Source: Brachyhypopomus gauderio | Lineage: Eukaryota; Chordata; Actinopteri; Gymnotiformes; Hypopomidae | Direction of reading: 5' to 3' | NCBI RefSeq assembly: GCF_052324685.1 | Contig: NW_027506898.1 | Location: forward strand, 1,371,501 to 1,435,500 | Length of the DNA: 64,000 nt | Shown here: positions 1 through 64,000 of the stretch, piece after piece | Position numbering within the stretch: position 1 is the first letter of the stretch | Layout: every line of letters starts with the position of its first letter | The notes under the pieces: generated by a model | What the model was told of the DNA's origin: nothing | The model's input: only the letters and a program-made list of their open reading frames with translations | Database searches by the model: none | Made by a program: the position numbers and the translations under genes

Positions 1-210
1 AGTCTTGTTTTGCTGGGTTCACAGACCAAGTTAAGCTCAAAGTGACTTGTCATGGGAGAATGCAGGTTGCAACAACTACAGACAAGGACTTCCAGCAACA
101 AGATAATTAGTAGAGGTATTTGATTTGGTCAACTGAAAGACACTTTCTGTTTACAGTAGTCTTCAACAATGAAAGCTGGTACAATCCCAGATAAAGAGCA
201 TGTAGCAGAA

Positions 211-282
211 AGGTTCCACCGAGAGTCGAACTCGGATTGCTGGATTCAGAGTCCTGAGTGCTAACCATTACACCATGGAACC
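211..282 (-). tRNA. tRNA-Gln (CTG), anticodon-stem mismatch
   Basis: First complete gene in the window, slot B. T28 is changed to A, giving an A-A clash with A42 in the anticodon stem (CAGGA/TCCAG). The other stems pair. The same variant recurs at 2173 and 4734. Function may be reduced. Confidence 0.88.
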
Positions 283-509
283 TACATGAGACACTTCTGA
301 GTCTTGTTTTGCTGGGTTCACAGACCAAGTTAAGCTCGAAGTGCCTTGTCATGGGAGAATGCAGGTTGCAACAACTACAGACAAGGACTTCCAGCAACAA
401 GATAATTAGTAGAGGTATTTGATTTGGTCAACTGAAAGACACTTTCTGTTTACAGTAGTCTTCAACAATGAAAGCTGGTACAATCCCAGATAAAGAGCAT
501 GTAGCAGAA

Positions 510-581
510 AGGTTCCACCGAGAGTCGAACTCAGATTGCTGGATTCAGAGTCCAGAGTGCTAACCATTACACCATGGAACC
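510..581 (-). tRNA. tRNA-Gln (CTG)
   Basis: Slot B, T-stem pair 50:64 is a T-G wobble. Confidence 0.94.
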
Positions 582-808
582 TACATGAGACACTTCTGAG
601 TCTTGTTTTGCTGGGTTCACAGACCAAGTTAAGCTCAAAGTGACTTGTCATGGGAGAATGCAGGTTGCAACAACTACAGACAAGGACTTCCAGCAACAAG
701 ATAATTAGTAGAGGTATTTGATTTGGTCAACTGAAAGACACTTTCTGTTTACAGTAGTCTTCAACAATGAAAGCTGGTACAATCCCAGATAAAGAGCATG
801 TAGCAGAA

Positions 809-880
809 AGGTTCCACCGAGAGTCGAACTCGGATCACTGGATTCAAAGTCCAGAGTGCTGACCATTACACCATGGAACC
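809..880 (-). tRNA. tRNA-Gln (TTG)
   Basis: First slot-C gene. It differs from slot B by anticodon TTG (loop CTTTGAA), C instead of T in the D loop (GGTCAGC), and variable loop TGAT. It decodes CAA, and CAG by wobble. All stems pair. Confidence 0.95.
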
Positions 881-908
881 CACAGCAAAAGTTGTTTCTA
901 GCAAATGA

Positions 909-1020
909 GTTGCTGGATTCAGAGTTCAGAATGCTAACACCATGGAACCAACAAATAGGTTTCCAACTTCTCTGCCGTTGATTTCAGAGTCTGTTGTGCT
1001 TACTACTGCATCACGCAACC
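909..1020 (-). pseudogene. Two decayed tRNA-Gln copies (truncated copy plus old relic)
   Basis: 909-949 is a truncated tRNA-Gln: it keeps the acceptor 5' strand, a D arm lacking 6 nt and the whole anticodon arm with CTG, but no T arm or acceptor 3' strand. 958-1020 is an older relic. Read on the minus strand, its first 44 nt align without gaps to tRNA-Gln at about 30 positions, including loop CTCTGAA and AGCAC, but the stems no longer pair and the 3' half is shortened. The pair recurs once per unit at +99 to +210 from slot C. In this copy the truncated part reads GAGTTCAG and ends GGAACC. Confidence 0.8.
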
Positions 1021-1275
1021 AAAGAAATTAGCTTTTGTGAATACTGTTTTGCTGAACACATAGCAAAACATCCTGTCCTGAGACCCTAGCATATTTGGAT
1101 TTAAATGACTTCACCAATTCTAGGATAATCAGAAAGCTGTTTGCCACAAGAACAAGCATGTAAAAATTCTGAAAACAATTCATGAAATATGCTGGAATTA
1201 TATAGACCGCAAGCATGTGATAGAGCTTGCATGGAGAAAAGACCTGCAAGCTGGAATCAACACTAATGAATCAAA
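1021..1275. other. Long spacer between relic and slot A (representative)
   Basis: About 255 bp, AT-rich, repeated in every unit with very little change. It contains the inverted repeat described separately and several A4-A5 runs (T runs on the transcribed strand). A 73-codon minus-strand reading frame crosses it, but I see no reason to call it a gene. One copy (near 6748) has a 2-bp GT insertion. Confidence 0.8.
1046..1069. other. Perfect 8-bp inverted repeat in the long spacer (representative)
   Basis: GTTTTGCT and AGCAAAAC flank an 8-nt loop (GAACACAT). The element lies 208-231 bp left of slot A, so about 210 nt downstream of its 3' end on the transcribed strand. I saw it in each long spacer examined, up to 63870-63893. 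It overlaps a region weakly like the short spacer's TTTTGCTGGGTTCACAGACC. Function is unknown. Confidence 0.6.
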
Positions 1276-1347
1276 AGGTTCCACTGAGAGTTGAACTCGG
1301 ATTGCTGGATTCAGAGTCCAGAGTGCTAACCATTACACCATGGAACC
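1276..1347 (-). tRNA. tRNA-Gln (CTG), T-stem mismatch
   Basis: First slot-A gene. 5' T-stem strand is slot-B type (CCGAG) and 3' strand slot-A type (CTCAG), leaving C50-A64 unpaired: a recombinant between the two gene types. Its upstream flank is also slot-B type (TACATTAGAC). Confidence 0.88.
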
Positions 1348-1574
1348 TACATTAGACATTTCTGAGTCTTGTTTTGCTGGGTTCACAGACCAAGTTAAGC
1401 TCAAAGTGACTTGTCATGGGAGAATGCAGGTTGCAACAACTACAGACAAGGACTTCCAGCAACAAGATAATTAGTAGAGGTATTTGATTTGGTCAACTGA
1501 AAGACACTTTCTGTTTACAGTAGTCTTCAACAATGAAAGCTGGTACAATCCCAGATAAAGAGCATGTAGCAGAA

Positions 1575-1646
1575 AGGTTCCACCGAGAGTCGAACTCGGA
1601 TTGCTGGATTCAGAGTCCAGAGTGCTAACCATTACACCATGGAACC
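1575..1646 (-). tRNA. tRNA-Gln (CTG)
   Basis: Slot B, consensus. Confidence 0.95.
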
Positions 1647-1873
1647 TACATGAGACACTTCTGAGTCTTGTTTTGCTGGGTTCACAGACCAAGTTAAGCT
1701 CAAAGTGACTTGTCATGGGAGAATGCATGTTGCAACAACTACAGACAAGGACTTCCAGCAACAAGATAATTAGTTGAGGTATTTGATTTGGTCAACTGAA
1801 AGACACTTTCTGTTTACACTAGTCTTCAACAACGAAAGCTGGTACAACCCCAGATAAAGAGCATGTAGCAGAA

Positions 1874-1945
1874 AGGTTCCACCGAGAGTCGAACTCGGAT
1901 TGCTGGATTCAGAGTCCAGAGTGCTAACCATTACACCATGGAACC
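1874..1945 (-). tRNA. tRNA-Gln (CTG)
   Basis: Subtype B2 by its 3' spacer; gene itself consensus. Confidence 0.95.
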
Positions 1946-2172
1946 TACATTAGACATTTCTGAGTCTTGTTTTGCTGGGTTCACAGACCAAGTTAAGCTC
2001 AAAGTGACTTGTCATGGGAGAATGCAGGTTGCAACAACTACAGACAAGGACTTCCAGCAACAAGATAATTAGTAGAGGTATTTGATTTGGTCAACTGAAA
2101 GACACTTTCTGTTTACAGTAGTCTTCAACAATGAAAGCTGGTACAATCCCAGATAAAGAGCATGTAGCAGAA

Positions 2173-2244
2173 AGGTTCCACCGAGAGTCGAACTCGGATT
2201 GCTGGATTCAGAGTCCTGAGTGCTAACCATTACACCATGGAACC
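2173..2244 (-). tRNA. tRNA-Gln (CTG), anticodon-stem mismatch
   Basis: Slot B with A28-A42 clash, as at 211. Confidence 0.88.
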
Positions 2245-2471
2245 TACATGAGACACTTCTGAGTCTTGTTTTGCTGGGTTCACAGACCAAGTTAAGCTCG
2301 AAGTGCCTTGTCATGGGAGAATGCAGGTTGCAAGAACTACAGACAAGGACTTCCAGCAACAAGATAATTAGTAGAGGTATTTGATTTGGTCAACTGAAAG
2401 ACACTTTCTGTTTACAGTAGTCTTCAACAATGAAAGCTGGTACAATCCCAGATAAAGAGCATGTAGCAGAA

Positions 2472-2543
2472 AGGTTCCACCGAGAGTCGAACTCAGATTG
2501 CTGGATTCAGAGTCCAGAGTGCTAACCATTACACCATGGAACC
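2472..2543 (-). tRNA. tRNA-Gln (CTG)
   Basis: Slot B, T-G wobble at 50:64. Confidence 0.94.
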
Positions 2544-2770
2544 TACATGAGACACTTCTGAGTCTTGTTTTGCTGGGTTCACAGACCAAGTTAAGCTCAA
2601 AGTGACTTGTCATGGGAGAATGCAGGTTGCAACAACTACAGACAAGGACTTCCAGCAACAAGATAATTAGTAGAGGTATTTGATTTGGTCAACTGAAAGA
2701 CACTTTCTGTTTACAGTAGTCTTCAACAATGAAAGCTGGTACAATCCCAGATAAAGAGCATGTAGCAGAA

Positions 2771-2842
2771 AGGTTCCACCGAGAGTCGAACTCGGATCAC
2801 TGGATTCAAAGTCCAGAGTGCTGACCATTACACCATGGAACC
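2771..2842 (-). tRNA. tRNA-Gln (TTG)
   Basis: Slot C, consensus. Confidence 0.95.
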
Positions 2843-2870
2843 CACAGCAAAAGTTGTTTCTAGCAAATGA

Positions 2871-2982
2871 GTTGCTGGATTCAGAGTTCAGAATGCTAAC
2901 ACCATGGAACCAACAAATAGGTTTCCAACTTCTCTGCCGTTGATTTCAGAGTCTGTTGTGCTTACTACTGCATCACGCAACC
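2871..2982 (-). pseudogene. Decayed tRNA-Gln pair
   Basis: Truncated copy with GAGTTCAG and intact GGAACC end, then relic. Confidence 0.78.
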
Positions 2983-3237
2983 AAAGAAATTAGCTTTTGT
3001 GAATAATGTTTTGCTGAACACATAGCAAAACATCCTGTCCTGAGACCCTAGCATATTTGGATTTAAATGACTTCACCAATTCTAGGATAATCAGAAAGCT
3101 GTTTGCCACAAGAACAAGCATGTAAAAATTCTGAAAACAATTCATGAAATATGCTGGAATTATATAGACCGCAAGCATGTGATAGAGCTTGCATGGAGAA
3201 AAGACCTGCAAGCTGGAATCAACACTAATGAATCAAA

Positions 3238-3309
3238 AGGTTCCACTGAGAGTTGAACTCAGATTGCTGGATTCAGAGTCCAGAGTGCTAACCATTACAC
3301 CATGGAACC
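3238..3309 (-). tRNA. tRNA-Gln (CTG)
   Basis: Slot A, consensus: T stem CTGAG/CTCAG, loop TTCAACT. TTTT at the 3' end and T4 run upstream. Confidence 0.96.
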
Positions 3310-3537
3310 TAAAAGATAAGTTCTGATTCTTCTGTTTTGCTGGGTTCACAGACCAAGTTAAGCTCAAAGTGACTTGTCTTGAGAGGATGCAAGTTGCAAC
3401 AACTACAGACAAGGACTTCCAGCAACAAGATATTTAGTTGAGGTATTCGATTTGGTCAACTGAAAGACACTTTCTGTTTACAGTAGTCTTCAACAATGAA
3501 AGCTGGTACAATCCCAGATAAAGAGCATGTAGCAGAA

Positions 3538-3609
3538 AGGTTCCACCGAGAGTCGAACTCGGATTGCTGGATTCAGAGTCCAGAGTGCTAACCATTACAC
3601 CATGGAACC
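3538..3609 (-). tRNA. tRNA-Gln (CTG)
   Basis: Slot B, consensus. Last gene of a seven-gene stretch (read right to left from 5403) without any T4 run. Confidence 0.95.
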
Positions 3610-3836
3610 TACATGAGACACTTCTGAGTCTTGTTTTGCTGGGTTCACAGACCAAGTTAAGCTCAAAGTGACTTGTCATGGGAGAATGCATGTTGCAACA
3701 ACTACAGACAAGGACTTCCAGCAACAAGATAATTAGTTGAGGTATTTGATTTGGTCAACTGAAAGACACTTTCTGTTTACACTAGTCTTCAACAACGAAA
3801 GCTGGTACAACCCCAGATAAAGAGCATGTAGCAGAA

Positions 3837-3908
3837 AGGTTCCACCGAGAGTTGAACTCGGATTGCTGGATTCAGAGTCCAGAGTGCTAACCATTACACC
3901 ATGGAACC
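3837..3908 (-). tRNA. tRNA-Gln (CTG)
   Basis: Subtype B2; T loop is TTCAACT (slot-A type) in a CCGAG/CTCGG stem. Confidence 0.95.
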
Positions 3909-4135
3909 TACATTAGACATTTCTGAGTCTTGTTTTGCTGGGTTCACAGACCAAGTTAAGCTCAAAGTGACTTGTCATGGGAGAATGCAGGTTGCAACAA
4001 CTACAGACAAGGACTTCCAGCAACAAGATAATTAGTAGAGGTATTTGATTTGGTCAACTGAAAGACACTTTCTGTTTACAGTAGTCTTCAACAATGAAAG
4101 CTGGTACAATCCCAGATAAAGAGCATGTAGCAGAA

Positions 4136-4207
4136 AGGTTCCACCGAGAGTCGAACTCGGATTGCTGGATTCAGAGTCCAGAGTGCTAACCATTACACCA
4201 TGGAACC
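4136..4207 (-). tRNA. tRNA-Gln (CTG)
   Basis: Slot B, consensus. Confidence 0.95.
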
Positions 4208-4434
4208 TACATGAGACACTTCTGAGTCTTGTTTTGCTGGGTTCACAGACCAAGTTAAGCTCAAAGTGACTTGTCATGGGAGAATGCATGTTGCAACAAC
4301 TACAGACAAGGACTTCCAGCAACAAGATAATTAGTTGAGGTATTTGATTTGGTCAACTGAAAGACACTTTCTGTTTACACTAGTCTTCAACAACGAAAGC
4401 TGGTACAACCCCAGATAAAGAGCATGTAGCAGAA

Positions 4435-4506
4435 AGGTTCCACCGAGAGTCGAACTCGGATTGCTGGATTCAGAGTCCAGAGTGCTAACCATTACACCAT
4501 GGAACC
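4435..4506 (-). tRNA. tRNA-Gln (CTG)
   Basis: Subtype B2, gene consensus. Confidence 0.95.
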
Positions 4507-4733
4507 TACATTAGACATTTCTGAGTCTTGTTTTGCTGGGTTCACAGACCAAGTTAAGCTCAAAGTGACTTGTCATGGGAGAATGCAGGTTGCAACAACT
4601 ACAGACAAGGACTTCCAGCAACAAGATAATTAGTAGAGGTATTTGATTTGGTCAACTGAAAGACACTTTCTGTTTACAGTAGTCTTCAACAATGAAAGCT
4701 GGTACAATCCCAGATAAAGAGCATGTAGCAGAA

Positions 4734-4805
4734 AGGTTCCACCGAGAGTCGAACTCGGATTGCTGGATTCAGAGTCCTGAGTGCTAACCATTACACCATG
4801 GAACC
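4734..4805 (-). tRNA. tRNA-Gln (CTG), anticodon-stem mismatch
   Basis: Slot B with A28-A42 clash, third copy of this variant. Confidence 0.88.
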
Positions 4806-5032
4806 TACATGAGACACTTCTGAGTCTTGTTTTGCTGGGTTCACAGACCAAGTTAAGCTCGAAGTGCCTTGTCATGGGAGAATGCAGGTTGCAACAACTA
4901 CAGACAAGGACTTCCAGCAACAAGATAATTAGTAGAGGTATTTGATTTGGTCAACTGAAAGACACTTTCTGTTTACAGTAGTCTTCAACAATGAAAGCTG
5001 GTACAATCCCAGATAAAGAGCATGTAGCAGAA

Positions 5033-5104
5033 AGGTTCCACCGAGAGTCGAACTCAGATTGCTGGATTCAGAGTCCAGAGTGCTAACCATTACACCATGG
5101 AACC
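5033..5104 (-). tRNA. tRNA-Gln (CTG)
   Basis: Slot B, T-G wobble at 50:64. Confidence 0.94.
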
Positions 5105-5331
5105 TACATGAGACACTTCTGAGTCTTGTTTTGCTGGGTTCACAGACCAAGTTAAGCTCAAAGTGACTTGTCATGGCAGAATGCAGGTTGCAACAACTAC
5201 AGACAAGGACTTCCAGCAACAAGATAATTAGTTGAGGTATTTGATTTGGTCAACTGAAAGACACTTTCTGTTTACAGTAGTCTTCAACAATGAAAGCTGG
5301 TACAATCCCAGATAAAGAGCATGTAGCAGAA

Positions 5332-5403
5332 AGGTTCCACCGAGAGTCGAACTCGGATCACTGGATTCAAAGTCCAGAGTGCTGACCATTACACCATGGA
5401 ACC
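5332..5403 (-). tRNA. tRNA-Gln (TTG)
   Basis: Slot C, consensus. Confidence 0.95.
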
Positions 5404-5431
5404 CACAGCAAAAGTTGTTTCTAGCAAATGA

Positions 5432-5543
5432 GTTGCTGGATTCAGAGTTCAGAATGCTAACACCATGGAACCAACAAATAGGTTTCCAACTTCTCTGCCG
5501 TTGATTTCAGAGTCTGTTGTGCTTACTACTGCATCACGCAACC
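5432..5543 (-). pseudogene. Decayed tRNA-Gln pair
   Basis: Same form as at 909. Confidence 0.78.
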
Positions 5544-5798
5544 AAAGAAATTAGCTTTTGTGAATACTGTTTTGCTGAACACATAGCAAAACATCCTGTC
5601 CTGAGACCCTAGCATATTTGGATTTAAATGACTTCACCAATTCTAGGATAATCAGAAAGCTGTTTGCCACAAGAATAAGCATGTAAAAATTCTGAAAACA
5701 ATTCATGAAATATGCTGGAATTATATAGACCGCAAGCATGTGATAGAGCTTGCATGGAGAAAAGACCTGCAAGCTGGAATCAACACTAATGAATCAAA

Positions 5799-5870
5799 AG
5801 GTTCCACTGAGAGTTGAACTCAGATTGCTGGATTCAGAGTCCAGAGTGCTAACCATTACACCATGGAACC
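5799..5870 (-). tRNA. tRNA-Gln (CTG)
   Basis: Slot A, consensus. Confidence 0.96.
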
Positions 5871-6098
5871 TAAAAGATAAGTTCTGATTCTTCTGTTTTG
5901 CTGGGTTCACAGACCAAGTTAAGCTCAAAGTGACTTGTCTTGAGAGGATGCAAGTTGCAACAACTACAGACAAGGACTTCCAGCAACAAGATATTTAGTT
6001 GAGGTATTCGATTTGGTCAACTGAAAGACACTTTCTGTTTACAGTAGTCTTCAACAATGAAAGCTGGTACAATCCCAGATAAAGAGCATGTAGCAGAA

Positions 6099-6170
6099 AG
6101 GTTCCACCGAGAGTCGAACTCGGATTGCTGGATTCAGAGTCCAGAGTGCTAACCATTACACCATGGAACC
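6099..6170 (-). tRNA. tRNA-Gln (CTG)
   Basis: Slot B, consensus. Confidence 0.95.
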
Positions 6171-6397
6171 TACATGAGACACTTCTGAGTCTTGTTTTGC
6201 TGGGTTCACAGACCAAGTTAAGCTCAAAGTGACTTGTCATGGGAGAATGCAGGTTGCAACAACTACAGACAAGGACTTCCAGCAACAAGATAATTAGTTG
6301 AGGTATTTGATTTGGTCAACTGAAAGACACTTTCTGTTTACAGTAGTCTTCAACAATGAAAGCTGGTACAATCCCAGATAAAGAGCATGTAGCAGAA

Positions 6398-6469
6398 AGG
6401 TTCCACCAAGAGTCGAACTCGGATCACTGGATTCAAAGTCCAGAGTGCTGACCATTACACCATGGAACC
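6398..6469 (-). tRNA. tRNA-Gln (TTG)
   Basis: Slot C with C63 to T, making a G-T wobble at 51:63. Confidence 0.93.
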
Positions 6470-6497
6470 CACAGCAAAAGTTGTTTCTAGCAAATGA

Positions 6498-6609
6498 GTT
6501 GCTGGATTCAGAGTCCAGAATGCTAACACCATGGAAACAGCAAATAGGTTTCCAACTTCTCTGCCGTTGATTTCAGAGTCTGTTGTGCTTACTACTGCAT
6601 CACGCAACC
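6498..6609 (-). pseudogene. Decayed tRNA-Gln pair
   Basis: First pair of the common form: truncated copy has GAGTCCAG and its acceptor strand is eroded (plus-strand GGAAAC instead of GGAACC); the relic is unchanged. Confidence 0.78.
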
Positions 6610-6866
6610 AAAGAAATTAGCTTTTGTGAATACTGTTTTGCTGAACACATAGCAAAACATCCTGTCCTGAGACCCTAGCATATTTGGATTTAAATGACTT
6701 CACCAATTCTAGGATAATCAGAAAGCTGTTTGCCACAAGAATAAGCATGTGTAAAAATTCTGAAAACAATTCATGAAATATGCTGGAATTATATAGACCG
6801 CAAGCATGTGATAGAGCTTGCATGGAGAAAAGACCTGCAAGCTGGAATCAACACTAATGAATCAAA

Positions 6867-6938
6867 AGGTTCCACTGAGAGTTGAACTCAGATTGCTGGA
6901 TTCAGAGTCCAGAGTGCTAACCATTACACCATGGAACC
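6867..6938 (-). tRNA. tRNA-Gln (CTG)
   Basis: Slot A, consensus; upstream T run reduced to three. Confidence 0.95.
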
Positions 6939-7166
6939 TAAAGGATAAGTTCTGATTCTTCTGTTTTGCTGGGTTCACAGACCAAGTTAAGCTCAAAGTG
7001 ACTTGTCTTGAGAGGATGCAAGTTGCAACAACTACAGACAAGGACTTCCAGCAACAAGATATTTAGTTGAGGTATTCGATTTGGTCAACTGAAAGACACT
7101 TTCTGTTTACAGTAGTCTTCAACAATGAAAGCTGGTACAATCCCAGATAAAGAGCATGTAGCAGAA

Positions 7167-7238
7167 AGGTTCCACCGAGAGTCAAACTCGGATTGCTGGA
7201 TTCAGAGTCCAGAGTGCTAACCATTACACCATGGAACC
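7167..7238 (-). tRNA. tRNA-Gln (CTG), B-box C56 lost
   Basis: Slot B, but the T loop reads TTTGACT: the near-invariant C56 of the B box is T. Expected to weaken TFIIIC binding and the D-loop/T-loop contact, so possibly inactive. Only copy with this change. Confidence 0.8.
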
Positions 7239-7465
7239 TACATGAGACACTTCTGAGTCTTGTTTTGCTGGGTTCACAGACCAAGTTAAGCTCAAAGTGA
7301 CTTGTCATGGGAGAATGCATGTTGCAACAACTACAGACAAGGACTTCCAGCAACAAGATAATTAGTTGAGGTATTTGATTTGGTCAACTGAAAGACACTT
7401 TCTGTTTACAGTAGTCTTCAACAATGAAAGCTGGTACAATCCCAGATAAAGAGCATGTAGCAGAA

Positions 7466-7537
7466 AGGTTCCACCGAGAGTCGAACTCAGATCACTGGAT
7501 TCAAAGTCCAGAGTGCTGACCATTACACCATGGAACC
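7466..7537 (-). tRNA. tRNA-Gln (TTG)
   Basis: Slot C, T-G wobble at 50:64. Confidence 0.94.
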
Positions 7538-7565
7538 CACAGCAAAAGTTGTTTCTAGCAAATGA

Positions 7566-7677
7566 GTTGCTGGATTCAGAGTCCAGAATGCTAACACCAT
7601 GGAAACAGCAAATAGGTTTCCAACTTCTCTGCCGTTGATTTCAGAGTCTGTTGTGCTTACTACTGCATCACGCAACC
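7566..7677 (-). pseudogene. Decayed tRNA-Gln pair
   Basis: Common form. Confidence 0.78.
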
Positions 7678-7932
7678 AAAGAAATTAGCTTTTGTGAATA
7701 CTGTTTTGCTGAACACATAGCAAAACATCCTGTCCTGAGACCCTAGCATATTTGGATTTAAATGACTTCACCAATTCTAGGATAATCAGAAAGCTGTTCG
7801 CCACAAGAACAAGCATGTAAAAATTCTGAAAACAATTCATGAAATATGCTGGAATTATATAGACCGCAAGCATGTGATAGAGCTTGCATGGAGAAAAGAC
7901 CTGCAAGCTGGAATCAACACTAATGAATCAAA

Positions 7933-8004
7933 AGGTTCCACTGAGAGTTGAACTCAGATTGCTGGATTCAGAGTCCAGAGTGCTAACCATTACACCATGG
8001 AACC
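7933..8004 (-). tRNA. tRNA-Gln (CTG)
   Basis: Slot A, consensus. Confidence 0.96.
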
Positions 8005-8232
8005 TAAAAGATAAGTTCTGATTCTTCTGTTTTGCTGGGTTCACAGACCAAGTTAAGCTCAAAGTGACTTGTCTTGAGAGGATGCAAGTTGCAACAACTA
8101 CAGACAAGGACTTCCAGCAACAAGATATTTAGTTGAGGTATTCGATTTGGTCAACTGAAAGACACTTTCTGTTTACAGTAGTCTTCAACAATGAAAGCTG
8201 GTACAATCCCAGATAAAGAGCATGTAGCAGAA

Positions 8233-8304
8233 AGGTTCCACCGAGAGTCGAACTCGGATTGCTGGATTCAGAGTCCAGAGTGCTAACCATTACACCATGG
8301 AACC
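8233..8304 (-). tRNA. tRNA-Gln (CTG)
   Basis: Slot B, consensus; upstream flank CATGACACAC marks the 8,528-bp duplication. Confidence 0.95.
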
Positions 8305-8531
8305 TACATGACACACTTCTGAGTCTTGTTTTGCTGGGTTCACAGACCAAGTTAAGCTTAAAGTGACTTGTCATGGGAGAATGCATGTTGCAACAACTAC
8401 AGACAAGGACTTCCAGCAACAAGATAATTAGTTGAGGTATTTGATTTGGTCAACTGAAAGACACTTTCTGTTTACAGTAGTCTTCAACAATGAAAGCTGG
8501 TACAATCCCAGATAAAGAGCATGTAGCAGAA

Positions 8532-8603
8532 AGGTTCCACCGAGAGTCGAACTCGGATCACTGGATTCAAAGTCCAGAGTGCTGACCATTACACCATGGA
8601 ACC
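8532..8603 (-). tRNA. tRNA-Gln (TTG)
   Basis: Slot C, consensus. Confidence 0.95.
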
Positions 8604-8609
8604 CACAGC

Positions 8610-8613
8610 AAAA
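8610..8613 (-). terminator. T4 run upstream of slot C (representative)
   Basis: The minus strand reads AACTTTTGCTGTG 6 nt before the slot-C gene. It would insulate the C-B block from any transcription of the long spacer and relics. It is present in every unit where slot C borders the relic interval. Confidence 0.5.
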
Positions 8614-8631
8614 GTTGTTTCTAGCAAATGA

Positions 8632-8743
8632 GTTGCTGGATTCAGAGTCCAGAATGCTAACACCATGGAAACAGCAAATAGGTTTCCAACTTCTCTGCCG
8701 TTGATTTCAGAGTCTGTTGTGCTTACTACTGCATCACGCAACC
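8632..8743 (-). pseudogene. Decayed tRNA-Gln pair
   Basis: Common form. Confidence 0.78.
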
Positions 8744-8995
8744 AAAGAAATTAGCTTTTGTGAATACTGTTTTGCTGAACACATAGCAAAACATCCTGTC
8801 CTGAGACCCTAGCATATTTGGATTTAAATGACTTCACCAATTCTAGGATAATCAGAAAGCTGTTTGCCACAAGAACAAGCATGTAAAAATTCTGAAAACA
8901 ATTCATGAAATATGCTGGAATTATATAGACCGCAAGCATGTGATAGAGCTTGCATGGAGAAAAGACCTGCAAGCTGGAATCAACACTAATGAATC

Positions 8996-8999
8996 AAAA
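8996..8999 (-). terminator. Pol III T4 terminator at the 3' end of slot A (representative)
   Basis: On the minus strand the slot-A gene runs straight into TTTTGATTC, where the first T is also the discriminator. All 55 slot-A genes in the window have this run (AAAA on the plus strand just left of GGTTCC). Slots B and C are followed by TTTCTGC, with no T4 run in their spacers. Confidence 0.8.
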
Positions 9000-9070
9000 G
9001 GTTCCACTGAGAGTTGAACTCAGATTGCTGGATTCAGAGTCCAGAGTGCTAACCATTACACCATGGAACC
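8999..9070 (-). tRNA. tRNA-Gln (CTG)
   Basis: Slot A, consensus; upstream flank has AAGTTCGG, the subfamily from which the CTA genes come. Confidence 0.96.
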
Positions 9071-9071
9071 T

Positions 9072-9075
9072 AAAA
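9072..9075 (-). terminator. T4 run just upstream of slot A (representative)
   Basis: The 5' flank of most slot-A genes reads CTTATCTTTTA on the minus strand, 2 nt from the gene start. It would stop transcripts arriving from slots C and B. It is weakened to three Ts (plus-strand CTAAAGG) at the slot-A genes of 6867, 10065, 18593, 29853, 36548, 41111, 45674, 50239, 60136 and 62269. It is absent at 1276, 12197 and 20725, which have slot-B type flanks. Confidence 0.55.
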
Positions 9076-9298
9076 GATAAGTTCGGATTCTTCTGTTTTG
9101 CTGGGTTCACAGACCAAGTTAAGCTCAAAGTGACTTGTCTTGAGAGGATGCAAGTTGCAACAACTACAGACAAGGACTTCCAGCAACAAGATATTTAGTT
9201 GAGGTATTCGATTTGGTCAACTGAAAGACACTTTCTGTTTACAGTAGTCTTCAACAATGAAAGCTGGTACAATCCCAGATAAAGAGCATGTATCAGAA

Positions 9299-9370
9299 AG
9301 GTTCCACCGAGAGTCGAACTCGGATTGCTGGATTCAGAGTCCAGAGTGCTAACCATTACACCATGGAACC
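9299..9370 (-). tRNA. tRNA-Gln (CTG)
   Basis: Slot B, consensus; 3' flank has GTATCAG. Confidence 0.95.
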
Positions 9371-9597
9371 TACATGAGACACTTCTGAGTCTTGTTTTGC
9401 TGGGTTCACAGACCAAGTTAAGCTCAAAGTGACTTGTCATGGGAGAATGCAGGTTGCAACAACTACAGACAAGGACTTCCAGCAACAAGATAATTAGTTG
9501 AGGTATTTGATTTGGTCAACTGAAAGACACTTTCTGTTTACAGTAGTCTTCAACAATGAAAGCTGGTACAATCCCAGATAAAGAGCATGTAGCAGAA

Positions 9598-9669
9598 AGG
9601 TTCCACCGAGAGTCGAACTCGGATCACTGGATTCAAAGTTCAGAGTGCTGACCATTACACCATGGAACC
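9598..9669 (-). tRNA. tRNA-Gln (TTG), anticodon-stem mismatch
   Basis: Slot C with G30 to A, leaving A30-C40 unpaired. Private to this copy. Confidence 0.88.
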
Positions 9670-9697
9670 CACAGCAAAAGTTGTTTCTAGCAAATGA

Positions 9698-9809
9698 GTT
9701 GCTGGATTCAGAGTCCAGAATGCTAACACCATGGAAACAGCAAATAGGTTTCCAACTTCTCTGCCGTTGATTTCAGAGTCTGTTGTGCTTACTACTGCAT
9801 CACGCAACC
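9698..9809 (-). pseudogene. Decayed tRNA-Gln pair
   Basis: Common form. Confidence 0.78.
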
Positions 9810-10064
9810 AAAGAAATTAGCTTTTGTGAATACTGTTTTGCTGAACACATAGCAAAACATCCTGTCCTGAGACCCTAGCATATTTGGATTTAAATGACTT
9901 CACCAATTCTAGGATAATCAGAAAGCTGTTTGCCACAAGAATAAGCATGTAAAAATTCTGAAAACAATTCATGAAATATGCTGGAATTATATAGACCGCA
10001 AGCATGTGATAGAGCTTGCATGGAGAAAAGACCTGCAAGCTGGAATCAACACTAATGAATCAAA

Positions 10065-10136
10065 AGGTTCCACTGAGAGTTGAACTCAGATTGCTGGATT
10101 CAGAGTCCAGAGTGCTAACCATTACACCATGGAACC
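10065..10136 (-). tRNA. tRNA-Gln (CTG)
   Basis: Slot A, consensus; upstream T run reduced. Confidence 0.95.
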
Positions 10137-10364
10137 TAAAGGATAAGTTCTGATTCTTCTGTTTTGCTGGGTTCACAGACCAAGTTAAGCTCAAAGTGAC
10201 TTGTCTTGAGAGGATGCAAGTTGCAACAACTACAGACAAGGACTTCCAGCAACAAGATATTTAGTTGAGGTATTCGATTTGGTCAACTGAAAGACACTTT
10301 CTGTTTACAGTAGTCTTCAACAATGAAAGCTGGTACAATCCCAGATAAAGAGCATGTAGCAGAA

Positions 10365-10436
10365 AGGTTCCACCGAGAGTCGAACTCGGATTGCTGGATT
10401 CAGAGTCCAGAGTGCTAACCATTACACCATGGAACC
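10365..10436 (-). tRNA. tRNA-Gln (CTG)
   Basis: Slot B, consensus. Confidence 0.95.
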
Positions 10437-10663
10437 TACATGAGACACTTCTGAGTCTTGTTTTGCTGGGTTCACAGACCAAGTTAAGCTCAAAGTGACT
10501 TGTCATGGGAGAATGCATGTTGCAACAACTACAGACAAGGACTTCCAGCAACAAGATAATTAGTTGAGGTATTTGATTTGGTCAACTGAAAGACACTTTC
10601 TGTTTACAGTAGTCTTCAACAATGAAAGCTGGTACAATCCCAGATAAAGAGCATGTAGCAGAA

Positions 10664-10735
10664 AGGTTCCACCGAGAGTCGAACTCAGATCACTGGATTC
10701 AAAGTCCAGAGTGCTGACCATTACACCATGGAACC
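10664..10735 (-). tRNA. tRNA-Gln (TTG)
   Basis: Slot C, T-G wobble at 50:64. Confidence 0.94.
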
Positions 10736-10763
10736 CACAGCAAAAGTTGTTTCTAGCAAATGA

Positions 10764-10875
10764 GTTGCTGGATTCAGAGTCCAGAATGCTAACACCATGG
10801 AAACAGCAAATAGGTTTCCAACTTCTCTGCCGTTGATTTCAGAGTCTGTTGTGCTTACTACTGCATCACGCAACC
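10764..10875 (-). pseudogene. Decayed tRNA-Gln pair
   Basis: Common form. Confidence 0.78.
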
Positions 10876-11130
10876 AAAGAAATTAGCTTTTGTGAATACT
10901 GTTTTGCTGAACACATAGCAAAACATCCTGTCCTGAGACCCTAGCATATTTGGATTTAAATGACTTCACCAATTCTAGGATAATCAGAAAGCTGTTTGCC
11001 ACAAGAACAAGCATGTAAAAATTCTGAAAACAATTCATGAAATATGCTGGAATTATATAGACCGCAAGCATGTGATAGAGCTTGCATGGAGAAAAGACCT
11101 GCAAGCTGGAATCAACACTAATGAATCAAA

Positions 11131-11202
11131 AGGTTCCACCGAGAGTTGAACTCAGATTGCTGGATTCAGAGTCCAGAGTGCTAACCATTACACCATGGAA
11201 CC
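11131..11202 (-). tRNA. tRNA-Gln (CTG)
   Basis: Slot A with T-G wobble at 50:64. Confidence 0.95.
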
Positions 11203-11430
11203 TAAAAGATAAGTTCTGATTCTTCTGTTTTGCTGGGTTCACAGACCAAGTTAAGCTCAAAGTGACTTGTCTTGAGAGGATGCAAGTTGCAACAACTACA
11301 GACAAGGACTTCCAGCAACAAGATATTTAGTTGAGGTATTCGATTTGGTCAACTGAAAGACACTTTCTGTTTACAGTAGTCTTCAACAATGAAAGCTGGT
11401 ACAATCCAAGATAAAGAGCATGTAGCAGAA

Positions 11431-11502
11431 AGGTTCCACCGAGAGTCGAACTCGGATTGCTGGATTCAAAGTCCAGAGTGCTAACCATTACACCATGGAA
11501 CC
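11431..11502 (-). tRNA. tRNA-Gln (TTG) in a slot-B body
   Basis: Slot-B body (CAAT variable loop, GGTTAGC D loop) with C34 to T, giving TTG. Still a Gln anticodon; also at 19959 and 31219. Confidence 0.94.
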
Positions 11503-11729
11503 TACATGAGACACTTCTGAGTCTTGTTTTGCTGGGTTCACAGACCAAGTTAAGCTCAAAGTGACTTGTCATGGGAGAATGCATGTTGCAACAACTACAG
11601 ACAAGGACTTCCAGCAACAAGATAATTAGTTGAGGTATTTGATTTGGTCAACTGAAAGACACTTTCTGTTTACAGTAGTCTTCAACAATGAAAGCTGGTA
11701 CAATCCCAGATAAAGAGCATGTAGCAGAA

Positions 11730-11801
11730 AGGTTCCACCGAGAGTCGAACTCGGATCACTGGATTCAAAGTCCAGAGTGCTGACCATTACACCATGGAAC
11801 C
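11730..11801 (-). tRNA. tRNA-Gln (TTG)
   Basis: Slot C, consensus. Confidence 0.95.
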
Positions 11802-11829
11802 CACAGCAAAAGTTGTTTCTAGCAAATGA

Positions 11830-11941
11830 GTTGCTGGATTCAGAGTCCAGAATGCTAACACCATGGAAACAGCAAATAGGTTTCCAACTTCTCTGCCGTT
11901 GATTTCAGAGTCTGTTGTGCTTACTACTGCATCACGCAACC
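11830..11941 (-). pseudogene. Decayed tRNA-Gln pair
   Basis: Common form. Confidence 0.78.
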
Positions 11942-12196
11942 AAAGAAATTAGCTTTTGTGAATACTGTTTTGCTGAACACATAGCAAAACATCCTGTCCT
12001 GAGACCCTAGCATATTTGGATTTAAATGACTTCACCAATTCTAGGATAATCAGAAAGCTGTTTGCCACAAGAATAAGCATGTAAAAATTCTGAAAACAAT
12101 TCATGAAATATGCTGGAATTATATAGACCGCAAGCATGTGATAGAGCTTGCATGGAGAAAAGACCTGCAAGCTGGAATCAACACTAATGAATCAAA

Positions 12197-12268
12197 AGGT
12201 TCCACTGAGAGTTGAACTCAGATTGCTGGATTCAGAGTCCAGAGTGCTAACCATTACACCATGGAACC
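12197..12268 (-). tRNA. tRNA-Gln (CTG)
   Basis: Slot-A gene and 3' flank with a slot-B upstream flank (TACATGAGAC). It looks like the product of a crossover between A and B, and opens a short 766-bp unit with no slot B. Confidence 0.95.
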
Positions 12269-12495
12269 TACATGAGACACTTCTGAGTCTTGTTTTGCTG
12301 GGTTCACAGACCAAGTTAAGCTCAAAGTGACTTGTCATGGGAGAATGCAGGTTGCAACAACTACAGACAAGGACTTCCAGCAACAAGATAATTAGTTGAG
12401 GTATTTGATTTGGTCAACTGAAAGACACTTTCTGTTTACAGTAGTCTTCAACAATGAAAGCTGGTACAATCCCAGATAAAGAGCATGTAGCAGAA

Positions 12496-12567
12496 AGGTT
12501 CCACCGAGAGTCGAACTCGGATCACTGGATTCAAAGTCCAGAGTGCTGACCATTACACCATGGAACC
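12496..12567 (-). tRNA. tRNA-Gln (TTG)
   Basis: Slot C, consensus, short unit. Confidence 0.95.
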
Positions 12568-12595
12568 CACAGCAAAAGTTGTTTCTAGCAAATGA

Positions 12596-12707
12596 GTTGC
12601 TGGATTCAGAGTCCAGAATGCTAACACCATGGAAACAGCAAATAGGTTTCCAACTTCTCTGCCGTTGATTTCAGAGTCTGTTGTGCTTACTACTGCATCA
12701 CGCAACC
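12596..12707 (-). pseudogene. Decayed tRNA-Gln pair
   Basis: Common form. Confidence 0.78.
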
Positions 12708-12962
12708 AAAGAAATTAGCTTTTGTGAATACTGTTTTGCTGAACACATAGCAAAACATCCTGTCCTGAGACCCTAGCATATTTGGATTTAAATGACTTCA
12801 CCAATTCTAGGATAATCAGAAAGCTGTTTGCCACAAGAACAAGCATGTAAAAATTCTGAAAACAATTCATGAAATATGCTGGAATTATATAGACCGCAAG
12901 CATGTGATAGAGCTTGCATGGAGAAAAGACCTGCAAGCTGGAATCAACACTAATGAATCAAA

Positions 12963-13034
12963 AGGTTCCACTGAGAGTTGAACTCAGATTGCTGGATTCA
13001 GAGTCCAGAGTGCTAACCATTACACCATGGAACC
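12963..13034 (-). tRNA. tRNA-Gln (CTG)
   Basis: Slot A, consensus. Confidence 0.96.
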
Positions 13035-13262
13035 TAAAAGATAAGTTCTGATTCTTCTGTTTTGCTGGGTTCACAGACCAAGTTAAGCTCAAAGTGACTT
13101 GTCTTGAGAGGATGCAAGTTGCAACAACTACAGACAAGGACTTCCAGCAACAAGATATTTAGTTGAGGTATTCGATTTGGTCAACTTAAAGACACTTTCT
13201 GTTTACAGTAGTCTTCAACAATGAAAGCTGGTACAATCCCAGATAAAGAGCATGTAGCAGAA

Positions 13263-13334
13263 AGGTTCCACTGAGAGTCGAACTCGGATTGCTGGATTCA
13301 GAGTCCAGAGTGCTAACCATTACACCATGGAACC
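13263..13334 (-). tRNA. tRNA-Gln (CTG), T-stem mismatch
   Basis: Slot B with CCGAG/CTCAG T stem, so C50-A64 does not pair. Confidence 0.88.
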
Positions 13335-13561
13335 TACATGAGACACTTCTGAGTCTTGTTTTGCTGGGTTCACAGACCAAGTTAAGCTCAAAGTGACTTG
13401 TCATGGGAGAATGCATGTTGCAACAACTACAGACAAGGACTTCCAGCAACAAGATAATTAGTTGAGGTATTTGATTTGGTCAACTGAAAGACACTTTCTG
13501 TTTACAGTAGTCTTCAACAATGAAAGCTGGTACAATCCCAGATAAAGAGCATGTAGCAGAA

Positions 13562-13633
13562 AGGTTCCACCGAGAGTCGAACTCGGATCACTGGATTCAA
13601 AGTCCAGAGTGCTGACCATTACACCATGGAACC
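13562..13633 (-). tRNA. tRNA-Gln (TTG)
   Basis: Slot C, consensus. Confidence 0.95.
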
Positions 13634-13661
13634 CACAGCAAAAGTTGTTTCTAGCAAATGA

Positions 13662-13773
13662 GTTGCTGGATTCAGAGTCCAGAATGCTAACACCATGGAA
13701 ACAGCAAATAGGTTTCCAACTTCTCTGCCGTTGATTTCAGAGTCTGTTGTGCTTACTACTGCATCACGCAACC
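13662..13773 (-). pseudogene. Decayed tRNA-Gln pair
   Basis: Common form. Confidence 0.78.
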
Positions 13774-14028
13774 AAAGAAATTAGCTTTTGTGAATACTGT
13801 TTTGCTGAACACATAGCAAAACATCCTGTCCTGAGACCCTAGCATATTTGGATTTAAATGACTTCACCAATTCTAGGATAATCAGAAAGCTGTTTGCCAC
13901 AAGAACAAGCATGTAAAAATTCTGAAAACAATTCATGAAATATGCTGGAATTATATAGACCGCAAGCATGTGATAGAGCTTGCATGGAGAAAAGACCTGC
14001 AAGCTGGAATCAACACTAATGAATCAAA

Positions 14029-14100
14029 AGGTTCCACTGAGAGTTGAACTCAGATTGCTGGATTTAGAGTCCAGAGTGCTAACCATTACACCATGGAACC
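14029..14100 (-). tRNA. Putative amber-suppressor tRNA (Gln body, CTA anticodon)
   Basis: Slot-A gene whose anticodon loop is CTCTAAA instead of CTCTGAA: G36 to A changes CTG (reads CAG) to CTA (reads UAG stop). Acceptor, D, anticodon and T stems all pair; A and B boxes, T discriminator and the TTTT terminator are kept. The same one-base change makes the E. coli supE suppressor from tRNA-Gln. Upstream flank is the AAGTTCGG type, as in all 11 CTA copies. Whether it is transcribed, charged or silenced cannot be seen here. Confidence 0.88.
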
Positions 14101-14328
14101 TAAAAGATAAGTTCGGATTCTTCTGTTTTGCTGGGTTCACAGACCAAGTTAAGCTCAAAGTGACTTGTCTTGAGAGGATGCAAGTTGCAACAACTACAGA
14201 CAAGGACTTCCAGCAACAAGATATTTAGTTGAGGTATTCGATTTGGTCAACTGAAAGACACTTTCTGTTTACAGTAGTCTTCAACAATGAAAGCTGGTAC
14301 AATCCCAGATAAAGAGCATGTATCAGAA

Positions 14329-14400
14329 AGGTTCCACCGAGAGTCGAACTCGGATTGCTGGATTCAGAGTCCAGAGTGCTAACCATTACACCATGGAACC
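14329..14400 (-). tRNA. tRNA-Gln (CTG)
   Basis: Slot B, consensus; GTATCAG 3' flank, TACATTAGAC 5' flank. Confidence 0.95.
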
Positions 14401-14627
14401 TACATTAGACATTTCTGAGTCTTGTTTTGCTGGGTTCACAGACCAAGTTAAGCTCAAAGTGACTTGTCATGGGAGAATGCATGTTGCAACAACTACAGAC
14501 AAGGACTTCCAGCAACAAGATAATTAGTTGAGGTATTTGATTTGGTCAACTGAAAGACACTTTCTGTTTACAGTAGTCTTCAACAATGAAAGCTGGTACA
14601 ATCCCAGATAAAGAGCATGTAGCAGAA

Positions 14628-14699
14628 AGGTTCCACCGAGAGTCGAACTCGGATCACTGGATTCAAAGTCCAGAGTGCTGACCATTACACCATGGAACC
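14628..14699 (-). tRNA. tRNA-Gln (TTG)
   Basis: Slot C, consensus. Confidence 0.95.
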
Positions 14700-14727
14700 C
14701 ACAGCAAAAGTTGTTTCTAGCAAATGA

Positions 14728-14839
14728 GTTGCTGGATTCAGAGTCCAGAATGCTAACACCATGGAAACAGCAAATAGGTTTCCAACTTCTCTGCCGTTGA
14801 TTTCAGAGTCTGTTGTGCTTACTACTGCATCACGCAACC
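14728..14839 (-). pseudogene. Decayed tRNA-Gln pair
   Basis: Common form. Confidence 0.78.
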
Positions 14840-15094
14840 AAAGAAATTAGCTTTTGTGAATACTGTTTTGCTGAACACATAGCAAAACATCCTGTCCTGA
14901 GACCCTAGCATATTTGGATTTAAATGACTTCACCAATTCTAGGATAATCAGAAAGCTGTTTGCCACAAGAACAAGCATGTAAAAATTCTGAAAACAATTC
15001 ATGAAATATGCTGGAATTATATAGACCGCAAGCATGTGATAGAGCTTGCATGGAGAAAAGACCTGCAAGCTGGAATCAACACTAATGAATCAAA

Positions 15095-15166
15095 AGGTTC
15101 CACTGAGAGTTGAACTCAGATTGCTGGATTTAGAGTCCAGAGTGCTAACCATTACACCATGGAACC
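15095..15166 (-). tRNA. Putative amber-suppressor tRNA (CTA)
   Basis: Slot A, identical to the gene at 14029. Opens a long 1,366-bp unit. Confidence 0.88.
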
Positions 15167-15394
15167 TAAAAGATAAGTTCGGATTCTTCTGTTTTGCTGG
15201 GTTCACAGACCAAGTTAAGCTCAAAGTGACTTGTCTTGAGAGGATGCAAGTTGCAACAACTACAGACAAGGACTTCCAGCAACAAGATATTTAGTTGAGG
15301 TATTCGATTTGGTCAACTGAAAGACACTTTCTGTTTACAGTAGTCTTCAACAATGAAAGCTGGTACAATCCCAGATAAAGAGCATGTAGCAGAA

Positions 15395-15466
15395 AGGTTC
15401 CACCGAGAGTCGAACTCGGATTGCTGGATTCAGAGTCCAGAGTGCTAACCATTACACCATGGAACC
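15395..15466 (-). tRNA. tRNA-Gln (CTG), B/A hybrid locus
   Basis: Slot-B gene and 3' flank joined to a slot-A upstream flank (CTAAAAGATAAG). This is the reciprocal of the locus at 12197 and marks a crossover inside or beside the tRNA. Confidence 0.95.
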
Positions 15467-15694
15467 TAAAAGATAAGTTCTGATTCTTCTGTTTTGCTGG
15501 GTTCACAGACCAAGTTAAGCTCAAAGTGACTTGTCTTGAGAGGATGCAAGTTGCAACAACTACAGACAAGGACTTCCAGCAACAAGATATTTAGTTGAGG
15601 TATTCGATTTGGTCAACTTAAAGACACTTTCTGTTTACAGTAGTCTTCAACAATGAAAGCTGGTACAATCCCAGATAAAGAGCATGTAGCAGAA

Positions 15695-15766
15695 AGGTTC
15701 CACTGAGAGTCGAACTCGGATTGCTGGATTCAGAGTCCAGAGTGCTAACCATTACACCATGGAACC
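15695..15766 (-). tRNA. tRNA-Gln (CTG), T-stem mismatch
   Basis: Extra slot B, C50-A64 mismatch. Confidence 0.88.
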
Positions 15767-15993
15767 TACATGAGACACTTCTGAGTCTTGTTTTGCTGGG
15801 TTCACAGACCAAGTTAAGCTCAAAGTGACTTGTCATGGGAGAATGCATGTTGCAACAACTACAGACAAGGACTTCCAGCAACAAGATAATTAGTTGAGGT
15901 ATTTGATTTGGTCAACTGAAAGACACTTTCTGTTTACAGTAGTCTTCAACAATGAAAGCTGGTACAATCCCAGATAAAGAGCATGTAGCAGAA

Positions 15994-16065
15994 AGGTTCC
16001 ACCGAGAGTCGAACTCGGATCACTGGATTCAAAGTCCAGAGTGCTGACCATTACACCATGGAACC
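15994..16065 (-). tRNA. tRNA-Gln (TTG)
   Basis: Slot C, consensus. Confidence 0.95.
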
Positions 16066-16093
16066 CACAGCAAAAGTTGTTTCTAGCAAATGA

Positions 16094-16205
16094 GTTGCTG
16101 GATTCAGAGTCCAGAATGCTAACACCATGGAAACAGCAAATAGGTTTCCAACTTCTCTGCCGTTGATTTCAGAGTCTGTTGTGCTTACTACTGCATCACG
16201 CAACC
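16094..16205 (-). pseudogene. Decayed tRNA-Gln pair
   Basis: Common form. Confidence 0.78.
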
Positions 16206-16460
16206 AAAGAAATTAGCTTTTGTGAATACTGTTTTGCTGAACACATAGCAAAACATCCTGTCCTGAGACCCTAGCATATTTGGATTTAAATGACTTCACC
16301 AATTCTAGGATAATCAGAAAGCTGTTCGCCACAAGAACAAGCATGTAAAAATTCTGAAAACAATTCATGAAATATGCTGGAATTATATAGACCGCAAGCA
16401 TGTGATAGAGCTTGCATGGAGAAAAGACCTGCAAGCTGGAATCAACACTAATGAATCAAA

Positions 16461-16532
16461 AGGTTCCACTGAGAGTTGAACTCAGATTGCTGGATTCAGA
16501 GTCCAGAGTGCTAACCATTACACCATGGAACC
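16461..16532 (-). tRNA. tRNA-Gln (CTG)
   Basis: Slot A, consensus. Confidence 0.96.
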
Positions 16533-16760
16533 TAAAAGATAAGTTCTGATTCTTCTGTTTTGCTGGGTTCACAGACCAAGTTAAGCTCAAAGTGACTTGT
16601 CTTGAGAGGATGCAAGTTGCAACAACTACAGACAAGGACTTCCAGCAACAAGATATTTAGTTGAGGTATTCGATTTGGTCAACTGAAAGACACTTTCTGT
16701 TTACAGTAGTCTTCAACAATGAAAGCTGGTACAATCCCAGATAAAGAGCATGTAGCAGAA

Positions 16761-16832
16761 AGGTTCCACCGAGAGTCGAACTCGGATTGCTGGATTCAGA
16801 GTCCAGAGTGCTAACCATTACACCATGGAACC
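16761..16832 (-). tRNA. tRNA-Gln (CTG)
   Basis: Slot B, consensus; CATGACACAC flank, duplicate of 8233. Confidence 0.95.
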
Positions 16833-17059
16833 TACATGACACACTTCTGAGTCTTGTTTTGCTGGGTTCACAGACCAAGTTAAGCTTAAAGTGACTTGTC
16901 ATGGGAGAATGCATGTTGCAACAACTACAGACAAGGACTTCCAGCAACAAGATAATTAGTTGAGGTATTTGATTTGGTCAACTGAAAGACACTTTCTGTT
17001 TACAGTAGTCTTCAACAATGAAAGCTGGTACAATCCCAGATAAAGAGCATGTAGCAGAA

Positions 17060-17131
17060 AGGTTCCACCGAGAGTCGAACTCGGATCACTGGATTCAAAG
17101 TCCAGAGTGCTGACCATTACACCATGGAACC
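17060..17131 (-). tRNA. tRNA-Gln (TTG)
   Basis: Slot C, consensus. Confidence 0.95.
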
Positions 17132-17159
17132 CACAGCAAAAGTTGTTTCTAGCAAATGA

Positions 17160-17271
17160 GTTGCTGGATTCAGAGTCCAGAATGCTAACACCATGGAAAC
17201 AGCAAATAGGTTTCCAACTTCTCTGCCGTTGATTTCAGAGTCTGTTGTGCTTACTACTGCATCACGCAACC
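17160..17271 (-). pseudogene. Decayed tRNA-Gln pair
   Basis: Common form. Confidence 0.78.
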
Positions 17272-17526
17272 AAAGAAATTAGCTTTTGTGAATACTGTTT
17301 TGCTGAACACATAGCAAAACATCCTGTCCTGAGACCCTAGCATATTTGGATTTAAATGACTTCACCAATTCTAGGATAATCAGAAAGCTGTTTGCCACAA
17401 GAACAAGCATGTAAAAATTCTGAAAACAATTCATGAAATATGCTGGAATTATATAGACCGCAAGCATGTGATAGAGCTTGCATGGAGAAAAGACCTGCAA
17501 GCTGGAATCAACACTAATGAATCAAA

Positions 17527-17598
17527 AGGTTCCACTGAGAGTTGAACTCAGATTGCTGGATTCAGAGTCCAGAGTGCTAACCATTACACCATGGAACC
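17527..17598 (-). tRNA. tRNA-Gln (CTG)
   Basis: Slot A, consensus, AAGTTCGG flank. Confidence 0.96.
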
Positions 17599-17826
17599 TA
17601 AAAGATAAGTTCGGATTCTTCTGTTTTGCTGGGTTCACAGACCAAGTTAAGCTCAAAGTGACTTGTCTTGAGAGGATGCAAGTTGCAACAACTACAGACA
17701 AGGACTTCCAGCAACAAGATATTTAGTTGAGGTATTCGATTTGGTCAACTGAAAGACACTTTCTGTTTACAGTAGTCTTCAACAATGAAAGCTGGTACAA
17801 TCCCAGATAAAGAGCATGTATCAGAA

Positions 17827-17898
17827 AGGTTCCACCGAGAGTCGAACTCGGATTGCTGGATTCAGAGTCCAGAGTGCTAACCATTACACCATGGAACC
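17827..17898 (-). tRNA. tRNA-Gln (CTG)
   Basis: Slot B, consensus; GTATCAG flank, duplicate of 9299. Confidence 0.95.
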
Positions 17899-18125
17899 TA
17901 CATGAGACACTTCTGAGTCTTGTTTTGCTGGGTTCACAGACCAAGTTAAGCTCAAAGTGACTTGTCATGGGAGAATGCAGGTTGCAACAACTACAGACAA
18001 GGACTTCCAGCAACAAGATAATTAGTTGAGGTATTTGATTTGGTCAACTGAAAGACACTTTCTGTTTACAGTAGTCTTCAACAATGAAAGCTGGTACAAT
18101 CCCAGATAAAGAGCATGTAGCAGAA

Positions 18126-18197
18126 AGGTTCCACCGAGAGTCGAACTCGGATCACTGGATTCAAAGTCCAGAGTGCTGACCATTACACCATGGAACC
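18126..18197 (-). tRNA. tRNA-Gln (TTG)
   Basis: Slot C, consensus; lacks the stem change of its duplicate at 9598. Confidence 0.95.
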
Positions 18198-18225
18198 CAC
18201 AGCAAAAGTTGTTTCTAGCAAATGA

Positions 18226-18337
18226 GTTGCTGGATTCAGAGTCCAGAATGCTAACACCATGGAAACAGCAAATAGGTTTCCAACTTCTCTGCCGTTGATT
18301 TCAGAGTCTGTTGTGCTTACTACTGCATCACGCAACC
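18226..18337 (-). pseudogene. Decayed tRNA-Gln pair
   Basis: Common form. Confidence 0.78.
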
Positions 18338-18592
18338 AAAGAAATTAGCTTTTGTGAATACTGTTTTGCTGAACACATAGCAAAACATCCTGTCCTGAGA
18401 CCCTAGCATATTTGGATTTAAATGACTTCACCAATTCTAGGATAATCAGAAAGCTGTTTGCCACAAGAATAAGCATGTAAAAATTCTGAAAACAATTCAT
18501 GAAATATGCTGGAATTATATAGACCGCAAGCATGTGATAGAGCTTGCATGGAGAAAAGACCTGCAAGCTGGAATCAACACTAATGAATCAAA

Positions 18593-18664
18593 AGGTTCCA
18601 CTGAGAGTTGAACTCAGATTGCTGGATTCAGAGTCCAGAGTGCTAACCATTACACCATGGAACC
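18593..18664 (-). tRNA. tRNA-Gln (CTG)
   Basis: Slot A, consensus; upstream T run reduced. Confidence 0.95.
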
Positions 18665-18892
18665 TAAAGGATAAGTTCTGATTCTTCTGTTTTGCTGGGT
18701 TCACAGACCAAGTTAAGCTCAAAGTGACTTGTCTTGAGAGGATGCAAGTTGCAACAACTACAGACAAGGACTTCCAGCAACAAGATATTTAGTTGAGGTA
18801 TTCGATTTGGTCAACTGAAAGACACTTTCTGTTTACAGTAGTCTTCAACAATGAAAGCTGGTACAATCCCAGATAAAGAGCATGTAGCAGAA

Positions 18893-18964
18893 AGGTTCCA
18901 CCGAGAGTCGAACTCGGATTGCTGGATTCAGAGTCCAGAGTGCTAACCATTACACCATGGAACC
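18893..18964 (-). tRNA. tRNA-Gln (CTG)
   Basis: Slot B, consensus. Confidence 0.95.
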
Positions 18965-19191
18965 TACATGAGACACTTCTGAGTCTTGTTTTGCTGGGTT
19001 CACAGACCAAGTTAAGCTCAAAGTGACTTGTCATGGGAGAATGCATGTTGCAACAACTACAGACAAGGACTTCCAGCAACAAGATAATTAGTTGAGGTAT
19101 TTGATTTGGTCAACTGAAAGACACTTTCTGTTTACAGTAGTCTTCAACAATGAAAGCTGGTACAATCCCAGATAAAGAGCATGTAGCAGAA

Positions 19192-19263
19192 AGGTTCCAC
19201 CGAGAGTCGAACTCAGATCACTGGATTCAAAGTCCAGAGTGCTGACCATTACACCATGGAACC
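19192..19263 (-). tRNA. tRNA-Gln (TTG)
   Basis: Slot C, T-G wobble at 50:64. Confidence 0.94.
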
Positions 19264-19291
19264 CACAGCAAAAGTTGTTTCTAGCAAATGA

Positions 19292-19403
19292 GTTGCTGGA
19301 TTCAGAGTCCAGAATGCTAACACCATGGAAACAGCAAATAGGTTTCCAACTTCTCTGCCGTTGATTTCAGAGTCTGTTGTGCTTACTACTGCATCACGCA
19401 ACC
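19292..19403 (-). pseudogene. Decayed tRNA-Gln pair
   Basis: Common form. Confidence 0.78.
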
Positions 19404-19658
19404 AAAGAAATTAGCTTTTGTGAATACTGTTTTGCTGAACACATAGCAAAACATCCTGTCCTGAGACCCTAGCATATTTGGATTTAAATGACTTCACCAA
19501 TTCTAGGATAATCAGAAAGCTGTTTGCCACAAGAACAAGCATGTAAAAATTCTGAAAACAATTCATGAAATATGCTGGAATTATATAGACCGCAAGCATG
19601 TGATAGAGCTTGCATGGAGAAAAGACCTGCAAGCTGGAATCAACACTAATGAATCAAA

Positions 19659-19730
19659 AGGTTCCACCGAGAGTTGAACTCAGATTGCTGGATTCAGAGT
19701 CCAGAGTGCTAACCATTACACCATGGAACC
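19659..19730 (-). tRNA. tRNA-Gln (CTG)
   Basis: Slot A with T-G wobble at 50:64. Confidence 0.95.
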
Positions 19731-19958
19731 TAAAAGATAAGTTCTGATTCTTCTGTTTTGCTGGGTTCACAGACCAAGTTAAGCTCAAAGTGACTTGTCT
19801 TGAGAGGATGCAAGTTGCAACAACTACAGACAAGGACTTCCAGCAACAAGATATTTAGTTGAGGTATTCGATTTGGTCAACTGAAAGACACTTTCTGTTT
19901 ACAGTAGTCTTCAACAATGAAAGCTGGTACAATCCAAGATAAAGAGCATGTAGCAGAA

Positions 19959-20030
19959 AGGTTCCACCGAGAGTCGAACTCGGATTGCTGGATTCAAAGT
20001 CCAGAGTGCTAACCATTACACCATGGAACC
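19959..20030 (-). tRNA. tRNA-Gln (TTG) in a slot-B body
   Basis: Duplicate of 11431: C34 to T in a slot-B gene. Confidence 0.94.
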
Positions 20031-20257
20031 TACATGAGACACTTCTGAGTCTTGTTTTGCTGGGTTCACAGACCAAGTTAAGCTCAAAGTGACTTGTCAT
20101 GGGAGAATGCATGTTGCAACAACTACAGACAAGGACTTCCAGCAACAAGATAATTAGTTGAGGTATTTGATTTGGTCAACTGAAAGACACTTTCTGTTTA
20201 CAGTAGTCTTCAACAATGAAAGCTGGTACAATCCCAGATAAAGAGCATGTAGCAGAA

Positions 20258-20329
20258 AGGTTCCACCGAGAGTCGAACTCGGATCACTGGATTCAAAGTC
20301 CAGAGTGCTGACCATTACACCATGGAACC
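20258..20329 (-). tRNA. tRNA-Gln (TTG)
   Basis: Slot C, consensus. Confidence 0.95.
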
Positions 20330-20357
20330 CACAGCAAAAGTTGTTTCTAGCAAATGA

Positions 20358-20469
20358 GTTGCTGGATTCAGAGTCCAGAATGCTAACACCATGGAAACAG
20401 CAAATAGGTTTCCAACTTCTCTGCCGTTGATTTCAGAGTCTGTTGTGCTTACTACTGCATCACGCAACC
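20358..20469 (-). pseudogene. Decayed tRNA-Gln pair
   Basis: Common form. Confidence 0.78.
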
Positions 20470-20724
20470 AAAGAAATTAGCTTTTGTGAATACTGTTTTG
20501 CTGAACACATAGCAAAACATCCTGTCCTGAGACCCTAGCATATTTGGATTTAAATGACTTCACCAATTCTAGGATAATCAGAAAGCTGTTTGCCACAAGA
20601 ATAAGCATGTAAAAATTCTGAAAACAATTCATGAAATATGCTGGAATTATATAGACCGCAAGCATGTGATAGAGCTTGCATGGAGAAAAGACCTGCAAGC
20701 TGGAATCAACACTAATGAATCAAA

Positions 20725-20796
20725 AGGTTCCACTGAGAGTTGAACTCAGATTGCTGGATTCAGAGTCCAGAGTGCTAACCATTACACCATGGAACC
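20725..20796 (-). tRNA. tRNA-Gln (CTG)
   Basis: A/B hybrid locus opening a short 766-bp unit; duplicate of 12197. Confidence 0.95.
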
Positions 20797-21023
20797 TACA
20801 TGAGACACTTCTGAGTCTTGTTTTGCTGGGTTCACAGACCAAGTTAAGCTCAAAGTGACTTGTCATGGGAGAATGCAGGTTGCAACAACTACAGACAAGG
20901 ACTTCCAGCAACAAGATAATTAGTTGAGGTATTTGATTTGGTCAACTGAAAGACACTTTCTGTTTACAGTAGTCTTCAACAATGAAAGCTGGTACAATCC
21001 CAGATAAAGAGCATGTAGCAGAA

Positions 21024-21095
21024 AGGTTCCACCGAGAGTCGAACTCGGATCACTGGATTCAAAGTCCAGAGTGCTGACCATTACACCATGGAACC
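21024..21095 (-). tRNA. tRNA-Gln (TTG)
   Basis: Slot C, consensus, short unit. Confidence 0.95.
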
Positions 21096-21123
21096 CACAG
21101 CAAAAGTTGTTTCTAGCAAATGA

Positions 21124-21235
21124 GTTGCTGGATTCAGAGTCCAGAATGCTAACACCATGGAAACAGCAAATAGGTTTCCAACTTCTCTGCCGTTGATTTC
21201 AGAGTCTGTTGTGCTTACTACTGCATCACGCAACC
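21124..21235 (-). pseudogene. Decayed tRNA-Gln pair
   Basis: Common form. Confidence 0.78.
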
Positions 21236-21490
21236 AAAGAAATTAGCTTTTGTGAATACTGTTTTGCTGAACACATAGCAAAACATCCTGTCCTGAGACC
21301 CTAGCATATTTGGATTTAAATGACTTCACCAATTCTAGGATAATCAGAAAGCTGTTTGCCACAAGAACAAGCATGTAAAAATTCTGAAAACAATTCATGA
21401 AATATGCTGGAATTATATAGACCGCAAGCATGTGATAGAGCTTGCATGGAGAAAAGACCTGCAAGCTGGAATCAACACTAATGAATCAAA

Positions 21491-21562
21491 AGGTTCCACT
21501 GAGAGTTGAACTCAGATTGCTGGATTCAGAGTCCAGAGTGCTAACCATTACACCATGGAACC
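21491..21562 (-). tRNA. tRNA-Gln (CTG)
   Basis: Slot A, consensus. Confidence 0.96.
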
Positions 21563-21790
21563 TAAAAGATAAGTTCTGATTCTTCTGTTTTGCTGGGTTC
21601 ACAGACCAAGTTAAGCTCAAAGTGACTTGTCTTGAGAGGATGCAAGTTGCAACAACTACAGACAAGGACTTCCAGCAACAAGATATTTAGTTGAGGTATT
21701 CGATTTGGTCAACTTAAAGACACTTTCTGTTTACAGTAGTCTTCAACAATGAAAGCTGGTACAATCCCAGATAAAGAGCATGTAGCAGAA

Positions 21791-21862
21791 AGGTTCCACT
21801 GAGAGTCGAACTCGGATTGCTGGATTCAGAGTCCAGAGTGCTAACCATTACACCATGGAACC
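21791..21862 (-). tRNA. tRNA-Gln (CTG), T-stem mismatch
   Basis: Slot B, C50-A64 mismatch; duplicate of 13263. Confidence 0.88.
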
Positions 21863-22089
21863 TACATGAGACACTTCTGAGTCTTGTTTTGCTGGGTTCA
21901 CAGACCAAGTTAAGCTCAAAGTGACTTGTCATGGGAGAATGCATGTTGCAACAACTACAGACAAGGACTTCCAGCAACAAGATAATTAGTTGAGGTATTT
22001 GATTTGGTCAACTGAAAGACACTTTCTGTTTACAGTAGTCTTCAACAATGAAAGCTGGTACAATCCCAGATAAAGAGCATGTAGCAGAA

Positions 22090-22161
22090 AGGTTCCACCG
22101 AGAGTCGAACTCGGATCACTGGATTCAAAGTCCAGAGTGCTGACCATTACACCATGGAACC
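22090..22161 (-). tRNA. tRNA-Gln (TTG)
   Basis: Slot C, consensus. Confidence 0.95.
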
Positions 22162-22189
22162 CACAGCAAAAGTTGTTTCTAGCAAATGA

Positions 22190-22301
22190 GTTGCTGGATT
22201 CAGAGTCCAGAATGCTAACACCATGGAAACAGCAAATAGGTTTCCAACTTCTCTGCCGTTGATTTCAGAGTCTGTTGTGCTTACTACTGCATCACGCAAC
22301 C
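22190..22301 (-). pseudogene. Decayed tRNA-Gln pair
   Basis: Common form. Confidence 0.78.
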
Positions 22302-22556
22302 AAAGAAATTAGCTTTTGTGAATACTGTTTTGCTGAACACATAGCAAAACATCCTGTCCTGAGACCCTAGCATATTTGGATTTAAATGACTTCACCAATT
22401 CTAGGATAATCAGAAAGCTGTTTGCCACAAGAACAAGCATGTAAAAATTCTGAAAACAATTCATGAAATATGCTGGAATTATATAGACCGCAAGCATGTG
22501 ATAGAGCTTGCATGGAGAAAAGACCTGCAAGCTGGAATCAACACTAATGAATCAAA

Positions 22557-22628
22557 AGGTTCCACTGAGAGTTGAACTCAGATTGCTGGATTTAGAGTCC
22601 AGAGTGCTAACCATTACACCATGGAACC
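22557..22628 (-). tRNA. Putative amber-suppressor tRNA (CTA)
   Basis: Slot A, loop CTCTAAA, stems and TTTT intact; 8,528-bp duplicate of 14029. Confidence 0.88.
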
Positions 22629-22856
22629 TAAAAGATAAGTTCGGATTCTTCTGTTTTGCTGGGTTCACAGACCAAGTTAAGCTCAAAGTGACTTGTCTTG
22701 AGAGGATGCAAGTTGCAACAACTACAGACAAGGACTTCCAGCAACAAGATATTTAGTTGAGGTATTCGATTTGGTCAACTGAAAGACACTTTCTGTTTAC
22801 AGTAGTCTTCAACAATGAAAGCTGGTACAATCCCAGATAAAGAGCATGTATCAGAA

Positions 22857-22928
22857 AGGTTCCACCGAGAGTCGAACTCGGATTGCTGGATTCAGAGTCC
22901 AGAGTGCTAACCATTACACCATGGAACC
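22857..22928 (-). tRNA. tRNA-Gln (CTG)
   Basis: Slot B, consensus, GTATCAG flank. Confidence 0.95.
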
Positions 22929-23155
22929 TACATTAGACATTTCTGAGTCTTGTTTTGCTGGGTTCACAGACCAAGTTAAGCTCAAAGTGACTTGTCATGG
23001 GAGAATGCATGTTGCAACAACTACAGACAAGGACTTCCAGCAACAAGATAATTAGTTGAGGTATTTGATTTGGTCAACTGAAAGACACTTTCTGTTTACA
23101 GTAGTCTTCAACAATGAAAGCTGGTACAATCCCAGATAAAGAGCATGTAGCAGAA

Positions 23156-23227
23156 AGGTTCCACCGAGAGTCGAACTCGGATCACTGGATTCAAAGTCCA
23201 GAGTGCTGACCATTACACCATGGAACC
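23156..23227 (-). tRNA. tRNA-Gln (TTG)
   Basis: Slot C, consensus. Confidence 0.95.
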
Positions 23228-23255
23228 CACAGCAAAAGTTGTTTCTAGCAAATGA

Positions 23256-23367
23256 GTTGCTGGATTCAGAGTCCAGAATGCTAACACCATGGAAACAGCA
23301 AATAGGTTTCCAACTTCTCTGCCGTTGATTTCAGAGTCTGTTGTGCTTACTACTGCATCACGCAACC
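23256..23367 (-). pseudogene. Decayed tRNA-Gln pair
   Basis: Common form. Confidence 0.78.
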
Positions 23368-23622
23368 AAAGAAATTAGCTTTTGTGAATACTGTTTTGCT
23401 GAACACATAGCAAAACATCCTGTCCTGAGACCCTAGCATATTTGGATTTAAATGACTTCACCAATTCTAGGATAATCAGAAAGCTGTTTGCCACAAGAAC
23501 AAGCATGTAAAAATTCTGAAAACAATTCATGAAATATGCTGGAATTATATAGACCGCAAGCATGTGATAGAGCTTGCATGGAGAAAAGACCTGCAAGCTG
23601 GAATCAACACTAATGAATCAAA

Positions 23623-23694
23623 AGGTTCCACTGAGAGTTGAACTCAGATTGCTGGATTTAGAGTCCAGAGTGCTAACCATTACACCATGGAACC
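23623..23694 (-). tRNA. Putative amber-suppressor tRNA (CTA)
   Basis: Slot A; duplicate of 15095. Confidence 0.88.
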
Positions 23695-23922
23695 TAAAAG
23701 ATAAGTTCGGATTCTTCTGTTTTGCTGGGTTCACAGACCAAGTTAAGCTCAAAGTGACTTGTCTTGAGAGGATGCAAGTTGCAACAACTACAGACAAGGA
23801 CTTCCAGCAACAAGATATTTAGTTGAGGTATTCGATTTGGTCAACTGAAAGACACTTTCTGTTTACAGTAGTCTTCAACAATGAAAGCTGGTACAATCCC
23901 AGATAAAGAGCATGTAGCAGAA

Positions 23923-23994
23923 AGGTTCCACCGAGAGTCGAACTCGGATTGCTGGATTCAGAGTCCAGAGTGCTAACCATTACACCATGGAACC
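23923..23994 (-). tRNA. tRNA-Gln (CTG), B/A hybrid locus
   Basis: Slot-B gene with slot-A upstream flank; duplicate of 15395. Confidence 0.95.
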
Positions 23995-24222
23995 TAAAAG
24001 ATAAGTTCTGATTCTTCTGTTTTGCTGGGTTCACAGACCAAGTTAAGCTCAAAGTGACTTGTCTTGAGAGGATGCAAGTTGCAACAACTACAGACAAGGA
24101 CTTCCAGCAACAAGATATTTAGTTGAGGTATTCGATTTGGTCAACTTAAAGACACTTTCTGTTTACAGTAGTCTTCAACAATGAAAGCTGGTACAATCCC
24201 AGATAAAGAGCATGTAGCAGAA

Positions 24223-24294
24223 AGGTTCCACTGAGAGTCGAACTCGGATTGCTGGATTCAGAGTCCAGAGTGCTAACCATTACACCATGGAACC
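24223..24294 (-). tRNA. tRNA-Gln (CTG), T-stem mismatch
   Basis: Extra slot B, C50-A64 mismatch. Confidence 0.88.
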
Positions 24295-24521
24295 TACATG
24301 AGACACTTCTGAGTCTTGTTTTGCTGGGTTCACAGACCAAGTTAAGCTCAAAGTGACTTGTCATGGGAGAATGCATGTTGCAACAACTACAGACAAGGAC
24401 TTCCAGCAACAAGATAATTAGTTGAGGTATTTGATTTGGTCAACTGAAAGACACTTTCTGTTTACAGTAGTCTTCAACAATGAAAGCTGGTACAATCCCA
24501 GATAAAGAGCATGTAGCAGAA

Positions 24522-24593
24522 AGGTTCCACCGAGAGTCGAACTCGGATCACTGGATTCAAAGTCCAGAGTGCTGACCATTACACCATGGAACC
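24522..24593 (-). tRNA. tRNA-Gln (TTG)
   Basis: Slot C, consensus. Confidence 0.95.
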
Positions 24594-24621
24594 CACAGCA
24601 AAAGTTGTTTCTAGCAAATGA

Positions 24622-24733
24622 GTTGCTGGATTCAGAGTCCAGAATGCTAACACCATGGAAACAGCAAATAGGTTTCCAACTTCTCTGCCGTTGATTTCAG
24701 AGTCTGTTGTGCTTACTACTGCATCACGCAACC
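24622..24733 (-). pseudogene. Decayed tRNA-Gln pair
   Basis: Common form. Confidence 0.78.
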
Positions 24734-24988
24734 AAAGAAATTAGCTTTTGTGAATACTGTTTTGCTGAACACATAGCAAAACATCCTGTCCTGAGACCCT
24801 AGCATATTTGGATTTAAATGACTTCACCAATTCTAGGATAATCAGAAAGCTGTTTGCCACAAGAACAAGCATGTAAAAATTCTGAAAACAATTCATGAAA
24901 TATGCTGGAATTATATAGACCGCAAGCATGTGATAGAGCTTGCATGGAGAAAAGACCTGCAAGCTGGAATCAACACTAATGAATCAAA

Positions 24989-25060
24989 AGGTTCCACTGA
25001 GAGTTGAACTCAGATTGCTGGATTTAGAGTCCAGAGTGCTAACCATTACACCATGGAACC
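24989..25060 (-). tRNA. Putative amber-suppressor tRNA (CTA)
   Basis: Slot A; copy 2 of the 2,432-bp super-unit. Confidence 0.88.
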
Positions 25061-25288
25061 TAAAAGATAAGTTCGGATTCTTCTGTTTTGCTGGGTTCAC
25101 AGACCAAGTTAAGCTCAAAGTGACTTGTCTTGAGAGGATGCAAGTTGCAACAACTACAGACAAGGACTTCCAGCAACAAGATATTTAGTTGAGGTATTCG
25201 ATTTGGTCAACTGAAAGACACTTTCTGTTTACAGTAGTCTTCAACAATGAAAGCTGGTACAATCCCAGATAAAGAGCATGTATCAGAA

Positions 25289-25360
25289 AGGTTCCACCGA
25301 GAGTCGAACTCGGATTGCTGGATTCAGAGTCCAGAGTGCTAACCATTACACCATGGAACC
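25289..25360 (-). tRNA. tRNA-Gln (CTG)
   Basis: Slot B, consensus, GTATCAG flank. Confidence 0.95.
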
Positions 25361-25587
25361 TACATTAGACATTTCTGAGTCTTGTTTTGCTGGGTTCACA
25401 GACCAAGTTAAGCTCAAAGTGACTTGTCATGGGAGAATGCATGTTGCAACAACTACAGACAAGGACTTCCAGCAACAAGATAATTAGTTGAGGTATTTGA
25501 TTTGGTCAACTGAAAGACACTTTCTGTTTACAGTAGTCTTCAACAATGAAAGCTGGTACAATCCCAGATAAAGAGCATGTAGCAGAA

Positions 25588-25659
25588 AGGTTCCACCGAG
25601 AGTCGAACTCGGATCACTGGATTCAAAGTCCAGAGTGCTGACCATTACACCATGGAACC
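25588..25659 (-). tRNA. tRNA-Gln (TTG)
   Basis: Slot C, consensus. Confidence 0.95.
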
Positions 25660-25687
25660 CACAGCAAAAGTTGTTTCTAGCAAATGA

Positions 25688-25799
25688 GTTGCTGGATTCA
25701 GAGTCCAGAATGCTAACACCATGGAAACAGCAAATAGGTTTCCAACTTCTCTGCCGTTGATTTCAGAGTCTGTTGTGCTTACTACTGCATCACGCAACC
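25688..25799 (-). pseudogene. Decayed tRNA-Gln pair
   Basis: Common form. Confidence 0.78.
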
Positions 25800-26054
25800 A
25801 AAGAAATTAGCTTTTGTGAATACTGTTTTGCTGAACACATAGCAAAACATCCTGTCCTGAGACCCTAGCATATTTGGATTTAAATGACTTCACCAATTCT
25901 AGGATAATCAGAAAGCTGTTTGCCACAAGAACAAGCATGTAAAAATTCTGAAAACAATTCATGAAATATGCTGGAATTATATAGACCGCAAGCATGTGAT
26001 AGAGCTATCATGGAGAAAAGACCTGCAAGCTGGAATCAACACTAATGAATCAAA

Positions 26055-26126
26055 AGGTTCCACTGAGAGTTGAACTCAGATTGCTGGATTTAGAGTCCAG
26101 AGTGCTAACCATTACACCATGGAACC
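26055..26126 (-). tRNA. Putative amber-suppressor tRNA (CTA)
   Basis: Slot A; downstream spacer has the private GAGCTATCATGG, the gene itself is unchanged. Confidence 0.88.
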
Positions 26127-26354
26127 TAAAAGATAAGTTCGGATTCTTCTGTTTTGCTGGGTTCACAGACCAAGTTAAGCTCAAAGTGACTTGTCTTGAG
26201 AGGATGCAAGTTGCAACAACTACAGACAAGGACTTCCAGCAACAAGATATTTAGTTGAGGTATTCGATTTGGTCAACTGAAAGACACTTTCTGTTTACAG
26301 TAGTCTTCAACAATGAAAGCTGGTACAATCCCAGATAAAGAGCATGTAGCAGAA

Positions 26355-26426
26355 AGGTTCCACCGAGAGTCGAACTCGGATTGCTGGATTCAGAGTCCAG
26401 AGTGCTAACCATTACACCATGGAACC
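26355..26426 (-). tRNA. tRNA-Gln (CTG), B/A hybrid locus
   Basis: Slot-B gene, slot-A upstream flank. Confidence 0.95.
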
Positions 26427-26654
26427 TAAAAGATAAGTTCTGATTCTTCTGTTTTGCTGGGTTCACAGACCAAGTTAAGCTCAAAGTGACTTGTCTTGAG
26501 AGGATGCAAGTTGCAACAACTACAGACAAGGACTTCCAGCAACAAGATATTTAGTTGAGGTATTCGATTTGGTCAACTTAAAGACACTTTCTGTTTACAG
26601 TAGTCTTCAACAATGAAAGCTGGTACAATCCCAGATAAAGAGCATGTAGCAGAA

Positions 26655-26726
26655 AGGTTCCACTGAGAGTCGAACTCGGATTGCTGGATTCAGAGTCCAG
26701 AGTGCTAACCATTACACCATGGAACC
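26655..26726 (-). tRNA. tRNA-Gln (CTG), T-stem mismatch
   Basis: Extra slot B, C50-A64 mismatch. Confidence 0.88.
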
Positions 26727-26953
26727 TACATGAGACACTTCTGAGTCTTGTTTTGCTGGGTTCACAGACCAAGTTAAGCTCAAAGTGACTTGTCATGGGA
26801 GAATGCATGTTGCAACAACTACAGACAAGGACTTCCAGCAACAAGATAATTAGTTGAGGTATTTGATTTGGTCAACTGAAAGACACTTTCTGTTTACAGT
26901 AGTCTTCAACAATGAAAGCTGGTACAATCCCAGATAAAGAGCATGTAGCAGAA

Positions 26954-27025
26954 AGGTTCCACCGAGAGTCGAACTCGGATCACTGGATTCAAAGTCCAGA
27001 GTGCTGACCATTACACCATGGAACC
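26954..27025 (-). tRNA. tRNA-Gln (TTG)
   Basis: Slot C, consensus. Confidence 0.95.
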
Positions 27026-27053
27026 CACAGCAAAAGTTGTTTCTAGCAAATGA

Positions 27054-27165
27054 GTTGCTGGATTCAGAGTCCAGAATGCTAACACCATGGAAACAGCAAA
27101 TAGGTTTCCAACTTCTCTGCCGTTGATTTCAGAGTCTGTTGTGCTTACTACTGCATCACGCAACC
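27054..27165 (-). pseudogene. Decayed tRNA-Gln pair
   Basis: Common form. Confidence 0.78.
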
Positions 27166-27420
27166 AAAGAAATTAGCTTTTGTGAATACTGTTTTGCTGA
27201 ACACATAGCAAAACATCCTGTCCTGAGACCCTAGCATATTTGGATTTAAATGACTTCACCAATTCTAGGATAATCAGAAAGCTGTTTGCCACAAGAACAA
27301 GCATGTAAAAATTCTGAAAACAATTCATGAAATATGCTGGAATTATATAGACCGCAAGCATGTGATAGAGCTTGCATGGAGAAAAGACCTGCAAGCTGGA
27401 ATCAACACTAATGAATCAAA

Positions 27421-27492
27421 AGGTTCCACTGAGAGTTGAACTCAGATTGCTGGATTTAGAGTCCAGAGTGCTAACCATTACACCATGGAACC
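27421..27492 (-). tRNA. Putative amber-suppressor tRNA (CTA)
   Basis: Slot A; copy 3 of the 2,432-bp super-unit. Confidence 0.88.
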
Positions 27493-27720
27493 TAAAAGAT
27501 AAGTTCGGATTCTTCTGTTTTGCTGGGTTCACAGACCAAGTTAAGCTCAAAGTGACTTGTCTTGAGAGGATGCAAGTTGCAACAACTACAGACAAGGACT
27601 TCCAGCAACAAGATATTTAGTTGAGGTATTCGATTTGGTCAACTGAAAGACACTTTCTGTTTACAGTAGTCTTCAACAATGAAAGCTGGTACAATCCCAG
27701 ATAAAGAGCATGTATCAGAA

Positions 27721-27792
27721 AGGTTCCACCGAGAGTCGAACTCGGATTGCTGGATTCAGAGTCCAGAGTGCTAACCATTACACCATGGAACC
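27721..27792 (-). tRNA. tRNA-Gln (CTG)
   Basis: Slot B, consensus, GTATCAG flank. Confidence 0.95.
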
Positions 27793-28019
27793 TACATTAG
27801 ACATTTCTGAGTCTTGTTTTGCTGGGTTCACAGACCAAGTTAAGCTCAAAGTGACTTGTCATGGGAGAATGCATGTTGCAACAACTACAGACAAGGACTT
27901 CCAGCAACAAGATAATTAGTTGAGGTATTTGATTTGGTCAACTGAAAGACACTTTCTGTTTACAGTAGTCTTCAACAATGAAAGCTGGTACAATCCCAGA
28001 TAAAGAGCATGTAGCAGAA

Positions 28020-28091
28020 AGGTTCCACCGAGAGTCGAACTCGGATCACTGGATTCAAAGTCCAGAGTGCTGACCATTACACCATGGAACC
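28020..28091 (-). tRNA. tRNA-Gln (TTG)
   Basis: Slot C, consensus. Confidence 0.95.
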
Positions 28092-28119
28092 CACAGCAAA
28101 AGTTGTTTCTAGCAAATGA

Positions 28120-28231
28120 GTTGCTGGATTCAGAGTTCAGAATGCTAACACCATGGAACCAGCAAATAGGTTTCCAACTTCTCTGCCGTTGATTTCAGAG
28201 TCTGTTGTGCTTACTACTGCATCACGCAACC
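28120..28231 (-). pseudogene. Decayed tRNA-Gln pair
   Basis: Truncated copy resembles the left-edge form (GAGTTCAG, GGAACC end) and not its neighbours: a likely gene-conversion or recombination trace. Confidence 0.78.
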
Positions 28232-28486
28232 AAAGAAATTAGCTTTTGTGAATACTGTTTTGCTGAACACATAGCAAAACATCCTGTCCTGAGACCCTAG
28301 CATATTTGGATTTAAATGACTTCACCAATTCTAGGATAATCAGAAAGCTGTTTGCCACAAGAACAAGCATGTAAAAATTCTGAAAACAATTCATGAAATA
28401 TGCTGGAATTATATAGACCGCAAGCATGTGATAGAGCTTGCATGGAGAAAAGACCTGCAATCTGGAATCAACACTAATGAATCAAA

Positions 28487-28558
28487 AGGTTCCACTGAGA
28501 GTTGAACTCAGATTGCTGGATTTAGAGTCCAGAGTGCTAACCATTACACCATGGAACC
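28487..28558 (-). tRNA. Putative amber-suppressor tRNA (CTA)
   Basis: Slot A; downstream spacer has private GCAATCTGG. Confidence 0.88.
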
Positions 28559-28786
28559 TAAAAGATAAGTTCGGATTCTTCTGTTTTGCTGGGTTCACAG
28601 ACCAAGTTAAGCTCAAAGTGACTTGTCTTGAGAGGATGCAAGTTGCAACAACTACAGACAAGGACTTCCAGCAACAAGATATTTAGTTGAGGTATTCGAT
28701 TTGGTCAACTGAAAGACACTTTCTGTTTACAGTAGTCTTCAACAATGAAAGCTGGTACAATCCCAGATAAAGAGCATGTAGCAGAA

Positions 28787-28858
28787 AGGTTCCACCGAGA
28801 GTCGAACTCGGATTGCTGGATTCAGAGTCCAGAGTGCTAACCATTACACCATGGAACC
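28787..28858 (-). tRNA. tRNA-Gln (CTG), B/A hybrid locus
   Basis: Slot-B gene, slot-A upstream flank. Confidence 0.95.
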
Positions 28859-29086
28859 TAAAAGATAAGTTCTGATTCTTCTGTTTTGCTGGGTTCACAG
28901 ACCAAGTTAAGCTCAAAGTGACTTGTCTTGAGAGGATGCAAGTTGCAACAACTACAGACAAGGACTTCCAGCAACAAGATATTTAGTTGAGGTATTCGAT
29001 TTGGTCAACTGAAAGACACTTTCTGTTTACAGTAGTCTTCAACAATGAAAGCTGGTACAATCCCAGATAAAGAGCATGTAGCAGAA

Positions 29087-29158
29087 AGGTTCCACCGAAA
29101 GTCGAACTCGGATTGCTGGATTCAGAGTCCAGAGTGCTAACCATTACACCATGGAACC
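29087..29158 (-). tRNA. tRNA-Gln (CTG)
   Basis: Extra slot B; C61 to T gives a G-T wobble at 53:61. Pair 50:64 is C-G here, unlike the equivalent genes at 24223 and 26655. Confidence 0.93.
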
Positions 29159-29385
29159 TACATGAGACACTTCTGAGTCTTGTTTTGCTGGGTTCACAGA
29201 CCAAGTTAAGCTCAAAGTGACTTGTCATGGGAGAATGCAGGTTGCAACAACTACAGACAAGGACTTCCAGCAACAAGATAATTAGTTGAGGTATTTGATT
29301 TGGTCAACTGAAAGACACTTTCTGTTTACAGTAGTCTTCAACAATGAAAGCTGGTACAATCCCAGATAAAGAGCATGTAGCAGAA

Positions 29386-29457
29386 AGGTTCCACCGAGAG
29401 TCGAACTCGGATCACTGGATTCAAAGTCCAGAGTGCTGACCATTACACCATGGAACC
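29386..29457 (-). tRNA. tRNA-Gln (TTG)
   Basis: Slot C, consensus. Confidence 0.95.
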
Positions 29458-29485
29458 CACAGCAAAAGTTGTTTCTAGCAAATGA

Positions 29486-29597
29486 GTTGCTGGATTCAGA
29501 GTCCAGAATGCTAACACCATGGAAACAGCAAATAGGTTTCCAACTTCTCTGCCGTTGATTTCAGAGTCTGTTGTGCTTACTACTGCATCACGCAACC
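29486..29597 (-). pseudogene. Decayed tRNA-Gln pair
   Basis: Common form. Confidence 0.78.
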
Positions 29598-29852
29598 AAA
29601 GAAATTAGCTTTTGTGAATACTGTTTTGCTGAACACATAGCAAAACATCCTGTCCTGAGACCCTAGCATATTTGGATTTAAATGACTTCACCAATTCTAG
29701 GATAATCAGAAAGCTGTTTGCCACAAGAATAAGCATGTAAAAATTCTGAAAACAATTCATGAAATATGCTGGAATTATATAGACCGCAAGCATGTGATAG
29801 AGCTTGCATGGAGAAAAGACCTGCAAGCTGGAATCAACACTAATGAATCAAA

Positions 29853-29924
29853 AGGTTCCACTGAGAGTTGAACTCAGATTGCTGGATTCAGAGTCCAGAG
29901 TGCTAACCATTACACCATAGAACC
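29853..29924 (-). tRNA. tRNA-Gln (CTG)
   Basis: Slot A with C6 to T, a T-G wobble in the acceptor stem (GGTTCTA). Upstream T run reduced. Confidence 0.93.
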
Positions 29925-30152
29925 TAAAGGATAAGTTCTGATTCTTCTGTTTTGCTGGGTTCACAGACCAAGTTAAGCTCAAAGTGACTTGTCTTGAGAG
30001 GATGCAAGTTGCAACAACTACAGACAAGGACTTCCAGCAACAAGATATTTAGTTGAGGTATTCGATTTGGTCAACTGAAAGACACTTTCTGTTTACAGTA
30101 GTCTTCAACAATGAAAGCTGGTACAATCCCAGATAAAGAGCATGTAGCAGAA

Positions 30153-30224
30153 AGGTTCCACCGAGAGTCGAACTCGGATTGCTGGATTCAGAGTCCAGAG
30201 TGCTAACCATTACACCATGGAACC
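30153..30224 (-). tRNA. tRNA-Gln (CTG)
   Basis: Slot B, consensus. Confidence 0.95.
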
Positions 30225-30451
30225 TACATGAGACTCTTCTGAGTCTTGTTTTGCTGGGTTCACAGACCAAGTTAAGCTCAAAGTGACTTGTCATGGGAGA
30301 ATGCATGTTGCAACAACTACAGACAAGGACTTCCAGCAACAAGATAATTAGTTGAGGTATTTGATTTGGTCAACTGAAAGACACTTTCTGTTTACAGTAG
30401 TCTTCAACAATGAAAGCTGGTACAATCCCAGATAAAGAGCATGTAGCAGAA

Positions 30452-30523
30452 AGGTTCCACCGAGAGTCGAACTCAGATCACTGGATTCAAAGTCCAGAGT
30501 GCTGACCATTACACCATGGAACC
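30452..30523 (-). tRNA. tRNA-Gln (TTG)
   Basis: Slot C, T-G wobble at 50:64. Confidence 0.94.
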
Positions 30524-30551
30524 CACAGCAAAAGTTGTTTCTAGCAAATGA

Positions 30552-30663
30552 GTTGCTGGATTCAGAGTCCAGAATGCTAACACCATGGAAACAGCAAATA
30601 GGTTTCCAACTTCTCTGCCGTTGATTTCAGAGTCTGTTGTGCTTACTACTGCATCACGCAACC
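30552..30663 (-). pseudogene. Decayed tRNA-Gln pair
   Basis: Common form. Confidence 0.78.
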
Positions 30664-30918
30664 AAAGAAATTAGCTTTTGTGAATACTGTTTTGCTGAAC
30701 ACATAGCAAAACATCCTGTCCTGAGACCCTAGCATATTTGGATTTAAATGACTTCACCAATTCTAGGATAATCAGAAAGCTGTTTGCCACAAGAACAAGC
30801 ATGTAAAAATTCTGAAAACAATTCATGAAATATGCTGGAATTATATAGACCGCAAGCATGTGATAGAGCTTGCATGGAGAAAAGACCTGCAAGCTGGAAT
30901 CAACACTAATGAATCAAA

Positions 30919-30990
30919 AGGTTCCACTGAGAGTTGAACTCAGATTGCTGGATTCAGAGTCCAGAGTGCTAACCATTACACCATGGAACC
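30919..30990 (-). tRNA. tRNA-Gln (CTG)
   Basis: Slot A, consensus. Confidence 0.96.
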
Positions 30991-31218
30991 TAAAAGATAA
31001 GTTCTGATTCTTCTGTTTTGCTGGGTTCACAGACCAAGTTAAGCTCAAAGTGACTTGTCTTGAGAGGATGCAAGTTGCAACAACTACAGACAAGGACTTC
31101 CAGCAACAAGATATTTAGTTGAGGTATTCGATTTGGTCAACTGAAAGACACTTTCTGTTTACAGTAGTCTTCAACAATGAAAGCTGGTACAATCCCAGAT
31201 AAAGAGCATGTAGCAGAA

Positions 31219-31290
31219 AGGTTCCACCGAGAGTCGAACTCGGATTGCTGGATTCAAAGTCCAGAGTGCTAACCATTACACCATGGAACC
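31219..31290 (-). tRNA. tRNA-Gln (TTG) in a slot-B body
   Basis: C34 to T in a slot-B gene, third copy. Confidence 0.94.
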
Positions 31291-31517
31291 TACATGAGAC
31301 ACTTCTGAGTCTTGTTTTGCTGGGTTCACAGACCAAGTTAAGCTCAAAGTGACTTGTCATGGGAGAATGCAGGTTGCAACAACTACAGACAAGGACTTCC
31401 AGCAACAAGATAATTAGTTGAGGTATTTGATTTGGTCAACTGAAAGACACTTTCTGTTTACAGTAGTCTTCAACAATGAAAGCTGGTACAATCCCAGATA
31501 AAGAGCATGTAGCAGAA

Positions 31518-31589
31518 AGGTTCCACCGAGAGTCGAACTCGGATCACTGGATTCAAAGTCCAGAGTGCTGACCATTACACCATGGAACC
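31518..31589 (-). tRNA. tRNA-Gln (TTG)
   Basis: Slot C, consensus. Confidence 0.95.
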
Positions 31590-31617
31590 CACAGCAAAAG
31601 TTGTTTCTAGCAAATGA

Positions 31618-31729
31618 GTTGCTGGATTCAGAGTCCAGAATGCTAACACCATGGAAACAGCAAATAGGTTTCCAACTTCTCTGCCGTTGATTTCAGAGTC
31701 TGTTGTGCTTACTACTGCATCACGCAACC
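31618..31729 (-). pseudogene. Decayed tRNA-Gln pair
   Basis: Common form. Confidence 0.78.
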
Positions 31730-31984
31730 AAAGAAATTAGCTTTTGTGAATACTGTTTTGCTGAACACATAGCAAAACATCCTGTCCTGAGACCCTAGCA
31801 TATTTGGATTTAAATGACTTCACCAATTCTAGGATAATCAGAAAGCTGTTTGCCACAAGAACAAGCATGTAAAAATTCTGAAAACAATTCATGAAATATG
31901 CTGGAATTATATAGACCGCAAGCATGTGATAGAGCTTGCATGGAGAAAAGACCTGCAAGCTGGAATCAACACTAATGAATCAAA

Positions 31985-32056
31985 AGGTTCCACTGAGAGT
32001 TGAACTCAGATTGCTGGATTCAGAGTCCAGAGTGCTAACCATTACACCATGGAACC
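31985..32056 (-). tRNA. tRNA-Gln (CTG)
   Basis: Slot A, consensus, AAGTTCGG flank. Confidence 0.96.
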
Positions 32057-32284
32057 TAAAAGATAAGTTCGGATTCTTCTGTTTTGCTGGGTTCACAGAC
32101 CAAGTTAAGCTCAAAGTGACTTGTCTTGAGAGGATGCAAGTTGCAACAACTACAGACAAGGACTTCCAGCAACAAGATATTTAGTTGAGGTATTCGATTT
32201 GGTCAACTGAAAGACACTTTCTGTTTACAGTAGTCTTCAACAATGAAAGCTGGTACAATCCCAGATAAAGAGCATGTAGCAGAA

Positions 32285-32356
32285 AGGTTCCACTGAGAGT
32301 CGAACTCGGATTGCTGGATTCAGAGTCCAGAGTGCTAACCATTACACCATGGAACC
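32285..32356 (-). tRNA. tRNA-Gln (CTG), T-stem mismatch
   Basis: Slot B, C50-A64 mismatch. Confidence 0.88.
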
Positions 32357-32583
32357 TACATGAGACACTTCTGAGTCTTGTTTTGCTGGGTTCACAGACC
32401 AAGTTAAGCTCAAAGTGACTTGTCATGGGAGAATGCAGGTTGCAACAACTACAGACAAGGACTTCCAGCAACAAGATAATTAGTAGAGGTATTTGATTTG
32501 GTCAACTGAAAGACACTTTCTGTTTACAGTAGTCTTCAACAATGAAAGCTGGTACAATCCCAGATAAAGAGCATGTAGCAGAA

Positions 32584-32655
32584 AGGTTCCACCGAGAGTC
32601 GAACTCGGATCACTGGATTCAAAGTCCAGAGTGCTGACCATTACACCATGGAACC
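32584..32655 (-). tRNA. tRNA-Gln (TTG)
   Basis: Slot C, consensus. Confidence 0.95.
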
Positions 32656-32683
32656 CACAGCAAAAGTTGTTTCTAGCAAATGA

Positions 32684-32795
32684 GTTGCTGGATTCAGAGT
32701 CCAGAATGCTAACACCATGGAAACAGCAAATAGGTTTCCAACTTCTCTGCCATTGATTTCAGAGTCTGTTGTGCTTACTACTGCATCACACAACC
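32684..32795 (-). pseudogene. Decayed tRNA-Gln pair
   Basis: Relic has two private changes at CpG sites (CCATTG and CACACAACC). Confidence 0.78.
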
Positions 32796-33050
32796 AAAGA
32801 AATTAGCTTTTGTGAATACTGTTTTGCTGAACACATAGCAAAACATCCTGTCCTGAGACCCTAGCATATTTGGATTTAAATGACTTCACCAATTCTAGGA
32901 TAATCAGAAAGCTGTTTGCCACAAGAACAAGCATGTAAAAATTCTGAAAACAATTCATGAAATATGCTGGAATTATATAGACCGCAAGCATGTGATAGAG
33001 CTTGCATGGAGAAAAGACCTGCAAGCTGGAATCAACACTAATGAATCAAA

Positions 33051-33122
33051 AGGTTCCACTGAGAGTTGAACTCAGATTGCTGGATTCAGAGTCCAGAGTG
33101 CTAACCATTACACCATGGAACC
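33051..33122 (-). tRNA. tRNA-Gln (CTG)
   Basis: Slot A, consensus, AAGTTCGG flank; opens copy 1 of the 4,563-bp super-unit. Confidence 0.96.
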
Positions 33123-33350
33123 TAAAAGATAAGTTCGGATTCTTCTGTTTTGCTGGGTTCACAGACCAAGTTAAGCTCAAAGTGACTTGTCTTGAGAGGA
33201 TGCAAGTTGCAACAACTACAGACAAGGACTTCCAGCAACAAGATATTTAGTTGAGGTATTCGATTTGGTCAACTGAAAGACACTTTCTGTTTACAGTAGT
33301 CTTCAACAATGAAAGCTGGTACAATCCCAGATAAAGAGCATGTAGCAGAA

Positions 33351-33422
33351 AGGTTCCACCGAGAGTCGAACTCGGATTGCTGGATTCAGAGTCCAGAGTG
33401 CTAACCATTACACCATGGAACC
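33351..33422 (-). tRNA. tRNA-Gln (CTG)
   Basis: Slot B, consensus. Confidence 0.95.
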
Positions 33423-33649
33423 TACATGAGACACTTCTGAGTCTTGTTTTGCTGGGTTCACAGACCAAGTTAAGCTCAAAGTGACTTGTCATGGGAGAAT
33501 GCATGTTGCAACAACTACAGACAAGGACTTCCAGCAACAAGATAATTAGTTGAGGTATTTGATTTGGTCAACTGAAAGACACTTTCTGTTTACAGTAGTC
33601 TTCAACAATGAAAGCTGGTACAATCCCAGATAAAGAGCATGTAGCAGAA

Positions 33650-33721
33650 AGGTTCCACCGAGAGTCGAACTCGGATCACTGGATTCAAAGTCCAGAGTGC
33701 TGACCATTACACCATGGAACC
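33650..33721 (-). tRNA. tRNA-Gln (TTG)
   Basis: Slot C, consensus. Confidence 0.95.
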
Positions 33722-33749
33722 CACAGCAAAAGTTGTTTCTAGCAAATGA

Positions 33750-33861
33750 GTTGCTGGATTCAGAGTCCAGAATGCTAACACCATGGAAACAGCAAATAGG
33801 TTTCCAACTTCTCTGCCGTTGATTTCAGAGTCTGTTGTGCTTACTACTGCATCACGCAACC
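33750..33861 (-). pseudogene. Decayed tRNA-Gln pair
   Basis: Common form. Confidence 0.78.
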
Positions 33862-34116
33862 AAAGAAATTAGCTTTTGTGAATACTGTTTTGCTGAACAC
33901 ATAGCAAAACATCCTGTCCTGAGACCCTAGCATATTTGGATTTAAATGACTTCACCAATTCTAGGATAATCAGAAAGCTGTTTGCCACAAGAACAAGCAT
34001 GTAAAAATTCTGAAAACAATTCATGAAATATGCTGGAATTATATAGACCGCAAGCATGTGATAGAGCTTGCATGGAGAAAAGACCTGCAAGCTGGAATCA
34101 ACACTAATGAATCAAA

Positions 34117-34188
34117 AGGTTCCACTGAGAGTTGAACTCAGATTGCTGGATTTAGAGTCCAGAGTGCTAACCATTACACCATGGAACC
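34117..34188 (-). tRNA. Putative amber-suppressor tRNA (CTA)
   Basis: Slot A, stems and TTTT intact; first of three copies spaced 4,563 bp. Confidence 0.88.
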
Positions 34189-34416
34189 TAAAAGATAAGT
34201 TCGGATTCTTCTGTTTTGCTGGGTTCACAGACCAAGTTAAGCTCAAAGTGACTTGTCTTGAGAGGATGCAAGTTGCAACAACTACAGACAAGGACTTCCA
34301 GCAACAAGATATTTAGTTGAGGTATTCGATTTGGTCAACTGAAAGACACTTTCTGTTTACAGTAGTCTTCAACAATGAAAGCTGGTACAATCCCAGATAA
34401 AGAGCATGTAGCAGAA

Positions 34417-34488
34417 AGGTTCCACCGAGAGTCGAACTCGGATTGCTGGATTCAGATTCCAGAGTGCTAATCATTACACCATGGAACC
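34417..34488 (-). tRNA. tRNA-Gln (CTG), altered anticodon and D loops
   Basis: Slot B with C32 to A (loop ATCTGAA) and, only here, the D-loop GG pair changed to GA (AATGATTAGC). Loss of the second G should hurt the D-loop/T-loop contact. Confidence 0.83.
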
Positions 34489-34715
34489 TACATTAGACAT
34501 TTCTGAGTCTTGTTTTGCTGGGTTCACAGACCAAGTTAAGCTCAAAGTGACTTGTCATGGGAGAATGCATGTTGCAACAACTACAGACAAGGACTTCCAG
34601 CAACAAGATAATTAGTTGAGGTATTTGATTTGGTCAACTGAAAGACACTTTCTGTTTACAGTAGTCTTCAACAATGAAAGCTGGTACAATCCCAGATAAA
34701 GAGCATGTAGCAGAA

Positions 34716-34787
34716 AGGTTCCACCGAGCGTCGAACTCGGATCACTGGATTCAAAGTCCAGAGTGCTGACCATTACACCATGGAACC
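34716..34787 (-). tRNA. tRNA-Gln (TTG)
   Basis: Slot C with T60 to G in the T loop (TTCGACG); followed by another slot C instead of a relic pair. Confidence 0.91.
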
Positions 34788-35014
34788 TACATTAGACATT
34801 TCTGAGTCTTGTTTTGCTGGGTTCACAGACCAAGTTAAGCTCAAAGTGACTTGTCATGGGAGAATGCATGTTGCAACAACTACAGACAACGACTTCCAGC
34901 AACAAGATAATTAGTTGAGGTATTTGATTTGGTCAACTGAAAGACACTTTCTGTTTACAGTAGTCTTCAACAATGAAAGCTGGTACAATCCCAGATAAAG
35001 AGCATGTAGCAGAA

Positions 35015-35086
35015 AGGTTCCACCGAGAGTCGAACTCGGATCACTGGATTCAAAGTCCAGAGTGCTGACCATTACACCATGGAACC
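35015..35086 (-). tRNA. tRNA-Gln (TTG)
   Basis: Second slot C of the long unit, consensus. Confidence 0.95.
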
Positions 35087-35114
35087 CACAGCAAAAGTTG
35101 TTTCTAGCAAATGA

Positions 35115-35226
35115 GTTGCTGGATTCAGAGTCCAGAATGCTAACACCATGGAAACAGCAAATAGGTTTCCAACTTCTCTGCCGTTGATTTCAGAGTCTGT
35201 TGTGCTTACTACTGCATCACGCAACC
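35115..35226 (-). pseudogene. Decayed tRNA-Gln pair
   Basis: Common form. Confidence 0.78.
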
Positions 35227-35481
35227 AAAGAAATTAGCTTTTGTGAATACTGTTTTGCTGAACACATAGCAAAACATCCTGTCCTGAGACCCTAGCATAT
35301 TTGGATTTAAATGACTTCACCAATTCTAGGATAATCAGAAAGCTGTTTGCCACAAGAACAAGCATGTAAAAATTCTGAAAACAATTCATGAAATATGCTG
35401 GAATTATATAGACCGCAAGCATGTGATAGAGCTTGCATGGAGAAAAGACCTGCAAGCTGGAATCAACACTAATGAATCAAA

Positions 35482-35553
35482 AGGTTCCACTGAGAGTTGA
35501 ACTCAGATTGCTGGATTCAGAGTCCAGAGTGCTAACCATTACACCATGGAACC
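35482..35553 (-). tRNA. tRNA-Gln (CTG)
   Basis: Slot A, consensus. Confidence 0.96.
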
Positions 35554-35781
35554 TAAAAGATAAGTTCTGATTCTTCTGTTTTGCTGGGTTCACAGACCAA
35601 GTTAAGCTCAAAGTGACTTGTCTTGAGAGGATGCAAGTTGCAACAACTACAGACAAGGACTTCCAGCAACAAGATATTTAGTTGAGGTATTCGATTTGGT
35701 CAACTGAAAGACACTTTCTGTTTACAGTAGTCTTCAACAATGAAAGCTGGTACAATCCCAGATAAAGAGCATGTAGCAGAA

Positions 35782-35853
35782 AGGTTCCACCGAGAGTCGA
35801 ACTCGGATTGCTGGATTCAGAGTCCAGAGTGCTAACCATTACACCATGGAACC
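35782..35853 (-). tRNA. tRNA-Gln (CTG)
   Basis: Slot B, consensus. Confidence 0.95.
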
Positions 35854-36080
35854 TACATGAGACACTTCTGAGTCTTGTTTTGCTGGGTTCACAGACCAAG
35901 TTAAGCTCAAAGTGACTTGTCATGGGAGAATGCAGGTTGCAACAACTACAGACAAGGACTTCCAGCAACAAGATAATTAGTTGAGGTATTTGATTTGGTC
36001 AACTGAAAGACACTTTCTGTTTACAGTAGTCTTCAACAATGAAAGCTGGTACAATCCCAGATAAAGAGCATGTAGCAGAA

Positions 36081-36152
36081 AGGTTCCACCGAGAGTCGAA
36101 CTCGGATCACTGGATTCAAAGTCCAGAGTGCTGACCATTACACCATGGAACC
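36081..36152 (-). tRNA. tRNA-Gln (TTG)
   Basis: Slot C, consensus. Confidence 0.95.
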
Positions 36153-36180
36153 CACAGCAAAAGTTGTTTCTAGCAAATGA

Positions 36181-36292
36181 GTTGCTGGATTCAGAGTCCA
36201 GAATGCTAACACCATGGAAACAGCAAATAGGTTTCCAACTTCTCTGCCGTTGATTTCAGAGTCTGTTGTGCTTACTACTGCATCACGCAACC
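36181..36292 (-). pseudogene. Decayed tRNA-Gln pair
   Basis: Common form. Confidence 0.78.
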
Positions 36293-36547
36293 AAAGAAAT
36301 TAGCTTTTGTGAATACTGTTTTGCTGAACACATAGCAAAACATCCTGTCCTGAGACCCTAGCATATTTGGATTTAAATGACTTCACCAATTCTAGGATAA
36401 TCAGAAAGCTGTTTGCCACAAGAATAAGCATGTAAAAATTCTGAAAACAATTCATGAAATATGCTGGAATTATATAGACCGCAAGCATGTGATAGAGCTT
36501 GCATGGAGAAAAGACCTGCAAGCTGGAATCAACACTAATGAATCAAA

Positions 36548-36619
36548 AGGTTCCACTGAGAGTTGAACTCAGATTGCTGGATTCAGAGTCCAGAGTGCTA
36601 ACCATTACACCATGGAACC
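36548..36619 (-). tRNA. tRNA-Gln (CTG)
   Basis: Slot A, consensus; upstream T run reduced. Confidence 0.95.
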
Positions 36620-36847
36620 TAAAGGATAAGTTCTGATTCTTCTGTTTTGCTGGGTTCACAGACCAAGTTAAGCTCAAAGTGACTTGTCTTGAGAGGATGC
36701 AAGTTGCAACAACTACAGACAAGGACTTCCAGCAACAAGATATTTAGTTGAGGTATTCGATTTGGTCAACTGAAAGACACTTTCTGTTTACAGTAGTCTT
36801 CAACAATGAAAGCTGGTACAATCCCAGATAAAGAGCATGTAGCAGAA

Positions 36848-36919
36848 AGGTTCCACCGAGAGTCGAACTCGGATTGCTGGATTAAGAGTCCAGAGTGCTA
36901 ACCATTACACCATGGAACC
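36848..36919 (-). tRNA. Gln-body tRNA with CTT (Lys) anticodon
   Basis: Slot B with G36 to T: loop CTCTTAA, anticodon CTT, which pairs with AAG (Lys). Every stem pairs and the body is otherwise consensus. If made, it would be charged by whichever synthetase recognises it; the Gln acceptor stem and T discriminator argue against clean Lys identity. Only copy in the window. Confidence 0.85.
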
Positions 36920-37146
36920 TACATGAGACACTTCTGAGTCTTGTTTTGCTGGGTTCACAGACCAAGTTAAGCTCAAAGTGACTTGTCATGGGAGAATGCA
37001 GGTTGCAACAACTACAGACAAGGACTTCCAGCAACAAGATAATTAGTTGAGGTATTTGATTTGGTCAACTGAAAGACACTTTCTGTTTACAGTAGTCTTC
37101 AACAATGAAAGCTGGTACAATCCCAGATAAAGAGCATGTAGCAGAA

Positions 37147-37218
37147 AGGTTCCACCGAGAGTCGAACTCGGATCACTGGATTCAAAGTCCAGAGTGCTGA
37201 CCATTACACCATGGAACC
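37147..37218 (-). tRNA. tRNA-Gln (TTG)
   Basis: Slot C, consensus. Confidence 0.95.
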
Positions 37219-37246
37219 CACAGCAAAAGTTGTTTCTAGCAAATGA

Positions 37247-37358
37247 GTTGCTGGATTCAGAGTCCAGAATGCTAACACCATGGAAACAGCAAATAGGTTT
37301 CCAACTTCTCTGCCGTTGATTTCAGAGTCTGTTGTGCTTACTACTGCATCACGCAACC
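37247..37358 (-). pseudogene. Decayed tRNA-Gln pair
   Basis: Common form. Confidence 0.78.
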
Positions 37359-37613
37359 AAAGAAATTAGCTTTTGTGAATACTGTTTTGCTGAACACATA
37401 GCAAAACATCCTGTCCTGAGACCCTAGCATATTTGGATTTAAATGACTTCACCAATTCTAGGATAATCAGAAAGCTGTTTGCCACAAGAACAAGCATGTA
37501 AAAATTCTGAAAACAATTCATGAAATATGCTGGAATTATATAGACCGCAAGCATGTGATAGAGCTTGCATGGAGAAAAGACCTGCAAGCTGGAATCAACA
37601 CTAATGAATCAAA

Positions 37614-37685
37614 AGGTTCCACTGAGAGTTGAACTCAGATTGCTGGATTCAGAGTCCAGAGTGCTAACCATTACACCATGGAACC
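37614..37685 (-). tRNA. tRNA-Gln (CTG)
   Basis: Slot A, consensus, AAGTTCGG flank. Confidence 0.96.
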
Positions 37686-37913
37686 TAAAAGATAAGTTCG
37701 GATTCTTCTGTTTTGCTGGGTTCACAGACCAAGTTAAGCTCAAAGTGACTTGTCTTGAGAGGATGCAAGTTGCAACAACTACAGACAAGGACTTCCAGCA
37801 ACAAGATATTTAGTTGAGGTATTCGATTTGGTCAACTGAAAGACACTTTCTGTTTACAGTAGTCTTCAACAATGAAAGCTGGTACAATCCCAGATAAAGA
37901 GCATGTAGCAGAA

Positions 37914-37985
37914 AGGTTCCACCGAGAGTCGAACTCGGATTGCTGGATTCAGAGTCCAGAGTGCTAACCATTACACCATGGAACC
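37914..37985 (-). tRNA. tRNA-Gln (CTG)
   Basis: Slot B, consensus. Confidence 0.95.
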
Positions 37986-38212
37986 TACATGAGACACTTC
38001 TGAGTCTTGTTTTGCTGGGTTCACAGACCAAGTTAAGCTCAAAGTGACTTGTCATGGGAGAATGCATGTTGCAACAACTACAGACAAGGACTTCCAGCAA
38101 CAAGATAATTAGTTGAGGTATTTGATTTGGTCAACTGAAAGACACTTTCTGTTTACAGTAGTCTTCAACAATGAAAGCTGGTACAATCCCAGATAAAGAG
38201 CATGTAGCAGAA

Positions 38213-38284
38213 AGGTTCCACCGAGAGTCGAACTCGGATCACTGGATTCAAAGTCCAGAGTGCTGACCATTACACCATGGAACC
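38213..38284 (-). tRNA. tRNA-Gln (TTG)
   Basis: Slot C, consensus. Confidence 0.95.
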
Positions 38285-38312
38285 CACAGCAAAAGTTGTT
38301 TCTAGCAAATGA

Positions 38313-38424
38313 GTTGCTGGATTCAGAGTCCAGAATGCTAACACCATGGAAACAGCAAATAGGTTTCCAACTTCTCTGCCGTTGATTTCAGAGTCTGTTG
38401 TGCTTACTACTGCATCACGCAACC
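38313..38424 (-). pseudogene. Decayed tRNA-Gln pair
   Basis: Common form. Confidence 0.78.
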
Positions 38425-38679
38425 AAAGAAATTAGCTTTTGTGAATACTGTTTTGCTGAACACATAGCAAAACATCCTGTCCTGAGACCCTAGCATATTT
38501 GGATTTAAATGACTTCACCAATTCTAGGATAATCAGAAAGCTGTTTGCCACAAGAACAAGCATGTAAAAATTCTGAAAACAATTCATGAAATATGCTGGA
38601 ATTATATAGACCGCAAGCATGTGATAGAGCTTGCATGGAGAAAAGACCTGCAAGCTGGAATCAACACTAATGAATCAAA

Positions 38680-38751
38680 AGGTTCCACTGAGAGTTGAAC
38701 TCAGATTGCTGGATTTAGAGTCCAGAGTGCTAACCATTACACCATGGAACC
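38680..38751 (-). tRNA. Putative amber-suppressor tRNA (CTA)
   Basis: Slot A; second 4,563-bp copy. Confidence 0.88.
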
Positions 38752-38979
38752 TAAAAGATAAGTTCGGATTCTTCTGTTTTGCTGGGTTCACAGACCAAGT
38801 TAAGCTCAAAGTGACTTGTCTTGAGAGGATGCAAGTTGCAACAACTACAGACAAGGACTTCCAGCAACAAGATATTTAGTTGAGGTATTCGATTTGGTCA
38901 ACTGAAAGACACTTTCTGTTTACAGTAGTCTTCAACAATGAAAGCTGGTACAATCCCAGATAAAGAGCATGTAGCAGAA

Positions 38980-39051
38980 AGGTTCCACCGAGAGTCGAAC
39001 TCGGATTGCTGGATTCAGATTCCAGAGTGCTAACCATTACACCATGGAACC
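38980..39051 (-). tRNA. tRNA-Gln (CTG), C32A loop
   Basis: Slot B, loop ATCTGAA; D loop normal. Confidence 0.9.
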
Positions 39052-39278
39052 TACATTAGACATTTCTGAGTCTTGTTTTGCTGGGTTCACAGACCAAGTT
39101 AAGCTCAAAGTGACTTGTCATGGGAGAATGCATGTTGCAACAACTACAGACAAGGACTTCCAGCAACAAGATAATTAGTTGAGGTATTTGATTTGGTCAA
39201 CTGAAAGACACTTTCTGTTTACAGTAGTCTTCAACAATGAAAGCTGGTACAATCCCAGATAAAGAGCATGTAGCAGAA

Positions 39279-39350
39279 AGGTTCCACCGAGCGTCGAACT
39301 CGGATCACTGGATTCAAAGTCCAGAGTGCTGACCATTACACCATGGAACC
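39279..39350 (-). tRNA. tRNA-Gln (TTG)
   Basis: Slot C with T60 to G. Confidence 0.91.
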
Positions 39351-39577
39351 TACATTAGACATTTCTGAGTCTTGTTTTGCTGGGTTCACAGACCAAGTTA
39401 AGCTCAAAGTGACTTGTCATGGGAGAATGCATGTTGCAACAACTACAGACAACGACTTCCAGCAACAAGATAATTAGTTGAGGTATTTGATTTGGTCAAC
39501 TGAAAGACACTTTCTGTTTACAGTAGTCTTCAACAATGAAAGCTGGTACAATCCCAGATAAAGAGCATGTAGCAGAA

Positions 39578-39649
39578 AGGTTCCACCGAGAGTCGAACTC
39601 GGATCACTGGATTCAAAGTCCAGAGTGCTGACCATTACACCATGGAACC
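39578..39649 (-). tRNA. tRNA-Gln (TTG)
   Basis: Second slot C of the long unit, consensus. Confidence 0.95.
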
Positions 39650-39677
39650 CACAGCAAAAGTTGTTTCTAGCAAATGA

Positions 39678-39789
39678 GTTGCTGGATTCAGAGTCCAGAA
39701 TGCTAACACCATGGAAACAGCAAATAGGTTTCCAACTTCTCTGCCGTTGATTTCAGAGTCTGTTGTGCTTACTACTGCATCACGCAACC
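39678..39789 (-). pseudogene. Decayed tRNA-Gln pair
   Basis: Common form. Confidence 0.78.
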
Positions 39790-40044
39790 AAAGAAATTAG
39801 CTTTTGTGAATACTGTTTTGCTGAACACATAGCAAAACATCCTGTCCTGAGACCCTAGCATATTTGGATTTAAATGACTTCACCAATTCTAGGATAATCA
39901 GAAAGCTGTTTGCCACAAGAACAAGCATGTAAAAATTCTGAAAACAATTCATGAAATATGCTGGAATTATATAGACCGCAAGCATGTGATAGAGCTTGCA
40001 TGGAGAAAAGACCTGCAAGCTGGAATCAACACTAATGAATCAAA

Positions 40045-40116
40045 AGGTTCCACTGAGAGTTGAACTCAGATTGCTGGATTCAGAGTCCAGAGTGCTAACC
40101 ATTACACCATGGAACC
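40045..40116 (-). tRNA. tRNA-Gln (CTG)
   Basis: Slot A, consensus. Confidence 0.96.
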
Positions 40117-40344
40117 TAAAAGATAAGTTCTGATTCTTCTGTTTTGCTGGGTTCACAGACCAAGTTAAGCTCAAAGTGACTTGTCTTGAGAGGATGCAAG
40201 TTGCAACAACTACAGACAAGGACTTCCAGCAACAAGATATTTAGTTGAGGTATTCGATTTGGTCAACTGAAAGACACTTTCTGTTTACAGTAGTCTTCAA
40301 CAATGAAAGCTGGTACAATCCCAGATAAAGAGCATGTAGCAGAA

Positions 40345-40416
40345 AGGTTCCACCGAGAGTCGAACTCGGATTGCTGGATTCAGAGTCCAGAGTGCTAACC
40401 ATTACACCATGGAACC
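40345..40416 (-). tRNA. tRNA-Gln (CTG)
   Basis: Slot B, consensus. Confidence 0.95.
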
Positions 40417-40643
40417 TACATGAGACACTTCTGAGTCTTGTTTTGCTGGGTTCACAGACCAAGTTAAGCTCAAAGTGACTTGTCATGGGAGAATGCAGGT
40501 TGCAACAACTACAGACAAGGACTTCCAGCAACAAGATAATTAGTTGAGGTATTTGATTTGGTCAACTGAAAGACACTTTCTGTTTACAGTAGTCTTCAAC
40601 AATGAAAGCTGGTACAATCCCAGATAAAGAGCATGTAGCAGAA

Positions 40644-40715
40644 AGGTTCCACCGAGAGTCGAACTCGGATCACTGGATTCAAAGTCCAGAGTGCTGACCA
40701 TTACACCATGGAACC
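40644..40715 (-). tRNA. tRNA-Gln (TTG)
   Basis: Slot C, consensus. Confidence 0.95.
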
Positions 40716-40743
40716 CACAGCAAAAGTTGTTTCTAGCAAATGA

Positions 40744-40855
40744 GTTGCTGGATTCAGAGTCCAGAATGCTAACACCATGGAAACAGCAAATAGGTTTCCA
40801 ACTTCTCTGCCGTTGATTTCAGAGTCTGTTGTGCTTACTACTGCATCACGCAACC
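40744..40855 (-). pseudogene. Decayed tRNA-Gln pair
   Basis: Common form. Confidence 0.78.
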
Positions 40856-41110
40856 AAAGAAATTAGCTTTTGTGAATACTGTTTTGCTGAACACATAGCA
40901 AAACATCCTGTCCTGAGACCCTAGCATATTTGGATTTAAATGACTTCACCAATTCTAGGATAATCAGAAAGCTGTTTGCCACAAGAATAAGCATGTAAAA
41001 ATTCTGAAAACAATTCATGAAATATGCTGGAATTATATAGACCGCAAGCATGTGATAGAGCTTGCATGGAGAAAAGACCTGCAAGCTGGAATCAACACTA
41101 ATGAATCAAA

Positions 41111-41182
41111 AGGTTCCACTGAGAGTTGAACTCAGATTGCTGGATTCAGAGTCCAGAGTGCTAACCATTACACCATGGAACC
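41111..41182 (-). tRNA. tRNA-Gln (CTG)
   Basis: Slot A, consensus; upstream T run reduced. Confidence 0.95.
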
Positions 41183-41410
41183 TAAAGGATAAGTTCTGAT
41201 TCTTCTGTTTTGCTGGGTTCACAGACCAAGTTAAGCTCAAAGTGACTTGTCTTGAGAGGATGCAAGTTGCAACAACTACAGACAAGGACTTCCAGCAACA
41301 AGATATTTAGTTGAGGTATTCGATTTGGTCAACTGAAAGACACTTTCTGTTTACAGTAGTCTTCAACAATGAAAGCTGGTACAATCCCAGATAAAGAGCA
41401 TGTAGCAGAA

Positions 41411-41482
41411 AGGTTCCACCGAGAGTCGAACTCGGATTGCTGGATTCAGAGTCCAGAGTGCTAACCATTACACCATGGAACC
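41411..41482 (-). tRNA. tRNA-Gln (CTG)
   Basis: Slot B, consensus; equivalent of the CTT gene at 36848 but with normal CTG. Confidence 0.95.
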
Positions 41483-41709
41483 TACATGAGACACTTCTGA
41501 GTCTTGTTTTGCTGGGTTCACAGACCAAGTTAAGCTCAAAGTGACTTGTCATGGGAGAATGCAGGTTGCAACAACTACAGACAAGGACTTCCAGCAACAA
41601 GATAATTAGTTGAGGTATTTGATTTGGTCAACTGAAAGACACTTTCTGTTTACAGTAGTCTTCAACAATGAAAGCTGGTACAATCCCAGATAAAGAGCAT
41701 GTAGCAGAA

Positions 41710-41781
41710 AGGTTCCACCGAGAGTCGAACTCGGATCACTGGATTCAAAGTCCAGAGTGCTGACCATTACACCATGGAACC
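41710..41781 (-). tRNA. tRNA-Gln (TTG)
   Basis: Slot C, consensus. Confidence 0.95.
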
Positions 41782-41809
41782 CACAGCAAAAGTTGTTTCT
41801 AGCAAATGA

Positions 41810-41921
41810 GTTGCTGGATTCAGAGTCCAGAATGCTAACACCATGGAAACAGCAAATAGGTTTCCAACTTCTCTGCCGTTGATTTCAGAGTCTGTTGTGC
41901 TTACTACTGCATCACGCAACC
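41810..41921 (-). pseudogene. Decayed tRNA-Gln pair
   Basis: Common form. Confidence 0.78.
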
Positions 41922-42176
41922 AAAGAAATTAGCTTTTGTGAATACTGTTTTGCTGAACACATAGCAAAACATCCTGTCCTGAGACCCTAGCATATTTGGA
42001 TTTAAATGACTTCACCAATTCTAGGATAATCAGAAAGCTGTTTGCCACAAGAACAAGCATGTAAAAATTCTGAAAACAATTCATGAAATATGCTGGAATT
42101 ATATAGACCGCAAGCATGTGATAGAGCTTGCATGGAGAAAAGACCTGCAAGCTGGAATCAACACTAATGAATCAAA

Positions 42177-42248
42177 AGGTTCCACTGAGAGTTGAACTCA
42201 GATTGCTGGATTCAGAGTCCAGAGTGCTAACCATTACACCATGGAACC
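42177..42248 (-). tRNA. tRNA-Gln (CTG)
   Basis: Slot A, consensus, AAGTTCGG flank. Confidence 0.96.
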
Positions 42249-42476
42249 TAAAAGATAAGTTCGGATTCTTCTGTTTTGCTGGGTTCACAGACCAAGTTAA
42301 GCTCAAAGTGACTTGTCTTGAGAGGATGCAAGTTGCAACAACTACAGACAAGGACTTCCAGCAACAAGATATTTAGTTGAGGTATTCGATTTGGTCAACT
42401 GAAAGACACTTTCTGTTTACAGTAGTCTTCAACAATGAAAGCTGGTACAATCCCAGATAAAGAGCATGTAGCAGAA

Positions 42477-42548
42477 AGGTTCCACCGAGAGTCGAACTCG
42501 GATTGCTGGATTCAGAGTCCAGAGTGCTAACCATTACACCATGGAACC
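42477..42548 (-). tRNA. tRNA-Gln (CTG)
   Basis: Slot B, consensus. Confidence 0.95.
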
Positions 42549-42775
42549 TACATGAGACACTTCTGAGTCTTGTTTTGCTGGGTTCACAGACCAAGTTAAG
42601 CTCAAAGTGACTTGTCATGGGAGAATGCATGTTGCAACAACTACAGACAAGGACTTCCAGCAACAAGATAATTAGTTGAGGTATTTGATTTGGTCAACTG
42701 AAAGACACTTTCTGTTTACAGTAGTCTTCAACAATGAAAGCTGGTACAATCCCAGATAAAGAGCATGTAGCAGAA

Positions 42776-42847
42776 AGGTTCCACCGAGAGTCGAACTCGG
42801 ATCACTGGATTCAAAGTCCAGAGTGCTGACCATTACACCATGGAACC
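42776..42847 (-). tRNA. tRNA-Gln (TTG)
   Basis: Slot C, consensus. Confidence 0.95.
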
Positions 42848-42875
42848 CACAGCAAAAGTTGTTTCTAGCAAATGA

Positions 42876-42987
42876 GTTGCTGGATTCAGAGTCCAGAATG
42901 CTAACACCATGGAAACAGCAAATAGGTTTCCAACTTCTCTGCCGTTGATTTCAGAGTCTGTTGTGCTTACTACTGCATCACGCAACC
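42876..42987 (-). pseudogene. Decayed tRNA-Gln pair
   Basis: Common form. Confidence 0.78.
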
Positions 42988-43242
42988 AAAGAAATTAGCT
43001 TTTGTGAATACTGTTTTGCTGAACACATAGCAAAACATCCTGTCCTGAGACCCTAGCATATTTGGATTTAAATGACTTCACCAATTCTAGGATAATCAGA
43101 AAGCTGTTTGCCACAAGAACAAGCATGTAAAAATTCTGAAAACAATTCATGAAATATGCTGGAATTATATAGACCGCAAGCATGTGATAGAGCTTGCATG
43201 GAGAAAAGACCTGCAAGCTGGAATCAACACTAATGAATCAAA

Positions 43243-43314
43243 AGGTTCCACTGAGAGTTGAACTCAGATTGCTGGATTTAGAGTCCAGAGTGCTAACCAT
43301 TACACCATGGAACC
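43243..43314 (-). tRNA. Putative amber-suppressor tRNA (CTA)
   Basis: Slot A; third 4,563-bp copy and rightmost CTA gene. Confidence 0.88.
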
Positions 43315-43542
43315 TAAAAGATAAGTTCGGATTCTTCTGTTTTGCTGGGTTCACAGACCAAGTTAAGCTCAAAGTGACTTGTCTTGAGAGGATGCAAGTT
43401 GCAACAACTACAGACAAGGACTTCCAGCAACAAGATATTTAGTTGAGGTATTCGATTTGGTCAACTGAAAGACACTTTCTGTTTACAGTAGTCTTCAACA
43501 ATGAAAGCTGGTACAATCCCAGATAAAGAGCATGTAGCAGAA

Positions 43543-43614
43543 AGGTTCCACCGAGAGTCGAACTCGGATTGCTGGATTCAGATTCCAGAGTGCTAACCAT
43601 TACACCATGGAACC
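43543..43614 (-). tRNA. tRNA-Gln (CTG), C32A loop
   Basis: Slot B, loop ATCTGAA. Confidence 0.9.
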
Positions 43615-43841
43615 TACATTAGACATTTCTGAGTCTTGTTTTGCTGGGTTCACAGACCAAGTTAAGCTCAAAGTGACTTGTCATGGGAGAATGCATGTTG
43701 CAACAACTACAGACAAGGACTTCCAGCAACAAGATAATTAGTTGAGGTATTTGATTTGGTCAACTGAAAGACACTTTCTGTTTACAGTAGTCTTCAACAA
43801 TGAAAGCTGGTACAATCCCAGATAAAGAGCATGTAGCAGAA

Positions 43842-43913
43842 AGGTTCCACCGAGCGTCGAACTCGGATCACTGGATTCAAAGTCCAGAGTGCTGACCATT
43901 ACACCATGGAACC
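43842..43913 (-). tRNA. tRNA-Gln (TTG)
   Basis: Slot C with T60 to G. Confidence 0.91.
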
Positions 43914-44140
43914 TACATTAGACATTTCTGAGTCTTGTTTTGCTGGGTTCACAGACCAAGTTAAGCTCAAAGTGACTTGTCATGGGAGAATGCATGTTGC
44001 AACAACTACAGACAACGACTTCCAGCAACAAGATAATTAGTTGAGGTATTTGATTTGGTCAACTGAAAGACACTTTCTGTTTACAGTAGTCTTCAACAAT
44101 GAAAGCTGGTACAATCCCAGATAAAGAGCATGTAGCAGAA

Positions 44141-44212
44141 AGGTTCCACCGAGAGTCGAACTCGGATCACTGGATTCAAAGTCCAGAGTGCTGACCATTA
44201 CACCATGGAACC
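44141..44212 (-). tRNA. tRNA-Gln (TTG)
   Basis: Second slot C of the long unit, consensus. Confidence 0.95.
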
Positions 44213-44240
44213 CACAGCAAAAGTTGTTTCTAGCAAATGA

Positions 44241-44352
44241 GTTGCTGGATTCAGAGTCCAGAATGCTAACACCATGGAAACAGCAAATAGGTTTCCAACT
44301 TCTCTGCCGTTGATTTCAGAGTCTGTTGTGCTTACTACTGCATCACGCAACC
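44241..44352 (-). pseudogene. Decayed tRNA-Gln pair
   Basis: Common form. Confidence 0.78.
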
Positions 44353-44607
44353 AAAGAAATTAGCTTTTGTGAATACTGTTTTGCTGAACACATAGCAAAA
44401 CATCCTGTCCTGAGACCCTAGCATATTTGGATTTAAATGACTTCACCAATTCTAGGATAATCAGAAAGCTGTTTGCCACAAGAACAAGCATGTAAAAATT
44501 CTGAAAACAATTCATGAAATATGCTGGAATTATATAGACCGCAAGCATGTGATAGAGCTTGCATGGAGAAAAGACCTGCAAGCTGGAATCAACACTAATG
44601 AATCAAA

Positions 44608-44679
44608 AGGTTCCACTGAGAGTTGAACTCAGATTGCTGGATTCAGAGTCCAGAGTGCTAACCATTACACCATGGAACC
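44608..44679 (-). tRNA. tRNA-Gln (CTG)
   Basis: Slot A, consensus. Confidence 0.96.
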
Positions 44680-44907
44680 TAAAAGATAAGTTCTGATTCT
44701 TCTGTTTTGCTGGGTTCACAGACCAAGTTAAGCTCAAAGTGACTTGTCTTGAGAGGATGCAAGTTGCAACAACTACAGACAAGGACTTCCAGCAACAAGA
44801 TATTTAGTTGAGGTATTCGATTTGGTCAACTGAAAGACACTTTCTGTTTACAGTAGTCTTCAACAATGAAAGCTGGTACAATCCCAGATAAAGAGCATGT
44901 AGCAGAA

Positions 44908-44979
44908 AGGTTCCACCGAGAGTCGAACTCGGATTGCTGGATTCAGAGTCCAGAGTGCTAACCATTACACCATGGAACC
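44908..44979 (-). tRNA. tRNA-Gln (CTG)
   Basis: Slot B, consensus. Confidence 0.95.
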
Positions 44980-45206
44980 TACATGAGACACTTCTGAGTC
45001 TTGTTTTGCTGGGTTCACAGACCAAGTTAAGCTCAAAGTGACTTGTCATGGGAGAATGCAGGTTGCAACAACTACAGACAAGGACTTCCAGCAACAAGAT
45101 AATTAGTTGAGGTATTTGATTTGGTCAACTGAAAGACACTTTCTGTTTACAGTAGTCTTCAACAATGAAAGCTGGTACAATCCCAGATAAAGAGCATGTA
45201 GCAGAA

Positions 45207-45278
45207 AGGTTCCACCGAGAGTCGAACTCGGATCACTGGATTCAAAGTCCAGAGTGCTGACCATTACACCATGGAACC
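45207..45278 (-). tRNA. tRNA-Gln (TTG)
   Basis: Slot C, consensus. Confidence 0.95.
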
Positions 45279-45306
45279 CACAGCAAAAGTTGTTTCTAGC
45301 AAATGA

Positions 45307-45418
45307 GTTGCTGGATTCAGAGTCCAGAATGCTAACACCATGGAAACAGCAAATAGGTTTCCAACTTCTCTGCCGTTGATTTCAGAGTCTGTTGTGCTTA
45401 CTACTGCATCACGCAACC
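45307..45418 (-). pseudogene. Decayed tRNA-Gln pair
   Basis: Common form. Confidence 0.78.
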
Positions 45419-45673
45419 AAAGAAATTAGCTTTTGTGAATACTGTTTTGCTGAACACATAGCAAAACATCCTGTCCTGAGACCCTAGCATATTTGGATTT
45501 AAATGACTTCACCAATTCTAGGATAATCAGAAAGCTGTTTGCCACAAGAATAAGCATGTAAAAATTCTGAAAACAATTCATGAAATATGCTGGAATTATA
45601 TAGACCGCAAGCATGTGATAGAGCTTGCATGGAGAAAAGACCTGCAAGCTGGAATCAACACTAATGAATCAAA

Positions 45674-45745
45674 AGGTTCCACTGAGAGTTGAACTCAGAT
45701 TGCTGGATTCAGAGTCCAGAGTGCTAACCATTACACCATGGAACC
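45674..45745 (-). tRNA. tRNA-Gln (CTG)
   Basis: Slot A, consensus; upstream T run reduced. Confidence 0.95.
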
Positions 45746-45973
45746 TAAAGGATAAGTTCTGATTCTTCTGTTTTGCTGGGTTCACAGACCAAGTTAAGCT
45801 CAAAGTGACTTGTCTTGAGAGGATGCAAGTTGCAACAACTACAGACAAGGACTTCCAGCAACAAGATATTTAGTTGAGGTATTCGATTTGGTCAACTGAA
45901 AGACACTTTCTGTTTACAGTAGTCTTCAACAATGAAAGCTGGTACAATCCCAGATAAAGAGCATGTAGCAGAA

Positions 45974-46045
45974 AGGTTCCACCGAGAGTCGAACTCGGAT
46001 TGCTGGATTCAGAGTCCAGAGTGCTAACCATTACACCATGGAACC
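45974..46045 (-). tRNA. tRNA-Gln (CTG)
   Basis: Slot B, consensus. Confidence 0.95.
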
Positions 46046-46272
46046 TACATGAGACACTTCTGAGTCTTGTTTTGCTGGGTTCACAGACCAAGTTAAGCTC
46101 AAAGTGACTTGTCATGGGAGAATGCAGGTTGCAACAACTACAGACAAGGACTTCCAGCAACAAGATAATTAGTTGAGGTATTTGATTTGGTCAACTGAAA
46201 GACACTTTCTGTTTACAGTAGTCTTCAACAATGAAAGCTGGTACAATCCCAGATAAAGAGCATGTAGCAGAA

Positions 46273-46344
46273 AGGTTCCACCGAGAGTCGAACTCGGATC
46301 ACTGGATTCAAAGTCCAGAGTGCTGACCATTACACCATGGAACC
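46273..46344 (-). tRNA. tRNA-Gln (TTG)
   Basis: Slot C, consensus. Confidence 0.95.
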
Positions 46345-46372
46345 CACAGCAAAAGTTGTTTCTAGCAAATGA

Positions 46373-46484
46373 GTTGCTGGATTCAGAGTCCAGAATGCTA
46401 ACACCATGGAAACAGCAAATAGGTTTCCAACTTCTCTGCCGTTGATTTCAGAGTCTGTTGTGCTTACTACTGCATCACGCAACC
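46373..46484 (-). pseudogene. Decayed tRNA-Gln pair
   Basis: Common form. Confidence 0.78.
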
Positions 46485-46739
46485 AAAGAAATTAGCTTTT
46501 GTGAATACTGTTTTGCTGAACACATAGCAAAACATCCTGTCCTGAGACCCTAGCATATTTGGATTTAAATGACTTCACCAATTCTAGGATAATCAGAAAG
46601 CTGTTTGCCACAAGAACAAGCATGTAAAAATTCTGAAAACAATTCATGAAATATGCTGGAATTATATAGACCGCAAGCATGTGATAGAGCTTGCATGGAG
46701 AAAAGACCTGCAAGCTGGAATCAACACTAATGAATCAAA

Positions 46740-46811
46740 AGGTTCCACTGAGAGTTGAACTCAGATTGCTGGATTCAGAGTCCAGAGTGCTAACCATTAC
46801 ACCATGGAACC
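46740..46811 (-). tRNA. tRNA-Gln (CTG)
   Basis: Slot A, consensus; first unit with the GCGAAC spacer insertion. Confidence 0.96.
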
Positions 46812-47040
46812 TAAAAGATAAGTTCTGATTCTTCTGTTTTGCTGGGTTCACAGACCAAGTTAAGCTCAAAGTGACTTGTCTTGAGAGGATGCAAGTTGCA
46901 ACAACTACAGACAAGGACTTCCAGCGAACAAGATATTTAGTTGAGGTATTCGATTTGGTCAACTGAAAGACACTTTCTGTTTACAGTAGTCTTCAACAAT
47001 GAAAGCTGGTACAATCCCAGATAAAGAGCATGTAGCAGAA

Positions 47041-47112
47041 AGGTTCCACTGAGAGTCGAACTCGGATTGCTGGATTCGGAGTGCAGAGTGCTAACCATTA
47101 CACCATGGAACC
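47041..47112 (-). tRNA. Gln-body tRNA with CCG (Arg) anticodon, two stem mismatches
   Basis: Slot B with three changes: T35 to C gives loop CTCCGAA and anticodon CCG (pairs with CGG, Arg); G30 to C leaves C30-C40 unpaired; and the T stem has C50-A64. Two broken pairs suggest a decaying gene, yet it has been copied four times. Acceptor end and discriminator remain Gln-like. Confidence 0.78.
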
Positions 47113-47339
47113 TACATGAGACACTTCTGAGTCTTGTTTTGCTGGGTTCACAGACCAAGTTAAGCTCAAAGTGACTTGTCATGGGAGAATGCATGTTGCA
47201 ACAACTACAGACAAGGACTTCCAGCAACAAGATAATTAGTTGAGGTATTTGATTTGGTCAACTGAAAGACACTTTCTGTTTACAGTAGTCTTCAACAATG
47301 AAAGCTGGTACAATCCCAGATAAAGAGCATGTAGCAGAA

Positions 47340-47411
47340 AGGTTCCACCGAGAGTCGAACTCGGATCACTGGATTCAAAGTCCAGAGTGCTGACCATTAC
47401 ACCATGGAACC
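47340..47411 (-). tRNA. tRNA-Gln (TTG)
   Basis: Slot C, consensus. Confidence 0.95.
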
Positions 47412-47439
47412 CACAGCAAAAGTTGTTTCTAGCAAATGA

Positions 47440-47551
47440 GTTGCTGGATTCAGAGTCCAGAATGCTAACACCATGGAAACAGCAAATAGGTTTCCAACTT
47501 CTCTGCCGTTGATTTCAGAGTCTGTTGTGCTTACTACTGCATCACGCAACC
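47440..47551 (-). pseudogene. Decayed tRNA-Gln pair
   Basis: Common form. Confidence 0.78.
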
Positions 47552-47806
47552 AAAGAAATTAGCTTTTGTGAATACTGTTTTGCTGAACACATAGCAAAAC
47601 ATCCTGTCCTGAGACCCTAGCATATTTGGATTTAAATGACTTCACCAATTCTAGGATAATCAGAAAGCTGTTTGCCACAAGAACAAGCATGTAAAAATTC
47701 TGAAAACAATTCATGAAATATGCTGGAATTATATAGACCGCAAGCATGTGATCGAGCTTGCATGGAGAAAAGACCTGCAAGCTGGAATCAACACTAATGA
47801 ATCAAA

Positions 47807-47878
47807 AGGTTCCACTGAGAGTTGAACTCAGATTGCTGGATTCAGAGTCCAGAGTGCTAACCATTACACCATGGAACC
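47807..47878 (-). tRNA. tRNA-Gln (CTG)
   Basis: Slot A, consensus. Confidence 0.96.
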
Positions 47879-48107
47879 TAAAAGATAAGTTCTGATTCTT
47901 CTGTTTTGCTGGGTTCACAGACCAAGTTAAGCTCAAAGTGACTTGTCTTGAGAGGATGCAAGTTGCAACAACTACAGACAAGGACTTCCAGCGAACAAGA
48001 TATTTAGTTGAGGTATTCGATTTGGTCAACTGAAAGACACTTTCTGTTTACAGTAGTCTTCAACAATGAAAGCTGGTACAATCCCAGATAAAGAGCATGT
48101 AGCAGAA

Positions 48108-48179
48108 AGGTTCCACTGAGAGTCGAACTCGGATTGCTGGATTCGGAGTGCAGAGTGCTAACCATTACACCATGGAACC
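48108..48179 (-). tRNA. Gln-body tRNA with CCG (Arg) anticodon
   Basis: Same three changes as at 47041. Confidence 0.78.
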
Positions 48180-48406
48180 TACATGAGACACTTCTGAGTC
48201 TTGTTTTGCTGGGTTCACAGACCAAGTTAAGCTCAAAGTGACTTGTCATGGGAGAATGCATGTTGCAACAACTACAGACAAGGACTTCCAGCAACAAGAT
48301 AATTAGTTGAGGTATTTGATTTGGTCAACTGAAAGACACTTTCTGTTTACAGTAGTCTTCAACAATGAAAGCTGGTACAATCCCAGATAAAGAGCATGTA
48401 GCAGAA

Positions 48407-48478
48407 AGGTTCCACCGAGAGTCGAACTCGGATCACTGGATTCAAAGTCCAGAGTGCTGACCATTACACCATGGAACC
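48407..48478 (-). tRNA. tRNA-Gln (TTG)
   Basis: Slot C, consensus. Confidence 0.95.
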
Positions 48479-48506
48479 CACAGCAAAAGTTGTTTCTAGC
48501 AAATGA

Positions 48507-48618
48507 GTTGCTGGATTCAGAGTCCAGAATGCTAACACCATGGAAACAGCAAATAGGTTTCCAACTTCTCTGCCGTTGATTTCAGAGTCTGTTGTGCTTA
48601 CTACTGCATCACGCAACC
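48507..48618 (-). pseudogene. Decayed tRNA-Gln pair
   Basis: Common form. Confidence 0.78.
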
Positions 48619-48873
48619 AAAGAAATTAGCTTTTGTGAATACTGTTTTGCTGAACACATAGCAAAACATCCTGTCCTGAGACCCTAGCATATTTGGATTT
48701 AAATGACTTCACCAATTCTAGGATAATCAGAAAGCTGTTTGCCACAAGAACAAGCATGTAAAAATTCTGAAAACAATTCATGAAATATGCTGGAATTATA
48801 TAGACCGCAAGCATGTGATAGAGCTTGCATGGAGAAAAGACCTGCAAGCTGGAATCAACACTAATGAATCAAA

Positions 48874-48945
48874 AGGTTCCACTGAGAGTTGAACTCAGAT
48901 TGCTGGATTCAGAGTCCAGAGTGCTAACCATTACACCATGGAACC
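48874..48945 (-). tRNA. tRNA-Gln (CTG)
   Basis: Slot A, consensus; opens a long 1,365-bp unit. Confidence 0.96.
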
Positions 48946-49173
48946 TAAAAGATAAGTTCTGATTCTTCTGTTTTGCTGGGTTCACAGACCAAGTTAAGCT
49001 CAAAGTGACTTGTCTTGAGAGGATGCAAGTTGCAACAACTACAGACAAGGACTTCCAGCAACAAGATATTTAGTTGAGGTATTCGATTTGGTCAACTGAA
49101 AGACACTTTCTGTTTACAGTAGTCTTCAACAATGAAAGCTGGTACAATCCCAGATAAAGAGCATGTAGCAGAA

Positions 49174-49245
49174 AGGTTCCACCGAGAGTCGAACTCAGAT
49201 TGCTGGATTCAGAGTCCAGAGTGCTAACCATTACACCATGGAACC
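49174..49245 (-). tRNA. tRNA-Gln (CTG)
   Basis: Slot B, T-G wobble at 50:64. Confidence 0.94.
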
Positions 49246-49472
49246 TACATGAGACACTTCTGAGTCTTGTTTTGCTGGGTTCACAGACCAAGTTAAGCTC
49301 AAAGTGACTTGTCATGGGAGAATGCATGTTGCAACAACTACAGACAAGGACTTCCAGCAACAAGATAATTAGTTGAGGTATTTGATTTGGTCAACTGAAA
49401 GACACTTTCTGTTTACACTAGTCTTCAACAACGAAAGCTGGTACAACCCCAGATAAAGAGCATGTAGCAGAA

Positions 49473-49544
49473 AGGTTCCACGGAGAGTCGAACTCGGATT
49501 GCTGGATTCAGAGTCCAGAGTGCTAACCATTACACCATGGAACC
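49473..49544 (-). tRNA. tRNA-Gln (CTG), T-stem mismatch
   Basis: Subtype B2 with G64 to C, leaving C50-C64 unpaired (CCGAG/CTCCG). First of five such copies. Confidence 0.87.
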
Positions 49545-49771
49545 TACATTAGACATTTCTGAGTCTTGTTTTGCTGGGTTCACAGACCAAGTTAAGCTCA
49601 AAGTGACTTGTCATGGGAGAATGCAGGTTGCAACAACTACAGACAAGGACTTCCAGCAACAAGATAATTAGTAGAGGTATTTGATTTGGTCAACTGAAAG
49701 ACACTTTCTGTTTACAGTAGTCTTCAACAATGAAAGCTGGTACAATCCCAGATAAAGAGCATGTAGCAGAA

Positions 49772-49843
49772 AGGTTCCACCGAGAGTCGAACTCGGATCA
49801 CTGGATTCAAAGTCCAGAGTGCTGACCATTACACCATGGAACC
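49772..49843 (-). tRNA. tRNA-Gln (TTG)
   Basis: Slot C, consensus. Confidence 0.95.
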
Positions 49844-49871
49844 CACAGCAAAAGTTGTTTCTAGCAAATGA

Positions 49872-49983
49872 GTTGCTGGATTCAGAGTCCAGAATGCTAA
49901 CACCATGGAAACAGCAAATAGGTTTCCAACTTCTCTGCCGTTGATTTCAGAGTCTGTTGTGCTTACTACTGCATCACGCAACC
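49872..49983 (-). pseudogene. Decayed tRNA-Gln pair
   Basis: Common form. Confidence 0.78.
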
Positions 49984-50238
49984 AAAGAAATTAGCTTTTG
50001 TGAATACTGTTTTGCTGAACACATAGCAAAACATCCTGTCCTGAGACCCTAGCATATTTGGATTTAAATGACTTCACCAATTCTAGGATAATCAGAAAGC
50101 TGTTTGCCACAAGAACAAGCATGTAAAAATTCTGAAAACAATTCATGAAATATGCTGGAATTATATAGACCGCAAGCATGTGATAGAGCTTGCATGGAGA
50201 AAAGACCTGCAAGCTGGAATCAACACTAATGAATCAAA

Positions 50239-50310
50239 AGGTTCCACTGAGTGTTGAACTCAGATTGCTGGATTCAGAGTCCAGAGTGCTAACCATTACA
50301 CCATGGAACC
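50239..50310 (-). tRNA. tRNA-Gln (CTG)
   Basis: Slot A with T60 to A in the T loop (TTCAACA); stems pair. Opens a short 768-bp unit. Confidence 0.93.
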
Positions 50311-50539
50311 TAAAGGATAAGTTCTGATTCTTCTGTTTTGCTGGGTTCACAGACCAAGTTATGCTCAAAGTGACTTGTCTTGAGAGGATGCAAGTTGCAA
50401 CAACTACAGACAAGGACTTCCAGCGAACAAGATATTTAGTTGAGGTATTCGATTTGGTCAACTGAAAGACACTTTCTGTTTACAGTAGTCTTCAACAATG
50501 AAAGCTGGTACAATCCCAGATAAAGAGCATGTAGCAGAA

Positions 50540-50611
50540 AGGTTCCACCGAGAGTCGAACTCGGATCACTGGATTCAAAGTCCAGAGTGCTGACCATTAC
50601 ACCATGGAACC
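50540..50611 (-). tRNA. tRNA-Gln (TTG)
   Basis: Slot C, consensus, short unit. Confidence 0.95.
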
Positions 50612-50639
50612 CACAGCAAAAGTTGTTTCTAGCAAATGA

Positions 50640-50751
50640 GTTGCTGGATTCAGAGTCCAGAATGCTAACACCATGGAAACAGCAAATAGGTTTCCAACTT
50701 CTCTGCCGTTGATTTCAGAGTCTGTTGTGCTTACTACTGCATCACGCAACC
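50640..50751 (-). pseudogene. Decayed tRNA-Gln pair
   Basis: Common form. Confidence 0.78.
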
Positions 50752-51006
50752 AAAGAAATTAGCTTTTGTGAATACTGTTTTGCTGAACACATAGCAAAAC
50801 ATCCTGTCCTGAGACCCTAGCATATTTGGATTTAAATGACTTCACCAATTCTAGGATAATCAGAAAGCTGTTTGCCACAAGAACAAGCATGTAAAAACTC
50901 TGAAAACAATTCATGAAATATGCTGGAATTATATAGACCGCAAGCATGTGATAGAGCTTGCATGGAGAAAAGACCTGCAAGCTGGAATCAACACTAATGA
51001 ATCAAA

Positions 51007-51078
51007 AGGTTCCACTGAGAGTTGAACTCAGATTGCTGGATTGAGAGTCCAGAGTGCTAACCATTACACCATGGAACC
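51007..51078 (-). tRNA. Gln-body tRNA with CTC (Glu) anticodon
   Basis: Slot A with G36 to C: loop CTCTCAA, anticodon CTC, which pairs with GAG (Glu). All stems pair and the TTTT terminator is present, so it looks expressible. Only copy in the window. Confidence 0.86.
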
Positions 51079-51306
51079 TAAAAGATAAGTTCTGATTCTT
51101 CTGTTTTGCTGGGTTCACAGACCAAGTTAAGCTCAAAGTGACTTGTCTTGAGAGGATGCAAGTTGCAACAACTACAGACAAGGACTTCCAGCAACAAGAT
51201 ATTTAGTTGAGGTATTCGATTTGGTCAACTGAAAGACACTTTCTGTTTACAGTAGTCTTCAACAATGAAAGCTGGTACAATCCCAGATAAAGAGCATGTA
51301 GCAGAA

Positions 51307-51378
51307 AGGTTCCACCGAGAGTCGAACTCGGATTGCTGGATTCAGAGTCCAGAGTGCTAACCATTACACCATGGAACC
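51307..51378 (-). tRNA. tRNA-Gln (CTG)
   Basis: Slot B, consensus. Confidence 0.95.
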
Positions 51379-51605
51379 TACATGAGACACTTCTGAGTCT
51401 TGTTTTGCTGGGTTCACAGACCAAGTTAAGCTCAAAGTGACTTGTCATGGGAGAATGCATGTTGCAACAACTACAGACAAGGACTTCCAGCAACAAGATA
51501 ATTAGTTGAGGTATTTGATTTGGTCAACTGAAAGACACTTTCTGTTTACAGTAGTCTTCAACAATGAAAGCTGGTACAATCCCAGATAAAGAGCATGTAG
51601 CAGAA

Positions 51606-51677
51606 AGGTTCCACCGAGAGTCGAACTCGGATCACTGGATTCAAAGTCCAGAGTGCTGACCATTACACCATGGAACC
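51606..51677 (-). tRNA. tRNA-Gln (TTG)
   Basis: Slot C, consensus. Confidence 0.95.
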
Positions 51678-51705
51678 CACAGCAAAAGTTGTTTCTAGCA
51701 AATGA

Positions 51706-51817
51706 GTTGCTGGATTCAGAGTCCAGAATGCTAACACCATGGAAACAGCAAATAGGTTTCCAACTTCTCTGCCGTTGATTTCAGAGTCTGTTGTGCTTAC
51801 TACTGCATCACGCAACC
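51706..51817 (-). pseudogene. Decayed tRNA-Gln pair
   Basis: Common form. Confidence 0.78.
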
Positions 51818-52072
51818 AAAGAAATTAGCTTTTGTGAATACTGTTTTGCTGAACACATAGCAAAACATCCTGTCCTGAGACCCTAGCATATTTGGATTTA
51901 AATGACTTCACCAATTCTAGGATAATCAGAAAGCTGTTTGCCACAAGAACAAGCATGTAAAAATTCTGAAAACAATTCATGAAATATGCTGGAATTATAT
52001 AGACCGCAAGCATGTGATAGAGCTTGCATGGAGAAAAGACCTGCAAGCTGGAATCAACACTAATGAATCAAA

Positions 52073-52144
52073 AGGTTCCACTGAGAGTTGAACTCAGATT
52101 GCTGGATTCAGAGTCCAGAGTGCTAACCATTACACCATGGAACC
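52073..52144 (-). tRNA. tRNA-Gln (CTG)
   Basis: Slot A, consensus; upstream flank AAAAGACAAG. Confidence 0.96.
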
Positions 52145-52373
52145 TAAAAGACAAGTTCTGATTCTTCTGTTTTGCTGGGTTCACAGACCAAGTTAAGCTC
52201 AAAGTGACTTGTCTTGAGAGGATGCAAGTTGCAACAACTACAGACAAGGACTTCCAGCGAACAAGATATTTAGTTGAGGTATTCGATTTGGTCAACTGAA
52301 AGACACTTTCTGTTTACAGTAGTCTTCAACAATGAAAGCTGGTACAATCCCAGATAAAGAGCATGTAGCAGAA

Positions 52374-52445
52374 AGGTTCCACTGAGATTCGAACTCGGAT
52401 TGCTGGATTCGGAGTGCAGAGTGCTAACCATTACACCATGGAACC
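52374..52445 (-). tRNA. Gln-body tRNA with CCG (Arg) anticodon
   Basis: Changes as at 47041, plus C59 to A in the T loop (TTCGAAT). Confidence 0.77.
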
Positions 52446-52672
52446 TACATGAGACACTTCTGAGTCTTGTTTTGCTGGGTTCACAGACCAAGTTAAGCTC
52501 AAAGTGACTTGTCATGGGAGAATGCATGTTGCAACAACTACAGACAAGGACTTCCAGCAACAAGATAATTAGTTGAGGTATTTGATTTGGTCAACTGAAA
52601 GACACTTTCTGTTTACAGTAGTCTTCAACAATGAAAGCTGGTACAATCCCAGATAAAGAGCATGTAGCAGAA

Positions 52673-52744
52673 AGGTTCCACCGAGAGTCGAACTCGGATT
52701 ACTGGATTCAAAGTCCAGAGTGCTGACCATTACACCATGGAACC
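52673..52744 (-). tRNA. tRNA-Gln (TTG)
   Basis: Slot C; variable loop TAAT instead of TGAT, stems pair. Confidence 0.94.
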
Positions 52745-52772
52745 CACAGCAAAAGTTGTTTCTAGCAAATGA

Positions 52773-52884
52773 GTTGCTGGATTCAGAGTCCAGAATGCTA
52801 ACACCATGGAAACAGCAAATAGGTTTCCAACTTCTCTGCCGTTGATTTCAGAGTCTGTTGTGCTTACTACTGCATCACGCAACC
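52773..52884 (-). pseudogene. Decayed tRNA-Gln pair
   Basis: Common form. Confidence 0.78.
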
Positions 52885-53139
52885 AAAGAAATTAGCTTTT
52901 GTGAATACTGTTTTGCTGAACACATAGCAAAACATCCTGTCCTGAGACCCTAGCATATTTGGATTTAAATGACTTCACCAATTCTAGGATAATCAGAAAG
53001 CTGTTTGCCACAAGAACAAGCATGTAAAAATTCTGAAAACAATTCATGAAATATGCTGGAATTATATAGACCGCAAGCATGTGATAGAGCTTGCATGGAG
53101 AAAAGACCTGCAAGCTGGAATCAACACTAATGAATCAAA

Positions 53140-53211
53140 AGGTTCCACTGAGAGTTGAACTCAGATTGCTGGATTCAGAGTCCAGAGTGCTAACCATTAC
53201 ACCATGGAACC
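53140..53211 (-). tRNA. tRNA-Gln (CTG)
   Basis: Slot A, consensus. Confidence 0.96.
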
Positions 53212-53439
53212 TAAAAGATAAGTTCTGATTCTTCTGTTTTGCTGGGTTCACAGACCAAGTTAAGCTCAAAGTGACTTGTCTTGAGAGGATGCAAGTTGCA
53301 ACAACTACAGACAAGGACTTCCAGCAACAAGATATTTAGTTGAGGTATTCGATTTGGTCAACTGAAAGACACTTTCTGTTTACAGTAGTCTTCAACAATG
53401 AAAGCTGGTACAATCCCAGATAAAGAGCATGTAGCAGAA

Positions 53440-53511
53440 AGGTTCCACCGAGAGTCGAACTCAGATTGCTGGATTCAGAGTCCAGAGTGCTAACCATTAC
53501 ACCATGGAACC
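53440..53511 (-). tRNA. tRNA-Gln (CTG)
   Basis: Slot B, T-G wobble at 50:64. Confidence 0.94.
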
Positions 53512-53738
53512 TACATGAGACACTTCTGAGTCTTGTTTTGCTGGGTTCACAGACCAAGTTAAGCTCAAAGTGACTTGTCATGGGACAATGCATGTTGCAA
53601 CAACTACAGACAAGGACTTCCAGCAACAAGATAATTAGTTGAGGTATTTGATTTGGTCAACTGAAAGACACTTTCTGTTTACACTAGTCTTCAACAACGA
53701 AAGCTGGTACAACCCCAGATAAAGAGCATGTAGCAGAA

Positions 53739-53810
53739 AGGTTCCACGGAGAGTCGAACTCGGATTGCTGGATTCAGAGTCCAGAGTGCTAACCATTACA
53801 CCATGGAACC
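53739..53810 (-). tRNA. tRNA-Gln (CTG), T-stem mismatch
   Basis: Subtype B2, C50-C64. Confidence 0.87.
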
Positions 53811-54037
53811 TACATTAGACATTTCTGAGTCTTGTTTTGCTGGGTTCACAGACCAAGTTAAGCTCAAAGTGACTTGTCATGGGAGAATGGAGGTTGCAAC
53901 AACTACAGACAAGGACTTCCAGCAACAAGATAATTAGTAGAGGTATTTGATTTGGTCAACTGAAAGACACTTTCTGTTTACAGTAGTCTTCAACAATGAA
54001 AGCTGGTACAATCCCAGATAAAGAGCATGTAGCAGAA

Positions 54038-54109
54038 AGGTTCCACCGAGAGTCGAACTCGGATCACTGGATTCAAAGTCCAGAGTGCTGACCATTACAC
54101 CATGGAACC
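54038..54109 (-). tRNA. tRNA-Gln (TTG)
   Basis: Slot C, consensus. Confidence 0.95.
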
Positions 54110-54137
54110 CACAGCAAAAGTTGTTTCTAGCAAATGA

Positions 54138-54249
54138 GTTGCTGGATTCAGAGTCCAGAATGCTAACACCATGGAAACAGCAAATAGGTTTCCAACTTCT
54201 CTGCCGTTGATTTCAGAGTCTGTTGTGCTTACTACTGCATCACGCAACC
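54138..54249 (-). pseudogene. Decayed tRNA-Gln pair
   Basis: Common form. Confidence 0.78.
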
Positions 54250-54504
54250 AAAGAAATTAGCTTTTGTGAATACTGTTTTGCTGAACACATAGCAAAACAT
54301 CCTGTCCTGAGACCCTAGCATATTTGGATTTAAATGACTTCACCAATTCTAGGATAATCAGAAAGCTGTTTGCCACAAGAACAAGCATGTAAAAATTCTG
54401 AAAACAATTCATGAAATATGCTGGAATTATATAGACCGCAAGCATGTGATAGAGCTTGCATGGAGAAAAGACCTGCAAGCTGGAATCAACACTAATGAAT
54501 CAAA

Positions 54505-54576
54505 AGGTTCCACTGAGAGTTGAACTCAGATTGCTGGATTCAGAGTCCAGAGTGCTAACCATTACACCATGGAACC
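54505..54576 (-). tRNA. tRNA-Gln (CTG)
   Basis: Slot A, consensus; AAAAGACAAG flank. Confidence 0.96.
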
Positions 54577-54805
54577 TAAAAGACAAGTTCTGATTCTTCT
54601 GTTTTGCTGGGTTCACAGACCAAGTTAAGCTCAAAGTGACTTGTCTTGAGAGGATGCAAGTTGCAACAACTACAGACAAGGACTTCCAGCGAACAAGATA
54701 TTTAGTTGAGGTATTCGATTTGGTCAACTGAAAGACACTTTCTGTTTACAGTAGTCTTCAACAATGAAAGCTGGTACAATCCCAGATAAAGAGCATGTAG
54801 CAGAA

Positions 54806-54877
54806 AGGTTCCACTGAGATTCGAACTCGGATTGCTGGATTCGGAGTGCAGAGTGCTAACCATTACACCATGGAACC
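54806..54877 (-). tRNA. Gln-body tRNA with CCG (Arg) anticodon
   Basis: Same as 52374; fourth and last CCG copy. Confidence 0.77.
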
Positions 54878-55104
54878 TACATGAGACACTTCTGAGTCTT
54901 GTTTTGCTGGGTTCACAGACCAAGTTAAGCTCAAAGTGACTTGTCATGGGAGAATGCATGTTGCAACAACTACAGACAAGGACTTCCAGCAACAAGATAA
55001 TTAGTTGAGGTATTTGATTTGGTCAACTGAAAGACACTTTCTGTTTACAGTAGTCTTCAACAATGAAAGCTGGTACAATCCCAGATAAAGAGCATGTAGC
55101 AGAA

Positions 55105-55176
55105 AGGTTCCACCGAGAGTCGAACTCGGATTACTGGATTCAAAGTCCAGAGTGCTGACCATTACACCATGGAACC
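55105..55176 (-). tRNA. tRNA-Gln (TTG)
   Basis: Slot C, variable loop TAAT. Confidence 0.94.
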
Positions 55177-55204
55177 CACAGCAAAAGTTGTTTCTAGCAA
55201 ATGA

Positions 55205-55316
55205 GTTGCTGGATTCAGAGTCCAGAATGCTAACACCATGGAAACAGCAAATAGGTTTCCAACTTCTCTGCCGTTGATTTCAGAGTCTGTTGTGCTTACT
55301 ACTGCATCACGCAACC
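55205..55316 (-). pseudogene. Decayed tRNA-Gln pair
   Basis: Common form. Confidence 0.78.
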
Positions 55317-55571
55317 AAAGAAATTAGCTTTTGTGAATACTGTTTTGCTGAACACATAGCAAAACATCCTGTCCTGAGACCCTAGCATATTTGGATTTAA
55401 ATGACTTCACCAATTCTAGGATAATCAGAAAGCTGTTTGCCACAAGAACAAGCATGTAAAAATTCTGAAAACAATTCATGAAATATGCTGGAATTATATA
55501 GACCGCAAGCATGTGATAGAGCTTGCATGGAGAAAAGACCTGCAAGCTGGAATCAACACTAATGAATCAAA

Positions 55572-55643
55572 AGGTTCCACTGAGAGTTGAACTCAGATTG
55601 CTGGATTCAGAGTCCAGAGTGCTAACCATTACACCATGGAACC
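55572..55643 (-). tRNA. tRNA-Gln (CTG)
   Basis: Slot A, consensus. Confidence 0.96.
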
Positions 55644-55871
55644 TAAAAGATAAGTTCTGATTCTTCTGTTTTGCTGGGTTCACAGACCAAGTTAAGCTCA
55701 AAGTGACTTGTCTTGAGAGGATGCAAGTTGCAACAACTACAGACAAGGACTTCCAGCAACAAGATATTTAGTTGAGGTATTCGATTTGGTCAACTGAAAG
55801 ACACTTTCTGTTTACAGTAGTCTTCAACAATGAAAGCTGGTACAATCCCAGATAAAGAGCATGTAGCAGAA

Positions 55872-55943
55872 AGGTTCCACCGAGAGTCGAACTCAGATTG
55901 CTGGATTCAGAGTCCAGAGTGCTAACCATTACACCATGGAACC
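55872..55943 (-). tRNA. tRNA-Gln (CTG)
   Basis: Slot B, T-G wobble at 50:64. Confidence 0.94.
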
Positions 55944-56170
55944 TACATGAGACACTTCTGAGTCTTGTTTTGCTGGGTTCACAGACCAAGTTAAGCTCAA
56001 AGTGACTTGTCATGGGACAATGCATGTTGCAACAACTACAGACAAGGACTTCCAGCAACAAGATAATTAGTTGAGGTATTTGATTTGGTCAACTGAAAGA
56101 CACTTTCTGTTTACACTAGTCTTCAACAACGAAAGCTGGTACAACCCCAGATAAAGAGCATGTAGCAGAA

Positions 56171-56242
56171 AGGTTCCACGGAGAGTCGAACTCGGATTGC
56201 TGGATTCAGAGTCCAGAGTGCTAACCATTACACCATGGAACC
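56171..56242 (-). tRNA. tRNA-Gln (CTG), T-stem mismatch
   Basis: Subtype B2, C50-C64. Confidence 0.87.
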
Positions 56243-56469
56243 TACATTAGACATTTCTGAGTCTTGTTTTGCTGGGTTCACAGACCAAGTTAAGCTCAAA
56301 GTGACTTGTCATGGGAGAATGGAGGTTGCAACAACTACAGACAAGGACTTCCAGCAACAAGATAATTAGTAGAGGTATTTGATTTGGTCAACTGAAAGAC
56401 ACTTTCTGTTTACAGTAGTCTTCAACAATGAAAGCTGGTACAATCCCAGATAAAGAGCATGTAGCAGAA

Positions 56470-56541
56470 AGGTTCCACCGAGAGTCGAACTCGGATCACT
56501 GGATTCAAAGTCCAGAGTGCTGACCATTACACCATGGAACC
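56470..56541 (-). tRNA. tRNA-Gln (TTG)
   Basis: Slot C, consensus. Confidence 0.95.
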
Positions 56542-56569
56542 CACAGCAAAAGTTGTTTCTAGCAAATGA

Positions 56570-56681
56570 GTTGCTGGATTCAGAGTCCAGAATGCTAACA
56601 CCATGGAAACAGCAAATAGGTTTCCAACTTCTCTGCCGTTGATTTCAGAGTCTGTTGTGCTTACTACTGCATCACGCAACC
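56570..56681 (-). pseudogene. Decayed tRNA-Gln pair
   Basis: Common form. Confidence 0.78.
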
Positions 56682-56936
56682 AAAGAAATTAGCTTTTGTG
56701 AATACTGTTTTGCTGAACACATAGCAAAACATCCTGTCCTGAGACCCTAGCATATTTGGATTTAAATGACTTCACCAATTCTAGGATAATCAGAAAGCTG
56801 TTTGCCACAAGAACAAGCATGTAAAAACTCTGAAAACAATTCATGAAATATGCTGGAATTATATAGACCGCAAGCATGTGATAGAGCTTGCATGGAGAAA
56901 AGACCTGCAAGCTGGAATCAACACTAATGAATCAAA

Positions 56937-57008
56937 AGGTTCCACTGAGAGTTGAACTCAGATTGCTGGATTCAGAGTCCAGAGTGCTAACCATTACACC
57001 ATGGAACC
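56937..57008 (-). tRNA. tRNA-Gln (CTG)
   Basis: Slot A, consensus; short 768-bp unit. Confidence 0.96.
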
Positions 57009-57237
57009 TAAAAGATAAGTTCTGATTCTTCTGTTTTGCTGGGTTCACAGACCAAGTTATGCTCAAAGTGACTTGTCTTGAGAGGATGCAAGTTGCAACA
57101 ACTACAGACAAGGACTTCCAGCGAACAAGATATTTAGTTGAGGTATTCGATTTGGTCAACTGAAAGACACTTTCTGTTTACAGTAGTGTTCAACAATGAA
57201 AGCTGGTACAATCCCAGATAAAGAGCATGTAGCAGAA

Positions 57238-57309
57238 AGGTTCCACCGAGAGTCGAACTCGGATCACTGGATTCAAAGTCCAGAGTGCTGACCATTACAC
57301 CATGGAACC
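57238..57309 (-). tRNA. tRNA-Gln (TTG)
   Basis: Slot C, consensus; 3' spacer has AGTAGTGTTC. Confidence 0.95.
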
Positions 57310-57337
57310 CACAGCAAAAGTTGTTTCTAGCAAATGA

Positions 57338-57449
57338 GTTGCTGGATTCAGAGTCCAGAATGCTAACACCATGGAAACAGCAAATAGGTTTCCAACTTCT
57401 CTGCCGTTGATTTCAGAGTCTGTTGTGCTTACTACTGCATCACGCAACC
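57338..57449 (-). pseudogene. Decayed tRNA-Gln pair
   Basis: Common form. Confidence 0.78.
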
Positions 57450-57704
57450 AAAGAAATTAGCTTTTGTGAATACTGTTTTGCTGAACACATAGCAAAACAT
57501 CCTGTCCTGAGACCCTAGCATATTTGGATTTAAATGACTTCACCAATTCTAGGATAATCAGAAAGCTGTTTGCCACAAGAACAAGCATGTAAAAATTCTG
57601 AAAACAATTCATGAAATATGCTGGAATTATATAGACCGCAAGCATGTGATAGAGCTTGCATGGAGAAAAGACCTGCAAGCTGGAATCAACACTAATGAAT
57701 CAAA

Positions 57705-57776
57705 AGGTTCCACTGAGAATTGAACTCAGATTGCTGGATTCAGAGTCCAGAGTGCTAACCATTACACCATGGAACC
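57705..57776 (-). tRNA. tRNA-Gln (CTG)
   Basis: Slot A with C59 to T in the T loop (TTCAATT); stems pair. Confidence 0.95.
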
Positions 57777-58004
57777 TAAAAGATAAGTTCTGATTCTTCT
57801 GTTTTGCTGGGTTCACAGACCAAGTTAAGCTCAAAGTGACTTGTCTTGAGAGGATGCAAGTTGCAACAACTACAGACAAGGACTTCCAGCAACAAGATAT
57901 TTAGTTGAGGTATTCGATTTGGTCAACTGAAAGACACTTTCAGTTTACAGTAGTCTTCAACAATGAAAGCTGGTACAATCCCAGATAAAGAGCATGTAGC
58001 AGAA

Positions 58005-58076
58005 AGGTTCCACCGAGAGTCGAACTCGGATTGCTGGATTCAGAGTCCAGAGTGCTAACCATTACACCATGGAACC
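58005..58076 (-). tRNA. tRNA-Gln (CTG)
   Basis: Slot B, consensus; 3' spacer has CTTTCAGTTTAC. Confidence 0.95.
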
Positions 58077-58303
58077 TACATGAGACACTTCTGAGTCTTG
58101 TTTTGCTGGGTTCACAGACCAAGTTAAGCTCAAAGTGACTTGTCATGGGAGAATGCATGTTGCAACAACTACAGACAAGGACTTCCAGCAACAAGATAAT
58201 TAGTTGAGGTATTTGATTTGGTCAACTGAAAGACACTTTCTGTTTACAGTAGTCTTCAACAATGAAAGCTGGTACAATCCCAGATAAAGAGCATGTAGCA
58301 GAA

Positions 58304-58375
58304 AGGTTCCACCGAGAGTCGAACTCGGATCACTGGATTCAAAGTCCAGAGTGCTGACCATTACACCATGGAACC
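58304..58375 (-). tRNA. tRNA-Gln (TTG)
   Basis: Slot C, consensus. Confidence 0.95.
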
Positions 58376-58403
58376 CACAGCAAAAGTTGTTTCTAGCAAA
58401 TGA

Positions 58404-58515
58404 GTTGCTGGATTCAGAGTCCAGAATGCTAACACCATGGAAACAGCAAATAGGTTTCCAACTTCTCTGCCGTTGATTTCAGAGTCTGTTGTGCTTACTA
58501 CTGCATCACGCAACC
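58404..58515 (-). pseudogene. Decayed tRNA-Gln pair
   Basis: Common form. Confidence 0.78.
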
Positions 58516-58770
58516 AAAGAAATTAGCTTTTGTGAATACTGTTTTGCTGAACACATAGCAAAACATCCTGTCCTGAGACCCTAGCATATTTGGATTTAAA
58601 TGACTTCACCAATTCTAGGATAATCAGAAAGCTGTTTGCCACAAGAACAAGCATGTAAAAACTCTGAAAACAATTCATGAAATATGCTGGAATTATATAG
58701 ACCGCAAGCATGTGATAGAGCTTGCATGGAGAAAAGACCTGCAAGCTGGAATCAACACTAATGAATCAAA

Positions 58771-58842
58771 AGGTTCCACTGAGAGTTGAACTCAGATTGC
58801 TGGATTCAGAGTCCAGAGTGCTAACCATTACACCATGGAACC
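58771..58842 (-). tRNA. tRNA-Gln (CTG)
   Basis: Slot A, consensus; opens the 2,133-bp super-unit. Confidence 0.96.
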
Positions 58843-59070
58843 TAAAAGATAAGTTCTGATTCTTCTGTTTTGCTGGGTTCACAGACCAAGTTAAGCTCAA
58901 AGTGACTTGTCTTGAGAGGATGCAAGTTGCAACAACTACAGACAAGGACTTCCAGCAACAAGATATTTAGTTGAGGTATTCGATTTGGTCAACTGAAAGA
59001 CACTTTCTGTTTACAGTAGTCTTCAACAATGAAAGCTGGTACAATCCCAGATAAAGAGCATGTAGCAGAA

Positions 59071-59142
59071 AGGTTCCACCGAGAGTCGAACTCAGATTGC
59101 TGGATTCAGAGTCCAGAGTGCTAACCATTACACCATGGAACC
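59071..59142 (-). tRNA. tRNA-Gln (CTG)
   Basis: Slot B, T-G wobble at 50:64. Confidence 0.94.
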
Positions 59143-59369
59143 TACATGAGACACTTCTGAGTCTTGTTTTGCTGGGTTCACAGACCAAGTTAAGCTCAAA
59201 GTGACTTGTCATGGGAGAATGCATGTTGCAACAACTACAGACAAGGACTTCCAGCAACAAGATAATTAGTTGAGGTATTTGATTTGGTCAAATGAAAGAC
59301 ACTTTCTGTTTACACTAGTCTTCAACAACGAAAGCTGGTACAACCCCAGATAAAGAGCATGTAGCAGAA

Positions 59370-59441
59370 AGGTTCCACGGAGAGTCGAACTCGGATTGCT
59401 GGATTCAGAGTCCAGAGTGCTAACCATTACACCATGGAACC
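59370..59441 (-). tRNA. tRNA-Gln (CTG), T-stem mismatch
   Basis: Subtype B2, C50-C64. Confidence 0.87.
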
Positions 59442-59668
59442 TACATTAGACATTTCTGAGTCTTGTTTTGCTGGGTTCACAGACCAAGTTAAGCTCAAAG
59501 TGACTTGTCATGGGAGAATGGAGGTTGCAACAACTACAGACAAGGACTTCCAGCAACAAGATAATTAGTAGAGGTATTTGATTTGGTCAACTGAAAGACA
59601 CTTTCTGTTTACAGTAGTCTTCAACAATGAAAGCTGGTACAATCCCAGATAAAGAGCATGTAGCAGAA

Positions 59669-59740
59669 AGGTTCCACCGAGAGTCGAACTCGGATCACTG
59701 GATTCAAAGTCCAGAGTGCTGACCATTACACCATGGAACC
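59669..59740 (-). tRNA. tRNA-Gln (TTG)
   Basis: Slot C, consensus. Confidence 0.95.
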
Positions 59741-59768
59741 CACAGCAAAAGTTGTTTCTAGCAAATGA

Positions 59769-59880
59769 GTTGCTGGATTCAGAGTCCAGAATGCTAACAC
59801 CATGGAAACAGCAAATAGGTTTCCAACTTCTCTGCCGTTGATTTCAGAGTCTGTTGTGCTTACTACTGCATCACGCAACC
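59769..59880 (-). pseudogene. Decayed tRNA-Gln pair
   Basis: Common form. Confidence 0.78.
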
Positions 59881-60135
59881 AAAGAAATTAGCTTTTGTGA
59901 ATACTGTTTTGCTGAACACATAGCAAAACATCCTGTCCTGAGACCCTAGCATATTTGGATTTAAATGACTTCACCAATTCTAGGATAATCAGAAAGCTGT
60001 TTGCCACAAGAACAAGCATGTAAAAATTCTGAAAACAATTCATGAAATATGCTGGAATTATATAGACCGCAAGCATGTGATAGAGCTTGCATGGAGAAAA
60101 GACCTGCAAGCTGGAATCAACACTAATGAATCAAA

Positions 60136-60207
60136 AGGTTCCACTGAGAGTTGAACTCAGATTGCTGGATTCAGAGTCCAGAGTGCTAACCATTACACCA
60201 TGGAACC
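60136..60207 (-). tRNA. tRNA-Gln (CTG)
   Basis: Slot A, consensus; short unit, upstream T run reduced. Confidence 0.95.
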
Positions 60208-60436
60208 TAAAGGATAAGTTCTGATTCTTCTGTTTTGCTGGGTTCACAGACCAAGTTATGCTCAAAGTGACTTGTCTTGAGAGGATGCAAGTTGCAACAA
60301 CTACAGACAAGGACTTCCAGCGAACAAGATATTTAGTTGAGGTATTCGATTTGGTCAACTGAAAGACACTTTCTGTTTACAGTAGTGTTCAACAATGAAA
60401 GCTGGTACAATCCCAGATAAAGAGCATGTAGCAGAA

Positions 60437-60508
60437 AGGTTCCACCGAGAGTCGAACTCGGATCACTGGATTCAAAGTCCAGAGTGCTGACCATTACACC
60501 ATGGAACC
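60437..60508 (-). tRNA. tRNA-Gln (TTG)
   Basis: Slot C, consensus. Confidence 0.95.
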
Positions 60509-60536
60509 CACAGCAAAAGTTGTTTCTAGCAAATGA

Positions 60537-60648
60537 GTTGCTGGATTCAGAGTCCAGAATGCTAACACCATGGAAACAGCAAATAGGTTTCCAACTTCTC
60601 TGCCGTTGATTTCAGAGTCTGTTGTGCTTACTACTGCATCACGCAACC
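60537..60648 (-). pseudogene. Decayed tRNA-Gln pair
   Basis: Common form. Confidence 0.78.
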
Positions 60649-60903
60649 AAAGAAATTAGCTTTTGTGAATACTGTTTTGCTGAACACATAGCAAAACATC
60701 CTGTCCTGAGACCCTAGCATATTTGGATTTAAATGACTTCACCAATTCTAGGATAATCAGAAAGCTGTTTGCCACAAGAACAAGCATGTAAAAATTCTGA
60801 AAACAATTCATGAAATATGCTGGAATTATATAGACCGCAAGCATGTGATAGAGCTTGCATGGAGAAAAGACCTGCAAGCTGGAATCAACACTAATGAATC
60901 AAA

Positions 60904-60975
60904 AGGTTCCACTGAGAATTGAACTCAGATTGCTGGATTCAGAGTCCAGAGTGCTAACCATTACACCATGGAACC
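60904..60975 (-). tRNA. tRNA-Gln (CTG)
   Basis: Slot A, T loop TTCAATT as at 57705. Confidence 0.95.
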
Positions 60976-61203
60976 TAAAAGATAAGTTCTGATTCTTCTG
61001 TTTTGCTGGGTTCACAGACCAAGTTAAGCTCAAAGTGACTTGTCTTGAGAGGATGCAAGTTGCAACAACTACAGACAAGGACTTCCAGCAACAAGATATT
61101 TAGTTGAGGTATTCGATTTGGTCAACTGAAAGACACTTTCTGTTTACAGTAGTCTTCAACAATGAAAGCTGGTACAATCCCAGATAAAGAGCATGTAGCA
61201 GAA

Positions 61204-61275
61204 AGGTTCCACCGAGAGTCGAACTCAGATTGCTGGATTCAGAGTCCAGAGTGCTAACCATTACACCATGGAACC
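61204..61275 (-). tRNA. tRNA-Gln (CTG)
   Basis: Slot B, T-G wobble at 50:64. Confidence 0.94.
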
Positions 61276-61502
61276 TACATGAGACACTTCTGAGTCTTGT
61301 TTTGCTGGGTTCACAGACCAAGTTAAGCTCAAAGTGACTTGTCATGGGAGAATGCATGTTGCAACAACTACAGACAAGGACTTCCAGCAACAAGATAATT
61401 AGTTGAGGTATTTGATTTGGTCAAATGAAAGACACTTTCTGTTTACACTAGTCTTCAACAACGAAAGCTGGTACAACCCCAGATAAAGAGCATGTAGCAG
61501 AA

Positions 61503-61574
61503 AGGTTCCACGGAGAGTCGAACTCGGATTGCTGGATTCAGAGTCCAGAGTGCTAACCATTACACCATGGAACC
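61503..61574 (-). tRNA. tRNA-Gln (CTG), T-stem mismatch
   Basis: Subtype B2, C50-C64. Confidence 0.87.
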
Positions 61575-61801
61575 TACATTAGACATTTCTGAGTCTTGTT
61601 TTGCTGGGTTCACAGACCAAGTTAAGCTCAAAGTGACTTGTCATGGGAGAATGCAGGTTGCAACAACTACAGACAAGGACTTCCAGCAACAAGATAATTA
61701 GTAGAGGTATTTGATTTGGTCAACTGAAAGACACTTTCTGTTTACAGTAGTCTTCAACAATGAAAGCTGGTACAATCCCAGATAAAGAGCATGTAGCAGA
61801 A

Positions 61802-61873
61802 AGGTTCCACCGAGAGTCGAACTCGGATCACTGGATTCAAAGTCCAGAGTGCTGACCATTACACCATGGAACC
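61802..61873 (-). tRNA. tRNA-Gln (TTG)
   Basis: Slot C, consensus. Confidence 0.95.
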
Positions 61874-61901
61874 CACAGCAAAAGTTGTTTCTAGCAAATG
61901 A

Positions 61902-62013
61902 GTTGCTGGATTCAGAGTCCAGAATGCTAACACCATGGAAACAGCAAATAGGTTTCCAACTTCTCTGCCGTTGATTTCAGAGTCTGTTGTGCTTACTACT
62001 GCATCACGCAACC
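61902..62013 (-). pseudogene. Decayed tRNA-Gln pair
   Basis: Common form. Confidence 0.78.
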
Positions 62014-62268
62014 AAAGAAATTAGCTTTTGTGAATACTGTTTTGCTGAACACATAGCAAAACATCCTGTCCTGAGACCCTAGCATATTTGGATTTAAATG
62101 ACTTCACCAATTCTAGGATAATCAGAAAGCTGTTTGCCACAAGAACAAGCATGTAAAAATTCTGAAAACAATTCATGAAATATGCTGGAATTATATAGAC
62201 CGCAAGCATGTGATAGAGCTTGCATGGAGAAAAGACCTGCAAGCTGGAATCAACACTAATGAATCAAA

Positions 62269-62340
62269 AGGTTCCACTGAGAGTTGAACTCAGATTGCTG
62301 GATTCAGAGTCCAGAGTGCTAACCATTACACCATGGAACC
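62269..62340 (-). tRNA. tRNA-Gln (CTG)
   Basis: Slot A, consensus; short unit, upstream T run reduced. Confidence 0.95.
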
Positions 62341-62569
62341 TAAAGGATAAGTTCTGATTCTTCTGTTTTGCTGGGTTCACAGACCAAGTTATGCTCAAAG
62401 TGACTTGTCTTGAGAGGATGCAAGTTGCAACAACTACAGACAAGGACTTCCAGCGAACAAGATATTTAGTTGAGGTATTCGATTTGGTCAACTGAAAGAC
62501 ACTTTCTGTTTACAGTAGTGTTCAACAATGAAAGCTGGTACAATCCCAGATAAAGAGCATGTAGCAGAA

Positions 62570-62641
62570 AGGTTCCACCGAGAGTCGAACTCGGATCACT
62601 GGATTCAAAGTCCAGAGTGCTGACCATTACACCATGGAACC
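62570..62641 (-). tRNA. tRNA-Gln (TTG)
   Basis: Slot C, consensus. Confidence 0.95.
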
Positions 62642-62669
62642 CACAGCAAAAGTTGTTTCTAGCAAATGA

Positions 62670-62781
62670 GTTGCTGGATTCAGAGTCCAGAATGCTAACA
62701 CCATGGAAACAGCAAATAGGTTTCCAACTTCTCTGCCGTTGATTTCAGAGTCTGTTGTGCTTACTACTGCATCACGCAACC
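62670..62781 (-). pseudogene. Decayed tRNA-Gln pair
   Basis: Common form. Confidence 0.78.
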
Positions 62782-63036
62782 AAAGAAATTAGCTTTTGTG
62801 AATACTGTTTTGCTGAACACATAGCAAAACATCCTGTCCTGAGACCCTAGCATATTTGGATTTAAATGACTTCACCAATTCTAGGATAATCAGAAAGCTG
62901 TTTGCCACAAGAACAAGCATGTAAAAATTCTGAAAACAATTCATGAAATATGCTGGAATTATATAGACCGCAAGCATGTGATAGAGCTTGCATGGAGAAA
63001 AGACCTGCAAGCTGGAATCAACACTAATGAATCAAA

Positions 63037-63108
63037 AGGTTCCACTGAGAGTTGAACTCAGATTGCTGGATTCAGAGTCCAGAGTGCTAACCATTACACC
63101 ATGGAACC
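63037..63108 (-). tRNA. tRNA-Gln (CTG)
   Basis: Slot A, consensus. Confidence 0.96.
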
Positions 63109-63336
63109 TAAAAGATAAGTTCTGATTCTTCTGTTTTGCTGGGTTCACAGACCAAGTTAAGCTCAAAGTGACTTGTCTTGAGAGGATGCAAGTTGCAACA
63201 ACTACAGACAAGGACTTCCAGCAACAAGATATTTAGTTGAGGTATTCGATTTGGTCAACTGAAAGACACTTTCAGTTTACAGTAGTCTTCAACAATGAAA
63301 GCTGGTACAATCCCAGATAAAGAGCATGTAGCAGAA

Positions 63337-63408
63337 AGGTTCCACCGAGAGTCGAACTCGGATTGCTGGATTCAGAGTCCAGAGTGCTAACCATTACACC
63401 ATGGAACC
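63337..63408 (-). tRNA. tRNA-Gln (CTG)
   Basis: Slot B, consensus; CTTTCAGTTTAC in its 3' spacer. Confidence 0.95.
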
Positions 63409-63635
63409 TACATGAGACACTTCTGAGTCTTGTTTTGCTGGGTTCACAGACCAAGTTAAGCTCAAAGTGACTTGTCATGGGAGAATGCATGTTGCAACAA
63501 CTACAGACAAGGACTTCCAGCAACAAGATAATTAGTTGAGGTATTTGATTTGGTCAACTGAAAGACACTTTCTGTTTACAGTAGTCTTCAACAATGAAAG
63601 CTGGTACAATCCCAGATAAAGAGCATGTAGCAGAA

Positions 63636-63707
63636 AGGTTCCACCGAGAGTCGAACTCGGATCACTGGATTCAAAGTCCAGAGTGCTGACCATTACACCA
63701 TGGAACC
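63636..63707 (-). tRNA. tRNA-Gln (TTG)
   Basis: Last complete gene, slot C, consensus. Confidence 0.95.
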
Positions 63708-63735
63708 CACAGCAAAAGTTGTTTCTAGCAAATGA

Positions 63736-63847
63736 GTTGCTGGATTCAGAGTCCAGAATGCTAACACCATGGAAACAGCAAATAGGTTTCCAACTTCTCT
63801 GCCGTTGATTTCAGAGTCTGTTGTGCTTACTACTGCATCACGCAACC
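63736..63847 (-). pseudogene. Decayed tRNA-Gln pair
   Basis: Common form; last pair in the window. Confidence 0.78.
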
Positions 63848-64000
63848 AAAGAAATTAGCTTTTGTGAATACTGTTTTGCTGAACACATAGCAAAACATCC
63901 TGTCCTGAGACCCTAGCATATTTGGATTTAAATGACTTCACCAATTCTAGGATAATCAGAAAGCTGTTTGCCACAAGAACAAGCATGTAAAAACTCTGAA
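63848..64000. other. Long spacer cut by the right window edge
   Basis: The same sequence as other long spacers up to the end of the window, including the C-for-T variant AAAACTCTG seen at 50894, 56824 and 58659. The next slot-A gene should lie just outside. Confidence 0.85.

What the first reader, a model, noticed from the sequence alone, without database searches (positions are those of the whole stretch)
14029..43314. Eleven-copy family of putative amber-suppressor tRNA genes (Gln body, CTA anticodon)
Slot-A genes at 14029, 15095, 22557, 23623, 24989, 26055, 27421, 28487, 34117, 38680 and 43243 carry G36 to A, so the anticodon is CTA and would read UAG. Unlike most variants here they break no stem, keep both internal promoter boxes and have the best terminator of the three slots. 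The same base change in tRNA-Gln gives the classical E. coli supE suppressor, and ciliates that read UAG as Gln use tRNA-Gln(CUA). Eleven apparently sound suppressor genes in a nuclear genome would be a translational hazard unless silent, tissue-restricted or useful.
Basis: partly seen in the sequence, partly recalled or inferred. Interest (0 to 1): 0.9.

Follow-up and report, generated by a model that had tools for sequence, protein, structure and literature searches.

The report
Amber-reading tRNA copies in giant array
In one animal genome, a huge block of glutamine tRNA genes contains some intact copies whose anticodon would read the stop codon UAG; they look like one mutation copied along with the block, and whether any are expressed is untested.

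Summary
Confirmed: 11 slot-A tRNA-Gln genes in the window carry CTA; their bodies are identical and are the common slot-A body plus G36>A. The fetched contig end has 17 among 586 Gln genes; an exact pattern finds 17 in the 796.5-Mb assembly, all there. 13 of 17 have perfect stems; 4, outside the window, break T-stem pair 50-64.

Many copies share near-identical blocks of up to 12 kb. The allele's frequency fits spacer SNPs; its scatter is at their upper end. Slot-A genes are no less variable than their spacers. Chance plus array duplication explains the family; no selection is seen. Two eRF1 loci keep their stop-reading motifs.

The array cannot simply be called dead: outside C54 and C69, the capped listings show one Gln gene (TTG), and the conventional isolated CTG type has no match. 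Spacer CpG depletion (0.15 against 0.58 in the flank) suggests germline methylation. Expression, charging and readthrough are untested.

Best reading: neutral, array-borne potential amber suppressors, about 1.5% of Gln genes, mostly silent or weakly expressed.

The parts
14029..14100 (-). tRNA-Gln body, anticodon CTA (anticodon at 14065-14067), slot A
15095..15166 (-). tRNA-Gln(CTA), slot A
22557..22628 (-). tRNA-Gln(CTA), slot A
23623..23694 (-). tRNA-Gln(CTA), slot A
24989..25060 (-). tRNA-Gln(CTA), slot A
26055..26126 (-). tRNA-Gln(CTA), slot A
27421..27492 (-). tRNA-Gln(CTA), slot A
28487..28558 (-). tRNA-Gln(CTA), slot A
34117..34188 (-). tRNA-Gln(CTA), slot A
38680..38751 (-). tRNA-Gln(CTA), slot A
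43243..43314 (-). tRNA-Gln(CTA), slot A
14028..16459 (-). 2,432-bp double unit carrying two CTA genes; the same gene order again at 22556, 24988 and 27420
   Evidence: positions, gene order, block comparison
34116..38678 (-). 4,563-bp higher-order block with one CTA gene; further CTA genes at the same period at 38679 and 43242
1..64000 (-). part of the tandem tRNA-Gln array (182 genes here; unit transcribed C, then usually one or more B, then A)
   Evidence: Gln genes run from C54:1295686 to 1499832 near the contig end, with one 3,178-bp break, and go on at the start of contig C69

Best explanation
These are ordinary slot-A copies of a very large tandem tRNA-Gln array in which G36 mutated to A once or a few times, giving anticodon CUA. 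The allele was then multiplied by segmental duplication and exchange within the array. Shown: sequence, intact fold and promoter boxes, terminator, copy blocks, neutral-like frequency, and confinement, as far as searched, to one 96-kb part of one array. Inferred: selection neither favoured nor removed the copies because they are about 1.5% of Gln genes in a redundant, germline-methylated array where most copies are probably silent or weakly used. If a copy is transcribed, it would most likely give a weakly charged Gln-tRNA(CUA) that competes poorly with a normal eRF1 at UAG.
For: One base separates the CTA body from 36 CTG copies in the window. Many copies share near-identical blocks, e.g. 12,000 bp with 14 mismatches, 10,800 bp with 17, 7,200 bp with 26. 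The allele count, 17 of 153 aligned slot-A cassettes, is matched or exceeded by 6 of 79 spacer minor alleles; slot-A genes (12 of 71 sites variable) are not more conserved than their spacers (72 of 624; Fisher p = 0.18). Fewest changes on a cassette tree with its own column left out: 7 for CTA (17 copies); 6 for 5'-16C (17 copies), 3 for 5'-111C (17), 7 for 5'-176G (23), 7 for 3'+353A (29). CTC and CTT arose at the same position, one copy each. CpG observed/expected is 0.15 in spacers, 0.48 in the genes and 0.58 in the flank, and all six CpG positions of the gene body vary. Two eRF1 loci carry intact TASNIKS and YLCDNKF.
Against: The array is nearly the only tRNA-Gln source found: the capped listings show C54 and C69 apart from one isolated Gln-TTG gene in C12, and the conventional isolated Gln-CTG type has 0 matches. 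Part of it should therefore be active, and silence of the CTA copies is an assumption. In zebrafish, isodecoders present in eggs are encoded in repetitive regions (PMC11417395, passages). CTA is the commonest body variant of slot A by far (17 copies, next 5). Its changes per copy (7 of 17) are reached by 5 of 26 spacer alleles, all with 8 or fewer copies; among the 8 spacer alleles with 13 or more copies none reaches it (highest 0.38). Distinct alleles at the three anticodon positions are in mild excess (5, P = 0.033 under my weights). CTA occurs with both alleles of a site about 16 nt 5' of the gene and also with a changed position 50, so it either moved by exchange or arose more than once. 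No block over 1,500 bp joins the four copies with the changed position 50 to the other 13.
Confidence: 0.72

Rival explanations
1. Active amber suppressors: the CTA genes are transcribed with the array, perhaps in the oocyte, charged with Gln by GlnRS, and cause measurable UAG readthrough.
For: Intact fold, boxes 17 of 17 and T4 at the slot-A gene end; the array is almost the only Gln source found; zebrafish isodecoders present in eggs come from repetitive regions (PMC11417395, passages). Suppressor tRNAs work in Xenopus oocytes (PMC8244042, passages).
Against: No selection signal; CpG decay of the spacers; zebrafish tRNA genes in large clusters are almost fully CpG-methylated in early embryos (PMC11574265, passages); G36 contributes to binding and recognition by E. 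coli GlnRS (PMC9976931, passages); 4 of 17 copies have a broken T-stem pair.
Confidence: 0.15
2. Selected function: the suppressor copies are maintained to tune readthrough of particular UAG-ended messages.
For: 17 copies, 13 with perfect stems, all in the slot with the best terminator; scatter on the cassette tree at the upper end of the spacer alleles.
Against: Frequency is that of spacer SNPs; confined to 96 kb of one contig, none found elsewhere by exact pattern; the terminator belongs to slot A as a whole.
Confidence: 0.03
3. Genetic-code change of the ciliate kind (UAG = Gln).
For: Gln body with CUA anticodon.
Against: Two eRF1 loci with intact TASNIKS and YLCDNKF; CTA genes are 17 of about 1,150.
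Confidence: 0.01
4. Assembly or base-calling error.
For: Long arrays are hard to assemble; C54 ends and C69 begins inside the array.
Against: The change recurs in 17 copies on three linked backgrounds; it makes a run of only three bases; it was not found in the other roughly 1,130 copies. Reads were not available.
Confidence: 0.05
5. Dead copies: slot A, or the whole array, is decaying and never transcribed. This overlaps with the best explanation and is its strictest form.
For: CpG decay; all three CpGs of the ordinary body are lost in slot A; two decayed tRNA-Gln relics per unit, seen by eye.
Against: 13 of 17 have perfect stems; the array is nearly the only Gln source found.
Confidence: 0.2

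Closest known systems
E. coli supE (glnV, tRNA-Gln CUG>CUA; recalled, not looked up)
   Same: Same base change G36>A in a tRNA-Gln body
   Different: supE is an expressed, selected suppressor; here neither expression nor suppression is known
C. elegans tRNA-Trp amber suppressors sup-5, sup-7, sup-33 and others (PMC4999229, passages)
   Same: One member of a redundant, identical gene family changed to CUA in an animal; animals viable and fertile
   Different: Found in suppressor screens, Trp body, activity shown; here a natural Gln array allele of unknown activity
Planarian predicted Sup-TTA family, 17 genes at 52 loci, and a Sup-CTA (PMC7962491, passages)
   Same: Multi-copy predicted suppressor tRNA genes in an animal genome
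   Different: Ochre anticodon for the large family; array structure not described in the passages seen
Zebrafish large tRNA clusters (PMC11574265 and PMC11417395, passages)
   Same: Thousands of tRNA genes in repeats, mostly CpG-methylated in embryos; a predicted Sup-TTA was clustered with Lys-TTT reads
   Different: No CTA Gln family in the passages seen; zebrafish also has isolated genes scattered over the genome, whereas here one isolated Gln gene was listed
Ciliate tRNA-Gln(CUA) (recalled)
   Same: Gln tRNA with CUA anticodon
   Different: There UAG is a sense codon with altered termination; here the eRF1 motifs are standard

Membership tests
Functional amber suppressor tRNA (supE-like) | CUA anticodon in an otherwise normal tRNA-Gln body | tested here: met
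Functional amber suppressor tRNA (supE-like) | Intact cloverleaf | tested here: met
   for the gene at 14029; on the contig 0 mispairs in 13 of 17 and 1 in 4 of 17
Functional amber suppressor tRNA (supE-like) | Internal Pol III promoter boxes and a T4 terminator | tested here: met
   boxes in 17 of 17 CTA genes; T4 at the gene end in 153 of 154 slot-A genes; T4 at the end of all 11 CTA genes of the window
Functional amber suppressor tRNA (supE-like) | Transcribed, matured and charged | not testable with these tools
   no RNA data; G36 contributes to recognition by E. coli GlnRS (PMC9976931, passages)
Functional amber suppressor tRNA (supE-like) | Reads UAG in cells | not testable with these tools
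   needs a reporter or ribosome profiling
Ciliate-type UAG reassignment | eRF1 changed at the stop-reading motifs | tested here: not met
   TASNIKS and YLCDNKF intact in C5 and C10. A third, best-scoring match in C3 shows no NIKS in its plus-strand frames and was not identified
tRNA pseudogene | Broken stems or lost promoter boxes | tested here: not met
   stems intact in 13 of 17, one mispair in 4 of 17, boxes in 17 of 17
tRNA-Pyl (ARAGORN label) | A body of tRNA-Pyl type | tested here: not met
   the body is the Gln slot-A body plus one base, so the label rests on the anticodon; no tRNA-Pyl was compared
Tandem-array SNP spread by concerted evolution | Shared flanking blocks, and frequency and scatter like spacer alleles | tested here: met
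   scatter is at the upper end of the spacer alleles

The most novel reading that the evidence does not exclude
The array is the egg-type tRNA supply of this animal, and its CTA copies put a small natural pool of Gln-tRNA(CUA) into oocytes, so that UAG-ended maternal messages are read through at a low, heritable rate that varies between individuals with array copy number.
Probability: 0.1. Interest if true: 0.8.

Novelty: new member of a known kind. Interest (0 to 1): 0.42.

Why it matters
It gives a natural experiment on how many intact suppressor genes an animal tolerates. If the copies are expressed, stop-codon reading could differ between tissues or individuals; if silent, it shows how well array tRNA genes are shut off. 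It also warns that tRNA annotation by anticodon in long arrays reports mutations, not functions. A broader lead is that nearly all Gln genes found in this assembly lie in one giant array, and that a Glu pattern shows a similar arrangement.

Tried and rejected
Rejected: code reassignment (eRF1 motifs intact at two loci). Rejected: special selection for the allele, as not needed by the data, though its scatter is at the upper end of the spacer alleles. Rejected as a general argument: 'the array is dead, so the copies do not matter', because almost no other Gln gene was found. Rejected: a recalled yeast parallel, sup70-65, because its abstract says it suppresses by first-base wobble (PMC3664417, start of abstract in the listing).

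Led nowhere: Rfam on 1 kb at E up to 5 gave two tRNAs and two weak hits far below their cut-offs. Pfam on three of the 14 flank ORF pieces printed gave DUF4371 and DDE_3 (I read these as transposon remains) and nothing for the third. A search for Glu position-36 variants gave 0, but its positive control did not complete, so that zero is inconclusive. The species was not identified; 'fish-like' rests on transposon types and two eRF1 loci and is an inference. Literature: ten searches; I saw no report of a CTA tRNA-Gln family in a vertebrate array in those listings and the passages read, which does not prove that none is in print.

Limits: one of 154 slot-A genes is not in the cassette alignment (153 aligned), and columns with over 10% gaps were left out of the site counts. 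The conservation test covers slot A; slots B and C were compared with their flanks in the window only, and the gene's diversity lay below both flanks in B and between them in C (the B 5' flank is inflated by misaligned sequence at the edge of slot B). The simulation uses weights of my own choice and a hand-made allele list. The tree test assumes a tree, which exchange violates. Place lists of genome searches are cut at about 100 rows, so 'only C12, C54, C69' is what was listed; the strand counts are whole. C69 was read over its first 4,000 bases only. Position-36 variants on C69 were sought by exact pattern only.
Full report
Observation. ARAGORN finds 182 tRNA genes in the window, all on the minus strand, 11 of them with anticodon CTA at the stated places. 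A substitution-only scan gives 182 bodies in 28 distinct sequences; the 11 CTA bodies are one sequence, the body of 36 CTG copies plus G36>A. The window's slots are A 55 (43 CTG, 11 CTA, 1 CTC), B 71 (59 CTG, 7 TTG, 4 CCG, 1 CTT), C 55 (all TTG), and one unassigned gene at the edge. In the stretch given to Rfam, two CTA genes score 65.9 bits, two slot-B CTG genes 65.6, a third 59.5, and two slot-C genes 68.8. The CTA gene at 14029 folds as a cloverleaf of the same energy as a CTG slot-A gene.

Extent. The window is C54:1371501-1435500 of a 796.5-Mb, 840-contig assembly. I fetched C54:1241501-1500095. It holds 586 Gln genes from 1295686 to 1499832, all on the minus strand, 17 of them CTA; ARAGORN gives 587. 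There is one 3,178-bp break. The array runs to near the contig end and resumes at the start of contig C69. A pattern with up to 3 mismatches finds 1,152 minus-strand and 1 plus-strand match in the assembly. The plus-strand one is an isolated Gln-TTG gene in C12. The exact CTA pattern occurs 17 times, all on C54; a pattern for any base but G at position 36 occurs 19 times (17 CTA, 1 CTT, 1 CTC), all on C54. No conventional isolated Gln-CTG sequence is found. A tRNA-Glu pattern with up to 2 mismatches has 477 minus-strand matches and no plus-strand one; those listed lie at about 970-bp spacing in C1:52.04-52.14 Mb and at the start of C71, plus one isolated copy in C1. Whether that array holds Glu genes only was not checked.

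Are the CTA genes sound? A and B boxes fit the consensus in 17 of 17. Stems have no mispair in 13 of 17; the four at C54:1462009, 1467768, 1476257 and 1481250 carry an extra change that breaks T-stem pair 50-64. Among slot-A CTG genes 12 of 136 have a mispair. T4 stands at the gene end in 153 of 154 slot-A genes; its first T is the discriminator base, and another T4 lies 36 nt on in 153 of 154. Slot C has no T4 before the next gene in 152 of 155; slot B has none in 135 of 277 and in 134 more only just before the next gene. The slot-A terminator is thus a property of the slot. G36>A also makes A36-A37-A38, the recalled motif for i6A37; that is from memory and untested.

How did eleven, or seventeen, arise? 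Many copies share near-identical blocks, e.g. 34118/38681 over 12,000 bp with 14 mismatches and 14030/22558 over 10,800 bp with 17; other pairs share only 1,600-3,000 bp, and the four with the changed position 50 share blocks over 1,500 bp only in pairs among themselves. Three linked backgrounds exist: 11 copies with C at 5'-16, 2 without it, and 4 with the changed position 50. CTG copies with C at 5'-16 also exist, so exchange or more than one origin is needed. On trees of the slot-A cassette built without the tested column, CTA needs 7 changes for 17 copies (shuffled labels 13-14); spacer alleles need 6 for 17 (5'-16C), 3 for 17 (5'-111C), 7 for 23 (5'-176G) and 7 for 29 (3'+353A). Per copy, 5 of 26 spacer alleles scatter as much or more, all of them with 8 or fewer copies; none of the 8 with 13 or more copies does. 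CTA is confined to C54:1385530-1481320, 96 kb, with 0 of 53 slot-A genes in the four 20-kb bins before and 8 of 18 in its densest bin.

Selection. In 153 aligned slot-A cassettes 12 of 71 gene sites and 72 of 624 spacer sites vary (Fisher p = 0.18; diversity 0.0077 in the gene, 0.0114 in the 5' and 0.0064 in the 3' spacer). Six of 79 spacer minor alleles are as frequent as CTA or more, but CTA is the commonest body variant (17, next 5). Among 53 distinct body alleles CTA would occur with P = 0.34 under my weights; five alleles in the anticodon is a mild excess (P = 0.033); all three alternatives at position 36 has P = 0.010 for that site but 0.60 for any site. Nothing here demands selection for or against CTA.

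Silent or active? Spacer CpG observed/expected is 0.15, against 0.48 in the genes and 0.58 in 42 kb of flank, with TpG and CpA raised, and all six CpG positions of the body vary. I read this as long germline methylation. In zebrafish, tRNA genes in large clusters are almost fully CpG-methylated in early embryos and most predicted genes show no open chromatin there (PMC11574265, passages), yet isodecoders present in eggs are encoded in repetitive regions (PMC11417395, passages). Because the array is nearly the only Gln source found in this assembly, it can hardly be silent everywhere at all times. Expression of the CTA copies is therefore open.

Would it hurt? C. elegans CUA mutants of single tRNA-Trp genes develop and are fertile but sick, while promoter-less sup-7 is lethal (PMC4999229, passages). 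Orthogonal suppressor tRNAs are described as heritable and tolerable in zebrafish and mice (PMC8244042, passages). G36 contributes to binding and recognition by E. coli GlnRS (PMC9976931, passages), so charging may be weaker. Two eRF1 loci have intact TASNIKS and YLCDNKF, so UAG is most likely still a stop; a third match in C3 has no NIKS in its plus-strand frames and was not identified.

Verdict. Predicted suppressor tRNA genes are already known in animals: planarian Sup-TTA and Sup-CTA (PMC7962491, passages) and zebrafish Sup-TTA (PMC11417395, passages). I rate it a new member of a known kind, worth one cheap test in tRNA-seq data.

Noticed in passing
C54:1295686-1500095, C69 start (L047), C1:52043200-52135887, C71 start: Nearly all tRNA-Gln matches (1,153 with up to 3 mismatches) lie in one giant array, and 477 tRNA-Glu pattern matches show a similar arrangement, with one isolated gene of each in the capped listings. 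The purity of the Glu array was not checked.
   Followed up: partly
window, every unit; e.g. 14030-14700: Transcribed order is C, then B, then A, with T4 at the end of A (153 of 154) and none after C (152 of 155): either a multi-gene Pol III transcript or non-canonical ends. A shuffle gives P(no T4) = 0.15 for the C-B spacer, so chance is possible.
   Followed up: partly
spacer between A and the next C, e.g. 14704-15092: Two decayed tRNA-Gln relics per unit, seen by eye in the spacer.
   Followed up: no
slot A bodies, window-wide: All three CpGs of the ordinary Gln body are lost in the common slot-A body; pair 50-64 went from C-G to U-A, so the T stem is kept.
   Followed up: partly
47040-47113, 48107-48180, 52373-52446, 54805-54878: Four slot-B genes with anticodon CCG (Arg) and two mispairs each.
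   Followed up: no
36847-36920 and 51006-51079: Single genes with anticodon CTT (Lys) in slot B and CTC (Glu) in slot A on sound stems: potential missense tRNAs.
   Followed up: no
L046 (C12:4361700-4362300): The one isolated Gln-TTG gene differs from the array copies in variable loop and T loop and has its own T5 run downstream; possibly a somatic type.
   Followed up: partly
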